The position numbers and the translations under genes were made by a program. Below the pieces are notes generated by a model that worked only from the letters and a program-made list of their open reading frames with translations, was not told the DNA's origin and did no database searches. Shown piece by piece: positions 1 through 64,000 of a DNA stretch of 64,000 bases. Origin of the DNA: Deuterostichococcus epilithicus (Eukaryota > Chlorophyta > Trebouxiophyceae > Prasiolales > Stichococcaceae); NCBI GenBank assembly GCA_033439295.1, contig JAVTLE010000017.1:992001-1056000 (forward strand), given 5' to 3'. Position 1 is the first letter of the stretch; every line of letters begins with the position of its first letter.

Positions 1-98
1 GTGCCGTCCAGAGGATGGGCAACCTGAAGCCCAGCTGAAAGCGGAGCCATCGAGTGCAGATGTGGAGCCATCTAATTGATTTCGGTCACCTCGCACAG
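1..98 (+). repeat. intron end with two echoes of the next exon start
   Basis: The motif agcggagccatcgag (about 40-54) and gtggagccatct (62-73) both resemble the start of the exon at 99 (agccatcgg). They look like decayed tandem copies of the acceptor region. Confidence 0.
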
Positions 99-3000
99 AG
101 CCATCGGCCGAAATCATCCGGGAACAGCACCAGGCAGACTCCGCGCCGGGCTTTGCGGACGACGGGCAGCCGGCGTCGGAGGAGCCTGCTGGCGCGGCGG
201 CGGCAGACGAGGAGGAAGAGGAGTCTGCAGACAGCCGGGAGGTGGGTCCTGACGGATCAATTGGGATTGCCAGCACCTGCATGACTCTCCTCGGCCTTTC
301 CAAGATGCAACAGTGTGGGCGAGGCTGAGATGTCTCGGGGTCCGCGCTCTGCCGAGAGGGCTGCGGCACACCATCGATCGCGCTCCCGGCGCAGCGGGCA
401 CACACACACCCAAGCAGCTTTTCCAGCTTGGACCTCCAGACAGGCCACCCGCCTGCTCATGCACACCGTGCCGCGCATGCCGATGCAGGCGCAGCTGTGG
501 GAGCAGCGGCAGGCGGCCGCAGTCAAGCCGCCCAGCGACACCGCGTCGGTGACTGGGACCAGTGGCTCTCGACTGGGCGGCGGCAGGGAGGAGGAGGCAG
601 GGGATGCAGCGCTGCCGCCAGTGGATGCAAGCCCCGTCACCGACCTGCTGAACGAGGTGCGCGGTTGCGCGTCTTCGTGGCCCGACCTTGCCGATGCAAA
701 TGGCGGCCCCTTGCTGGCATGCACCGGCAGGCGCAGTGCCTGTGTGCCGTGTCGCATGCATGAGACAGACGTCAGGACAAATCGCTGCATGCTGAGGATC
801 ATCACCTTTGGGTCCTGTTCTGCTGGGGTGTTTGGACCTTTGAACAGGCTTTCGCGACGCACCAAGGCTACACACAGGGCCAAGATCTGACGGCGACCCC
901 ACATGTGCAGGTGCTGGCGGCGCCGTCAGGCCAGCTGGGCGGCGGGGCAGGCGCAGAGCCCGCGGCAGATGAGATCGCCCGGCAGCGTGATGGCGAGCCG
1001 CTGGCGCCGTCAGACTCCGGCTGGGCGCGTGACGCCGCGGCGCAGGCGGCAGACGCGACATCAGACGCAGCTGCGCGGCTCGCTGACAGCACATCAGACG
1101 CGGCGGCGCGGATCGGCGACGCCACATCGGAAGCCGTGGCGCGGATCGGCGACGCCGCATCGGACGCGGCCGCCAGGGCGAAGTCCGCGGCGCAGGCCGC
1201 CGGCAGCAAGGTCGCCGACGCTGCGGGCGAGGCCGCGGACTCGGTGAGGGCTGCCACTGACGAGGCTGTGGAGTCTGCCGGTCGGACGGACGCGGCGGCG
1301 GAGCCTGCGAAGGTTGGGCGGCCGCGCCAGCCTGTCAGCGACGACCACCCAGTGGAGCCGGCGGCGGCGGAGATCGCACGGCAGCGCCGCGGCGAGCCTT
1401 TGCGCCGCCGGGCTCCGGCTGGGGGCGCAGGGCCGCGGCCCGCGCCGCCGACAAGGCATCCGATGCGGCGGCGCAGGCCACTGACGCGGCCGCCGACGCG
1501 GCGGCCAGCGCAGTCACCACAGCCAGAGCCGCTGGCAGCAAGGTGGCGGAGCAGACGGAGCAGGCTGCGGGTTCCACAAAGGCCGCAGCAGAGTCGGTCA
1601 GCCACGCGGTGGCGGACGCTGTCGGCAAGGCCGTTGACGGCGTCAAGTCTGCGAGTCAGGCGGCGGCAGACAGGGCTGCTGAGGCAGCGGGCGCCGCAAA
1701 GTCTGCCGGAAGCCAGGCGGTGGACGCTGCAAAGGCTGCCGGCTCGAAGGCAGCAGGCGCGGTCAAGTCCGCTGGCTCGAAGGCAGCTGACAAGGCCAAC
1801 GACGCAGCGGACTCCGCAAAGGCTGCCGGTGCAGAGGCAGCAGCCAATGCAGAGTCTGCTGGCCACCAGGCGGCCGGCGCAGCGGAGTCTGCAGTCAACC
1901 AAGTGGCTGGCGCGGCCAAGTCAGCCGGCGACCAGGTGGCGGCCGCAGCTGATGACGCTGCGGACACCACCAAGTCCGCTGGTCGCCAGGTGGTGGGCGC
2001 GGCAAAGTCAGCCGGTGATCAGGCGGCAGGCACGGCCGAGTCTGCCGTCTCCAAGGCGGCGGGCGCGGCCGATCCCGCGGAGGATGTGGCACACTCCGCG
2101 GGCCGCAAGGCGGCAGGCGCTGCCAGGTCCACTGGCGACGAGGCGGCCTCCGCAGCCGGCGACGCCGGCGACGCCGTCAAGTCCGCTGGCGCCGGGGACT
2201 CGATCGGCAGCGGCTGGGAGCATGTCGCGGGGCCGGAGGGCGCCGGCGGTAGCGATGGCGGCCCGGCGGCCGGAAGCAGGAAGCAGCACACCGCCGGCTG
2301 GGGCGACCTGGAGATGCCCTTCATCGAGGACTCCGAGCCCCGCGATGATGGTGAGTCATGCTGACGTGATGCACATGTGCATGTCGGGGTTTGAAACCCT
2401 TGGGGTAACGCTGCACAACGCGTGGTGCAAGGCAGGGCGGCGGTGCCTGTCCCAGATTCGGGAGAGCCAGACTGCATGCGAGTGCAACAGAGTCTGCATG
2501 CTGGCTGCTGCATGCAGATGCGGTGCGCGCACCTGTCCGTACCCCTGACACTCACCCAGCGCCAGAGGCGCGCCGTGGACGACCCTCGTGCTCCAACTAT
2601 CCTGACAGCAGTTGCTGTCACATGCCGCAGACGGCGAGGCGGATCGCGGCAGCGAGCAGCCCGCGCCGGCTCCGCCGCTGGATGGCGCTCCGGCCGCAGA
2701 CGATGACGAGGACGCCGCAGCGGATGCCGCGGCGATGCAGGCAGCGCTGTCACGCGGCGGCGGCGGCGGCGACGCGCCGGGCCGCGTCGCGGGCATCCTG
2801 GGCCTGGCAGAGGACCTGGACCCGCCAGCGCTGGTAAGGATTCTCGTAGGGTTTGGAGTTGGAGCCCGCACAGTGGCTTCACTGGTCTCGTTGTCAGTGC
2901 GGGCATCGCTGACAATCCTGACCCGCCCACGCTGGCGAGGGCTCGGCAATCAGGACTTCAGGTTCTACGACTTGCAGCTGGCGTGTTGCTGACTGCGCGC

Positions 3001-6000
3001 TGGCTGTGAGAGCGAATCCACAGCCAGGCAGCCTCCCTCGAGGCTGTCTGCGGGGCTGCAGGACGAGTCGGTGAAGCAGTGGCGGCAGCGATCCGATCCG
3101 TATGAGACAAGCATATGATGTTGGGGCCGGCACGCCGCAAACAAGGCATGCCAAGTGAAGGCGATGTGAACATATTTCTGAAACCTAAGCTGTGCACCAC
3201 TTCGAGCAGCTGTTGCAGCCAAGACAGCTTGGCCAGGTTAGGCCTCCCCAGAAACGACTGCCATTGCACTAGCAGGTGTGCAAGGCAGTGGTCTCCCAGG
3301 AGAGGCCCTTCTGTCCGAGCTGCCATTGCACTAGCAGGTGTGCAAGGCGGTGGACAGGGGGGTAGGGCACAGCCGAGGCGGGATGACTGTCACGCGCGCC
3401 TGAGTGAAGTTTCGAGCGAAAATTCGGCGAGGCACTAAGTGTCTTCGGTGTCCAGGTGCGCAAGGCGGTGGACCGGGGCGAGGACATGGGGGAGTGGGAT
3501 GACTACCATGCGCGCCTGATGCAGGCTGCTGCGGACGCGCACAGCTTCGAGGAGGCCCTGGAGCAGGCGCAGCGCTGGCACGAGGTGCGCTCCTGTTCTT
3601 TTGTCTCGAGAAGTGCTCGAACACTTCTGCGCACTTCCGGCCTCTCAAGATGGTCATGAACACTGCTGCACTGCAGTGCTTGCGCCACGCGCTTTCGTAC
3701 AGCAGGCCATCGGAGCACTGGTGCCCGGTTGCTGGCGACGGCGCGGCATCTGTGCAGGGGGATGCGCGGCAGCGGGAGGGACGAATTGCCGTGCCCGACC
3801 GCTGAGGAATCTTGAACCGTCCCTGTGTTTCAATTGTTCCAAGGAAAGCTGGTGATCCTGCCTGCAGGGGGAGGTGCGGCAGCGAGAGGGGGAGCTGGCT
3901 GCACAGGCACGCCACGCCCAAGACCTCCTCGGCGTCATCCACGAGCAGGCACGCTGCAGTTCAACTTCGAATGAAGCTGATACTCCGCACCGGAGGCTCG
4001 TCTCGAAACGTGAGCACACCGCAGCCGCTTCGAGGGGCGCCACGCCCGGGACCGGCACGGCTTCATCCAGGAGCGGGCGCGGCGCAATGTGCAGCACTTT
4101 GGTCGCTTCAAACTGCACATCATAACCGGTCCACATCGCGGGGCTGCCCAATGCCGAGCCCCATGCCCAGGACCTGCCCCGTTTCGTACGCGAGCAGGCG
4201 TGCTGCCGCTGCACAAATCTGCACCAGAGACTGCACAGCCGGACCGGGGCTCGCTGCCGCCGCCATCGAGCGCCGTAAATAGCATGGTGCCCCAGTCTGG
4301 ATGTGCAGTCATGGGCGCAGCTCAACGCAGCTGCAGCACCAGCAGGCACCTCCTTGCGCACACCCCCCAGCCATGCCAGGAAGGCGTCGAGAACATCAGC
4401 TGCTGTTGCCTCGTGCATGCTGTGCTGGGGCCTCAAGTGCGACTCAGACGCCATTCTGGTGCCACCGGCCTACAGCCCTACAGAATGAGCTATACGCAGT
4501 CCCGTGCACAGGGCCCGGCCCCGAGTCCGAAACGAATGTTCCGCGGTGGCTGCAGGCCGAGGAGCGGCGGGAGGCGGAGGCTGAGGCCCGGGCCGCTGCG
4601 GAGCGGCGGCTGGCCGCGGAACTCCAGCGGCAGGAGGCCGAGCTGCGGCGGCAGGCGGAGGACGCGGCCAACGAGGAGCGCGCCGCCCGTGCCCAGCAGC
4701 TGGACTCGGTGCGTGCGCACACCTCGAGGATCCCCCAATCACACGGCTCGCATGCACAGCGGTCTGGTCGCGCTGAGGAGGAGCACCGGCTGCGGAAGCA
4801 GCCGGCGGCGCTGCGCAGGCGTGACGCCGGCCCGGCAAAGCGTTGAAACTCCCCACCGACTGCTGCGCGTCTGGAGGCGCACACCTGAGCTGGGGCAGGC
4901 ACTGAGTGTGCGGACGCGCCCTGTCTTTCCGGCTCACAGTGCGCACCCGCCAAGCGCACGCTCTGCCGAGCAGCTGTGTGCCGCTGCGTGCATCCGCGGG
5001 TGCCGCTGCAGGGCGCTTGCCTCGCCGTTTCATAACCTGTGATGACACGCTTCTCCATCCAGCTTCCCGTCCGCTCTGCCCGCCGTGCCAGCTGCGGGCG
5101 CGGCCAGGGGCGCATGGGCGCGCCTCCAGCCGCCGCTTCGACGAGGCGTGCGCCCCTGACTGCCTTTGTCTTTTTGATCCGGATAACCATCCGCGTGATC
5201 ACTGCTTGCAGGTGCGGGTGCGGCTGGGCGCTCTGGGACGCGCCTTCAGCCGCCGCTCGGAGGAGGCGCGCACCAGCCATGAGGCGCACAGGGTGGTGCT
5301 TGCGGTGCTGGGCCTGCAGGACGCGCTCACCCAGGTGACAAGCCGTCTTCTCGGTGAAAAGATCAGTCAAGTCGAGAGAAACAGCCCCCATTTCGCAAGC
5401 GCGGCTCGGGGGCACGAGGCATCGAGGCTCAAAGGGTGACGCTGGCAGTGCTGGCCCGGCAGGGCGGCCGGGCGCGCCGCCAACGTGAAAGGTCCCTGAC
5501 AAAGACAGCTGCTGACAAGGACAGCTCCTGACAGGATTCCTGGTCTCGCAAGCGCGGCCGCGGGCATGCGGGCGTTCAGAGTTCTGCTCTGCGCCCGGGC
5601 GGCCATGCATGTGGTGGCCCCAGCAGCTGACGGCGAGTCCAGCACGTGTGAGCGTCCGCACGGCCGGCGAGGCGTGTCATGCTTCCGTCGCGTGCTGACA
5701 CATTGCTGTTTCAGGCGACGTGGCAGTCGGCTATGTAGACGACGACGCTTTGATCTGCAGCCAAAGCTTCGAACTCTGACGCCAATGCGCCAACAACTGG
5801 TGCCTCTGATGCACGGGCGGCGGTGTCAGGTGCAGCTGGGAGGATCCGGCGATGAGCGGCAAGTAACTCAAACTGATGACGTCGCCGATTAGACTGTCAA
5901 GGCCAGCGTCATTGATGGCGTGAGTGCGTGTTGATTGATCAGGGGTGGCCATTCCAGGCGAGGCTGGATGATCTGGCAGTCGGCGGGAAGGAGGTGCAAC

Positions 6001-7305
6001 ACAGGACTCCGCTGCCAACTCATTCAGATCCTCCGCATCCATCGTTCTGGTATTTCACCACAGGGGCGGCCATTCCAGGCGCAGCTGGAGGACTTGGCGG
6101 TCGGCGGCGAGGACGATCCTGTTGTGCGTGCCGCGCTGGCCGCCCTGCCGCAGCAGCTGGCAGACCAGGTGCCACGGCAGCAAATTGCATGCGCCGGTTG
6201 CGCGGTGATGAAGCTGTACAGCGCACAGTGCCAGGTCGGCCACGCAGTTGCCGGCCATGCATGACTCTCCCACGAGACCCCAGCAGGGTGTGCCTGCCAG
6301 GGCCCCCTGACGAATCAGCAGCCGGGCGTGCGCTCGGAGCTGACTTGCCAGTGAGACCGCTGCCAACTGCGCAGGGCCTGCCGACGAGCGCGCAGCTGGT
6401 GGCGCGCTACGCGGACGTCTCGCGCGCCGTGCGGCAGCTGTCCTATGTGCCAGAGGGCGGCGCGGGCCTCGCCAGCATTGGCGTTGCCAAGCTGGCTTCC
6501 CTGCTCAAGGTCGGACCGGAGGTCCCTATTGGTTGCTGAACGAAATTTTCGCAGAATGCGAGCTGTCCTGCATGCCGGAGGGTGGGGGCGCGTTGTGCCT
6601 CCGTCGGCATCGCCCAACTAGCTGCTTTGGTTTGTGCATGGGACAGGGTAGAGCAGGCACGATGCAAACGGGTTGAGAATGTGCCACCACCCTTTGGCGT
6701 GCAGACAGCGAGACGTGGCCGACGGAAGTTTGCAAGTCACCTCGAGCTGCCGCTGCAGTGATCGATCATAGAAGTGTATTGCTTCACAGGACCTGTTACC
6801 GACTCTGCTCGTGCGCTGCTGCAGGTGCAGGAGCCGGTAGCGAGTGACGGCAGCCCCGTTGGCGGCGGGGAAGCGGCGTCTGTAGACGGCGCGCTAGCGC
6901 AGGTGAGCAACCGCTCCACGGCGCCAGGCAGCCGCGATGCACACATCGATCGCGTTCCGAGTGCAGTGCCGTCCCTCCTTTGGAGAGACTTGCTGTGCCG
7001 TAGCTTGTGGTCCAGCGCGCCGGCGGGAGGTTGCCGGGCATGTGCCAGCTGCTGGCCGAACCGGCTGCCGAGCCCAGTCTCTGAACCGAAATGATGGTTC
7101 TGCTGGTTCTGCACAGGCGGCGGCGGACCTGGCGGATCACCGGCTGAGCGCCGCGGCGGCCACCCTGGAGCGAGCGGCAGCGGGCTCCGCGGCCGCGCCG
7201 GCGGCGGCCGGCTGGGTCGCCGCGGCTCGCGCTCGTGCGTCTGCGGACCAGACTCTGGCGCTGCTGCAGGCGCACGCGACGGCGCTGACATCCTCCCTGA
7301 GCTAG
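99..7305 (+). CDS. MIC60: MIC60/mitofilin-like MICOS subunit, 5' partial, with LEA-like Ala-rich N-terminal region
   Basis: MIC60 is the inner-membrane subunit of MICOS that shapes mitochondrial crista junctions. Proposed exons: 99-241, 489-656, 911-1312, 1456-2350, 2631-2833, 3456-3584, 3868-3948, 4556-4708, 5212-5334, 6064-6168, 6375-6509, 6825-6902, 7117-7305; all phases agree and at least 933 residues lie in the window. The order is: acidic segment; about 430 residues of Ala-rich 11/22-mer repeats like LEA group 3 (911-2350); Glu/Arg coiled coil (4556-4708); then the mitofilin C-terminal domain, with RRSEEARTSHEAHRVVLAVL in 5212-5334, SYVPEGGAGL in 6375-6509, and a C-terminal exon with DQTLALLQAHA matching the plant MIC60 end. 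The start and the expected transmembrane segment would lie left of the window. The 3868-3948 exon needs a GC donor and is the weakest. Not excluded: the Ala-rich part is a separate LEA gene running into MIC60. Confidence 0.
1351..1455 (+). repeat. decayed copy of exon 951-1056 inside MIC60 intron 1313-1455
   Basis: The stretch containing gagatcgcacggcagcgc and ctccggctggg lines up with gagatcgcccggcagcgt and ctccggctggg in the upstream exon, in the same order and spacing, but is out of frame. The intron therefore consists mostly of a degenerate exon copy. Confidence 0.
3256..3408 (+). repeat. two tandem echoes of MIC60 exon 3456-3584
   Basis: Two copies of ctgccattgcactagcagg followed by tgtgcaaggc(a/g)gtgg stand at about 3257 and 3319; the exon itself reads gtgcgcaaggcggtgg. 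The second echo continues through gggatgactgtcacgcgcgcc against gggatgactaccatgcgcgcc in the exon. Intron flank and exon start were duplicated together. Confidence 0.
5089..5160 (+). repeat. echo of MIC60 exon 5212-5334 (upstream); another at about 5395-5470
   Basis: The 5' echo has cgcctccagccgccgcttcg against cgccttcagccgccgctcgg in the exon. The 3' echo keeps gacgctggcagtgctggcc against ggtgcttgcggtgctgggc. Both carry changes that stop the frame. Confidence 0.
5941..5995 (+). repeat. echo of MIC60 exon 6064-6168 start
   Basis: aggggtggccattccaggcg here against aggggcggccattccaggcg at 6062; similarity continues through ctggcagtcggcgg. The two are 121 bp apart. Confidence 0.
6551..6630 (+). 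repeat. echo of MIC60 exon 6375-6509 3' part
   Basis: cgagctgtcctgcatgccgg here against ggcagctgtcctatgtgcc at about 6433, continuing through ggcatcgcccaactagct against ggcgttgccaagctggct. It lies just downstream of its source exon. Confidence 0.
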
Positions 7306-7370
7306 ACCTCGGGCATGCTCCTGGGGCCCAGGCGGCTCCCGGGCTGCCGCGGCGAAGGGCAGACGGCTGG

Positions 7371-7420
7371 CGTTTCTGCAAGCGCACGCCGCGGCGCTCA
7401 GCTCGCTGCTGAGCAGTGCT
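7371..7420 (+). repeat. echo of the MIC60 stop exon in the 3' UTR
   Basis: The string ctgcaagcgcacgccgcgg then cgctcagctcgctgctgag resembles ctgcaggcgcacgcgacgg then cgctgacatcctccctgag at 7264-7301, 112 bp upstream. Confidence 0.
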
Positions 7421-7876
7421 CACCCCTCGGCAGCCGATCTCGGGGTCCACGGCGATGTTTGCCTGCCGCTGAGCTGGAGGCCGGTCCTGGCAGCCAGCAG
7501 GGCGGCTCGCGGTGGCATGCAGTGGCGCTTGCTTCGTCTCTGCTTAAGCGGCTGGTCCTGGGCGTCAGGCAGCCCCTTGTCTCCCGTCGCAAGGAGCGCA
7601 GGAGCTCTGCTTCCATGTGCCAAGTTGCGCATCGGGTCTGTGTGCATGTGGGACACGCTGCTCACCGATGGTCTGCGGCTGCCGCGGCTGCAACATCGGC
7701 TACCCTGCCAAATGGATTATAGGAGATGATAACAGTGATATAGAGTAGGGTGCAAACTCGCATGAGAGACATGGATGTAGGGCTTCTCCGCGCATGCAGC
7801 ATGGTGTGCTGCAAGCGACTGCGCATGTGCTTGGCGCAATTGACCAGCTGAACCACCTTGCTCTACCTAGATGCGC

Positions 7877-7881
7877 TGTAA
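7877..7881 (+). terminator. TGTAA polyadenylation-type signal
   Basis: TGTAA is the usual green-algal poly(A) signal. This one is 572 bp after the MIC60 stop, rather far, so it is only a candidate. Confidence 0.
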
Positions 7882-8350
7882 AACTAGGCAGAGATACTGA
7901 GACTCTCCATCATCAGCAAAGCCCGGTGTTCGAGCACGAAGCAAAATGTCCGACACTGGCACGTCGCTACAGCAAATTTCTTGCAAAGTGCAACTCCCAC
8001 TTGCCCTCTCATACTCCTTCTCTTCTCGTGTTTTGGCTGAGCAGCCGTGAAACTTACAGCAAGAGCGCGGACTGGGAACAATTAGCCCTGCCGGATGGCT
8101 GTAGTTCGGTATTAAAGCGCGTGTTGTGTGCAGATCGTGAAAACTCGAATAGTGAATACTGCAAACCGTGACCTGCGTCAGCTGAGCAATACCTCATTGC
8201 ATCGTGTCACATGATCAAGTGACTGCATGGTCCGTTCTGCGGTCTGTCGGGAGTTCAGTTCGGTGTGCCGCGCGCCGTCGCTTTGACTCTGCCATGCAAT
8301 TGGGAGGTGGCTCACAGGGTTACTCAGTCAGTGTATGAGCGCTGGCACAC

Positions 8351-8662
8351 ATGCTTTCGGATATTAACCGCCAGCAGCGATGCAGCCCGCTGTCGGTCGC
8401 GGTGCTGCTGGCATTCATCGGCCTGGCGTCTTTTGGAGCCGGCAAGGTCTCAGAGCGCTATGAACGATCCGGTCGGGTAGGCTGGCAGCTGCTGGCGTCT
8501 TCACGGCTTGATCCAATGCACAGCTTTGCCTCCAGCGCCCACGGGCAGCCGCTCATTTTAGACCGCGGTGGGGCTTTGCCGCATGCGGGCACGCCTGAGG
8601 CAAAGCTGCCTGATGGTGCGGCCTCGCGGAAACAGCCCTCAGAAGAGCCGGAACAGACAGCC

Positions 8663-8699
<37 letters not shown>

Positions 8700-11600
8700 C
8701 ATCGGTTCAGAGCCCGGTGGTGGCGCCGTCCGATCCAGTGCGGCCGCTAGCGGAGCCAGTTGCACAGCAGCAGGTGGCGCAGGAGCAGTCAGGACAGGCG
8801 GCGCAGGAGCGACCGCCGGCAGCGCAGCATAACCAGCGGCAATGGAAGAAGCCGGCGCCATCGAAACGCCCACCATTGGACATTGTCGGTGGGTGCATGC
8901 ACATCCGCCTGGTACAGCCTGCTGGCGAATGTGGCAGCCGCCAAGCGGACTCGCTGCACTTGCGCTGCCTGATCGCATTGTCACATCAGCCAATGCTGTT
9001 GCATGGGATACAGCACGTGCGCTGTTGCTCTGGCAGCCATATTCCAACACAGATGAGTAAGCCGCGGGTGTTGCCACAATGTCTGGCACCTCGGTCGGCC
9101 CCTGTGTGTCATCGTATCACACCCAGCCCCTTCGCTGATCCTCACAGGCCTGGCGGTCAAGCCAACGTGCATCAACCAGGCGGCAGTGGCGGGGCTGTGG
9201 CGCCACCTCAAGCCGCGGGCGGTGCACATCATCACCAGCAATGCGCGGCAGTGCGTCGCATTCAGGTCCTGGGGCGACAACGTGCAGTGCCACACCCAGG
9301 TGGGTCAGCCGACTCTAGAGCTTGCATGTACGAGAGAGGGGGTCGTTCAGCTGGCCGTGCAAAGTGGGGACAGCGGCCGATGTGGCCGGCTGCAGAGCGC
9401 GCCGCAGCGTTCAAACTGGGAGGGCTTCGACAAGGCTTGGGCACAGCCATCCTGCGGCGGTCACAGTGTCTGCCTTCATCAAGTTGACACTGTTGTGTGT
9501 CCGCCCCACGCCACAGGACTCCCTGCTGCCGGGGGTGACCAAGGCCAGCGTCGCCGAGGGCCTCGCCTCGCGCTTTGGCCTGCAGTCTGGCGAGGCCGAG
9601 AAAGGGCGCACCCTCGCCGGCTGGTACCTGCAGCAGGTGGGTTGTGGCGAGTCGCTGTGCAACAGTGGGGGTGCTGTTCCAACTACTGCTGCATCGGCTG
9701 CTGCCTGAGGTCCCATCCAGGCCCTGAGAATGATGGCTCTGGGGGCTGGGGGGTCCCGACAGATGCTACCGCGCCAGTGCGCAGTGTTCTGCAACCGGTT
9801 GGGGGCGCGGGGAACGGCGGATCGCTGCTCTGCGCTGACCCTGGGTCTCGACCATGCTGTGTCAGGCGGACTGGTGTCAACGAGTCAGGTTTGTGTCAGG
9901 GGCTTGCATCTGGTTGCAGTGCCCAGGCGCAAATGCAACCGATGGCCACGCCAAGCCTTCCTGTAGCGCCCATCAGAAGGTCCATGGAATGCAAAGGTCA
10001 TAGCCAAACTTCATATTCCTGCTGCACGGGTGCAGTTTCTGAAGCTGGGCGCCGCGGGCGCGCTGCCGGGGCTCTCGCAGCATTTCCTGATCTGGGACCT
10101 GGATATGGTGCCGCTGCGGCCGCTGCCGCTGCTGACGCCGGTCAGCAAACGTGCTGCCTCCGATGGCGACACCGGCGGCAGCCCCTTCCAGGTGCTGCTT
10201 GTTGCGGCAGGTCAGCAACCGTCAGGATGTGCTGTAGGGCGGGATTGCTACTGCTTGAGTGGGCAGGAAGGACACCCACTGCTCGGACGCTGGCGACTCG
10301 CAGATGGCCTGCACTTGCGCCACGCAGCTGGCCTCGCTAGGCCTGTGATGCAAAGTGGGTGGTGTCAAACTCTGCAGCTGTTCCTGCGGGCTCAGGCTGT
10401 GCACAGCGGTGTCCGAACGCATGATCGCAGTGCTCGCAGCGCCTCCACAGTTGTCCCGATATCCGCAGGCGCTGGTCAACATCGGCGGCGCCGCCGATTT
10501 CGCCGATGGGTACAAAGAGGCGCACCGGAGGATGTTCGGGCGGCCGCTGGCGTTCGCGCCCGACAACTCCTCGCTCGTGACCCACATGATGGTCAGCACC
10601 GTTCGCCGCCTGCAGTGCTTTTGCTAAGCAGCATTTTTGGGTCCAAACTGCAGGTTGCGGCGCCGCTGGCAGCGCCTGCACCACCGCCGAGCCAGCCGGT
10701 CTCATCTTGAGATGATAGTGTGCCTCTGCTACTGGCATAGCGTGACACACCCAAATGACAGGGTCTGGCATTCAGGTGGTGTACAAGCCGTTCATGGAGG
10801 CGTTTCTGGCGGAGGTTGCAAACGCGCCGGCGCCGGCGCCGCCGACGGCGTGGGTGGGCCGCATCCTGGACGTGCTGCCAAGGGACCACCTGGACATTGG
10901 TGCGCAGCTATCCAGACATCAAGGATGAAATCAATACAGAGGAGAAGGTCAAACCATAACATCGGATGGGCAGTCGGAGTCCTGACGGAGTCTGAGACAC
11001 GACCCAAGGAATGGCCTGGACATCGGTGAGACGCCGCCGTCAAGGATTGCTTCCCCTGCTGCATATCCAGGCGGTGTTGTAAATTTTGCTGTAGTCAGGG
11101 AAAGATGCCAGACCTTGTGCTGCATGTGCATCCAGATGTCTCGCTGGCGCAGGCCGGGCGTCAGTCGCCGCCGCTCGCACTCAGGGTCGGGGTGACTCTC
11201 AACCGACTGTCGGCCGCCAAGCACTCCGCAATGTCACCCATGCGCATGTGACACACCGCAGCTGTAGCAGGCGGACCCGTTTCCAAGTTCACAAGCTGCA
11301 GCGGTGCAGCAAAGCGGAGTCGTATCTCGCTGTGCCATAGGCTTCTCGGAATACGCGTCGTACATCAGCTGGGTGAGGGCGCGATTTCCCGGCAGCCAGC
11401 GGCTGGCGGACCGCGTCACCTGGAGCCGCTTTGGGCCCTTTGGCTGGGACGCTGTCGTCGCGGCGGCGGCTGCCACGCCGAGCGGGCTGTGCTGCCCGAC
11501 CGGAAAGCAGATCCAGGTGAGAAGGGCTGGGGGCACGTTGTGAGCCTAGCCCTGCTTGACGCTGGTGGCCCAGACACACAACTGATGCCACAGATGCGTA

Positions 11601-11803
11601 GCATGTACTTTCATGTCATGCAGAAGGTCGATGCACGGCAGCTAGCATGATGGCGCACCCAGATAGAGATCTGCGTTCCTGCACCGCAGCAAGCGGCGGC
11701 GCAGGGCCTGGAGTATTGCGGCTGGGACGTTGGCCATGTGCCGCAGTGCAACTACACAGACGCGGCGTACGAGGAAGCGTACGGCGTAGAGCTGCCGCTC
11801 TAG
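8351..11803 (+). CDS. type II membrane protein with glycosyltransferase-like (DUF6492-type) domain and polyQ stem
   Basis: Exons 8351-8888, 9148-9299, 9517-9636, 10036-10191, 10469-10591, 10776-10899, 11341-11516, 11690-11803 join in frame to 500 residues. Residues about 12-32 are a single hydrophobic anchor after a short polar N terminus, as in Golgi type II enzymes. A Gln/Pro-rich stem with a run of 12 Gln follows (8664-8699). The lumenal domain has a WDLDM motif near residue 290, which fits the DxD metal/sugar-nucleotide site of GT-A folds, then SSLVTHMMV and VYKPFMEAF blocks and a Cys-containing tail. The order of motifs resembles DUF6492-type nucleotide-diphospho-sugar transferases; I infer a cell-wall or glycoprotein glycosyltransferase but the substrate is unknown. 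The first ATG after the upstream stop is used. The stop tag is at 11801. Convergent with the SnRK1 gene. Confidence 0.
10996..11030 (+). repeat. echo of the 3' end of exon 10776-10899, with donor
   Basis: gacccaaggaat then ggcctggacatcg/gtgaga here, against gccaagggaccacctggacattg/gtgcgc at the real donor. The copied donor is still usable in sequence. Confidence 0.
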
Positions 11804-12722
11804 CGGCGGCTCGTCCAGCGGCGGCAACGGCGGTGGTTGTTCCATTCGCAGTAGCTACGCAAGATAGATTTCAACTTGCTGGTTCAGCGTGTTGCTAGCT
11901 ATGCCGCAGGGCAATTCAATTGGTTGCAGGAAACGGTCCTCAAGGTGGCATGAAGCTGGCGCACCTTCATCCTCACTGTTCAGCACAACGCTTTTGATTT
12001 TGTAAGAGGCGATTGCTCGCGATGTCTGATAACTTAAAATTATGACGTGGCTTGCTTTGGCGCATGCTGAACGTGTGTGCAATCAGCTACAAGTTTCCGC
12101 TGATATGCTGCAGCTCAGCATCGTGCACAGGCTCACAAGTGGGAACGCTTGCTGGACGTCTAGTATGGGTAACAGGAGTTTGCACTGTTGATGCATGCCA
12201 TGATGCACAGCAGGAGCTGCATGTCAAAACTCTCAGTGGTAATTACTGGCCCGGCAAATCCTGCCTATCTATGTGGAGTTATCTGAGTTGGTAAACCACC
12301 CGCGGTGCGATTTCAACTTTGCAGGCTGCTCTCTCTGCCTCACTCTAAACGGCACCCGCCCCCACATGCCATCTCCCTGTGCCAGCGCAAGCGGCCACAC
12401 CGGAATGCGAAATGCGCACGCAGACGCTGGAGGCGACATCACAAGGACTGCGGCATCGTGCTGAGTTGTGCTCCGCCCTGTGAGGCCCATCTCCTCAACT
12501 GCGCAGCCTGCCCAGCAGGCAGCGCCGCTGCCCGTGCCGCGGCGGCCTTCGCATAAGGATGCCCCCTCCAAGGCGGGAGCCACAGCGGCAGCGCCCCCAC
12601 GCCACAGGGCGCTGCCTCCCATGCTAGCCGTCCAGCGGCCGCCGCCAGCGGCGGTTTTCTGAAATGGCAACGCCGTGGCTCCCCGGCACGTCACATCACC
12701 CCCGCGCCGCGCACACAGCTGC
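11804..12722. other. intergenic between convergent genes
   Basis: Two 3' UTRs meet here. A TGTAA at 12001 serves the left gene. Open frames around 12270-12690 have no splice or motif support. Nothing else seen. Confidence 0.
12001..12005 (+). terminator. TGTAA polyadenylation-type signal
   Basis: 198 bp after the stop of the glycosyltransferase-like gene, in a locally AT-rich stretch; a likely poly(A) signal. Confidence 0.
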
Positions 12723-15700
12723 TCACAGCAGCAGGTAGGCGGCGATGTCGGACAGTGACACGATGCCCTCCACGCGCCGCGTCTCCGGCTCGATGACGAT
12801 CAGCCGGCGCACGCCTGCGGGGTACCAGGGTTTTGCGGGCCTCACACCCTGTATATCCAGTGCGCGGTCGGTGCGCGGGCGGCACGGCATGCAAGCAGAC
12901 GCGTTTGCCTGCTCTGGCTGCTCGTTGAGAAACTCAAAAACTCGACCCACTGCGCGAGGCGCTCGACGATGGCGCGCACCGGGCGCGCACGCTGGTCGTG
13001 TGTGGATGTGCAGAGGCACTTTTGATGATATGATAGGTAACATGAAAGCAGGAAATCAGAAGGCCCACCAGGCTGCGCAAGGCGCTCGACGATGGCGCGC
13101 AGCGGGTCCCGCACGCTGGTGGTGTGGAAGCGCGGTTTGTGGCCCACGACGGCGCCGTCGCCGTCGGGCCTCGCCGAGGCGTCCGCGCCGTTGCGCCCCT
13201 GCGGCGGCAGGGTCGGACAATCGTCGGGTGGGGGACGGCTGGCACGACAGAAAGGGTCCTGCGCTGTGTGGTCGGGGCTGGGCAGACTGGTGCAGAGGCA
13301 CTGCTTGCGGAGCGGCCGTCGCCGCTGCGCGACGCGCCACCCACACCACTGATGCGCCGGTGCAGCAGCAGGGCATTGGGCAATGGCGCGGCGTCATGGG
13401 GCAGCCGCGAAGGTTGCGCCGGTGCATCCTACAATCTGTCGGCGAAGGGAAACGTACCGCGCCCAACCGCAGCGCCTGCCCGACCGTGACGTCCTCCCAC
13501 TGCAGCCGGTTGTACGCGTTTGCCGGCGCCAGCGCGGTGATGTCCGACCTCGCGTAGATGTCAACCAGGCCGCCCTGGTCGTCTAGCACCGGCAGCGCCG
13601 AGACCCCAGCCTGCAAGCACGAACATGTGAGGGTTACATGAACTGCGGGACGTCAGCCGGGTCGCTTGTCGGCAGGCTTGCCGCCAGCTGACACCACCTC
13701 GACAGCATTCTGGCGGCGACAGAAGGCAGCCGTCGAGCATTGCATTGGTATTCTAGGCTGCGCTGCACCACCTATTCTTGAGTAAGCAGCTTCTCAAGCA
13801 AAAAGGATCCGGCGAACCTGGAGCAGCAGCCCGAGCGCGCTGGTGAGCGGAGTCGACTCCGTGACGGTCGCCAGGCGCCGAACTATGCGCCGATCCCGCC
13901 GATCCTCTGCCGCATTTGACACCTGCAGCACAACCCTGGAATTAAGCTGCAGTAGTTGGTTCGTTCTTACATAGTGCGCATCAGACTGCCTGGGCTGCAA
14001 ATGGCAAAGCACATGATGTGGGAAGAAATCCCCAGCCGCCGGGCGGAGCAGTCGGCTGTATGCCCTTGATGCATGGTTTAATGCCTTGAAAGGGAGGAGG
14101 GGTTTGGAGCAGTGAGCCCGAAGGTGGGCACAGGATCATTGCCGGACGGCAGCGCAGCGACAGCGCAGCATCTGCAGACGCGGCTTGCACGCCCATGTTT
14201 GGGAAGACTGCCCCTGATGCTTCCGAAACCCTACCTCGCCATTCTCCAGCGGCCGGGAATCACTCCCCTGCCGCTCTGCCTGCTGCTGTTGCTGCTGCTG
14301 CAGCAGGTAGGGCGACTCGCTCGACCAGGTGCCCAGCTGCGTGGGGGCAGCGGCAGCAGGGAGGCGTCAGAGGCATGTGGGTTGTGAGCTGTCTGCTGCT
14401 CAGTCGGCCTCCTTCGAGTGGGCGAGCCCGCTGCTCGAAGTCGGCTGTGCAGGAGGTCAGAGGGGAGAGAGCGGTGACAGCATACACCAAATGTCAGAGA
14501 AGCAGCGCAGCATGCTTGCCCAGCGCCAGGGGCACCCCTCACCATCCGCCACACTCGCCGGCATGCGACTGGGCAGGTGCCTCAGCGGCGACACAGCTAG
14601 TCGCAGTCTGAGCAACGCACATGCTTTCATTATGAGCACCATGTTCCTCACCGGCAGGCGGCCGAGCGGCTGGCCCAGCAGCGGCAGCGAGGCGAGCGAC
14701 GCGCGGAAGTGGCGCAGCAGGCACGCTAGCACCCCGCCCATGGTGGCCACCGTCAGCAGGGTGCACACCTCCGCGCCGCCTGGGCGGGCATCGGGAAGCG
14801 TCAGCAGGCCAGCTGGTAGCGTTACAGGAGGTGCGAGAGCTGTGCAGCATGTTGCCAATTGTCGCGACCGTCAGCAGCGTGCACACCTCCGCGCCGCCTG
14901 CGCAGATACTGAGAAGCGTCAGCAGGCCATCTAGTGGCGTTAAAAGAATGTGAGAGCGCTGTGCAACGCGCCGCCAGTTTGTCGCCCCTGTCAGCAGGGT
15001 GCACACCTCCGCGCAGCCTGCACGGCATAACCCAGCTCGCTCAATCAATCCAGGGTGTCGGCGCCGTGTCACGCAGGTCGGGCCAGAGTGCGGTCCCCAA
15101 GGCCGCCGCCGTCTGCAGCCTGCACAGTTCCGCGCCGCCTGCAGTGGCCTTCCCAGCTTCAGGCAGTGTTGAGAATTCAGAGCTCTGCGCCGCACGCTGT
15201 CCATGGTGCCACCGTTAGCAGCGTGCATACGTCTGCACCACGAAAAAGGAAGAACTCTCATCTTGCGAGGCGCCAGCATGCCACCTGGTGGGCCTAGGTC
15301 ACCAGATCGGCACGCTCGTGGTTTGCAGCAGCCTGAGCTACATTCTGTCATTTAAGCTGCTGGCAGGGTCTTGTGCACTATGCCCACCCTGCGGCGTCCA
15401 GGTGCCAGTCTTCCACCCCATGGCTGGGCTCCTTATTTGCAGCCTCAGCCAACGGGCCGCTCCTGGAGCCTGGGCGCCACAGGGGGATGACGCGAGGGGC
15501 GGCCATAGCTCCTCCATCATGCAGCACTAGAAGCACTGCTGCACAAGTTTGTTCAGGGTAATCAACATCAATGACAGCAGCTGCCCTTCGTATCCAGCGC
15601 CTCGCCACAGACTACAGGCGCCATGGAGTAGCGCTGAGAATGGCAGCCGCAGCCCCAAGGGATTCGAACCTCAAAGCGAGGCCGCTGTACCAGAAATGAC

Positions 15701-18700
15701 ATGGACCCACCCAGAGGGTCGCCGCTGACGACGGGCGCCATGGAGCACCGTTCCGAGAACAGCCGCTGCACCAGCACCCCCAGGGGGTCCGCCGGCCGGA
15801 CATAGACCAGCGGCTTGGGCGACCGCCCGTCCGCCGCGGCGCCTGCAGCCAGGAAATTCATCGAGTTGGAGAACAGAACATGTGCGCCTCAACACCCCCC
15901 TGCGGATTTGCCTACCGCACATAGCACACCACCTTGGGCTCGGGCCCGTCCGCCGTGTGTTCTTGATGTCTATCGAAAATGGTTGTGACTGGGTGTGTGA
16001 AGGCGCAGTGGGGGGAATTTTGCGCCTCAACACCAGGGAGACACGAGCATGACAGTCCATGCAAACGATGTGCAGCTGCAACAAGTTCAGGGTGCTGCCG
16101 GCTCGGTGAGTTTGCCCGAGCCTTCGACGGCAGCCGCCCTGCCATCGCCCTCTCCTGCCGCCGCGGCCGCTGGTGAGCGGCAAACGCTCCGTGTGGCACT
16201 GAAGCTGCTGCGGCAGGGTTGGGACTCATGGCAGTTTCATGCGACTCACGGCTGAAGGTACCTTCGCGCAGCCCCTTGAGCGTGTGGCGGTCCATTTCCG
16301 CCTCGCTCAGCGGGTTGCCGCTGCTGGACACGCTTGTGCGCAGCGACTGCAGCACCTGCACATGTCACGGCACACAAACCTGTCAGGAAGATGACGCAGG
16401 AGCATCGACATAGAATTTCACGAGTTCCGCCTAGCTCAGCGGGTTGCTGCCGCTGGACACGCTCGTGAGCAGCGACTGCAGCACCTGCAGTTGGCAATGG
16501 ACAAGCCTTCAACATAATTCCAAAAGTCTCGGGCGTCAATGTCGCCAGCGCGCCGCTCCTTGCGGCCAGGTCACAGCAGAATGATGCATGATTTTCATGT
16601 GGACTGCCAGCAAAGGGTGGGGAGGCAGGTAACGCAGAGCGCTGCTGGAACTTGTTTGGAGCCGGCGGCATGGTTCAAGGGCGGACAGCCGCTAAGAGGC
16701 GAGAGTAGGGTTCAAGACACCGCACCTGAATGAAGTCTGAGGCTGAGATCATGCCGGGCACCGTTGCCGTCTCTGAGTCCCACAGCGCCGCTGACGCGAT
16801 GCCCTGCGTGGATGTTTGTCACTGATGAGTTTCAGAGCTGGGGGTCAGTGGTTGAGCCGATGGCTTAAGGAGTCGAGGTGGCAACAGCGAGGGTCCCAAG
16901 GCCCGAGCATGCTGCGAATCACAGGGATGGTGACCGGATGCAGCTGCTGTGTGTGGCGTCTGGACTCCGCGTGCTGACTTGCGCAGCGGAAGGCGCTGGC
17001 CTCGCCGGCCGGCAGCGCATGGACGGCCCCCGCCGGACGGGCAACGCGCCGTCGGGGAGCACCCCGTGCGATGTGGTGGCGCAATTTCATCCATTGCTAT
17101 CCTTCTGAAGGGTTCGCACATCAGTAGGCGTCAGGCCCACCTGCTCGTGCAGCGCGTGGAACGCCTGCCGGATGGGCAGCGCGCTGTCGAGCAGCACCAC
17201 CTTGCCGGACTCGGGTATCAGCTCGTAGGCGGTGTGCGTCAACAGGAAGTCCTTCACCTTCCGCCGCGTGTACTCGGGGTCGTCCGCCTGTGACAGGGGG
17301 AATGGAAAGGGTTTGGGCAACATAACAGAGTTCGGGCAACCAATACCTGAAGACTCATAGGCGGTGTGCATTGACAGAAAGTCCTTCGACCTGCCGCGTG
17401 GTTGCTCTGCCTGTGTCAAGGGTCATAAGAGGGGTTTGAGAAAGGGTCAGGGCTCGCAGGCGATGTGGAATGATGTACAGTCGTTGACCTTCTTGCCGTG
17501 AGCGCTCCAGGCTGTTCGCCTATACGCTGTGAAGATTTTCAAGATCTAGATTTTGGAGCCAGGCAGAGCATGGGCCGGAGGGTGAAGCATGAGCCGGCCG
17601 CAGGTGCGGTGATGCCGGCGCGCGTGGGGCTGATGCAGGAGGGTGAAGCCGGACAGTGAAGCATGAGCCGGCCACGACAGTGCCCCGCACGGCCGTAGCC
17701 GTGCCTGACATGACTGGACGCATGCCGCAGTCCAGATCACACTCCCGCGAGGCACATGCAGGTCGAGCGCGGCTTGCATGTCCACTGAGGACGAAGTGCA
17801 GCTGCTAGTCTGCTAATGGCTTGCTGCACAGGGCAGCCCTGATGCGCAGGGCCAGGCCGGCTTCAATTTCCGGGCTCCCCTCCGCCTATGGCACCTCCCC
17901 CACGGTAGTGCCAGGAGAAGCTCTGTGTTTGCAAAAGCCGCTTGCTGATCTCAAACGATGGCCATGTCCACCGCAACTAGTGCGCCCGGCTGCTGGTGGC
18001 CCACCGCCGGCGGCGACTCTGTCATGAGAGTGTGAAGGGGTCTGTCACAGAAAACAGTGCTTGGCCACTCTGCCAGTAGCAAGCGCCCCACCTGCACCAC
18101 GATTGGCGCGCCCGGCGGCTGGTGGCCCTCGGCCACCGGCGACTCCGCCATCGGCGTGTCCGCGTCCCACGCCGCGCCGCCGGAACTGGCCGGGGGCGGC
18201 GGGGGGCCGCTGCCGCTGCTGGCCATGGCGCCGCTGCCCTGCGGCGACAGCGGCGCCTGCTGCGCATGCGCCGCCGCGGCCGGCTGCGGTGGGTGCTGCG
18301 GGTGTGCCGTCGCCGCCGCCGCCCTGGGGTCACAGCGGTCCAAAGTCAGGCTGCAGGGGCAGTGGCGGTGCACAATATGAACCAGCTGCCGGGTGGCTAG
18401 GGGGCATTCCGCCATACCGTGGGGTCCTGGCTCCAGCTGTACTCTTCCAGGAAAGCTCTCCCACACAGCCGCCGCAGGGAGGCTGCTGCCCATAAGACCG
18501 CTGCACAACCAGCCAGTCGTGCACGTAGTGGCCACGAGTATCACTTTCTGGCGAAATCATCTAATGGACTTTCACCATGGAAATTCAGCAGGGTGTTCCG
18601 GAGGGCCGCACCCGGAGGCGGGGGGCTGCTGCCCATCAGGCCGCCGCACGAACAGCCAGTTGTTCACGTTCCCCAGCGGGTCGGGCATGTATGGCTGGCT

Positions 18701-19770
18701 CTCGTCGTGCCGCCAGTCGCCGTCCACAATGAACTTGTACTGGTGGTACCTGCACGATGCCAGGCTTGCACAGATGATGCACCAGCCGCTGCAAGACCAT
18801 ACTTCCAAGACCTGCCAGATGTGCGCTTGTGCATGCAGCGTGAAGTGGGAAAAATCAGCACATCTAATGCAGGCCTGCAGTATGTGCAGGGTGACTCTTC
18901 TGCAGGGGCAGAATTTCGCACCCAGGCGGCAGGTGCACAACCACGGCAAAGGTATCCGCGGAGCCCTCCACGGGCGCCATCGGCATCGTCTCCACCCATC
19001 GCGTGAAAGAACCGCACAGGTGCACCTGCGCGCAGGCACAGTGTGCAGTGGTCAGGCAGCTGGGCGCCGCATCGGTGGACCCGAGGCAGCACTGCTTGAG
19101 CCGTGGCCGACTCCGCAGCCAGAGGCCCCCTGACTGGCGCTCCTGTGGACGCCCATGCTGCCGGCTCGGCTGGCGTGGTGCCAGTCCGCATTGCCGGCAG
19201 AAGGGAGCTGGGGTGCGCTGGTTGCGCATGCAAGCCCTGCGATGCGTGTGCAGCCTGAACGGACCGCCGCCGGCCACCATTTGACTGCAGAACGAACCGC
19301 TGCAGGGCTGGGCTGCCATCACCAGTCCCGTGAAGAGGGAATCGCGTGGATCAGGGAGAGGCCGCAGTGTGCGTAGGATGTTTGACAGCACGCATGTCAA
19401 TAGGCTGTCAATAGGCAACACACTTCACAATGCGAGCAACAGCCGACCGCAGGTTCGGAAGCAGGTGCAAGCCATCAGCAGCTACACATGAGCGCTGCAA
19501 CGCTGATGTTGCAGGCGTCACATGCCGAGGAGGTGCAAGCCAGAGCTGTGCACGAGACCACCGTGCAAGCTGCAATTCGCAGCTGGCCCACGTTGGCCGC
19601 AGTCTTGCCTTGCAGCATAGCCCTGCTGCATGCCAGCAAATCAGCACCCTGCGGCTTTCACAGCGGTGAGCGTGTTTCGGGACCTAACATCCGGGGTGCA
19701 GTGATCGAGACTTCACCTGCTGGCCGCCGAAGCGCCACACAAAGCGGGTCGGCACAAAGTAGGCGCACAT
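12723..19770 (-). CDS. SNF4: SnRK1/AMPK beta-gamma subunit (SNF4 type: CBM48 glycogen-binding domain + CBS repeats)
   Basis: Regulatory subunit of the SnRK1 energy-sensing kinase; plants and algae fuse a beta-type glycogen-binding domain to a gamma-type CBS region. Exons in transcript order: 19770-19717, 19025-18922, 18749-18612, 18350-18092, 17287-17141, 16803-16726, 16355-16262, 15842-15711, 14779-14652, 14336-14235, 13922-13818, 13610-13458, 13198-13069, 12814-12723, giving 571 residues with all phases consistent. Residues about 8-95 are the CBM48 domain (RFVWRFGGQ, VHLCGSFTRW, YHQYKFIVDGDWRHDE). Residues 99-185 are an Ala/Pro-rich linker. Four CBS units follow (PIRQAFHALHEQ; RPADPLGVLVQRLFSERCSM; DIYARSDITALA; GVRRLIVIEPETRRVEGIVS). 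An unusual seven-Gln run sits after LGTW in exon 10 (14235-14336). Divergent from P450-A across 511 bp. Very sure of the family. Confidence 0.
12949..13005 (-). repeat. echo of SnRK1 exon 13069-13198 3' end
   Basis: tgcgcgaggcgctcgacgat then ggcgcgca is shared with tgcgcaaggcgctcgacgat then ggcgcgca at 13075. The two copies are 129 bp apart and both keep the codons IVERLAQ on the minus strand. Confidence 0.
14743..15240 (-). repeat. ~120-bp tandem array: SnRK1 exon start plus flank, about five units
   Basis: The core (g)tcagca(g/c)(g/c)gtgcacacctccgcg stands at 14752 (real exon 14779-14652), 14872, 14992, and more decayed at about 15111 and 15213. Units 1 and 2 also share the intron flank gcgtcagcaggcca. 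Spacing is near 120 bp for three steps. On the minus strand each core is the acceptor and first codons (AEVCTLLT) of the exon. Confidence 0.
15596..15965 (-). repeat. echoes on both sides of SnRK1 exon 15711-15842
   Basis: Downstream on + (15905-15955) the echo repeats the exon start (cgggcccgtccgcc, ADGPEP-type). Upstream on + (15596-15660) the echo repeats the exon end (gcgccatggag, codons SMAPVV). Both are out of frame or stopped. Confidence 0.
16433..16490 (-). repeat. echo of SnRK1 exon 16262-16355 start with acceptor
   Basis: gcgactgcagcacctgca occurs at 16470-16487 and at 16343-16360, preceded in both by tcagcgggttgc(t)gc and ctggacacgct. About 57 bp with a handful of differences, 130 bp apart. 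Confidence 0.
17348..17440 (-). repeat. echo of SnRK1 exon 17141-17287 start
   Basis: taggcggtgtgcattgacag then aaagtccttcgacctgccgc resembles taggcggtgtgcgtcaacag then gaagtccttcaccttccgcc in the exon; the acceptor and the flank agggtttg are copied too. Confidence 0.
17980..18030 (-). repeat. echo of SnRK1 exon 18092-18350 3' end
   Basis: gcgcccggctgctggtggcc here against gcgcccggcggctggtggcc at about 18108, continuing through accgccggcggcgactc. Another echo, of exon 18612-18749, lies near 18470-18530. Confidence 0.
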
Positions 19771-20281
19771 GGCTCAGGTTCCCACAGCCGATGCCCGCCG
19801 GCAGCCTACATGCGTCGACGTGCCGCCCTCGCGCCAGGAGCCAAGTGTTTGGGCAATGCTGACTAGGCCTTTCAACAGGGAGGCTCTGAACCGACTCTGG
19901 CCGCGTGCCCTCGTTGACTTCCACAACAACCTCGTTCTACGACCCTGCTGTTGTTCCTAGATCAAGGCACAGAATTTGTAGAGGCATCTGCATGTCACTG
20001 CATGAGGCATGCTGATGCAAAACCCTCCTCCGTGACCGCCGGTGCCCCGCCGCACTCTTCACGGGATCCCATGATGCAGAACTCTTATGTACAAGTAACC
20101 TTGCATCTGCAGAGTTGATGTCGGAGGATCTCACAGTCAGCAAGGACGCTCCAGGAGCGAGGCCTGTACGCAAATCTGGATGTACAGCTTTTTAGTGGGG
20201 CAAGGGTCGTGCCACAGATCCGCAGACGCGTGACGACGACCACTGCTGCATAGCGATCCCGATAGACAGCATCAGCACGCA
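19771..20281. promoter_or_regulatory. divergent promoter region, SnRK1 beta-gamma / P450-A
   Basis: The two start codons face away from each other with 511 bp between them, so both promoters and 5' UTRs must lie here. I see no clear TATA box or named element. Confidence 0.
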
Positions 20282-23200
20282 ATGATGGAACCAGGATTTT
20301 TCACAATCGTTCTGGTCGCAGTTGTTCCGGTGAGCAATTCACCTTCACATGCCGAATCGTGCTGAGCCAGGCCTCTCGCATGGTCGGGGACGTCAGGAGT
20401 ACATTCGCTAGGTAGCCTGCTACGGCGTAAAGAAAGAGAGCTTGCGTGCACCTTAGGTGTCAATATGGTACAGAAAAGAAGCTGCAGGGGCTGAGTGATC
20501 ACGCTCAGTTGTTTGTGGTCACATCTGCGACCAGGCGCTGGTCTATGGATGCAATATCAGGGCACGCTGGCGCTTGCGCCACCTGCCGGGCCCACACCCG
20601 TCATGGTTGATTGGAAACTTGTTGCAGGTAAGTTATCGTGCTCAGTTGATGTGACCGAGTCCTGGCCACAGCACCCTTTCCCCAGTACATAATGCGCCTG
20701 CAAGCCTTGGTACCCACACAGACTCCGCATTCCGCGGCAGCCAGAGATCGGATGTCAAACAGCTGTCCGTCAGCACCCAGGGCCAGACTGAGAACCCAGT
20801 CGAGCTCGGTGGATGTGCGCTTGCAGCTGAAAGCCGGCCTCCATGTGGCGTTGCCGCGGTGGGCTCGAGTGCATGGACCAGTCTTTAAGGTGTTCTTTGG
20901 GCGCCTCCCCTTCATCGTCATCAGCAGCCCAGACCTGGTCAAGGAGGTGCAGCAGAGTGCATCTCCTTGGAACGCAGCTCGGAGTACATGCTTTTCGCAC
21001 CTTACGTAGTATGTAGTACTGGTGGACGTGTGCACGGGCGTGTGCGTCGCCTACTAAAACAACACCATATGTGGTGCTGCACCACTGCAGGTCTGTGTCA
21101 CAAAGTTCAAGACGTTCACCGACAGACAGCACGTCCTGAGCAATGTCGACGGCAGCGACGCCGAGGTCAATTGCGCCATGCTCGTGGGCATGCTGGCCGC
21201 AAGGTGTGCATGCAATGCACCTTGGGGACCTGGTGACAGGTCTCCAGGATGAGTCGCCCTCGCTGCCACCGCTGTGCCATGCGCATGGCATACATGATTA
21301 TTTTTATTTTTTTACTAATTTCCATGAGGCACAGGTGCCATGCAAGACACCTGTGCCTCAGCAGCGGCAGTAGCGCCAGGCTGCTGCACTGCATGCTTGT
21401 TGCCCAGGCCCTGCAACACAAATGCTGACAAGCCCAATGCTGTGCAGGGGCAAGTTCTGGGCAGGACTGCGCGCCAGCTGTGAGCCTATGTTTCATTCGA
21501 CACAGCTAGCTCGATATGGTACGCTGGTGGCAGCCTGCCCTGTCGGCTGTGGTGCACCCTGAGCCTTTCATTGACCTGCACAAACAAGAGGACCTGCTCG
21601 TGCTGTTCCGACGCTGCAGTATGTGCATCAGGGGTCTGTTGGTGCGGCAGCAGTGTGGCCCACAGAAAGCTCGTGCCTCTCTGTGTAGGGCTGTTATGGC
21701 ATCCAAGGCCCAAACGCTGAGCCGCAATTGCTTCTTCTGTGTCTGATTGACCAGTGATCCTTATGTGCAGCCCCGCTCATGAACTCTGCTGCCGCAAAGC
21801 TGGCAAGGCGGCTGGCGGCGGCGGCGCCACCGCCAGCAACCAGGCTCGCCACAGAGGCGGGCAGCAGGGCGGATGGGACCGGGGCGGCAGCTGCGGGAGA
21901 TGCGCCACAGGCGATCAGCCTGGAAGCCGCGCTGGGTTCGATGACGCTGGAGATCATTGGCGCCAGTGTGTTTGGGTGTGACAACCCTACTCACGGACTC
22001 AGTGGCTCACTGAAACAAAGATCTACTGATTGAGTGACGTGATGTCGCACTTGCTTCTGATTGCCTTGCAGGCTTGATCGCGCATGCACCGCACCTGCCG
22101 CAGCAGCGCACCGAGCACTACTGGCGCATTGCATCTTCCACACCCCGCAGACGAACGGAAGCGCCGACTGAAGCGAACGTACTATATTGGGGAGCGCACC
22201 ACCAACATAAGCCTCCGAGGCGGCTGCTGACGAATTGTTCAAAATTCAACACCCGCAGAGTGGATTTCAACACTGAGATGGACGGGTCTCGCATTGTGCG
22301 GGAGGCTCGCTACATCAACGACCCAACAAAGCAGCCCCTGTTCAGCATCAACCGCATCGGCACCATTCTGTTGCCGCAACTTGGGTGAGGGCGCCACGCC
22401 CGTATCTTGAGGTTCCCACGCTGGCAGGGGAGTGCATCATTTGCGAGACCTCGCACCCGGGTGCTACCTGTCTGGCCATGTGTCACCGCCAGGTTGCATC
22501 GCGCCGTCGCAGGATGCATGCTGTGGGCACCCGCTTCCTCATGACGCATCATATTCCCTGTCTCTGTGTGCTGATTCGCCTAACGCCAAGCCCTGTTGCC
22601 CGCCTGCACCCGCTCACAGGCGCCTGTGGTACCTGCTGGCATCCTGGGCGTGCGTGCAGTGTCTGCGCGGCAGCTGCCGGGCGCGCGGCTTCCTGCTGGG
22701 CACCAGCCAGGTGGGCTAAGCAGGTCCTAGGGGTCCTCGCCTACCCATGTCTTGCAGGCACCAATATGCCGCCGCATCTGACGCTGGGCCCCGCCTGTAT
22801 GCTGCATGTCGGATGCAATACCTAAGTCACAGGACATAGACAGTAAGCTTCAAACAGAGACCAGGCAGTCGGATTCGGCAGCATGCATGGCTGCCTCGTT
22901 CTATACCGGCATTGCACAGAGGACAGGGTGCTTAGTCCCGTAGGTGAGAAAATTTTGCGCATCCACACTTGCGGTGACATGGTGTGTTGATGCATACTCG
23001 TTGATCCAGGGACTGGTCAAAGGAACAGTCGCACAGTCGAGACGACTCAGTGCTGCACAAGCCGCATCGATTCGTGTTTGATGCAAGTCGTTGGCGGCTA
23101 AATTTTCACAGCGGTGTTGCATCTTGCAGGCGCTGCTGCAGAACGCACGGCGGCAGCTCGCTGCCGACGCAGGGACCGCCATGAGCACCGGAAGTTCTTG

Positions 23201-25727
23201 TGCCGAAAGTGGTTCTGGAGCCGGCGCAGCCGGCACCGCAGGGGGCACTGCCGCGGCGCACGTCGCCGCCACCCGCCCGCCGCTCGCGGGCGCAGCCTCG
23301 CGCCTGGATCCCTGCCTGCAGGTCTACCATCAGGTGCTGTCCACATCCCTTTGCTGCGCCTGCTCGCAGCCGAACCAAATTCTCCAGAGCTGCATGCCCT
23401 TTCAGCTCGGACAGGTCAGGGCTGGCGCCTTCAGTTCGTGCTGTCTGTCAGAGGATTCAAATTCAAGGGGTGATTGCCTCTGTTCCCGATGCGTCAGTCA
23501 CCCCTGTAATATCCTTGCCACCCAGCATGCCGACAGCCAAGGCGGATGTCCTCAGCAGTCGCCGCATGCGACAGCTTTGCCGCCGAACGATTCGCCGGGT
23601 TCTGCGCCGCAGCTCAAAGCGGACGCCCTCAGGGGCTGCAGCACTGCCCCGCGTCGCATATCTGATCATTAGCAAACCTTTAGTCGTTGCTACAGCAACC
23701 AACGACCTCGATATGCACTGCAGGCCAAGGCGGACGCTTTCAGGCACTATGGCGGCGCGGTGCCACGGGAAGACAGCCTGCTGCACCACCTGCTGCGGGC
23801 GCGCAACCGGGACACGGGGCAGCCCTTTACAGAGGTGGAGATCATGGCGCAGAGCGGCACCTTCCTGGTGGCGGGTGAGCTGGCCCAACCCCCGCCAGGC
23901 TGCATGAGGATATGAGTATGGCCCATGCACGCCGTCGCTGCAGCTGTCGGGTTTTGGCACTGCAGTTCAAGCTCAAAGGAAGTTCAGTATGTACGTCATC
24001 ATACTGATCTGAGGGTCTAGATGCACTCTCATCTGGAGTGCCGCCCAGTGCATATGCCTGCTCGATGCTCCGGGTGTGCCGATGTCGGTCGCCGCTGCTC
24101 AACGATCAGCTGCATGATGACATGCTGTCTCGGCTCCACGGCAGACTCTTGCATGCAGGGTTCGAGACTATATCCACGACCCTCACCTTCGCCATCATCG
24201 CTCTGGCGCAGCACCCCGAGGTGGAGGCGCGTCTCCTGGCTGAAGTGGATGCCTTCCCCAGCAAGTGTGGCGCCGGCATCGCCTTTGATGACATCAAGCA
24301 GTTCCCCTACACGCGCGCCGTCATCGATGAGACCATGCGGTGAGCGTCAGACCTCAGCATCCCACGCAGCTGTCAGCACCTGCTGCCTCTTCAATCAGGT
24401 CCTCGATCCGCACTGCAATGCAATGCAGTGTTCACCGCCCTGCAGTGCCATGTTTCGGCAGTCCAAGAGCCGCTGTCAGTGCCGACAACAGATGTGCCAC
24501 ACACACGAGCGTTGTCAAGGCTTGTAGCACCCTGTCTGCCGAGCTTCAGTAGGGTTAACCCATTGTGACCGGCTGCTTGTCGTGATCATGCAGCATGTGG
24601 CCACCTGTCACGCCGGGCCTCGGGCTGCAGCGGGAAGCGACGGCGGACGCCAGCATCGGCGGCTACAGGGTGGCCAAGGGCGACAGGATCTGGATCGACG
24701 TGGAGGGTATCCACCACGACCCCCGCTTCTGGCCCGAGCCCGAGGTGGGAGGCTGACGCAGCGCAACACGGCCAATCTCTGGAGCCCCACACCCTCTTGC
24801 CAGACGACATAACAGCATGGTGGCTCAGACGCGCATGTGTGTGCACGTCCAACCTACGCGAGCGGAAATGTCCGGTGCCACCCATCAGAGCGTCATTATT
24901 AGATGTCAGTCCTGTGATCGCAATGACCCGCCAGTCGGCAGCAGCGGCCCTGTCGCCGAGCACACGCCCCGTCGAGAGGCCATCACGACGTGGACTGGCG
25001 GCGTACAACCTTTCATCAGCTCTGCCGCCGCCTCTGCTGCTGACCAGGCAGCCCAGCGCTCCTGACGAGCCGGCAGCGCCAGTCGGTGTCCTCTCGTTTA
25101 TTTCACCTCATTTACACAGGCATTCCGGCCGGAGCGTTTCCTGGACGGAAGTACCGAGGCGGCGGGGCGGCACCCCTGCGCCTACCTCCCCTTTGGTAAA
25201 CGACTGGCACCCTAGTCTCATGGCTGGCATTGCATGTCTTCTGGCATTTGTCGACAGGAGGTGCTTCCGGCTCCCAATCAGGCGTGGTCGAGACCATGTC
25301 TGGAGCCCCCACGGGCAGCCAGCCTGGGAAGGAATATGCAAGCGCAGACGTGACCAGTAATCGCCTTGACGCTGTCCACTGCAACTGGACGTATTCCTTG
25401 CATCACCGCCGCATTCTGCAGGCTGTGGCTGACGGTCCATCCCGTGCTGTGTCATCACCCTAAAACGGTACCCTGGATGGTGGCGGCCGGCCAATGGCGT
25501 GTCCAACGACATGTCGCTGATGTGCTGCAGGCATTGGGCCGCGGCGCTGCATAGGTTGGCGCTTTGCCCTGGAGGAGGCAGTCCTATGTCTGGCTCAGCT
25601 GTACCGGCTCGTTAGATTTCGGCTGGACCCCCGGAAGCACCCGGCGGGAAGGCCGCTGGAGGTCAGCTCCAGCGGCGCCACGATCAGCGTCAAGGGGGGC
25701 GCCTGGGTGCTGCCGCTGCCACGCTGA
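20282..25727 (+). CDS. cytochrome P450, tandem copy A
   Basis: Heme-thiolate monooxygenase, ER-anchored. Exons 20282-20329, 20535-20627, 20827-20946, 21091-21203, 21448-21518, 21771-21975, 22259-22384, 22620-22710, 23130-23333, 23724-23874, 24159-24339, 24594-24744, 25120-25195, 25531-25727 give 608 residues. N-terminal anchor, then the Pro hinge LPGPHP; I-helix AGFETIS; K-helix ExxR as DETMR; PERF as FRPERF; heme loop F-G-I-G-P-R-R-C-I-G split by the last intron. All key residues are present, so it looks functional. The frame that seems to stop at 25553 is not the coding one. It pairs exon for exon with copy B, but has an extra intron at 21519-21770 and lacks two introns of B. The clan is not certain (CYP3/CYP711-like in feel); substrate unknown. 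Confidence 0.
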
Positions 25728-26451
25728 TGGCGCCCGCAACAAACGTCAGGGGCAGTGCCGGGGTGACCTGTGTCGCTGCTGCGCTGAGCTGGTGACGCTC
25801 AAAATCAGCAGCGCCAGGGACGCCTGGATGGTGCCGGTGGTGCGCTGATGCCGTCGGCGGCTGAACATGCGTGCCTGCTGCACCTCGAGCGGACTAGAGC
25901 TTGCAGCAGCGACTCCTTGTACACTCTGTAGCGCTTATCGCAATGGAAAAGGAGACACATGCGAAGCATGTACGCAAGTGTTCAGGTCTCTGGTGGCTTG
26001 AAGGTCTGTGAACTCCTGGATCTTCACAGACCTGCAAGGGTATACTTCTTCTGGCGCCGCGGCATGCATATAATGGTGCCGTATCGGCAGTGAGCAGGGT
26101 AGTTCGTATCAGCTGGCGGTGCAGCCGGCATCGTGACGCCGCCTTCAGTCCAACACCATGTCTGCCAATAAAGAAACAACCTCACCTGCGTACCTGTCCC
26201 TTCGGAGTCCTGCTGGACAGCACATACCGTGACCGTGTGCATCTTCCGAGAAACATTCAGGGTCTAGTGGTGACGTTGCGGTGAGTCACCCCCTGTCCAC
26301 TTTCCCCACCAGGTGCAGGACGGTTGCGAGCTCAAGTTCGCAAGCACTGAACACACATCTGAAGCAAGGAGGGACCTGCACCTCGGTGCAGCTTTGCTGC
26401 AAACTGCTGTCGGCCCTCCTAACCAAGTTTGGGCAGGGTCGGGACAGCAAG
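25728..26451 (+). other. spacer between the tandem P450 genes
   Basis: Begins with the echoes of the stop exon. A short perfect inverted pair, gaaggtctgtgaa / ttcacagacct, lies at about 26000-26035 (aggtctgtgaactcctggatcttcacagacct, split here as arms with a 10-base loop) and could fold in the transcript. No gene seen. Confidence 0.
25735..25855 (+). repeat. echoes of the P450-A stop exon in its 3' UTR
   Basis: ctcaaaatcagcagcgcca then gacgcctggatggtgccg then tgcgctgatg repeats the order of the exon end (agcgtcaaggg, ggcgcctgggtgctgccg, cacgctgatgg at 25683-25730). A second, weaker copy lies between. Even the stop codon was carried. Confidence 0.
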
Positions 26452-29400
26452 ATGGTGTCGTCATACCTCGTCGCTGCCGGGCTGCTCGTGCTCGGGGTGA
26501 GGCGCGACGACCTGTGGTGTCAGTCACACATACACAAAGCCCGGCCTGCCTGCAAGGGCTGCATTCCCCCACAGTGGTTTTTTGATCCCGCCGAGCGCCT
26601 GTGTCGCATGCCTGCGCCGAGGATGGCGTACACGAACGATGAGACGGTCACGAACGCACTGCTGCAACTCCCAGGTGTTTCTGTACGGCCTCAACCTACG
26701 GGCGCGGTGGCGGTTGCGGCACATCCCTGGCCCGCGGCCGACATGGCTCATGGGCAACCTGCCACAGGTGTCTGTTGCATCCATTGAATTCGTGCATGAT
26801 GTTCGTGCAGTGTGAGTGAGTGTCACAAGTGTCTCATGCAATGCAGCCACGTTTAGTGCAGGCGCCTTGTGCTGCACTCGCAGATGAAGCCGGGCATGCA
26901 TGTTGCGCTGCCGGAGCTGGCCCAGGTCTACGGCCCAATCTACAGGCTGTTCTTCGGCCGCCATCCGATCGTAGTCATCGGCGATCCCGATCTTGTGAAA
27001 GAGGTGAGCATCTCCCCATCTGCACTGTGATGCCCCCGCCTGAGCGTGTTTATGGTCTAGGCCGCAATGCAGACGCACTGTGGCAGTGCACGCGCATCCT
27101 GCAGGTTCATCAGAATGAGCTTCGCACATTGAGCAATGCATCCTCCTGCCTGTGGCTGCTTCTCCCAGCATGCAGTGCTCGGCAGGTCCCCAACTTGACC
27201 ATCCCCCGGCTGCAGGTCTGTGTGGGCAAGTTTATGGTCTTCCATGACAGACAGTACAATCTCGTGAGTTTTTCGCGTTAAAACACGATCTGCCTCGCAG
27301 AGACTGCTTTGTGAGGACAGCCTTTGCATTTGGCCGCCTGGCGGGCTGTGTTGATAAAGTTACACCGTTTCCTCGTTACCACCGACAGATCAACATGGGT
27401 GGCAGTGACACCGAGGCAAACTGCACTATGCTGCACGGCATGCTGTCTGCCAGGTGCGTGACCAAATGGTCGATGGAACCGACAACCCGTTCTGCAAACC
27501 AGCGCACGCATGACGCGCATGGCATGGCATGGCATGGCATGGCATGGCATGGCATGGCATGGCATGGCATGGCATGGCATGGGCGGAGGCGGGTGCCAGC
27601 GCTGTGGGCTGCTGCGGCGGCGACATCTCAGGCTAGAATGCTGGCAGCTCTGCTGAAGTACCGAAGCTGGTGCCGCCAGCAGTCACCTGGCCTCGATAGG
27701 CCACGCTTGATGGGCCACACTCCTCCTGGACATGTGCAGTGTTCAAGCTGAACCACTTGTCATTTGCTTCTCCACGTTCGGCAGGGGAAAGTACTGGGCA
27801 GGACTGCGCGCCAGCGTGGAACGTGTGTTCCACTCGGGGCAGCTGGCGGCATACGCGCCGCTCATGAACAATGCCGCGGAGAAGCTGAAGGCGCGGCTGG
27901 CTGCCAAGGCCGCCGCGCCGGCGGTTCAGGACTCGGCGGCGGCGGCATCAGCGACAGATGGCGCCGCGGCGGGGGCTGCGGCAGCAGGCGATGGTGCAGG
28001 TGCAGCGGCGGGCGGTGGGGCGGCTGCGGCGGCACCAAATTCGATCAACCTGGGCGCCACGCTCGGAACCATGACACTGGAGGTCATCGGCACATCCGCT
28101 TTTGGGTGCGCGGCAGTTTGCACGCTGCACTGTGAGCGCGTGTAGGTGTGGCTGTGGGGTGGGGTGTGGGTGTGAGTGTGCCTTCAGAGGAGGGGGCCGC
28201 CGGGGCCCCGGGGGCCCCCGCAGTCACATTGCCGTGCAGGTTAGTGTGCTGCTGCCATGGCCCTTGGTCGTGAAGCATGGACCTGGTGGCCAGCAGTGCT
28301 CGTGCACCCTGCGCACGGTGCATGCGCTGTCATCGCTGCTGCCTGGCGTCGCAGCACGACCGCAGAGGCAGCCGCAGGGCAGACTGCACAGCACTTGCCG
28401 ACGCCTGGTGCGCTGGCGCACCTGCTGCCGGGTGGCCTTTGGCGCCTGGCATGCGCATTCAAGTGGTCTAGGGCGGCCTGTGACATGCACAGGGGCGACT
28501 TGCGCGCATTTTGCAGCGCAGGTGGCGCGCTTCATCAAGCGCCTGCCGACTCTTTACTCTAATCTTGCTCATCCCTTCTCTATTCTTGCTGCAGGGTGGA
28601 GTTTGATACCGACCGCGACGATTCACGCGTGGTGCAGGAGGCGCGTTTCATCATGGACCCGCCCAAGCGACCCAACAGCCTAAACCGCCTGGGCGGCATC
28701 CTGGTGCCGCAGCTCGGGTGCGGCAGGGCTTCAGGCGTCCAGGTTGCTGACTCGATGCAGGAAGGCTTGCAAGCACGTGCGCTGCATGGGAGCTGGGGGC
28801 CAGTCCTGGCGTCCGGCGATATCCACACGCACCCGGGCCTTGCGCCGCCATTCGCGGGCCGGGAAAGTGGGGCGCGACCCTGAAACCTGACCCTGACGCC
28901 GTGACCCCACGCCCTCGATCCCCGGGCCAGCCATTGAAGTGCTCACGCCCCTGAACCCTGAACCCTGCAGGCGGCTGTGGTTCCTGCTGTCCTCCTGGAT
29001 GGGTTCGGAGGCGGTGCGCGGCAGCTTCAAGGCGCGGGGCTTCCTGCTGGGCACCAGCCAGGTGCGGCCTGCCGCTGCTCGATCGGCCTCCCAGGTTGCT
29101 CTGTCTTGAACGCACCCGAATCTTGCAGAAAGCGCTGGCGGCCTCCAAGGGCCCGCTGCTCGCCCGCTGCTCAGTGTGCCCCCTCCTCTGCGAAGCGCAC
29201 AAGTGGTGGCACATCAGAGCGGCCGCATGCTCGAGCCGCCTTCAAGCCGGCCCGAGCGCACAGTGCCGCAACAGCCTCCTATGCTGCTGCCCTCGTTTGG
29301 GGCGCTGTGGTGCTGCCAGTCGTGCTGTCGCAGCCAGGAGTGGCTGGGCATGGAAGTGCTGCGGGAGCTCCTGACATGTTGGCTGGCTGTGTCTCCATGT

Positions 29401-32400
29401 GCGTCGCCAAAATGCGAGTGCCGGCCCGGTGCAGGTCGAGCTGGGAGGCATGGCTGCCTCACATGGTGTGCCTCACACACTGTCATGCACGTGCTTGCAG
29501 GTCCTGCTGCAGAACGCGCGGCGGCAGGGAAGCACGAAAGCGGGCGCCCACGCAGACGGCGCGGCGGACGGTGCGGCGCCCTCGGTCGCGGCGGAGGCGG
29601 CACCCAGCCTGCCGCCGAGGGGCGGCCTGTTCGGACAAGACCCCGACCTCCTCGTGTACCACCAGGCAGGTCTACTGCACCCTGTGTACTGCTGTGTATT
29701 GCTTCTTCCTCTGCACCCTATGTGGCTGACTTGGGATCTGGCATGCCTCTATCACCTCCTCGTCACCCCAACCTGCTTGTGGCCCTCTAGCACCCGATGC
29801 AAGGCTTCGGCCTGCGAGCAGTGCTGTGTCCTGTGTCACAAGGCGTCCCGGTTCCTGCCACTCGAGCAGAAAGCCGCTCATCTCCAGACGCGGCAGGATT
29901 CGGCACTGCCGGCTTAAGGCGTGTACATGCGTCCTGAAGCTCCAGGCTTCCCAGACCCCTGCGGCATGTCAGTCTGCAGTCATCAGCCTGCAGCGCCTCA
30001 GACTGCGGCCCCCCCTCAGGCCGCAAAACCTCGTACTGCTGCCTAAAACTTCCTCGCAGCATCTCGGGCTGCCGTTCGGCACACCGCAACGCGCCTTCGA
30101 GTGCAGCGCATTCCAAGACCGCAGCATCTCTCACCGCCTTGGACCCCCCGTGCCGAACAGCCAAAACATCATTTGTGCCGAGCAGGCCAAGGCGGACGCG
30201 CGCAAGGAGTACGGCGGCGCAGTGCCGCGGGACGGCAGCCTGCTGCACCACCTGCTGCGCGCGCACAACAAGGAGACCGGCAAACCCTTCACTGAGCTGC
30301 AGATCATGGCGCAGGGCAACACCTTCCTGCTGGCAGGTCAGGGTTTTGAGGCGACCTGCTCTGGACAGCTGTTTCGCTTCGACTTGACCAGGCAGACCCG
30401 CAGACCCGCAGTGAATTGGAAGCTAGGCTCCCAACAGACTAGAAATCGACGAGCTGTGCTGCTCTGGCAGCATTGCTCTGCGACCAGCTCACGCCAAGCT
30501 GACGGCGCCTTGCCTGCCTGTATGGTGTCGATTTTTGGCAGGCGCTCACTTGTCCCCGCTCCTCCTGTACATTTGCTGTTTGCTCCTTGCACTTTGGGAC
30601 CAACCTCATCAATGGCGGCGCGGCATTCTCCATTCTTATATCCCCAAGTCGTTGCGCTGAGCTGTGCCGTCACGCCTGCTTCCCTTAGGATACGAGACCA
30701 CCTCGACGGCGCTGATGTTCGCCATCGTCGCGCTGTCGCAAAACCCGGGCGTGGAAGCCAAGCTGCTGGCGGAGGTGGACGCCTTTGCCTGGAAGCAGGA
30801 AGGCATGGCGTTCGACGACATCAAGGCCTTCCCGTACACCCGCGCCGTCATTGATGAGGCCATGCGGTGAGGTCGAAAAATATGGTAGATAGTTATGGTA
30901 AACAGTTATGCAAAATGCGCCTTTGCTAGCAAACCTAGCTGCAGGCTTGCTTGTTCAGCTGACGGGGGGAAGCGCTCTGAGCCTCCGGGTGACGTATGAA
31001 CCGGCTGCTGGCTGTTGGTGCAGCTGGCGCCGGCCCGCCAGACTGTCTGATGCGCATTGCGCTCCTAAGGGGCGCCTTGTTTGGATATGCAACATGATGT
31101 TGGGCAAAGGCCGGCAGCGGCGACAGCCAGCTGTGGCTTTACTCACCTGGGCGCAGCCGTCCGCAGCCGCTCTGCCTCACTTCGAGCTGTAGAGCATGCG
31201 CAATACACATGTACATGCAAGCTGGAAACCCAGCAGCGACGAGGTGAGGGACCGAGAAATGCCTTTCGCTCCCGCCGTCACTTGCAAGTAATGTAACCCT
31301 TAAACCCTGCCCCCACGCAGCATGTGGCCACCGGTGACGCCGATGGTGGGGCTGCAGCGCGAGGCGAGTGCCGAGACCAGCATTGGCGGCTACAGGGTGG
31401 CCAGGGGGGAGAAGCTGTGGATCGACGTGATGCGGCTGCATCACGACCCACGCCACTGGACGCAGCCGGAGGTGGGTCTCCCATGGTCTGAACGTTGACA
31501 TCATGACTGTCCTTGCGTGCAGTCTTTGCGCGTGCAGTGCCTCTTGAGTGTCTGGGCCGAGGCTGTGGTCGCCTCATGGCGCAAGTGGCTGCAACAGTAG
31601 GGTGGCGGCCTGACCGCCCCAGGCTTGGGCGCCATGCATGATGCGGCACTGCGCCGCGCTTGCGCTGCACAGAAGAACCGTGCCCAGCCTCGGGACACCC
31701 TGCAGATCAGGGTTCACAGGCGGCGTGCAGCCGCTGGCCTCCTGGCGCTGCCTGCTGAACTGCATCAGCGTGAATCCACAGCCTCGAACTGGCATCGCAG
31801 CCCCAACAGCACTATTGGAACCCTGCGCAGGCGTGCCAGCCGCAGCGCAGCCAAGAGGGTAGAGCTCCGTGACTTTTTCCATAGTTCGACACTTCACAAC
31901 ATATTGTGCCTTTTCTGTCGCTCTGCGAACTGATCTCTCAACACCCTGCAGACATTCCGGCCAGAGCGCTTTTTGGAGGGCAGCCCCGAGGCGGCGGCAC
32001 GGCACCCCTACGCCTACCTCCCCTTTGGTGGGCATCCTGGTGGCTCAATGATCCGCTGCCGTGGTCGCTTGCCGCTCCATATCCGTGTCACTGCTGCACA
32101 TGTCGAGGGCAGCTGGACGGCAGGCGCCACATCTTGCATCTACCCTCCAGGCGCGCTGGCATCAGCCAGCGCAAGACAGTGTCATCCGATTCTGCATCGC
32201 ACGCGTGCCCTTGACTCACTGATGAGAAAGCTTAGCTCTGTAATACTGAGGGTCTCATCACGTCGTTTACTGAACACCTCCCTTCCTGCGTGCCTCCCTT
32301 TTTAACTGCCTTCCTCTCTGCTGCCATTCAGGCGCTGGCCCGCGGAAGTGCGTGGGCTACCGCTTTGCGCTGGAGGAGGCGGTCATCACGCTGGCTCAGG

Positions 32401-32684
32401 TGATGGTGAACTCGTTCCATGCAGTTGACCCAATTCACTCGGTTACTGCAGATATGATCAACCCCGCTTGAGTGCATTCGACCCGCTTGCTTCGTTGGGG
32501 ACACTCCTCGTCGTTGCGAGGACACTGGTCGTAAATTTTCGGTGTGACATTTTCGCAGCTGTACCGGCAGTTCACCTTCCGGCTGGACTCACAGAAGCAC
32601 CCGGCGGGGAAACCGCTTGAGCTCAGCTCTGGCATCACGCTGTCTGTGAAGGGCGGCTGCTGGGTGGAGGCGCTGCCGCGGTGA
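26452..32684 (+). CDS. cytochrome P450, tandem copy B
   Basis: Tandem paralog of the preceding gene, same strand, 724 bp downstream. Exons 26452-26496, 26675-26767, 26884-27003, 27216-27263, 27389-27453, 27785-28105, 28595-28717, 28971-29061, 29501-29665, 30186-30336, 30689-30866, 31321-31471, 31952-32027, 32332-32399, 32559-32684 give 606 residues. Start: [15 protein letters not shown] anchor, then the hinge IPGPRP. I-helix AGYETTS, K-helix DEAMR, FRPERF and heme loop [10 protein letters not shown] (Cys near residue 548) are intact. A low-complexity Ala/Gly insertion lies in exon 27785-28105 and differs in length and sequence from copy A. The intron after 29665 needs a GC donor to stay in frame. 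Introns 27264-27388 and 32400-32558 have no match in copy A. Same family, unknown substrate. Confidence 0.
27521..27580 (+). repeat. (GGCAT)12 pentanucleotide microsatellite
   Basis: Twelve exact ggcat units in the intron after P450-B exon 27389-27453. It creates spurious long open frames on both strands. Confidence 0.
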
Positions 32685-32860
32685 CGGTGCCAGGCCCCCA
32701 GCAGGCTTTGTAGAGTAGAATTAGGGTGTTGCAGACGCTGCGTGCTTGAGGTTGTGGTCCTGTACTTTTCAAGGCGGTCGGGTTGGTCAGGTGTCGCCCG
32801 AATACTCAGCTGGGAGATACGAAACCCTCAAGCACCAAGACGCCATGCGTGGGGACGTGT

Positions 32861-32865
32861 TGTAA
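32861..32865 (+). terminator. TGTAA polyadenylation-type signal
   Basis: 177 bp after the P450-B stop; a good candidate poly(A) signal. Confidence 0.
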
Positions 32866-32892
32866 TGCGTGCTAGTATACTTGTGATGATTC

Positions 32893-33257
32893 ATGCGGCA
32901 GTTCTGTGTCGGCAATAGCTCTCCGGTCAGCAGGATGCGTTTGGCTATTCATACCCACCGGCAAGCTAAGTCCCTGCTCCACCCAGCCTCCAGCAGCAAC
33001 GCGCAGTGGCGCCGCACAAATTGTGCACTGTGGGCGCTGCAAGCTTTGGCGTCGCTCAGCCTGCGCATGTTCTACGCCACGTATGGCGCTGTAAGTAGGA
33101 TCCGTAAGAGCCATCACACCCCCGGCACAAGCAGCTGCAGTGTCCGGCGCCCGGCTGTGCAAACAATTCTTCGGCTGACATCCCAGCCAGGAACAGGACA
33201 GGGCTGCAGTCCATGCTTGATCAGCTGGAGGCGCTCGAGCAGGCGGTCTACGAGTAA
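32893..33257 (+). CDS. possible small two-exon gene, unrecognised
   Basis: An ATG at 32893 opens 66 codons ending at a perfect GTAAGT donor (33091). A candidate acceptor at about 33207 leads in the same phase into SMLDQLEALEQAVYE and a taa stop at 33255-33257. The second part looks like a short coiled coil. I do not recognise the product; the tail is vaguely like the coiled coil of EAF6-type proteins, but the rest is missing. It lies in the 1.56 kb between P450-B and S6K. It could equally be chance reading frame in a UTR. Confidence 0.
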
Positions 33258-34245
33258 TGCACTGCAGGCATTTGTCTAAAAGAAGCGCGCGCGTTGGCCT
33301 GGCAGCGAGGCGTCGGCCTGGAGGCCATAATCGGGCTGGTTTGCGTGGCGGCAGGAAGAAAGGCTACTCAGGCAGCCTAGCGCTGGGAATGCCCACCAGC
33401 AGCGAGGCAGCAGCAAGGGCTGCACCGGACGGAGACTGGCTTAGTGTCCCGCCTGAATGCTAAGATGCCGCTGCAGCTGGAGCTGCTAGTTGGCGCAGCG
33501 CAGCAGTCGCAGGACCCGCTTTGTGGCAGCTGCAGCCCCAGGCCCCACAAAAAAAGGCAAGCAGCCTGAGTTTCGGCGGTGCAAAGCGGCTGAGATGATT
33601 GCTGGCTTCAGTGCTGCTGCGGGTGTCATGAGCGCAGCAACGCCTGCGCTGCTGCCAATCAGCGGCGATTCGAGCCAGCCATTACTAGGGGTGTACGTCC
33701 AGCGGGCAAGGGTGCATGCAACGATCGCAAAGCCACACCCAAGCCTGAAGCAGACCCTGTCGCTTGCTGAACTCTCGACATCGCGGGGAGTGGAAACCCA
33801 TGTTTGGAGAATCTAGGCGGATGAGAGCGCGCACGGTAGCAGCACCAAATGCCGAAGGTGATGCAGTATATTATTGTGTGCTCTGTGCTCTGCACTGTCA
33901 GCTTTATGGTCGACAACCCATGTGCCTCACGTGTTGGGACTTGACCAGTCGATTTTGCTGCGACGCCAGCATTTCTGAACGCATTGCTCTTGGGATTCAG
34001 CCTCGGATCGCATCAAGCCCTCTTGTATTCACACTCCCGGAGACCTTGTCGCGTGTGAACAGCCTACCAATGCTGGGTGAACAAGCCGCGCAGATTGCTA
34101 TACACCTGCACACTCGCTTCTGCGGCTTCAGGGTCGGCATTTCACGGCTGCGGCGCGCCTGTGCCTCGCCGCCTGGTTGAGCTGCAGTGTGGCTATCGCG
34201 TGGACAGCTGCAGCCTCAAAAACCACGCCAAGAAACAACAGCACC

Positions 34246-37200
34246 ATGGGCAACCAGCCTCGCCTAAATCCGTCCGCCGCGGCTTTTGTGCCGACGTTCG
34301 GCACCGGCAGCGACCTGGTAAGAGGGCAATACCGTTGTTGTATGAGCTTGAAGACATTGCTGACTGCAGGTGGCCTTTCAAGCCAGCCTTGCGCGGTGTG
34401 TCGGCACTGAATCTCGACTGACGTTTATGCAGGCGAGCTGGGCACAGGGCCTGACAGACAAGAAAAAGCCTGCCAGCGCCTCCCCAAGCCGGCCGCCATC
34501 TGGTGAGGCTGCAGGCGGCCGGCCTGCCGCTGCCACCGCCACGGCTGCACCAACAGCCACAGCCGGCCGTAAGGGAGCCAGCTCTGTGGATGCAAAGCTG
34601 CAGCCAGCACAGCACGCCAGCGCTGGCCAGGCCTTCCCGGCGCTGTCCTCCAGCCATGCTCGCGACAGCGGCAACCCGACAACATCGGCCATGCAATCAG
34701 CCGGCGGGGTCGGCCACGGCAGCAGTGGAGCCTGGGGCAGGCAAGACCGCAGCTTGCTGGGTGGCGAAACAGCCGTGCCGCGCATGCCAGCGCCGCGTCC
34801 TGCCGCCTCCGCTACCGCGCTGCCGCCGGCGCCGCAGCCGGCTCTGCCGGTCATCAATACGCAGGCCCCCAGGCTCAGTGTGTCGCAACAGCCAGGGCCA
34901 CGCAGCGCCGGCGTTGAGACGGGGAACGGTCACAGCGCCGGCAGCCGCAGCGGTCGCCGCGGCACCGGTGGCGGCAGCGGCGCGGTCGTGCCCCGAGCGA
35001 CTCCAGCTCGCGTCGCTGCCGTGAAGACCCAGCCGGTGGCGGTGCATGCGACGGTGCGATTACTGCACGCATCTGCGGGGAACTCAGTCCTCGTTCGAGC
35101 ATGCCAGCACTGCGGTCGACGCTTGGCATAGGTGTTGATAGCTGGGCTAGAGTCTGGACTGATGTGGCATACAGCATATCATCTGCGTGCCGCCCTCCAT
35201 CCGCAGCGCCTGGCAACGCACGCGTTGGCGCCTGGGGGCGGCGGCGGCGAGTCCTGGAGCGTCAGCCACACGCGACGCGCCATTGGCAGCGACTCTGGCG
35301 AGCTGGAGTTTGAGGATGTTTTCGGCAGCGGCGGCGATGGCAGCCTGCAGGCAGCGGCGTCCCTTGAGGTGGGAACCCAAGAGCATCATCCAGCCCTCTG
35401 TTTTGCGGCCTGGCTACCTTGATACGCCAGGACTGTGAGCTGCGATGGCGGCGGCAGTAGAGGCGCAAGAAGACGCGACATCTGCCCTCTCGAGCCCCAA
35501 TCGATGGACGGAGTCCCACCGCAGAACCACAAAGCCTCCCGGTGGTGGCCGCGGCGGCGGCGGAGGACATGGCGCTGCCCTGTCAAGCCCTAATCAACAG
35601 AAGCCTTAAAACTAATGGAAGACTGCCACCGCAGAGCCCCATGGCGGCGGCAGCTGCTGCGGAGGTGGAGCAAGACATGGCGCGTGCGCAGTCGCTGGAG
35701 AACACGCTCGCCGACGGCGGCATGCTCGCCACCAGGTGACATCCCCACCGCAGCCCCAGAAGCTCTGGACACCCAAGGAAGCAGCAGGCTGGACGCAGTC
35801 GCTGCAGAGGCCGCTTGCGCCGATGGCGGCACGTCCACCAGCCGATCAGGCCCGGAGGATTCATGCTCCGACTGGACCGGCGCGCCATGGCAGCAGGCCT
35901 ACGTAGGATATTTTCTGTGTGCCATGATGCAGCTGTCGATTTCGGGTGCTGACGCCGACAGAGGACCGCCGGGTGTCGCACCGACTGTGAAGGCGCAGCC
36001 CTGTGCCCACACCCAGCGCACCGCACTGCTGTCTTCGGAGGGTTTTGCACGGCAGCTACAAACCGCTCCCAGTGACATCCTCGTGTGGGTGTCAAACAAG
36101 CAGCAGAGATCCTTCTCTGTGCCGCTGCAGCTATGTGGACGCCACNGCCCCGGCGTCCCCCCCAGAGACGCCCGCCGCGGTGGCCGCGGCGGCGGGGGCG
36201 GGCTCACCGGCGACGCCGCGCACGCCGACCGCGCAGGTGGCGCTGCGGGCGGCGGACACGCCGATGTCGCCGTCAAAAGTGTCGCCGGCGGACTTCCAGG
36301 TCCTCAAAGTCGTCGGCCAGGGAGCCTTTGGCAAGGTACAGTAGTCTTCATGTTTTCTCCGTTGAAATCACTTATACAATCGCTCTCCTTCCAGGGTCAT
36401 GCAGATGTCACCGTCGAAGGTCTCGCCGGCTGACTTCCACATCCGTCAAGGCCGTTGGCCAGGGCGCCTTTGGCAAGGTATAGCTCCTTTCATTTTCTAT
36501 CTACGCTCTCCTTCCAGGGTCATGCCGATCTCACTGTCCAAAGTGTCGCCAAAGAACTTGCACGTCCTCAAGGTCGGTCTCCAGCGGGCCAAACAGCTCT
36601 GCATTTGGCGCGTCACACAGCCGCGCGCCTTGCAGATGACACCAGCAGCAGCGCAGGGCCCCGGCTCGAGCTGCTGAGGGTCGCCCACGAGGCGGCGCCC
36701 TGCAAGCGGGGCAGCATTTAATGCACCCCTTGATGCTGTGTTCGCTGCTGAAAGGCACGGCCCCCTGAAGCCTCCACCTGCGGAGAGCTCGCAGTGCCGC
36801 AAGGGGAGCTAGTCGCCACACCAGCCCCGACGGTCCACCCGGCACCCTGGATCGCGGCGCCAGCGGCAACCACTGGCATCTTGCAAACCCTTTCCTCTGT
36901 TGCAGTGCAGGTGGTGTCCCATGTGCGCAGACCGGCGTCGTCGACGAGCTGCCATGAATATTGCAGTGCCGCCTGCAAAACCCTACTCATCTTGAGCATC
37001 ATCTTGAGCGCAGGTGTTCCAGCTGCGCAGGCCGGCATCTTCAAAACGCCGCCATTCGATGTGCAGTGCCGCCTGCTGAGCCCTACTCTTTATGATGCGC
37101 AGGTGTTTCAGGTGCGCAAGCGGGACACTGGCCGCATCTACGCCATGAAGGTCATGCGCAAGGTGCGCGCAAGCTCTGCTTTGTGATGTTGCTGCTCCTG

Positions 37201-40200
37201 GCACATGCGCGCCCTGCTCCCTGCCCGCTGCAGAGTCGGGTCCGGCAGGGTGGGTGAAGAACAGAAAGGTCACATTAGATTAGATTTGGTTTGATTTGGG
37301 TCTGGCGCATGCCCGCTTTCTGCACCCCTGCTTCAGGCAGTTGCTCCCGCCCGCAATGGGCGTCAGGCTGCCGGTTCTGATTTCGCCTCCAGCATCGGCC
37401 ATCACAATCCTGCTGCATGACGGCATCCTGGCATGCGAGCACACGGAGCACGTGTGCACGGAGCGCGAGGCGCTGACATCAGCAAACAGCAAAATCGAAA
37501 CGAAGTACTGGGCGATGGGTTTGAGCTGAGCACAGGACCGCATCCTGTGTGCGCGCAACCACACCAAGCGAGCGCGAGCAGAGGGGGGATGCGCTAACAT
37601 CGGTCTGTAGGGTTTGAAATGTCATGGTTCTAAACCCTGCCGCAGGACCGCATCCTGGCGCGCGACCACACCGAGTACGTGCGCGCGGAGCGGGATGTGC
37701 TGACTTCTGTCCGCCACCCCTACATCGTGATGCTGCACTGGTCCTTCCAGGTGTGCGTCTCGTCATGCTGCACTGGTCCGCTCAGGCGTGCGTCTGGACC
37801 CCTGCACCCAGGTCTGGCGCCCGTGCGCTAGGGCATCCAAACGCAGACACAAGCTGCAGTCGGCAGCTCCGCAACCCAACCCCGGCCAGTGGCCGGAGCT
37901 GGGTGGGATCTGAGCTTGGCCGGGCCTGCTCGGTGGGCCAGGCGTCACGCACCCGCTCTGGGCTGATAGCAGCCAGCCGCCTGGAGCTGCCCCCCCACTC
38001 CCGCGGGACCTGTGCCGGCTCCATACAGCACGGCTGGAATCGAAGCCTCGGGCCCCAGGGTGCTTCATCATCCTGAGTCCTGCCTTGTTGTCTGACACCG
38101 TGCTTTGGCTAGTCGCCAGATTTTTGCTCGTCAGAAAGTCTTTTTCCACCTTGTCTGCGCAGACGGCCGCCAAGCTGTACCTGGTGCTGGACTCCGTCAA
38201 CGGCCTCAATTGCGAACCCTAAACCTCAATTAAAAACCCTAACCCCTGGTTTCTGTCTGCGCAGACGGCCGCCAAGCTGTACCTGGTGCTGGACTTTGTC
38301 AACGGCGGCCACCTGTTCTTCAACCTCTACCGGTGCGTACCAAGCTTGGAGGCAGGAATCTCCGCCGTTGCTTCTGCACCTGCCTGCCTGTGCGGTCCGG
38401 CCACCTGCGCTGGCCAGCTTCACGATGCATGGTGCGGTGGTTTCAGGTCTAGGGTTTAGGATTTTCCAGGACGTGTGGCACCAGTGCCTGAGGCGCGGCA
38501 GAATCCGCAGGCTTCTGTGCTGACACCTGCTGTCATCATCTTCCCCCCCAGGGCGGGCATCTTCGACGAGGACCAGGCGCGTCTGTACGCGGCGGAGATC
38601 GTGGCTGCCATCGGGCACCTGCACTCCCTGGACATCGTGCACCGCGACCTCAAGCCGGTGAGACATCTTGAAATTTCCTTCAGGGACTGTATCCTGATGT
38701 TCCGATGGTTTCAGGTTCTGAAGTGTGGCACAGACTGCGGCCGGCGGCGCCTTTGGCCTCCTGCACTCGCTCGACATTGTGCACCGCGCCCTCATTCTCC
38801 TGCCGCCTGGTAGAGACTGTAGCAGCTGTTGGCCACCTGCACTGGCTGGACTTCATGCACTGCACCTGTAGTCAGCGCGCCCCCTCAGCATGCCACGGTG
38901 CCGCCAGCACTGTGGCCGCCAGCTGTCGCTGGTGATATCTTCTAAGAACTGGTCCGTCCCGTCCTCCGCTGGGGCTGGTTTAACCACCAGCGGCAGCCCT
39001 TGGCAAGGTGCTCTGAAGAGGAGGGTGCCAGGGCCGGCAGCCAATCGCGGCGGCGCTGCACTGAGGTCCGCTGGCCGCTCGGAGGCCCCATTCAGCGCGC
39101 CGCCGAGCCGCCCTGCCGCTGCGAGCACCCTGTTGCTGTCGCTGTTCGTCATCAGCATGGAGCCTCCGATTGGCCGCCGAGCACGTGCCCACTATGGCAG
39201 GCTTCCATGCAGGGTGTTTGTCTTGAGGCAAATTTGCGCCTGCAGTGCTGCTCCATCGCAGGAGAGCATGCTTGCTGAACGGCGCGGGCCACATCTGCAT
39301 CCCGGACCCTGGGCCGGCTGAGACTCTGACTCGCACAACATGTTGCACAATACGAAATAGACTGAGTACTGCTGCCGCCCTGCCGGAGGATGTGCATGCG
39401 CATCGTGTTCTGATGAAAGCGTTCATCTATTGATATGGGTAATATATGATGTTCGCAGGAGAACGTGCTGCTGGACAGCGAGGGCCACATCCGCATCACG
39501 GACTTCGGGCTGGCCAAGGCGGGCATGCGCGACGGCGAGCGCTCCAACTCGCTGATCGGCACCATGGAGTACATGGCGCCGGAGATCATCAACGCCTCCG
39601 GCCACAACAAGGCGTGCATTCGAGACCAGTTGACCGAATACTGGTCGTCATTCTGTCTCTGATACGACTGTGGGGCAGAGACAGGAGGATTGTACATATG
39701 TGCACTTGAACCTCCTTTTCTGCTCCGCGGTCGGTCGACTGTTGGGGCGGAGACAGAATGACTACAACTATTCAATTTAGCCTCTTGCTCTACTCCGCAG
39801 TCGATCGACTGGTGGAGCGTGGGCTTCCTGCCGTACGAGGGCGGAGACACAATGATCGGATTCCTCTTCTGAACCGCCCCTTCTGCCTCCGCAGTCGGTT
39901 GACTGGTGGAGTGTGGGCATCCTGCTGTACGAGATGCTGTGCGGGGTGACGCCCTTCCGGCAGAAGGACAAGGCGCGGCTGCGCCGCATGATTACCTGCG
40001 ACAAGCTCAAGTTCACCAAGAACGCTGATGGTGAGTCCTGCGGGCCTTGGAGGCTTCGAGGTCCTCCAACAACAGCCAGCTTGCTTTTCGGGACATCCTC
40101 CGAAATGCTTTGCATGGAACCACGCACAGCTACTGAGCCGCGTGACCACCTGTGGCAAGGCTCAAATCCACTCGGGCCGATGGTGCGGCACACGGAGACA

Positions 40201-42612
40201 ATGGCCTTGCTTCCTGGCCCTACTTGTCCAAATCCTTCAAGGCCTTTGCGCCACATGCCAAACTTGCGACAAGCACCAAGTTTACAAAATCGCAGCGCGA
40301 TGAACTTATCCCTGGTCTGGCGGTCTGCCACTCTTTCAGCAGCGGGACTTCAATCCCTGGCGCCCTGCCCGGCGCCTTGATATGTTATTCTATCATCTCT
40401 CTAAGCAATGTGCTTGAAAGCCACACGGTTTTACAGTCATGGGACTCAGTCTGTAGGCTGCCGGCAGGGCAACGCCAGGCTGTTGCTGCGCGCACTGCTA
40501 AAGAGGACCCGGCGCGGCACCCGACGAATCGACCCCAATTCGGATCGTCGTGAGGGTTTAAGGTTCGGACTCTTCTCATTTTTCCACCTGCAGGCTACCT
40601 GCTGGCCGTCGCCAAGTTGCTGGCGCAGGCGGTGCTGGAGGAGAATCCTTTCCAGCGCTTGACAAAGCGGGTTGCTCCATTTAGAAGATTCCACCATGTT
40701 TGAAAGAAAAGAAACCATCATGGTTTGACCTGGACGGGAGTGGTTTCCTTGTAGCAGGCTACCTGTCAGCAAACGCCAAGTCGCTGGTGCGGGCGCTGCT
40801 GGAAAACAAGGACCCTGCGCGGCGCGTCTGGCACGGCACGGTTGCTGTACCGAAGTGCAATTCTCGACATTCGGCATCCGAGTTAATCCTATGTATTGAC
40901 CGTTTCTTCCCTGTTGCAGGCTACCTGTCTGCAAACGCCAAGCCGCTGGGGCGGGCGCTGCTGGAGAAGGCCCCTGTGCGGCGCACCTGGCACGGAGGTT
41001 TTGCTGTACTTTGTACTTCGACATCCATTCTGCTGCGACGTCTTGACCGTTTCTTCCCTGTGACAGGCTACCTGTCCGCAAACGCTAAGTCGCTGGTGCG
41101 GGCGCTGCTGGAGAAGGACCCCACGCGGCGCCTGGGCGGCGGGCTGGCCGGCACCGCAGCCATCAAGGCGCACCCCTTCTTCCGCTCCATCGCCTGGGCG
41201 CAGCTGGAGTCGCGCCAGGTGAGACTTGCACATCCTCCCTCCCTGACATCACGTTCCCACTTCATTGCACTGAAATCGGCATGGAAACAGGGTGCCGCAG
41301 GGATGGCAGTCGTGCTCTGAAAGCAAGCCCTGAATCCTCCGGCGCACACCATTTACGCACAGCATCTGCGCCTGGAGTCTTGCAGGCATAATGGGCTGGA
41401 AACACGATGCACAGATGTTGCTGCGATTGTCAGCTGGCGGGACTCCAGTTGCGCTCAGGCAGTCGAGCGGAGAAGCTGTGCACCGATGATATCAAGGCGC
41501 ACAGCTTCTTCACCACCATCGCCTGGGCACAGCTGGACTCATGCCCGGGGTCTCCGGCATCACCGCGATCCTGAAACTGCAAAATGCAGAAGCACAATGC
41601 AGCCGAAGCCTTAGCAGCCGCGCAGCTGGCCGTCCGCCTGCTCCCACCGGCTGGACACAGTCCAGCCTGGCATCCAGCCAGAGATTCGCGGTCTGGTCGC
41701 ACAGCAAGCTCGCACATATATGTCCTCCAAAACCTGAGGCTGAGCGATTGTCCCGGGTGCCGTCGCCGCCCTGCCCGGGTGCCACCGGCAGCCGTACTCG
41801 CAAACAGCTTGCAATGCTGTTGCGTAACGACCAGTTTGCACATTTCCTGCAGGGTCTTGCTTGACTTTTGTTGCCGCAGGCGCTGTCGCCGCACTGCTCA
41901 AGCACCACGGACCCGACGGCGTTCACAGATCGGGCTTGCCAACTCAGCCAAGGCCTTGCTGAGTGTTTTAAGCGGTGCTGCCGCCGCAGGTGCCATCGCC
42001 ATTCTGCCCGCGCACCACCGGCGTGGAGGACGTCAACAACTTCGACAAGCTGTGGACGGGTGCGTGTTTGCTGCGGCAACACCATGTCTGGGGTGAAATG
42101 TGCCAGCGCCAGTGTGCTGTTTGCGTGCTGACTTGCTAAGAAAGCCTCGCTCTGGTGCCCTGCCCTGTTGGCGACACCACCATGTGGTGCTGAGCGCCCC
42201 TGCTGGGCTGAAGAGTGCACCCAAGCAGGCTGCACTTGCCCCGCGGGCAGCTCGGCGAATTTTTCAAGACTCGTTGATTACGCTTTGTGTAGTCTTGACG
42301 CCGCTGCAGCTTGCCCGCATGGGGCAACACCCTGGCGTGCCTGTCAGCTGCACTGCGGCAGTCTTCTCTTTCTTCTTGTTCACATGATGCAGACGGCAGG
42401 TGGCACTTCGACTGATGGGTCGCTGAGAAAAAACTATTTTTACCCTTTGGTAAGCCACTTGTGTTTCCATAGACCGCACGCCGGAGGACTCCCCGGTGGG
42501 CACTCCAGTCGGCACGCCGGTCATCGGCAACAGCTTCCGAGGCTTCACCTATGTGGCGCCGTCCTTCTTGGCCTCGCCCACCGGCTCGCCGGCCAAGCCC
42601 GGACTACCGTGA
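34246..42612 (+). CDS. S6K: p70-type ribosomal protein S6 kinase (AGC kinase, TOR substrate) with N-terminal PAM2 motif
   Basis: Ser/Thr kinase of the TOR pathway. Exons 34246-34317, 34433-35020, 35207-35368, 35635-35735, 36131-36335, 37103-37162, 37646-37750, 38265-38332, 38552-38657, 39459-39611, 39895-40030, 41067-41218, 41990-42059, 42473-42612 join in frame to 705 residues. Residues 6-17 read PRLNPSAAAFVP, an exact fit to the PABP-binding PAM2 pattern. An Ala/Ser/Pro-rich region follows, then ELEFEDVF (about 252-259), matching the N-terminal motif region of plant S6K near its TOS/raptor site. The kinase domain starts near 363: GQGAFGK, Lys in YAMK, HRDLKPEN, DFG, and a GTMEYMAPE activation loop. 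The hydrophobic motif FRGFTYV (Thr about 685) is the TOR site. The intron after 39611 requires a GC donor. One ambiguous base (n) lies at 36146. Whether the first two exons belong is inferred from phase. Confidence 0.
35516..35841 (+). repeat. echoes on both sides of S6K exon 35635-35735
   Basis: Upstream (35516-35580): caccgcag, then ggtggtggccgcggcgg and gaggacatggcg. Downstream (35748-35841): ccaccgcagcccca, then cgcagtcgctgcagagg and cgatggcggca, ending in gtccaccag. The exon has the same blocks in the same order. Confidence 0.
36383..36581 (+). repeat. two echoes of the S6K glycine-loop exon (36131-36335)
   Basis: First echo: gatgtcaccgtcgaaggtct then ggccagggcgcctttggcaa/g with an intact donor. 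Second: gatctcactgtccaaagtgt then cgtcctcaaggtcggtc. The source reads gatgtcgccgtcaaaagtgt then ggccagggagcctttggcaa/g. Both start after a shared tccagggtcatgc. Confidence 0.
36904..37040 (+). repeat. two echoes of S6K exon 37103-37162 start
   Basis: gcaggtggtgtcccatgtgc at about 36907 and gcaggtgttccagctgcgca at 37011 precede the true gcaggtgtttcaggtgcgca at 37099. Each is followed by g(a/g)ccggc. Confidence 0.
37424..37612 (+). repeat. two echoes of S6K exon 37646-37750
   Basis: gacggcatcctggcatgcga (37419) and caggaccgcatcctgtgtgc (37533) resemble caggaccgcatcctggcgcg (37643). Both go on through a HTE/HTK-coding block and gcgctgac/gcgctaac. A short echo of the exon end follows at 37752-37790. 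Confidence 0.
38152..38210 (+). repeat. echo of S6K exon 38265-38332 with acceptor
   Basis: gtctgcgcagacggccgcca then agctgtacctggtgctgga then ctccgtcaacggc is nearly identical to 38255-38310, 104 bp upstream, and stays open for 17 codons. It is one of the youngest-looking copies. Confidence 0.
38740..38880 (+). repeat. two echoes of S6K exon 38552-38657 3' part
   Basis: ctgcactcgctcgacattgt then gcaccgcgccctca (38760) and ctgcactggctggacttcat then gcactgcacct (38839) resemble ctgcactccctggacatcgt then gcaccgcgacctca (38620). Confidence 0.
39621..39850 (+). repeat. three echoes of S6K exon 39895-40030 start
   Basis: gaccagttgaccgaatactg (39630), cggtcggtcgactgttgggg (39727) and cgcagtcgatcgactggtgg (39796) precede the true cgcagtcggttgactggtgg (39890). 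Flank text such as ggcggagacagaatga / ggcggagacacaatga is repeated too. The third echo stays open for 14 codons. Confidence 0.
40590..41000 (+). repeat. ~150-165 bp tandem array of S6K exon 41067-41218 start
   Basis: caggctacctg begins at 40590, 40755, 40917 and at the true exon (41064). The third copy differs from the exon at about 8 of 68 positions by eye, and the flank cgtttcttccctg is shared. Fainter remnants lie at 40460-40520. The steps are about 165, 162 and 147 bp. Confidence 0.
41875..41935 (+). repeat. echo of S6K exon 41990-42059
   Basis: gccgcaggcgctgtcgccgc then actgctcaagcaccacgga resembles gccgcaggtgccatcgccat then tctgcccgcgcaccaccgg, 110 bp downstream. Confidence 0.
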
Positions 42613-43529
42613 GGCCGCCGGTGGCTCGTGGGCTGGCCGCCGTCAGTGCTCACAACCGGGGTCAGCGAATCAAGCTACAGTGGCTGCGTAGTGCGAAGTA
42701 AGGCCCGCTCAGCACCTCGGCTGCCGGGCTGACCCTGTACGTCATTTCAGGGGTTGTGCCGTCAAAGTAGGATTTGATTTCTCAGACATACAGAAGCCCC
42801 ATTGGACAGATGGTTTTGAGGATGTAGAAGTAGGCGCGCGGCGGCTGCGGTTCAGCTTGTCCTGGCTAGGCAGTCAGGAACAATAATCAGAGCGATCACA
42901 GTAGCGGAGCGTGCTAGACAATCAGACAGTTGATTCAGGAAGATGCTCAGTTTGAACCAATGGCTGTGCCGCCCCGCCTTATTAAAATGCAAACAACCAG
43001 GTTCCAGATCTTGTCGAATTCATTTACCAGACTCACTTTCAGCAGCACGGAGCTTTGTTCCCTTCAGAAGCGTTCCACTATCTACCTATGACAGTCTCGT
43101 CCACTCAGCGCTCGCCATCAACCACAGCACCCTGACCGCAAGGTGTCCTGCTGATCAAACCTTGACTGCGTTGACAAATGAACAGAGTGAGACGAAGAGA
43201 CCGTTGCAGCCTTCAGTTGGTCAGCTGTTCGCCGAGTGTTACTGCTGCAACGTGCGCCTTCATCCGACTTAAACCCCAACCAGCCCGAGTGAGCAGCGAG
43301 TGAGGCTGGAAGGACGTAAGACATTTCTCCCTCCAAGACAAGGGGCATACGAGAACGCACATGCCCTTCTCCCCTCGTTGCGAAGGCTCCGCCAACCGCC
43401 TCGCCCAATCGAACAGCACGCCTCAGTCGTCTGCGCATACGCTCACGGCATTTGCCGGCCCGCTGAACGCTAGTCGACGCTAGCACCAGGCGGAAAGGGC
43501 TGCTGATGGTTGCTTCTCCGGCGGAAAGA
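42613..43529 (+). other. S6K 3' flank and promoter of the secreted-protein gene
   Basis: 917 bp without a supported gene. Less GC-rich than its surroundings between about 42740 and 43100. Antisense open frames exist but lack splice or motif support. Confidence 0.
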
Positions 43530-46287
43530 ATGGCGGTCGCTAGCTTCACCACTTTTGCAGTTCTGCTGGTTGCTGCGACCGCAGCGTCGGCGACGAGCAC
43601 GCAGTGGCCTATTGACACAGCCAGCCTCAGCGCAGGTGCGGATGCAAATTCTGAAAACGGCGATCCTGCGTTTTGATGCTGCTGATTGTACAATCGGTTC
43701 GGGACCCGCGCACTTCGTCCAACTATACAGAGCCGCAACCAGACTTCGAATGCCGAACACTCAGGCTTCAAGGTGCCATTCAGCAGCATATATGACGCAG
43801 AACAGGTTGATCTGGCCATCCTGCAAGTCGCCAGATGCTCTGGCGTGCATTAAGCTAATCTTCTCCAGGATCGGAGCATGCTATGCTCTGTTTGACTCGC
43901 CTGAGGTCTCCGTCTCGTTGAATTTCCTGCAGTGGTTGGCGATCTGACAAAGACAGCGCAGGCAGGCAGCGATGTCGGGCGGCAGCTGCAACAAGCGGCT
44001 GTCAATTCTGCTGACGTCTTCGCCTCGCTGGGTGCGCAATGAGCAATGTTTGCACAAGAAGGCGCATAGGCAGTCCTCAAGCCTGCAACGCTGGCATGCC
44101 TCAGCCGCGTTGAACGATCGCTGCCCTCACTGACGGTGCGGCTGTCCAAAGTTGTGGTTTTTTCCGCATTTCTCCCAATGCATGCAAGCTTATGCCTGAC
44201 TCTTTCCTGCGCGCAGGGCCCATGCTACAGGGCCTGGCAGGCACCTCGGCAGCCTCCAATGCAGCGTCCAACACTGGCACCTCCGCAGCGGCGGCAGTCT
44301 CCAGCGCAGTCACCAGCCTCGGCCAGACGCTGGGCGCCAAAGTGACGTCTGTCGCCGATGTGCGCTTCCAATGCGGTTGCAACATAGATCGGGCATGGTT
44401 GGCGTTTGTCAGCTGATGCCGGCCTCGGAAGCGGCCTATTCCACTGTAGCCTTCGAGTGTCTGCAGACCTGCCAAGCGTGCACCACAGCAACCACGCCTC
44501 AGCGACGTGCAAGCAGAGCCATTGCTGCAGTACCTCGATGTCTGTTTTGCCCAGCGATCAGGTACCGAGAGCGCTAGTTATTCGCAACTTTGAAAGCGAC
44601 AGCAGGCTTTAGCATTCATGCTTTGCCGCAGGTCCAAGTGCAGCTGGAGCAGTTGCTCCTGCAATTCTGCTCTGCCGAGGAGTTCACGGCCCCTGAAGTG
44701 GTGCGCCGCCAAGATCCAAGACCCTAGCTATGCAGTCAAGACCTGTGGCAGTGGAGTGAAATTTGTCTTGCGGGCGCTGGCGGCAGTTTGTATATCTTCA
44801 GACTGGGCGCCAAAACATTGCCGACTGATCTTGCAAAGGTGCCGGCCAAATGGACGGGCAGCGGCGCGACCATCGCGCTGGTGCCGCACACCTGCCTCAT
44901 CTACCCCGAGAACAACACGCTTGCATGCTCCCCTGCACGGCTGGTGCTGTACAAGACCGCCGGTGGGTTTTCCTTCATATGGCTTCAAAAACCATGTGGA
45001 GCTGAGTTGCGAGGGTTGTGGTAGCTGCTTCAGGGCATGCGGCTCCAGTTGAGCCATGCAACCCGCTGTGTAGCTTTCCGCTGCGGCTGGCGCCACTGCA
45101 AGCACGTTCCGGCCAAGTCGTCACACCCCATGCAGCAGATATTTTCCACGATCGATGATACTAAAGGCTCCTGCACTTTCAGCAGCTTCGACCGACAGGA
45201 TGTGGGGTACGCAAAGCTGCTAAGGCTCTGTCGAGACGAGAAGCTCAGTGCAGGTCGTCATTGCAACGTTTACCTACAGGCAGCTACAACAAGGCATACA
45301 CGAGCGCTGCCGAGTGGACCGGCAAGGAGTGCAAGATTCAGGAGCAGCTGGGCAGCGGTAGCGTGCAGCTCATCGGCGGCGCCAACTACACGGTGCGCAT
45401 CTGCTTTGAAGACTTTCCGGACACCCTTGTGGATGAAACAAGTAGAAGCAGCGGCGTGCAGCTCACCAGCGACGCCAAGTTGATAACACGGTGCGCCTCC
45501 GCCTTGTCGACACCGCTTTATTTGCACACAGCTTGCCAGCTTCTCGCAAGCCAATGCAGGGAGTGGTGAAGCACCATAGCTTCGGTACGAGTCGTAAACC
45601 TCGCATTCGACTTTTGACTGTCCACGGCTTCTGCCATGCATTCGTGATGAAAATTACAGCGGGATCGCGGTGCCACTGATTTGTTGCACTGTTGCTGCCG
45701 TAACAACCGCGCCTAAGATTCTGCTTGCAGGTGACCATCCCGCAGCCAGTGCAGCTGAAGAGCCTGTGGACGCCCATCTACGCCAATGACGTCGCCGCGG
45801 CGCCGGCACCTGACGCCGGCTCCTCCGCCTCAGCAGCCGCCTCAGTGCGCTCACGCCTCCGGCCTCTGCTGTCACATGCATCCGTCTGCTCTGCCTGCCC
45901 ATGCACCGTGACCAAACTCAAAGTGATTGATGCATAGCCAATGGCACTGCATAGTACGCACACGTGGCTGCAGGCCCTTGTGTCACCACCCACCGTCAGC
46001 AGGTGATCGGCGCAGCAGGCGCCAGCAACTGCGCTATCCCTGTAACTGGATCTCGTGCACCAGCCGAATTTGCTTATTATCTGGCCTAGGTGTCCGATTC
46101 AAGCGGCAGCTCAAAGCCGACCAAGAAGCCAACTAAGAAGACATCGAAGCCGACGAAGGCATCCAAGAAGCCGTCGAAACCTACCAAGCTGACCAAGCGG
46201 CCAAGCAAGATGCCGACCAAGGCGTCGATGAGCGGCGGCAGCGTGTCCACCAATGCGGGCGGCAGCTCTGCCAACGCAGGCAGGTAG
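43530..46287 (+). CDS. secreted protein with Cys-containing domain and Lys/Pro/Thr repeat tail
   Basis: Exons 43530-43635, 43933-44031, 44217-44359, 44632-44697, 44839-44962, 45280-45428, 45731-45844, 46090-46287 give 332 residues in frame. The first 22 or so residues are a classic signal peptide (TFAVLLVAATAASA). A helical Ala/Ser/Gln-rich segment follows, then a globular part with several Cys, for example ALVPHTCLIYPENNTLACS and YTVRICFEDF. The last exon is a basic tail of SKPTKK/SKPTKASK-type repeats (46105-46215) ending in a Gly/Ser/Asn-rich stretch. I do not recognise the family; an extracellular or cell-wall protein is the best inference, with the tail perhaps binding acidic wall polymers or silica-like polyanions. 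The exon joining 44697 to 44839 is the least certain because another open frame crosses it. Confidence 0.
45441..45505 (+). repeat. echo of exon 45280-45428 (secreted-protein gene)
   Basis: agcagcggcgtgcagctcac then cagcgacgccaagttgataac then acggtgcgcctccgcctt resembles agcggtagcgtgcagctcat then cggcggcgccaactac then acggtgcgcatctgcttt at 45352-45406. Confidence 0.
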
Positions 46288-46570
46288 ATGAGGTTTATCA
46301 TCAGGGTGAGAAGGTCACTTGAAGATTGTCTAGAAGGTGAGAAGTGGACAGCACATGGGCAGCGCTGCTTGGGCTGCACTTGAACTGCTGTTGGAGGTAT
46401 GGGGGTGGCAGAAGCAGATGTCGTGTGATGGAACAGACAGAATCTGCATGTAGTACGGGCTGCGGCAAGGTCCAGTTGAAGTGTGTCGTCAATCATATCC
46501 GACAAAAGCAACGGATGACTTCAGGCGCTGTGCGGGACGGGCCACTCTCTGAACAAGAGCAATGCCGGCG

Positions 46571-46575
46571 TGTAA
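46571..46575 (+). terminator. TGTAA polyadenylation-type signal
   Basis: 284 bp after the stop of the secreted-protein gene, followed by ataaac; likely poly(A) signal. Confidence 0.
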
Positions 46576-46674
46576 TAAACTCCTGAATGCAACTTACGAC
46601 ACTGGCGCTGCAAAGGCTGACGTGACAAGACCCTTCATCGGGCACCCAAGACTACTGGGTGCGATTGTGCAAAA

Positions 46675-46941
46675 TTGAGTCAGTGGCAGACGAACTGCGG
46701 CACGCCGCTGGTGTGTGGAGCCGCGGGGTCTGGCTGCAAGAGGTGCTGGATCCGCAAGGGCACCTGCCGCCCTGGCTGCACCCACTGCCCCGCGGGAGGC
46801 TCGCCCTGCCACCGGGGCATGGACCTGCATTTGAAAGCTTTGTGTTGGCCTCATCTGCAGTTGTCCACAGCAGCCGCCACGTTCACGGCTTGGACTGTGT
46901 GGGCTGAAACGGTGCTGATGCTGTTCAATGACATCATTTAA
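46675..46941 (+). CDS. possible Cys-rich peptide ORF, unrecognised
   Basis: An 88-codon frame with eight Cys clustered in its first half (pattern C-x5-C-x6-C-x2-C-x6-C-x3-C-x2-C-x6-C, for example GCKRCWIRKGTCRPGC), Gly- and Pro-rich between them. The spacing suggests a disulfide-rich or knotted peptide, but there is no clear signal peptide and no splice evidence. The opposite and neighbouring frames are also open, as expected in GC-rich DNA. It sits between convergent genes. Low confidence. Confidence 0.
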   Translation: MSQWQTNCGTPLVCGAAGSGCKRCWIRKGTCRPGCTHCPAGGSPCHRGMDLHLKALCWPHLQLSTAAATFTAWTVWAETVLMLFNDII

Positions 46942-47825
46942 CACCTGTGAGGCCGGCGAGGATAGCGGGTTTCACGAGCACTAGTGGTACGCAGCGGCAG
47001 TGGCATGCTGGAGAATTCGGCGCGATAGCACATGGAGCGTTGAGGCTAGGGCTCTCGGGCTGGCAGCGCAGCTCATTGGGTGGCATGCAGCCGCCATCCT
47101 GCAATGTGCACATGTCTCATCCGCTTAATGAGAGCTCGACATGCAGTCACAAGAGGTTGCCAATATCTTGCAACTGAAAATACAACAGCAAACATGCCAT
47201 CTCGAACTGCCACGCTGCATGTGCTCTACATCTCAAGCTACAACGCAAGGCGGCGCTGCTGAACCGCAAATCCTGAAGTGCTAGCGGATGCCGCAAACAC
47301 CTCCATCCATCCGTGCGGCATTCGCCTGCCACCGCCTCTTGGAGCCTTGATGCGACAGGCTCTCAAAGGACGTCATGTCGTGAGGATGATTACTAAATCA
47401 AAGGGCTGCTCTAATGTTGCACATGCCGTTCCCCTTCTGCTGAGGTGTCCCGCTGCCTGTCGATAAACACTTCTTCCCAGCACCAGTCCGATATGTTGTC
47501 TACACCTGGGCGCTGAAGGCGACCAGCATCTGATCGGGACCGCCCAAAAAAGTGCCTTATGCTGCCAGCAGAGACGAGGCGAGGCAACGATCTCGAAACC
47601 TGCTGCTTGGCATTTCGGCTGCCTTGCCATGTCGTGACAGTAATCCAAGGCACTGCTGAGGAGCACCCCTGACACGATCTGCGGTGCCCAGCACCCTGCC
47701 GCCAGCCATCTGGCATCCGAGCTGCCACCTGGCGAATGACTCGCCTCTTGCCGTGCTGGCGGCGACATGAGGAACCCCAGAAAATCTTGAAGATTTGGTT
47801 CCAATCGGCTGCCCTCCGGACTTGT

Positions 47826-50800
47826 CTACCCGTGAGCGCGGCGCCAGGCCTTGGCCTGTGCCAGCCGCTTCTTCTTTGCGGCCTGCAGTTGCACCGATTG
47901 AGGGATTAGGGTCTGGCGAACGCAGAGGCTTAACTCAGCCGTTCTCGCCCGCATTGAACACTGTGCAGATTAACCAGCTGGCCAGGCACAAGTTTGAAAA
48001 GGTGAGCGGCCGCAGCCGCTGATGTAGTGCTGATGCTGCAGGGGGATCCGGTCACCATTGACCGGATTCGCCGCACAGCACAGCCGCTGCAGCAGCAGGC
48101 AGTGCGCGCCACGATTGCTGCTGCATTGACGCATGCCTGCTGACCCGCACACGCCTGTGGTCGATGTGCCCGCCGGCGCGGGCCGCGGCAGCCTGGTCCA
48201 CAGCGCGGTGCGCGATTCCAACCGGGGCTTGCACGCATGCCGCGATGTCGTGCAGCACCGCAGCTTGAGACCTCACATGTCCAATGCCAGTCAGAATGGC
48301 CGATCCGCCTGGCACGCCTGCTCTTCGGCTTCCGCCTTAGCATCCTCGTCGCGGCCGATGCGGGCGGCGCAGCTAAATGAAGATTGGTTGCCGATGCCAT
48401 ATCAAACCAATTGTTGATCACCTGGCGAGCTCGCTCTTCGGCTTCTGCTTTCGCATCCTCGTCGCGGCCGAGACGCGCGGCACGGCGCTCCTCTGCCTCC
48501 ACCCCCGCCCAGCCGACTTCCATGCTTCGGTCGTCCGCCGGCTCGTCCCGAAACCTGTGTCGAGTGCAGTCGAGACATTAACAACAAGTTTGAACAGTTT
48601 TGGCATTTCTCTGCCTCCGCGCCCGCTCAGCCCCACCTCCATGCCACAATCGCCAGCAGGCTCGTGACGAAATCTGGTTTCAGATGACATTGGAAAGTAA
48701 TACTGGGCTAGTAATATCACAACTCAATCTCACCTAGAGGGGTCGTAGCCAGTGATCGAGCGCAGCTCCACCTGCCAGTCCTCCTCCCCTCCGCCGGCGT
48801 CGCCGCCTTCCAGAAAGTCTTCAAGCAGCCCCTCGTCGTCTTCCTCCACTTCCTCTGCTTCCCGCCGCATCGCTGCCACCGCACCGCGTCCGCCGCCGCG
48901 GCCGCCTGCCTGCTGTGCTGTCCTGAAGGCCGCGATGCCCTGCTGCTGCTGCTGCTGCTGCTGCTGCCGCTGGCCTGCCTGCTGCGCAGTTCGAAACGCC
49001 GGCGCCCCTTGCTGCTGCCGCTGCGGCGCCTGCTGCGCCGCCTGCTGCGCTGTTCTGAAGCCCAGCTGCTGCTGCTGCCGCTGCCCTGGGGAGCCGGAAC
49101 CGCCGCCACCGCCGCTGCCGCCACAACCACCAGAGGGTGCGTCCCTGGCGGCCTTTGCCGCCAGCCGCGCCGCCGCGCCAGAGAAGCGCGGGCCCTCGGC
49201 GGCCGGTGCTGGGCTGCTGCTGCCGGTGCGTGTGGTCGGTCTTGCTGCCGGAGATGCGCACCTGGCGGTGCCGCCTGCCGGGAGGTTCGAGCGCACGGCT
49301 GCGGCAAGCGCATCATTCGCCTTCTGCCGCCCTGTGACGCCTGCGGACAAATCAAACAGTACACTGGTGTCCGGGAGGCCAGCACACCCATGAAGCTCAC
49401 GGGTTTGGGGGTGCAGAGACTCCGGAAGCATGCACCACACCACGGCAGATGCAGCTTGAAGGGGCAAGGAGCGCAGCTTTGGTTTCGTCCTGAGCCTCTC
49501 GCAGCCCGCAGTCACTGAGACTAGACCGAACCTCATCAGCGCGGCTTCGCCACTTGCGCCCCGACCAGGCATGCTCAAGACCAGCGAATCCACTTGCAGG
49601 TTGGACCCACAAGATGTTCATATGACAACCAGACCAGTACCTGCGGCGGCCAGCGCCACGGCGCTGCCGCGCATGGCGACGGCCTTTCTGCCGCCACCGC
49701 CGCCGGCGCCTCGCCGGAGGGCTGACTTGGCGGCCGCCGGCTTCAGCATCCCGCCCCGCAGCTGGCTGCGCGCCCTGCGCCAGGCGACCAGAGTCGGGGT
49801 GATCAGTTGCTACAAGCTGTTGTGCCAGTATTGCCAGGTCCTCGATGAGCTATCTTACCAAACCTATGCACAGGGGGCCATGATTACTGCAAACAACTGC
49901 CTGACGCCGTCTGCAGCTGTGGCGGATCAGCAGAAATCTGGTTTCCCGCCCGAAGTGTCTGGGACGCCGCCGCCCACGTCTCCTGTGCATGGGAGGCTGC
50001 ACCTTGCAGCCCAGCTAACTACAGCAGCAGCAAGCGACAGCTAGCACCAGGCCTCACACAGCTTGACAGCCAGCTCGAAGCTTTTGGCTTGTGAGCATTC
50101 GGCAACTGCTTTTCTTTGCCTCAGCTGGCGTGGCCGTCCCAACAGCGGCATGCGCCACATGCAAAGCCTGCGCCCGCCGGCGTCCCGGCCTTCCTTCTCA
50201 GCTCAGAGTCGCACGAGCAACCAGGATCGAGAAGGTAGGGTATGTTGGCCGCACGCCTTCCAAACCCTGGAGCCCGAACTGCATGCCCAGTACCTCGTCA
50301 CCTGGCTGCACATATCACCGATGTGACAGTGTGACATTGAGCGATGTCCGAGCCCTCCATGCCACTCTCACCTCTGTGCCGCCCCCTGTTGCGTCCGCGA
50401 CGGCCCTGCCGGCCGCCTGCCGCCGAGTGGTGACGCCGCTGACTGCTGCCGCGCCGCCACCGTGCTGCCCAGGCTTCCGGCTGAGGATGCGCCGCCGCTG
50501 CCGGGCAGGCTACGCATCTCCTGGCGGCGCGCCACCGCCGCTGCCAGCCCCGCTGTCGACCGCGCCGCCGGCTGCGAGGTGGCGGCCCCCGCCTGCTGCA
50601 GCCGGGGAGCAGCAAAGAGGTGAAGTTGCAGCTGCCAGCGGGGATGAAGTTTCAGAGGCGTGTCGGGCACCCGGCGCCGTGTCTGCTGCAGCACCACTAC
50701 TTGCCTAAGAACAAGCAGAAAACCTGCATCTAGAGATGCAGGCGAGCCAGCAGCAGCCAATGGGCGGTTGGCGCGACCTTGCAAACGTCACATGCAGCCA

Positions 50801-51703
50801 AACGGCAGCCGAACATGGCCTCGGCAGTCAGTTCACACATTGCATCTCGACATCGGGTAGCCATCAACTCGCAGACAAGCACTAGAAACGCCGTCGATGA
50901 GACGCTTGCCTGTTCTCCACCGCGCGGCGGCGTCTGCAACGTGCTGCCGCTGCCGCCCCCGCTGCTCGCTCCACCAAGCGATTCGAACTCTGCCATCTGC
51001 GCCGCGATTCGCCGCTTGCGCATTTGGTCATCGTCTGTGCACCATGAGCCACAAAGGTTGCACGAATGTCGCCTTCGCTTGTGCAACCTGCGCATCGTCA
51101 CTTGCAGGATCCGTTCTAACAGCACCAGCGTGTACGGGACCTGCCAGGGTGCCAGCCAGCCTGTCCTCAACCTGCAAATTTGGCAAGATTGGGCACAGCA
51201 GCAATTGTCCGCACCCGCAGCAGCAGGCGCGGGGCTCGCCCGGCCTCCAGCGCTGCCGCAGCCGGCGCCGCCGGGCGGCTGCCTGAAAGCATGCTGCGCC
51301 CGGCTTCCGCCTCTGCTGCCCGCGGCAGGTTGCTGCGCGGCCGGCGGCGGCTCCGGCGGCCCAGGCTTCCACCCTGGAGCGGCGGACGCCAGGCGGGACG
51401 AAGTGGCACCGCCAAAGAACGACTGCCGCCTGCAGATGCATGCCGCAGCAGCGAGAGACGTTCCTCACACGCCTCGGAGCCCTCCACGCAGCTTGGTGCC
51501 ACACGATAGTGCATGAGTTGCTTGGTGCAGGAGCGTCGATTGGCGTGCACACTTGCCACGCTGCACAATTATATCAGGGACACAAGGCGGTGGCCTTGCG
51601 GCAGTCAAGCTGCAGCCGGCCGGATCAGAGTATCCCGAGAACAGCCGACTCACTGCGCCAGGCGCTGCCGAATCGCATCGAGATGCTGGCCGTCGAGCGC
51701 CAT
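47826..51703 (-). CDS. SPT2: SPT2-like chromatin protein (histone H3-H4 chaperone)
   Basis: SPT2 binds H3-H4 during transcription and suppresses cryptic initiation. Exons in transcript order: 51703-51654, 51429-51215, 51034-50910, 50595-50372, 49774-49641, 49340-48734, 48554-48422, 47882-47826; 514 residues, all phases close. Start: DAIRQRLAQRQ followed by SFFGG, like the plant SPT2 SFFGP block. The middle is low complexity and basic, with a Gln-rich repeat FRTAQQAG seen three times in 48900-49070. The C-terminal SPT2 signature is the best evidence: ITGYDPSRFRDEPADDRSME, then VEAEERRAARLGRDEDAKAE, then a basic AAKKKRLAQAK tail. The intron after 50910 would use a GC donor. The family call rests mainly on the last three exons; the N-terminal exons are inferred from phase. 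Confidence 0.
48300..48660 (-). repeat. echoes on both sides of SPT2 exon 48422-48554
   Basis: At 48318-48385 the block tcggcttccgcc then gcatcctcgtcgcggccga repeats tcggcttctgct then gcatcctcgtcgcggccga (about 48440). At 48590-48660 the block cccacctccatgc(c)ac resembles the exon start gccgacttccatgcttc. Confidence 0.
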
Positions 51704-52588
51704 CCCACCGAGCGCCACCAATGCTCAGCCAAGCGTACGAGGCAGGGGCGCGACAGTGCTTTAGGCGCCAACTGCAGGTGATGCTGAGTTGCAGCCGACG
51801 CTGGCGGAGCTGTCAGGCCGGCTGCCAATGCGGATCAGTGTGTGCTGACCGGCGTCCGCTGCTTGCTTGACTGCCCGGCTGCGGAGTTTCGTGCCGGGGT
51901 GCAGGCTGCAAGCCCTGCCAAACGGCAAGCTGGTCAAGGCAATCGAGAGATTTCTGCCAAGTGGACCTCACAGCAAATATTCAAGGTTGTGAACAAGCGG
52001 ACAGGGCGCGCCGCGCCGCGGGATGGCGTCCCAGAAGTGCACTACCCCACGCGTCGACGAGAATGCTGTGCTCAGCACCACCGATGTGCGTCAAAGCGCT
52101 TCTTTTGAGGCGTTTACTTTGCGTGTCAATCGCTATGACAACGTCGAACTGACGGTGCCAGCAATGACAGTAAGGATCCCAGTCCGCGTCAAAACACACC
52201 AGCGACGAGTAAGCGCCTATCAATGGCAGCAGTGTCTGAGTTGCGAAACAGAAGGTGTAAGCTGAAAGTGGCAACCAATGTGCGAGGCAGCGCATCTCGT
52301 GATGTGCGCCTTGTGCACTGCCTTTTGGAGGTTTGCCGGCACAAAACAACAGGAAATAAGGGCACGGACTTCTTTTCCCTTGCTGAAATAGCCCAACGGC
52401 ACTACGAGGCTAGCAACATCTTGTCTGAACGCCCTCCTTCATGCTTGAAATCAGAGCGAAGAGTGCGCTTGCTGAAACGTGTTGCCGAACGTCCGTGTGT
52501 TCTGACCCTGAATTCGCAACAGGCGCTCGACCTCCTTAGCATCAGCCTTCTCGTGTCGCGTGCCGCGGCAGCCCTGATCGCTGTGGCA
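51704..52588 (-). other. GT90 3' flank and SPT2 promoter
   Basis: 885 bp between two genes on the same strand. Open frames on + (52023-52265 and 52223-53017) overlap the GT90 end and lack support. No other feature seen. Confidence 0.
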
Positions 52589-55500
52589 TCACCTTGCGGC
52601 GGCCTGCTTTGCGGCAACACCCGGGCCCGCCGCCTGGGCCGCCGCTGCGACGCCCTGCTGCCCCGCATCGTCGGCGGGCGCTGGCGCCGGCTGTGGGCAC
52701 CCCGGCTGCACGAAGTCGGCCAGCCATGGGTACGCTGCGGCGATCAGCTTCCGATCCGACTCGAAGGGAAAGCCAAACTGCGCCAGCAGCGCCGGCCCGC
52801 TGTAGCACACCGCGCCCGGCCGCGGCGCCGCCGGAAACTCCACCAGGCTGCCGTACATTGCAAGCGCGTCCGCCAGGTAACGGCGGACGTCCTTCATGCG
52901 CACGTGCCGCCGCAAAAACTGCAGACACGGATCTGCCTTGAGAAGCTTTTCATCACAGCTACTGAGGTTGCGATCCACCAGATAGCGGCACAATCCCCAT
53001 GCGCACATGGCTGGTGATTCGCAGGAACTGCTCACGAAGTATCATGCAACACCTTTCTTTTCCGTGGGCTGCATTGGGACACATGTTGGCAAGCTGCAAT
53101 GCAGCAGGCAGGTGGAGTCTGGAGCAGGTCGCCATGCAGCAGTCAAGTACAGTTTTAGCAGCTGGCGCTGGAACCAATTGTAGACCACGATCAAGTAGTG
53201 ACAAAGGCTCACAATAGCAGCCCTGATCCCTCTCAAACTCAACGTAAGTATGCTCCCTCTGACTCCTGAGCGCCAGCCGGCAGGCCCACAACACCAGGAA
53301 ATATCCACAGCTCGTGAAACAGGAGACGACCAGCGGCGCGGCATCATGGCCTCTTCTGTCATGCACCCCATTCACCCCAAACACTCCCGAGGGCAAAGCA
53401 AGGAAAGGGTCGCCACCTCCTGGCCGTTGGCGGCGATGTCCCACGGCGCCAGATGGCCACGGCCCGTCAGACGCTCCGCAGGCGACAGCCCTGGCTCCGG
53501 CGCTGGTGCAGCCGCCTGCGTGCGGAGGTAGATGACAGTGGACAGCAGCTCAGGAGAAACTTCACTACTGCACTGCAGGTGCTGTCGGGTCAGAGGGTGC
53601 ATTGCGCCTGGCGGATGTCGAGATTCAGGAAGGCAGCTTGTGCAACCCAGCTGTGGTGCAGTGTACAGGCATTGCAGTGGTGCACACAAGCCGGTGCGCC
53701 ATGTGTGGCTAGACGCTTCTCACCGCCGCCGTTAGCGACCCACGGACTGGGAACGCAAGCTCCCTGCCCGAGGTCTGCTGCTGCCGGGCTTGGGCGGCCA
53801 GCGTCAGCGCTGCTTTTCGGTAGAGAATGCAGGTTGCAGACCCTACCTGATGCAGCGGGGCCCCGGACGGCTGGCCCTCAGCGCCCGGCGGCGCGGGCGG
53901 CTCTGGCGGCGGCGGCGGCGGCATGGTGCGGTACTTCTGGTAGGGCCTGTCGTAGGCGTCGTCCTCGGGCTGGATGCTGGGGTTCGACGGCAGCCCCGCC
54001 ACCCTGAACTCTGCCTCCATGTGCTTCACCTACAGAGCAGCGCGGTGGCGGCTGAGACCTCATGCTGAGACTGCATCACCGGGTTCGTGTCGGCATTCCT
54101 GTTGGGCCCCTGAGCAGCGCTCTGCCTGCCTGTGCTTTCAGCAGCAGAGTGGCAAGACGGCGGTACCGGGGCGAGGAGCCCAGCAGATACATCTGAGCTC
54201 CAGTCGTTTCAGTCGCTCCGTTGCAGCGCGGAGGAACGAATACTACCCAGCAGACACACCTGCATGTCTGCTGGGCACCGCCCCAGTAGTTTTGTGTATG
54301 GGAGCTGCTCCCATACAGCAGGCTGCTCGACAGGTCGGCTCCCGGCAACAGCCAAGCCCTAATCAGCCGGCAGGTCCGCGGGCCCACCTGCCGCGCGATG
54401 TCGACGCACATGCGCGGGTAGGTCAGGCTGTCCGCCGCCCCAGCAGGCGGCACCTCCACATAGTGCACCCCCGGGGTCAGCGCCCGCGCAAAGAACTCGA
54501 ACCGCGTCGGTGTCGCCGCCAGCACGACAGACCCGCACGCCAGCTTCTGCTTGAAGTTGGTGGCCCAGGCGCCGGACTCAAGGTACATGAGGTACCTGCG
54601 TGCTCAGGCGTGTTTGAAACTCACAGTTCAAGGGTTTAGATGCTGGCCTTGACAGCTACTAGCTTAGAGTTTGGCGGCACGCGATTCACCAGGTACACAT
54701 GGTACCTGTGTGAAGGGTCAAGTTTCAGACTGGGAAGTCAGGGCACCACCGAGCCGCACGTCAATTCCTGCCTGCAGCTGGTGGCCCAGACTTACTTTTA
54801 ACGAGCTGCTCTCCATGCACAAGAGCTATTTGTGTGCGCAGCATGCGTGGTTTAGAATGCAAGTTTTAGAGTGTTCTGAGGGCCCGACGATGCTCACGAA
54901 CATTCCTCCAACCAGCTGAGAGGCTCGATGAGATCGCCACAAAGCAGGGAGTGAACATCCTCTGCTTCGCGGAAGCGATTAGGCATTGCCTCACAGCTGG
55001 TCTGCCGCAGAACAGGTCCCGAAGGTCACATCGACCTTTGACAGACGAAGTGGAGTTCAGAGCACCAGTCTTACATCATGCGCTGCTGCCGGTGTGGCTT
55101 CCAGCTTGGGCGCAGCACACAGCAAAGCATTCAAGAGACGTTCATCACAAGAGCGCGACCACAGCAGTCCTGCGTTCGACTGTCGGACACTTGTGCATTG
55201 CACATTGAGAACGCGTCCGCCACTTCATGCAGTGAGGCCCCCACCGCCAGGAGCAGGCGTCGTGGAGCCGGATGTCGGGGCTCCACAGGTTGAACAGCTC
55301 CTGGTCGCGGTGGCGGAGCGCGCGGAACATCTCCGGGCATGCCGCAAACTGCCGCCGCAGCAGGTCCCGCTGCTCGGGGGAGGCGCGCCCCCGCCACATG
55401 GCCTGTATGTCATGTAAGGGCGCACAGTCAGTCGAGAGCTGGACAGCCACGCTATGACTGGTGGGTTGAAGCGGCGCCCACACCTTGTGTTACATGACCT

Positions 55501-58315
55501 GCTGGGGATCAGCACATAGAGATAGAGGGCGTGTGGGAGCGGCCCGGCTGGCGGGCGTGCGTGTCACCAAAGACCAAGTTCGTGATCGGCCCTGATGCCG
55601 GCTGGGCGCTGCAGCATCTTGCGCGGCTGCACAGGAAACGGGTCGGCCTGCTGAAAGCGGCTCGGTTTGCCCGCTCGGTCAGTACTCCGGGCCACTGGGC
55701 AGCAAGGCGTTGCCAGCACCTTGCAAGAAGTCGCCGACCATCGGCAGGCGTGCAGCCAAGCACTGTTGCCGAAGCAACTTTGCGCAACGCTCAGCAACTG
55801 CAACAATGTGCATTCAGCCTGCACTTGGTCTGCTCACCATCGGCAGCCGCTCATCCAGCGGCGTGGCGGCTGAGACCTCGTCTGCAAGGTACGTTAGCTG
55901 CGCATCCCAGCCCACCACGAAGCCGCCCGCCCCATCTGCAATGTAGCCGCAGTCAACAGGGTTACTGTCGGTACGGAGTATGGCGTGCACGAGGACCTGC
56001 TGCGATTGGCTGTGGACGCTGCAAGGATGCCGCCTTGAAGCCGGACTGATGACCTTACTACGAACTCGCTGGCTCATCTGCGCCACCTGCGCGCCTTAGT
56101 CCACCACAGTCCTGCACGTTCTGTGAGGGGGAAGCTGTACGACCATCGGCAGCTGCATTTCCCAGCCCACCATCAGTGACCCAGCCTCTGTGGGCCAGGA
56201 GGACGAAGATTCCTCCCAGGTTTCTGGTTTGCAATCGGCCTCTGGGCCCGGGTAGGCGCCGTGATCGAACGGTGCCCACTGGCATAGGCCGCCCACACCG
56301 GCGTGTGCTTTTGGTCTTTTGCAACCCACCCGGCCGCGCAGCCAGAGAGGGTCAGGGTGGATGCTGACGAACTGAAACAAAGAGACAGCGCACCAACGAG
56401 GCGGCCATGCTCGTGGCCCCAATACGAGAAATCCGGAAATGGCACGTCCGTGAACCCCTTGCCAGCGGTGTACCCGAAAATCGGTGGCGCCGGATCCTTC
56501 CCGCTGCCGGGCGCCCCGCCGGCGGCCACTGGGACGAGCGGCGAGTCGTGCGTGTGGATGACCGCCTCCAGGTCCGGGATCTGTGGCATCGTATGAAGAA
56601 CACATCTTCTGATGATCAGGGGATGTGTGTGCAAGGCCTGTGTGCAGTTCAAGTTCGTCTCACAGAAAGTCTGCTCGTCTCCTGCAATTGGCGTCATTGC
56701 CACCGTCTCTGGAACCCGCCAAGAGATTGGGACACTCGACAGCACAGAGATGATGCCGGCGCCATGTGTGACTCCCAGCAGTTACTGCAAACCAACAGTG
56801 TGTGTGATGTGCATGCTCCTCCTGCGATTGCCCAGTAGATACAGAGCCCACAATGCGATGATATGAAGTCTCTGAAAGTTGTCCAGTGGAATATGCGGAA
56901 GGGGTGCGTTTGCACCTCGCCAGGGAAGGCGCGCAACGTATCCAACAGCGCCAGCACGGCGTGCGGGACGCGCCCCTTAGCGCTCACCCACCCTGCAGCA
57001 TATAAATGCATGTTCAGCTGCGGCAGCGGCCAGGGCAGGGTGTGGCGACCATTAGGCGCCTGCGAGCCCTCAGCCAGCCCCTCTGCCGACAAGCATGCTG
57101 CAGCCAGCTGCAGCCGGCCATGAAGAAGTTTTGCTGGCACGCCTGCTGTCAGGCTCATTCTGGATCCAGTTGCACAGCGCCAGGGAAGCTGCCAAGCAAC
57201 AGCGCACCACCGCCGAGCTCCGCTGGGTACCAGCCCCCCGGCGGCCACTTTGTCAAGGAGTGGTCCACCCACAGCGTGCCGTTGACGACGCTGATGTACA
57301 GCTTCTGGCTTTGGCAGGGAAAATCCTTTGCCGCGCGCTCCACCATTGCCTGCAGGATGCCAGGAACCATGCCAAGCTGAACAAGGGCTTGTGGAATAGC
57401 ACCGTGGATCTTGTGGCCCAATATTGACGCGGCCTGGTGACCCCCGCTGAGGCACCGCCTGCCAGGTGGCGCCCTGCTGTGCAGCAGAGGGGAGGACAGA
57501 TGCGATAATTGGCGCGCTCAGGGGCCGTCCACCAGCGGGCGATGTGGAGCTGCACCTCCGTTCGGCTTCAATGCGGCTGGCCGATGGGCTTGGTCCGGCG
57601 GTGCACCACCGCAGGGAGCAGCTGTCTCGTTTGCGTCTCTGCTGCTCACCATTGTGATGCCGGAGGCGTTCCATCGCGCAAAGTCGCGCTGGATCCACGG
57701 CGCGTAGTGCGACCTCAGCAGGCGGCCATGCCGTGTACGCACCTCCGCATGCGGCGCGTCCTCATAGATTGCCACTCGTGGCAGTTGGTCGCGGCTGCGG
57801 CAGTCAAGGGGAGACGGATTTAAGCCAAACGGCTAGCTTGCACCTTTCGAACCGGCTTGGTCAGAGTTGGCGGACCACGCAGTAGACCGTGTGGTGCACT
57901 GTCACCGCTGCCTGAGACAGCATCTGCAGTCGTGGCACGGCCCCACCGCTGCGCCGTATATCTTGCCGTAAGCATAATTTTTATGCGAAAGGGTCCACTG
58001 CATTCGTCTCTTGCTGGCTGACAAAGCCTATCACACAACCAGCCATGACTGCTGCCGCCGCCAACGCATGCAGTTCTAGCCTAAACGGATGCTGTGCACA
58101 GCAGATGCTATGACAATCAGCAATCGCATGGTTATTTTCAGCCTCAAGAAGCAGCTCTGCAGGCTTGAAATGGACCGGGCTGTGAGACCGGCACCAGCGG
58201 CGCGGCAGGATCTGCAACCTGCCTACCTGAAGGGCGGATGCAACACCAGCTGCACGGTCAGGGTCAACACCACCGCGACCAGGAGCGCCCTCCGCAGCTT
58301 ACGATACTTGAACAT
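52589..58315 (-). CDS. CAP10/GT90 family protein O-glycosyltransferase (DUF821)
   Basis: Golgi/ER type II enzyme of the CAP10, POGLUT/KDELC group that transfers glucose or xylose. Exons in transcript order: 58315-58227, 57794-57650, 57349-57211, 56992-56916, 56580-56394, 55935-55838, 55402-55245, 54595-54388, 54029-53847, 52918-52589; 537 residues in frame. Residues about 7-24 form a signal anchor (RALLVAVVLTLTVQLVL). Family motifs in order: IPDLEAVIHTHDSP, FPDFSYWGHEHGR, MWRGRASPEQR, RYLMYLESGAWATNFKQKLA and LACGSVVL, FFARALTPGVHYVEVP, then FLRRHVRMKDVRRYLADAL. These are the diagnostic blocks of GT90. A run of seven Pro lies in exon 54029-53847. The last exon could begin 18 bases earlier (52936) without changing frame. 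The tail after residue about 500 is Ala/Gln-rich. Acceptor sugar and protein unknown. Divergent from the Ala-rich gene at 59382. Confidence 0.
54246..54316. repeat. two adjacent perfect hairpins in a GT90 intron
   Basis: cccagcagaca (54246-54256) pairs with tgtctgctggg (54265-54275) across 8 bases. gtatgggagc (54296-54305) pairs with gctcccatac (54307-54316) across 1 base. Both lie in intron 54030-54387. Confidence 0.
56108..56200 (-). repeat. echo of GT90 exon 55838-55935
   Basis: On + the string cgaccatcggcagctgcat then ttcccagcccaccatcagtg resembles caccatcggcagccgctcat (55836) and atcccagcccaccacga (55903). The echo is some 270 bp from its source, farther than most. A short echo of exon 54388-54595 lies at 54692-54712. 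Confidence 0.
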
Positions 58316-59381
58316 CCCCTCATCGGCACGGCTGCGTAGCTTGCGGGCCGAGGAAGTTACGCGGGCAGCTGAGTGGTTCTGTGTGAAACGCGATCGAACA
58401 CCAGATATCGGCCTTGGAACCAGATCAGAACATGTAGGAATTTGCAGCGTTTCATCAGTCGGTTCGACGGCAGTGGTGCTCGGTGTAAATGACTGCTGCC
58501 AGGTACAGATTGGTCAACCCCAACGCAGCGCGATTTGCGTTGAGGCAGCGTGCCAGCAAAGATACCTGTCCGCAGGCTTGACTGTGCTAGCGAATGGACG
58601 TTTGAGCTTCGAGGCGGATTGCTCCTTCGATGCACAGCGTTTTTGCGACCAAGGGGCAGAACGCAAAAGCGAGACCTAGCGACACAGGGCGGCTGCAACC
58701 GCGAAGAATTTAGTCGGCGGCTTGTTGAAGTCTGGTGCATCAGTGCTTTGAGGAGGAAGGACACGGCCGTTGGAGTAGTGGCATCCTGCTGCGACGTGCG
58801 TTGTCAACAGCTGCCTCGCCTCACGGCGGCTGTGATTGATGGACGCAGGCGTAGGCGGCGGCGGGCAACACAGCTTACATCAGAACTCGAAAGACGCTTG
58901 CTAGTAGCAGTAGTGGCGACTTTGCAGGGCTCGCTGGTCTGTTCAGTTACCGTTGAAAATGTCTCAATTCTATTCTCTTGCCGCGCCACATATTTGACCA
59001 CTTTTGGGCTACCCAAGCGGCATAATGCAAGTGCTGCTTTGCTGGTGGCCTGCGTGGCACCTTGGATGCCGTGACAAGGGTTGCGGCATTTTGGTGGCAC
59101 GTTTCACTACAAGTGGCACGTGTGGAGGCAACAAAGGCTGGACAACTTGCTTGCTCGGGCCACCTGGCATAAGCGCTGGGCACACCTCATCACCTGAGAA
59201 ACAGCGTTGTGTTGGTGAGCGGCAACGACAGCAGGTTGCAAGGCGCACACACCAGTCAATCTGCCTGCGTTCCGTTCGTGAACGGCTCAATCAGTCAGCG
59301 GCCATTGCTGCTCGCAATCAGGATAAAGGCGGTTCACCATCATCTAGACCGCCTACCCGCAGGAGTGAAGGCCGAGACAGC
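58316..59381. promoter_or_regulatory. divergent promoter region, GT90 / Ala-rich secreted protein
   Basis: 1066 bp between opposite start codons. Less GC-rich than coding DNA, no echoes, no clear core promoter element recognised. Confidence 0.
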
Positions 59382-62145
59382 ATGAAGAACGATCAGGCAG
59401 GGACACCCTCGCTTCTGGCAGGCCTGCTGCTGGCCGCTGGTCTCCTCATCTCGGCCGGCGAGGCTCCCGCCGATTTGCGAGGTGCTCCGGCCAGCGCCAA
59501 TCATGAAAAAAAACTATGCAGCCACCTGGCTTTTCAACAGCCTGCTCTCGCTCGTGACACGCACCACCACGCTGTGCTGCGGACTTTGCACCGTCATTTT
59601 GTGCACTGATATGTCTGCATGTCAGGATGAAATGTGCCTTCAATTGTCCGACAGCTGTCATGTCGGACCTCTGCATCAGGCAGATCGAACACTCGCGCGC
59701 CTCAAAGAGTGACGGGAACTATCCGTGCACACTACTTATCACAGGGCGCAGCCTGCTGGACGCCGCAAGCTCTGCTGATGTGTCCTTCAAACAATTGGCT
59801 TTCATGCAGATTTGACAGAGCTGTTGCATATAGTGCTCGACAGAAAAGGACGACACATCCTCGTTGCTTGTCTGGATTCTTCGGCTCTTTAAGACATGAA
59901 TGCAGCAAATGGGTCAGCGAAGGTTCTGGTGCACACAGAACGTATATTGTCCCCATCCAGGCCGCCGCCTACTGGCTGCTGCCAGCTCCGCTTCCTCGGC
60001 ATCTGACGGCGGATCCTCGTCCGCTTCCTCCGCTGCGGCTGCAGGTGCTTTATATTGATAATGATATATTAGAACTACTGCCATCGGCAAGATTCGTTTT
60101 GTCTTGACAGGCTCCAGCACTGCTGCTGTCCCGTGTCCAAGGCCAACGAACAGCCCTTCTCCAAAGCCTGAAATTTCGTGCCGATCATAGTGCACAAAGA
60201 TGTTGGTGTAGGGTGCGCCGCCGCCGCTGCTGCAGCGGCTGCATCCCCAAGCGCTGCCTCCTCCGCGGCGGCTGCATCCGCTTGCGATGATGCTGCGGCC
60301 GTGTCTGCATCCTCTGCGTCAGGCGGTGCGTTGCCAAACCTGAAAGCTGCAGACTGCCCCATCTGATGCCAACCTTGGACTTCCAAATTGCCGTGAGACG
60401 CAAACATGATAATTGCGGCGCTCCGCTCGAGCTGCCATCCGAGGTAGCTCGTGTGACGATGTCGGAGGTGCCATGTACCTGCCTTTGCTGCCAGTGTTTG
60501 CAGATCTGTCATACACAACTCATGCATACACTTCATAAGAAAATGCAATGTCCATCAGTTTGAGATGTTCCGACCGAGAGATGACCCGCTGCTGACATCG
60601 GCTCACTCTGCAAAGCAGTGCGTGGATTTGTTTTCACGTGAAGACTCGCCAGGCATATCATCTGCGGATATCATTCCGAGGCAGCCTTGATGTTCAGGTC
60701 ATCTTAACTGTCGAGGCTTAGGGGAGACATGCGGGGCGGAAGGCTTTTTGCTGCTGATAAGCCCAGTTTCATGGCAACAGGTAGCGGGCGCCGCCTGCAG
60801 CAGGCGGCCGCCTCCGGTGCCTCCACTGGCGGCGCAGCAGCCGCCGCCGGCGCTGCCGCTGGCGCCGGGGCCGCACCTGTTGCGACCTGTCCCCCTCCCG
60901 ACACCGCCACTATGCTCGTTGCACAGGCGCAATCTGCCGCTGCCGCTGCGGCCGCTGCAGCTGCCACAGGTGATGCATCGAACAAGCGACAAGACGTGAA
61001 TATACGATGTGAATGCATGCATGTGAAAACCCTAGCAACCGGAAATTAATTCTGCTGGAGTTGCCACAGAGCGACCCGAGACGAGCGGCCGGCCTCAAAC
61101 AGGACATGTTCTGCTAGTTTTTGCCTACAAGTCTGGCTGCAAGCCCTTTGGAGTGCTGACATACAATAATGCGATCTGGCATTGTGAACTTCAGTTTACT
61201 GCATTTTTGATGGCGTTCCTCATTGCGAACCCCAACGTTTGCAGGCAACTGCGGCGCAGCTTCATCTTCCGCCGCATCGGCTGCCTCCGCTGCCTCCTCT
61301 GCTGCCGCTGCTGCGCCAGGTGGCATATCAAACACGCCCTTGAGCCCTCGAGGCACATGGTGTGTAACTCAGTATGATGGGTACGACTGTCTCTCAACGA
61401 CTGTCTCTGTCTGTCGCCGGTCGCACATGCACACAGTCGGTGCTGCATGATACGAAGGAGGTTACGAATTCAGTTCTGTCATGCCATGGGCAGGCTCTGC
61501 AGCAGCCGCAGCCGCAGTGACAGCCGTTGCCTCTGCAGCCACAGCCGTTGCCAACTGTGGTGCCCAGGTCCGCTGCTGGACCCTGCCCTTCAGCATACAA
61601 AAAATAGAGTAATTCGGTGCACTTGCTTTACCTCCAATCAGGTCTTGGGCATCTTGACGCATGGCGACCTGTCCTAGCGTGCCACATACAGGAGCCGATC
61701 ACCAGGGCATCTTTTGTTCACATGACACCATCTGGCTGCCTCTTGCCGCATGCAGGCCGCTTCCGCGGCCGCCTCGGCCATCGCCGCTGCCAACACTCGC
61801 TGCATCGCCACAGCTGCCCCAGTAGCTTTTTACCCTGGCGCTGCTGCTACCGCGAGTGCGGGTGCTGGCGCTCAGGCCGCTGCAGCTGCAGGTGATGAAT
61901 TATTTGATTGCTGTGTTTGCAGCTGCTTCAGACTTCTTGACGTGCCGGACCTGTGCTTCAACACTTTATCGAGCGTTATCAAGCACCTGGCTTCGCTTCC
62001 TCAACAGGATGAAGACAAACAATGGAAAGGTCTGGTTGCTGCAAGAGAGAAGAAGGTCTCAAGCAAGACTTTTGTGGATACCGCCGCAATGAACACGACG
62101 GGACCTAATGGTGACCACTGTTCAGCCGATTGTTGTTTGAGGTAA
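59382..62145 (+). CDS. secreted Ala/Ser-rich protein built from symmetrical exons
   Basis: Exons 59382-59481, 59961-60044, 60212-60325, 60781-60969, 61245-61319, 61494-61567 and 61756-62145 read 341 residues. The first exon encodes a hydrophobic signal-like segment (SLLAGLLLAAGLLISAG). Exons 2-5 each begin in phase 1, start with Gly, end in phase 1 at a G/GT donor, and encode almost only Ala, Ser and Gly with one or two Cys (GCAAAA, TCPPPDTATM, GNCGAA, ANCGAQ). Exons 2 and 4 share a GRRL start. I do not recognise the family; a wall or matrix protein is a guess. The end is uncertain: a good donor at 61892 (gtgatg) would skip the Cys-containing terminal 84 codons, and later exons may exist. The minus strand is open over the same exons but does not give consistent splice sites. 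Confidence 0.
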
Positions 62146-62687
62146 TTCATGCAGCACGTTTACAAGGCTGCAAGCGAACATGAAGATGAAACAACTTTGA
62201 GCAGAAACAACTTCGTTGCGCTTGCATTATGCGGTGAGCTGTGTAGAGGTTGCCATCCACTAGGTGCATGACCTGCCTTAGGCGCGATTGCAATTCATGA
62301 ATCAGTTTTCCGCTGCGGTGTCAGAGTGTTCCAAGGTATCGTTGTCAGATTAACAACATTCAAATTATGGAGCATGCTTCAAATCTGGCACATCTAGCAC
62401 TTTCTCCACACCGCCCATGAATCACCCCCTGAGCGGCAGACTTTGTTGCAGCCACCATGCAGCCGCAATACTGCCGTAACTCGACCATCTGAGGTTCAGC
62501 AGAAATTCTCCCGTCATTGTCAACCTCTCCACTCTCAGCCAATCCCACCATCGCCATCCAGCCTCCAGTGTCTCTCACCGGTGCATTCACGAATCCAAGA
62601 AATCCTTGCCGCCGCACCAATGAGGAAGTATTCGCTCGCCGCTGCCACCGCCGTCGGCTTTTCCTCACATGGCGTGTGCAGGCGCAA
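62146..62687. other. intergenic between convergent genes
   Basis: 542 bp, relatively AT-rich. May hold the true last exon of the Ala-rich gene if the donor at 61892 is used. No repeat or RNA gene seen. Confidence 0.
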
Positions 62688-63985
62688 TCACGACTCCAGG
62701 AACACCTTGCCGCCGCGACCGGGACGCTGCGATTCCTTGATGGCCTCGCGTGCTTTCTCCAGCGGGAGACTGGCACCTGCCGATTGGTTGCCGAGCCATC
62801 TGAGATGTGTCCTTTTCATGCATCTTTGACGAAGCAGGACCACTGGCGTCACGCATTTTCCACAGCAAAAGTCTAGCGCATGCGCCAGCCTCCAGCCTTC
62901 AATAAGTAAGGTTGCTGAACAAATGAGCGCATTTCGAGAAAACAAAGCAGCCGATCCCAACCCCTTCAGCAGGACGCAGGCGTAGCTGGGTCAGTGAGTA
63001 CCCTGATGAGGAGAATGCTATCGCGGATAATCTATTTTCCGACATTGTCTTTCAGAGCATCGCCAGCTGCCCATGCTCAACTTGCACAGCGGCTTCTGCT
63101 GGCTGCAGCAGCCGAGTCAAGCAGATATCCAACGCCGCTGCCAGACTTGCGCAGCTTGGTGTCATGGTCCGCCTTCTAGCATCACGCCGAAACTCAGTAG
63201 CTAAAGCATGACTCCTAGATACGACCCACCTGACAAGAGCAGAATGACCTTGCAGCCAAAGGCGTCCGCTGACGAATGGCCTGATAGCGGCGCTAGACAA
63301 CTATATCGAGGTGTCGTATGAACTTCTGGCACTGGCACCGTGACCATGTCCGCCAGCAGATGCCCATTGCTGGACCACGTCAGATAGCAGCGGTAAGTGA
63401 GCTCTCTCGAAGGTCTTACCTGACAGCGGCACCATGACCTTGTCCGCCAGCAACTGCTGCACGCGGTCCAGCTTCCGCTGCTTTCCCTCGGCGCCATCAG
63501 CATCCAGCCAGTTCGGCAGCATGAAGCCCTGCGGGGACGGAGACACCACAATCCCGGAGACGACTGGGGCGAACGACCCTTGATTGCAGGCCGCGGGCCA
63601 TGGGTCTGCCACCTTTCGCCACCCTCAGCGGCCAGCCAGCCCTTCAGCATGAAGCCCTGCGGGGTACGATGGCACCAAAGCCTAATGTGAGAAACGTAAA
63701 TGCCAAGTTGCAGATCATACTGCCCTCTGGACACACGGCAGGATTCCATGAGCTGCTGGTATCGCATAGTCGGGACAGCGTGACGAAGCACCCTGAATAC
63801 ACCACATCAGGCTCCTGAACTGAGCAGCCTTCGTCCCGGGAACTTGACCTGAAGTTGATCAGCAAACGTTGTCGCACCTCCAGGCGTTTGCCCTGCATCA
63901 GGTCCATGATCTTGATGTGGGCCACGTCCCCCGTCAGGGCGCCGTACGCATAGGTGGCGCCGCCCTTCCGCACCGAGTGCATTAC
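62688..63985 (-). CDS. zinc-type alcohol dehydrogenase-like MDR oxidoreductase (enoyl-CoA/quinone reductase), C-terminal part
   Basis: The last three exons of a medium-chain dehydrogenase/reductase: 63985-63878, 63528-63420, 62776-62688, all in phase. Sequence features are typical of the MDR C-terminal half: RKGGATYAYGALTGD (loss of Rossmann alcohol path, as in quinone/enoyl-CoA reductases), GFMLPNWL, a coiled Lys/Arg helix, then PLEKAREAI and the terminal RPGRGGKVFLE, matching the usual GKV(L/F)L end. The nucleotide-binding Rossmann motif would lie in exons right of the window. Mitochondrial trans-2-enoyl-CoA reductase or a quinone oxidoreductase are the most likely; I cannot choose. The gene is convergent with the Ala-rich gene. 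Confidence 0.
63305..63665 (-). repeat. echoes on both sides of MDR exon 63420-63528
   Basis: At 63605-63665 gccagcccttcagcatgaagc then cctgcggggta repeats gccagttcggcagcatgaagc then cctgcgggga (63506). At 63323-63366 ggcaccgtgaccatgtccgc repeats ggcaccatgaccttgtccgc (63428). Confidence 0.
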
Positions 63986-64000
63986 CTGCGGCGTCAGATT

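Follow-up and report, generated by a model that had tools for sequence, protein, structure and literature searches.

Tandem duplication of short segments inside genes has been described in several settings. In the Rogers model, as outlined in PMC3443670, an intron is gained through a duplicated exon segment containing AGGT, and internal gene duplication is reviewed alongside. In the potato RdRp gene, according to the account of Ma, Lan and Niu (2016, PMC4974935), the 3′ part of an intron and the 5′ part of the next exon were duplicated in tandem. Small tandem duplications are documented at breaks with protruding ends (PMC8355091, PMC5730883) and are described as the most frequent human insertions shorter than 100 bp (PMC8355091). 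Among insertions in rice are tandem and partly tandem duplications as well as non-tandem ones close by (PMC7407515). Introners, which are short intron-associated DNA, are known in algae (PMC9860276).

The window, that is, the whole 64,000-nucleotide stretch of Deuterostichococcus epilithicus DNA analyzed here, contains degenerate direct copies of exon ends in the adjoining introns (hereafter echoes). Their geometry, a duplication across an intron-exon boundary, is that of the potato RdRp gene, where a single event gave a new intron (PMC4974935), whereas here ∼30 decayed events occur in 64 kb, at both exon starts and exon ends, and introns appear lengthened, with no new intron seen. Local tandem duplication inside genes is also shared with the Rogers model (PMC3443670), but of 100 introns ≥100 bp long, two showed the signature of that model (exon A end similar to intron end, intron start similar to exon B start), and both lie within the 14.7-kb echo array. 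Intron creation by AGGT duplication is thus not supported. Break-associated duplications are likewise short, direct and local, but as described in these reports they have no tie to exon ends (PMC8355091, PMC5730883, PMC7407515). Echoes resemble introners in being short and intron-associated; introners (PMC9860276) belong to a shared element family, whereas echoes match their own exon. Within the window, no repeated element family was detected among the spacers that separate echo and exon, the best non-array match being 19 bp (E = 0.002). Among the titles and abstract openings of the papers listed, no description was found of exon copies pervading an alga's introns. The Chlorella variabilis genome paper may mention partial exon copies in introns.

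Exon ends were taken from home-made exon and gene models, in which small errors are present. When each end was compared with its own flanking intron, a score of at least 40 was reached in 39 of 238 cases across the 64-kb window, although one event may count twice in this figure because some predicted exons are echoes themselves. The same score was reached in 4 of 9,520 comparisons with sampled flanks of other genes, 1 of 1,968 with other introns of the same gene, and 1 of 238 with the inverted own flank (at the donor of exon 41067-41218). The proposal of the first-pass annotation that exon ends recur in their own flanking introns is therefore upheld, and the preponderance of nearby direct copies (39 direct versus 1 inverted at 238 ends) is that of local tandem duplication. 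Against the intron on the other side of the exon, 11 of 237 ends matched; in eight of these the predicted exon was itself an echo or belonged to an array, in two the exon measured <100 bp, and one was a slicing artifact at the window edge.

From 45 matches first tabulated, in direct orientation only, 30 were kept. The 15 dropped comprised 2 in a coding repeat at about 1-2.3 kb, 11 in which a predicted exon was an echo or member of an echo pair, 1 at lag 35 and 1 at lag 221, the last at exon 1 of the 52.6-54.6-kb gene. The 30 curated direct echoes fall equally at exon starts and exon ends (15 each), and 27 have a lag of 94-147 bp, in agreement with the earlier claim of a spacing mostly of 100-165 bp. 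Self-BLAST, in which no gene model was used, returned 30 direct pairs <3 kb apart (2 of them within the coding repeat), one inverted match (a 36-bp palindrome) and, at longer range, only nine direct pairs, all between P450 paralogs. In a lag scan, ungapped direct matches were most frequent at lags of 100-140 bp, inverted matches beyond 20 bp numbered 0 or 1 per 20-bp bin, and a block-shuffle control (two shuffles, every second lag) gave 1 match in total. The window held 42 ungapped direct matches, coding repeats included, as against 8 in 137 kb from seven prokaryote loci. These data support recurring short-range direct duplication at exon ends. Scans of the window with Rfam (gathering threshold) and for tRNA returned no matches; the kinase protein found seven distant prokaryote matches and no algal relative in a genome-contig collection, and a viral-contig collection held no relative by protein search or by degenerate pattern.

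Table 1. Echoes and related repeats in the window, with lag to the matching exon sequence
Positions	Strand	Feature	Lag (bp)	Identity (%)	Remarks
3258-3353	+	Two 34-bp copies, 62 bp apart		97	Second copy overlaps echo 3335-3401
3335-3401	+	Start of exon 3456-3584, Mic60-like gene	118	82	
3753-3780	+	Start of exon 3868-3948	110	89	
4038-4081	+	End of exon 3868-3948	128	80	
5089-5154	+	Start of exon 5212-5334	120	77	
5412-5465	+	End of exon 5212-5334	142	80	Spacer homologous too, many gaps
5940-5992	+	Start of exon 6064-6168	121	83	
7366-7397	+	Past last predicted exon 7117-7302	111	84	
12949-13002	-	End of exon 13069-13198, AMPK-beta-gamma-like gene	124	92	No detectable spacer relation
14736-15142	-	Array of ∼four units, start of exon 14652-14779 plus intron part	118-121 (period)		Homologous spacers; clean tandem duplication
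15595-15657	-	End of exon 15711-15842	116	80	
16425-16489	-	Start of exon 16262-16355	129	92	No detectable spacer relation
17013-17062	-	End of exon 17141-17287	136	82	
17352-17394	-	Start region of exon 17141-17287	130	86	
17969-18033	-	End of exon 18092-18350	126	77	
18477-18526	-	End of exon 18612-18749	143	84	
35687-35724	+	Echo pair with exon 35788-35916	107	86	Unsure which predicted exon is genuine
36395-36590	+	Two echoes, end of exon 36131-36335, protein-kinase gene	141, 264		Homologous gapped spacers
36913-37124	+	Array, from upstream into exon 37103-37162	100, 89		Spacers homologous by eye
37406-37480	+	Start of exon 37646-37750	227	80	AG lost
38152-38204	+	Start of exon 38265-38332	102	96	Most similar echo; 51/53 versus 38254-38306
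38749-38794	+	End of exon 38552-38657	142	83	
39256-39317	+	Start of exon 39459-39611	197	82	
39746-39933	+	Two 94-bp units (39746-39839, 39840-39933) across acceptor of exon 39895-40030			Unit ends match, ∼30-bp middle does not
40589-41131	+	Four-copy array, start of exon 41067-41218	164, 162, 147		Partly homologous spacers
41480-41548	+	End of exon 41067-41218	329	80	
45457-45504	+	End of exon 45280-45392	96	85	
48308-48368	-	End of exon 48422-48554, SPT2-like gene	113	84	
48610-48676	-	Start of exon 48422-48554, SPT2-like gene	119	78	
62580-62615	-	Past last predicted exon 62691-62776	101	83	
63326-63358	-	End of exon 63420-63528	94	85	
63616-63676	-	Start of exon 63420-63528	128	80	

Several features reported by the first-pass annotation are borne out by Table 1: the near-intact copy it placed at 38152-38210, multi-copy arrays (14.74-15.14, 36.25-36.59, 39.7-39.93 and 40.59-41.13 kb), and a graded decay of copies, with identities from 96% downward. 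Its statement that echoes occur in nearly every gene does not hold: 29 of 214 usable exon ends carry one, and the multi-exon models that contain any number 6 out of 16, with most echoes in three conserved genes. The unevenness among genes is significant (permutation p = 0.001), and none of the 42 exon ends of two P450 genes rose above threshold. To describe introns as made of such copies is too strong: curated blocks account for ∼1.7 kb of 36.8 kb of intron (∼5%, extra array copies not included). Median intron length was 427 with an echo (n = 18) versus 291 without (n = 82, p = 0.0008), a difference to be read with the caveat that longer introns give more room for echo detection. Of the duplication process postulated earlier, the recurrent local direct duplication stands, the lengthening of existing introns is likely, and the creation of introns is not supported.

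Mismatch frequencies by codon position were 0.139, 0.135 and 0.214 (32 matches, a set slightly different from the curated 30), none of 29 blocks showed clustered mismatches at p < 0.05 (Fisher 0.96), and 1 stop was present versus 2.6 expected in the 18 of 30 echoes that were usable, being ungapped. The codon-position pattern, the unclustered mismatches and the near-expected number of stops together indicate a neutrally decaying echo beside a constrained exon. In the same 18 echoes, synonymous codon differences numbered 40 versus 26 expected and replacements 86 versus 102 expected, the synonymous excess being put down to the exon's own changes. In-frame coding duplication was rejected, given the neutral codon-phase pattern and lags that left remainders of 0, 1 and 2 on division by 3 in 8, 10 and 12 cases, respectively. 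The P450 paralogs were tried as a clock for intron divergence and proved too old, BLAST (E 1e-3) matching only exon-like stretches at 68-91%.

In 24 of 27 events, homology broke off close to the splice site, whereas under neutral decay it should continue for ∼65 bp into the intron. On the acceptor side, block edges lay at -3 to -13 in 10 of 15 events; on the donor side, all 15 lay within -16 to +16. Spacer homology (p ≤ 0.02) was detected in 9 of 33 rows tested, with 0.7 expected, and the 24 rows lacking detectable homology include the three two-copy echoes of highest identity (96, 92 and 92%). The spacer of the first of these, at 38205-38253, is telomere-like. In the arrays at 14.7, 36.3 and 40.6-41.1 kb the spacer is repeated too, as it is partly at 39.7 kb and, by eye, at 36.9 kb. 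A duplicated unit spanning intron end and exon start is seen at a minority of the loci, with examples at 39746-39933, 14736-15142 and 40589-41131. Unit edges in decayed copies are blurred, and no break-repair junction is legible without ambiguity. In all 27 events with a lag of <170 the intron part of the unit came to 53 bp or more, a value calculated as lag minus aligned exon part and hence inflated by any decay of the exon part. Breakpoints at exon midpoints or set by nucleosomes were considered and are not claimed, the minimum intron part being the firmer limit.

In the 22 bases before the acceptor, the pyrimidine fraction was 0.606 for echo and real sites alike (n = 15), as compared with 0.504 for intronic CAG controls (n = 771, p = 0.0005), so that the duplication apparently took in the tract as well. 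Acceptor scores were 3.1 for echoes, 5.8 for real sites and 1.9 for intronic controls. Of 15 acceptor echoes, 12 retained AG; of 13 donor echoes, 4 retained GT or GC (Fisher p = 0.02), which suggests loss of the donor in the surplus copy. Two of the 15 downstream events adjoin last exons, and for 6 of the 13 donor echoes the site had to be extrapolated, the aligned block ending 3-11 bases before it. Copying of the AG and, in several echoes, of additional intron bases makes a spliced-mRNA template unlikely.

The explanation we prefer, with confidence and doubt in about equal measure, is that echoes are what remains of short direct duplications that arose repeatedly and locally across exon ends, through break repair, and were filtered by splicing. 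The duplicated unit would have comprised about 23-82 bp of exon and at least 53 bp of intron. Staggered breaks or paired nicks, repaired by filling in of both overhangs and end joining, are its likely source; filler or partial copying may at times have been involved, and some units may later have expanded into arrays. The telomere-like spacer is only suggestive of such filler. Splicing would conceal the extra copy, which would survive only if ∼50 bp of intron still parted the copies and, probably, if the surplus donor was lost; we infer that this filter underlies the 53-bp floor. The surplus copy would then decay as neutral DNA, remaining recognizable because its partner is a constrained exon, and the duplicated intron parts presumably diverged some 3-4 times faster or were replaced. 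Existing introns would thereby be lengthened and no new ones formed. The narrow 94-147-bp range does not follow from this model. Also counted against it are the edge test described below, in which clean duplication was mostly rejected, the lack of detectable spacer homology in the most similar pairs, the few intron-only pairs, the intermediate acceptor scores of echoes and the one inverted match. A purely neutral version is resisted by two anomalies, the near absence of intron-only duplications and the ending of homology near the splice site.

Such a version, in which neutral tandem duplication is uniform and exon-end cases merely stay visible, with neither bias nor filler, is the most plausible of the rivals and still rather unlikely. 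Exon constraint does slow divergence, echoes gather in conserved-protein genes whereas no end of the P450 genes reaches threshold, and some arrays are clean. However, in a simulation with equal echo and intron rates, intron-only pairs were expected at ∼2.0 times the number of exon-end pairs, and about one was observed, so that the exon-end bias exceeds what ascertainment alone predicts. The underlying scan, from which four low-complexity stretches were excluded and in which eight predicted exons were treated as intron because they are echoes, gave 13 intron-intron pairs; 11 read as echo-to-echo, one overlapped an echo and one was exon-free (17574, lag 74). The edge test moreover rejected clean neutral tandem duplication for 24 of the 27 events (P ≤ 0.05; Fisher 4e-26, equal rates assumed). 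Intron divergence 3-4-fold faster reduces the rejections to 8 or 7 of 27, and 7-8 of 27 events are still unexplained over a 3-10-fold range. Copying limited to the exon, up to the splice site, with insertion 50-90 bp away in the intron, would account for near-splice-site edges, the 24 spacer rows without detectable homology and the scarcity of intron-only copies; the spacer would then be the original, unduplicated end of the intron. Candidate routes are short-range template switching and RNA-templated repair. This alternative is somewhat more doubtful again, given that capture of free fragments should yield both orientations, contrary to the 39 direct and 1 inverted matches, that echoes frequently carry the AG and some intron bases, with a pyrimidine richness common to both copies (which implies an unspliced template), and that spacers are homologous in arrays. 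We are equally skeptical that exon ends are preferentially copied, directly and up to the splice site, with intron sequence largely ignored and introns growing by accretion of exon pieces.

Gene conversion from exon to echo, keeping old echoes fresh as spacers drift, would explain both the splice-site edges and high block identity beside unrelated spacers, but partial tracts should cluster mismatches, contrary to the result above, and we regard it as improbable. Retention of echoes as functional decoy splice sites or poison exons is more improbable still. The intact AG of most acceptor echoes and their retained pyrimidine richness fit such a role, but 12 of 15 is allowed by neutral decay (p = 0.36, assumed 0.72), donor dinucleotides are mostly lost, and codon phase and stops carry no coding signal. 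An assembly artifact is scarcely credible: the window contains one N, at 36146, but the copies differ by 4-23%, through substitutions and indels, at many loci.

Should the density observed here hold genome-wide, a single genome would offer a graded series of copies, from 96% to barely visible, in which intron lengthening by local duplication and the tolerance of splicing for a duplicated exon end would be directly measurable. The two anomalies would serve to test targeting of exon ends against unusually fast intron turnover. Weak matches, below threshold and in or beside exons, are present in the P450 genes at 25683 (lag 121) and 28518 (lag 116).

Exon boundaries in the window (64 kb, 62% G+C, a single N) were predicted with a small, purpose-written, self-trained gene finder; the 22 models and 119 introns obtained are predictions, not annotation. 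Echoes, that is, worn direct copies of an exon end in the adjoining intron or beyond the last exon, were clearly present. At a score of at least 40, 39 of 238 exon ends matched their own flank, compared with 4 of 9,520 sampled flanks of other genes, 1 of 238 own flanks in inverted orientation and 1 of 1,968 other introns of the same gene, which bears out the central observation of the first-pass annotation. At a score of at least 30, the own flank was matched by 50 of 238 ends versus 30 of 9,520 for other-gene flanks. When each exon end was compared with the intron on the other side of its exon, 11 of 237 matched; eight of these were predicted exons that are themselves echoes or members of arrays (several copies in a row), two came from exons of under 100 bp, and the last was a slicing artefact. 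Self-BLAST returned 30 direct pairs less than 3 kb apart, two of which belong to a coding repeat; the only hit in inverted orientation was a palindrome. An ungapped scan placed the maximum of direct matches at lags (the offset between the two copies) of 100-140 bp, where inverted matches and shuffles were close to zero.

A direct-only match search listed 45 cases. Coding repeats, echo-like predicted exons, a match with a lag of 35 and another at a first exon were removed, and the other 30 make up the curated set. Of these, 15 are upstream of exon starts (acceptor echoes) and 15 downstream of exon ends (13 donor echoes and two beyond a last exon), with exon parts of 23-82 bp. The lag was 94-147 in 27 of 30, and in none of the 27 events with a lag below 170 was the intron part of the presumed duplicated unit shorter than 53 bp.

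Pfam searches of submitted pieces identified a Mitofilin/Mic60 gene, a single gene that combines an AMPK glycogen-binding module and CBS domains (a fusion typical of green plants), two P450s, a protein kinase with a C-terminal domain, read as AGC type, an SPT2 chromatin protein gene and a family-90 glycosyltransferase. Together with base composition and the telomere-like CCCTAAA, these genes suggest a green alga. Matching stretches of the P450 pair were 68-91% alike, and their introns had no match to each other at E 1e-3. With doubtful predicted exons left out, 29 of 214 ends bear an echo, unevenly from gene to gene (permutation p = 0.001). At the score-40 threshold the other ten models, both P450s included, had none; the proposal that nearly every gene is affected was not confirmed. 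To describe introns as made of such copies goes too far, the curated blocks amounting to 1,716 bases versus 36,801 intron bases.

Genes and local features of the window, with exon ends bearing an echo
Feature	Position	Ends with echo	Observation
Mic60-like gene		6/22	
Coding repeats	1000-2300		~33 bp, alanine-rich, N-terminal part of Mic60-like gene
AMPK-like gene	12726-19770	8/26	single gene fusing glycogen-binding module to CBS domains
P450 genes	21779-32681	0/42	in tandem, several exon lengths conserved between both
Weaker match, P450 exon	25683		lag 121, similar to curated lags
Weaker match, P450 exon	28518		lag 116, similar to curated lags
Simple repeat	27517-27582		perfect GCATG x13, intron of second P450 gene
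Kinase gene		10/30	
SPT2-like gene		2/16	
Last gene of window		2/4	
One further gene		1/14	
Short duplication	37725-37795		two 35-bp copies, 86%, spanning end of exon 37646-37750; shorter than others
Telomere-like spacer	38205-38253		AACCCTAAACC and AAAACCCTAACCCC, between most similar echo and its exon
Telomere-like motif			CCCTAAA occurs in window
94-bp units	39746-39839, 39840-39933		alike at both ends; ~30 bp of intron before acceptor unmatched
Inverted own-flank match	41067-41218 (exon)		donor and downstream intron, score 55; the only one

The decay of the copies was followed in 32 matches, which together comprise 1,738 aligned exon bases. Mismatch rates of 0.139, 0.135 and 0.214 at codon positions 1, 2 and 3 reflect an unconstrained copy set against an exon changing mainly at third positions. 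Most of the 65 gaps (lenient gap cost) were not multiples of three, mismatches within blocks were unclustered, and stops were about as rare as expected (one versus 2.6, counted in the 18 of 30 echoes that could be read ungapped). The echoes are neutral.

The most economical explanation is direct duplication by break repair, a splicing filter and slow loss. Break repair, sometimes adding filler or copying only partly, would produce a short direct duplication; splicing would filter the products, and the surplus copy would slowly be lost. In mammalian cells, protruding-end breaks yield small tandem duplications (PMC8355091; PMC5730883), and a summary of rice insertions of 10-1000 bp includes duplications that are tandem, tandem in part, or close by but not tandem (PMC7407515). 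In one potato gene a tandem duplication likewise crosses an intron end and exon start (PMC4974935); the window differs in how dense the events are, in their occurrence on both sides of exons, in the graded decay and in the sharpness of the edges. Among the matches listed (titles and abstract starts, mostly without subscription literature), there was no account of such echoes in an alga.

Tandem duplication is clear in part. Three arrays, at 14.7, 36.3 and 40.6-41.1 kb, and judged by eye also that at 36.9 kb, repeat the spacer, the DNA between two copies, as well. Spacer homology was detectable in only 9 of 33 rows and was not detected in the three most similar pairs, a poor fit to a simple neutral model; the telomere-like spacer, a single case, would suit filler capture. 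The classical intron-gain signature was absent from all but 2 of 100 introns, both within the 14.7-kb array, and the process here therefore lengthens introns. Of the creation and lengthening originally suggested, only the latter is upheld, introns with an echo being longer (median 427, n = 18) than those without (291, n = 82; p = 0.0008), although longer introns also offer more room.

Two anomalies depart from a simple neutral model. When clean duplication was simulated with block identity as observed, homology reached into the intron by ~65 bp (averaged over the simulated medians); the observed mean was 4 bp, with 24 of 27 events at or below the 5% limit. Rejected events fell to 8 or 7 of 27 if the intron was given 3 or 4 times the echo's rate of change, and 7 remained at 10 times. 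Simulated uniform duplication, with uniform ages and lags as observed, predicts that detectable intron-only pairs outnumber exon-end pairs about two to one; of the 57 merged pairs, 37 joined exon to intron, 3 exon to intergenic DNA, 4 exon to exon and 13 intron to intron. We read 11 of these 13 as echo-to-echo matches inside arrays, the pair at 3258 as overlapping an echo and that at 17574 as free of exon sequence. The short reach and the few intron-only pairs would follow either from rapid turnover of ordinary intron DNA or from copying restricted to exon ends.

Splice signals fared differently at the two exon sides (Fisher p = 0.02). Of 15 acceptor echoes, 12 retain the AG, compatible with neutral decay (p = 0.36, 0.72 assumed); of 13 donor echoes, only 4 retain GT/GC (p = 0.002). 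The donor deficit is suggestive only, because the donor position was extrapolated 3-11 bases beyond the alignment in 6 of 13; selection may remove surplus donors. Pyrimidine content in the 22 bases before echo acceptors equalled that of real acceptors and exceeded that of other intronic CAGs; the tract was probably duplicated together with the exon start. The full acceptor score of echoes was intermediate (3.1) between real (5.8) and control (1.9) sites.
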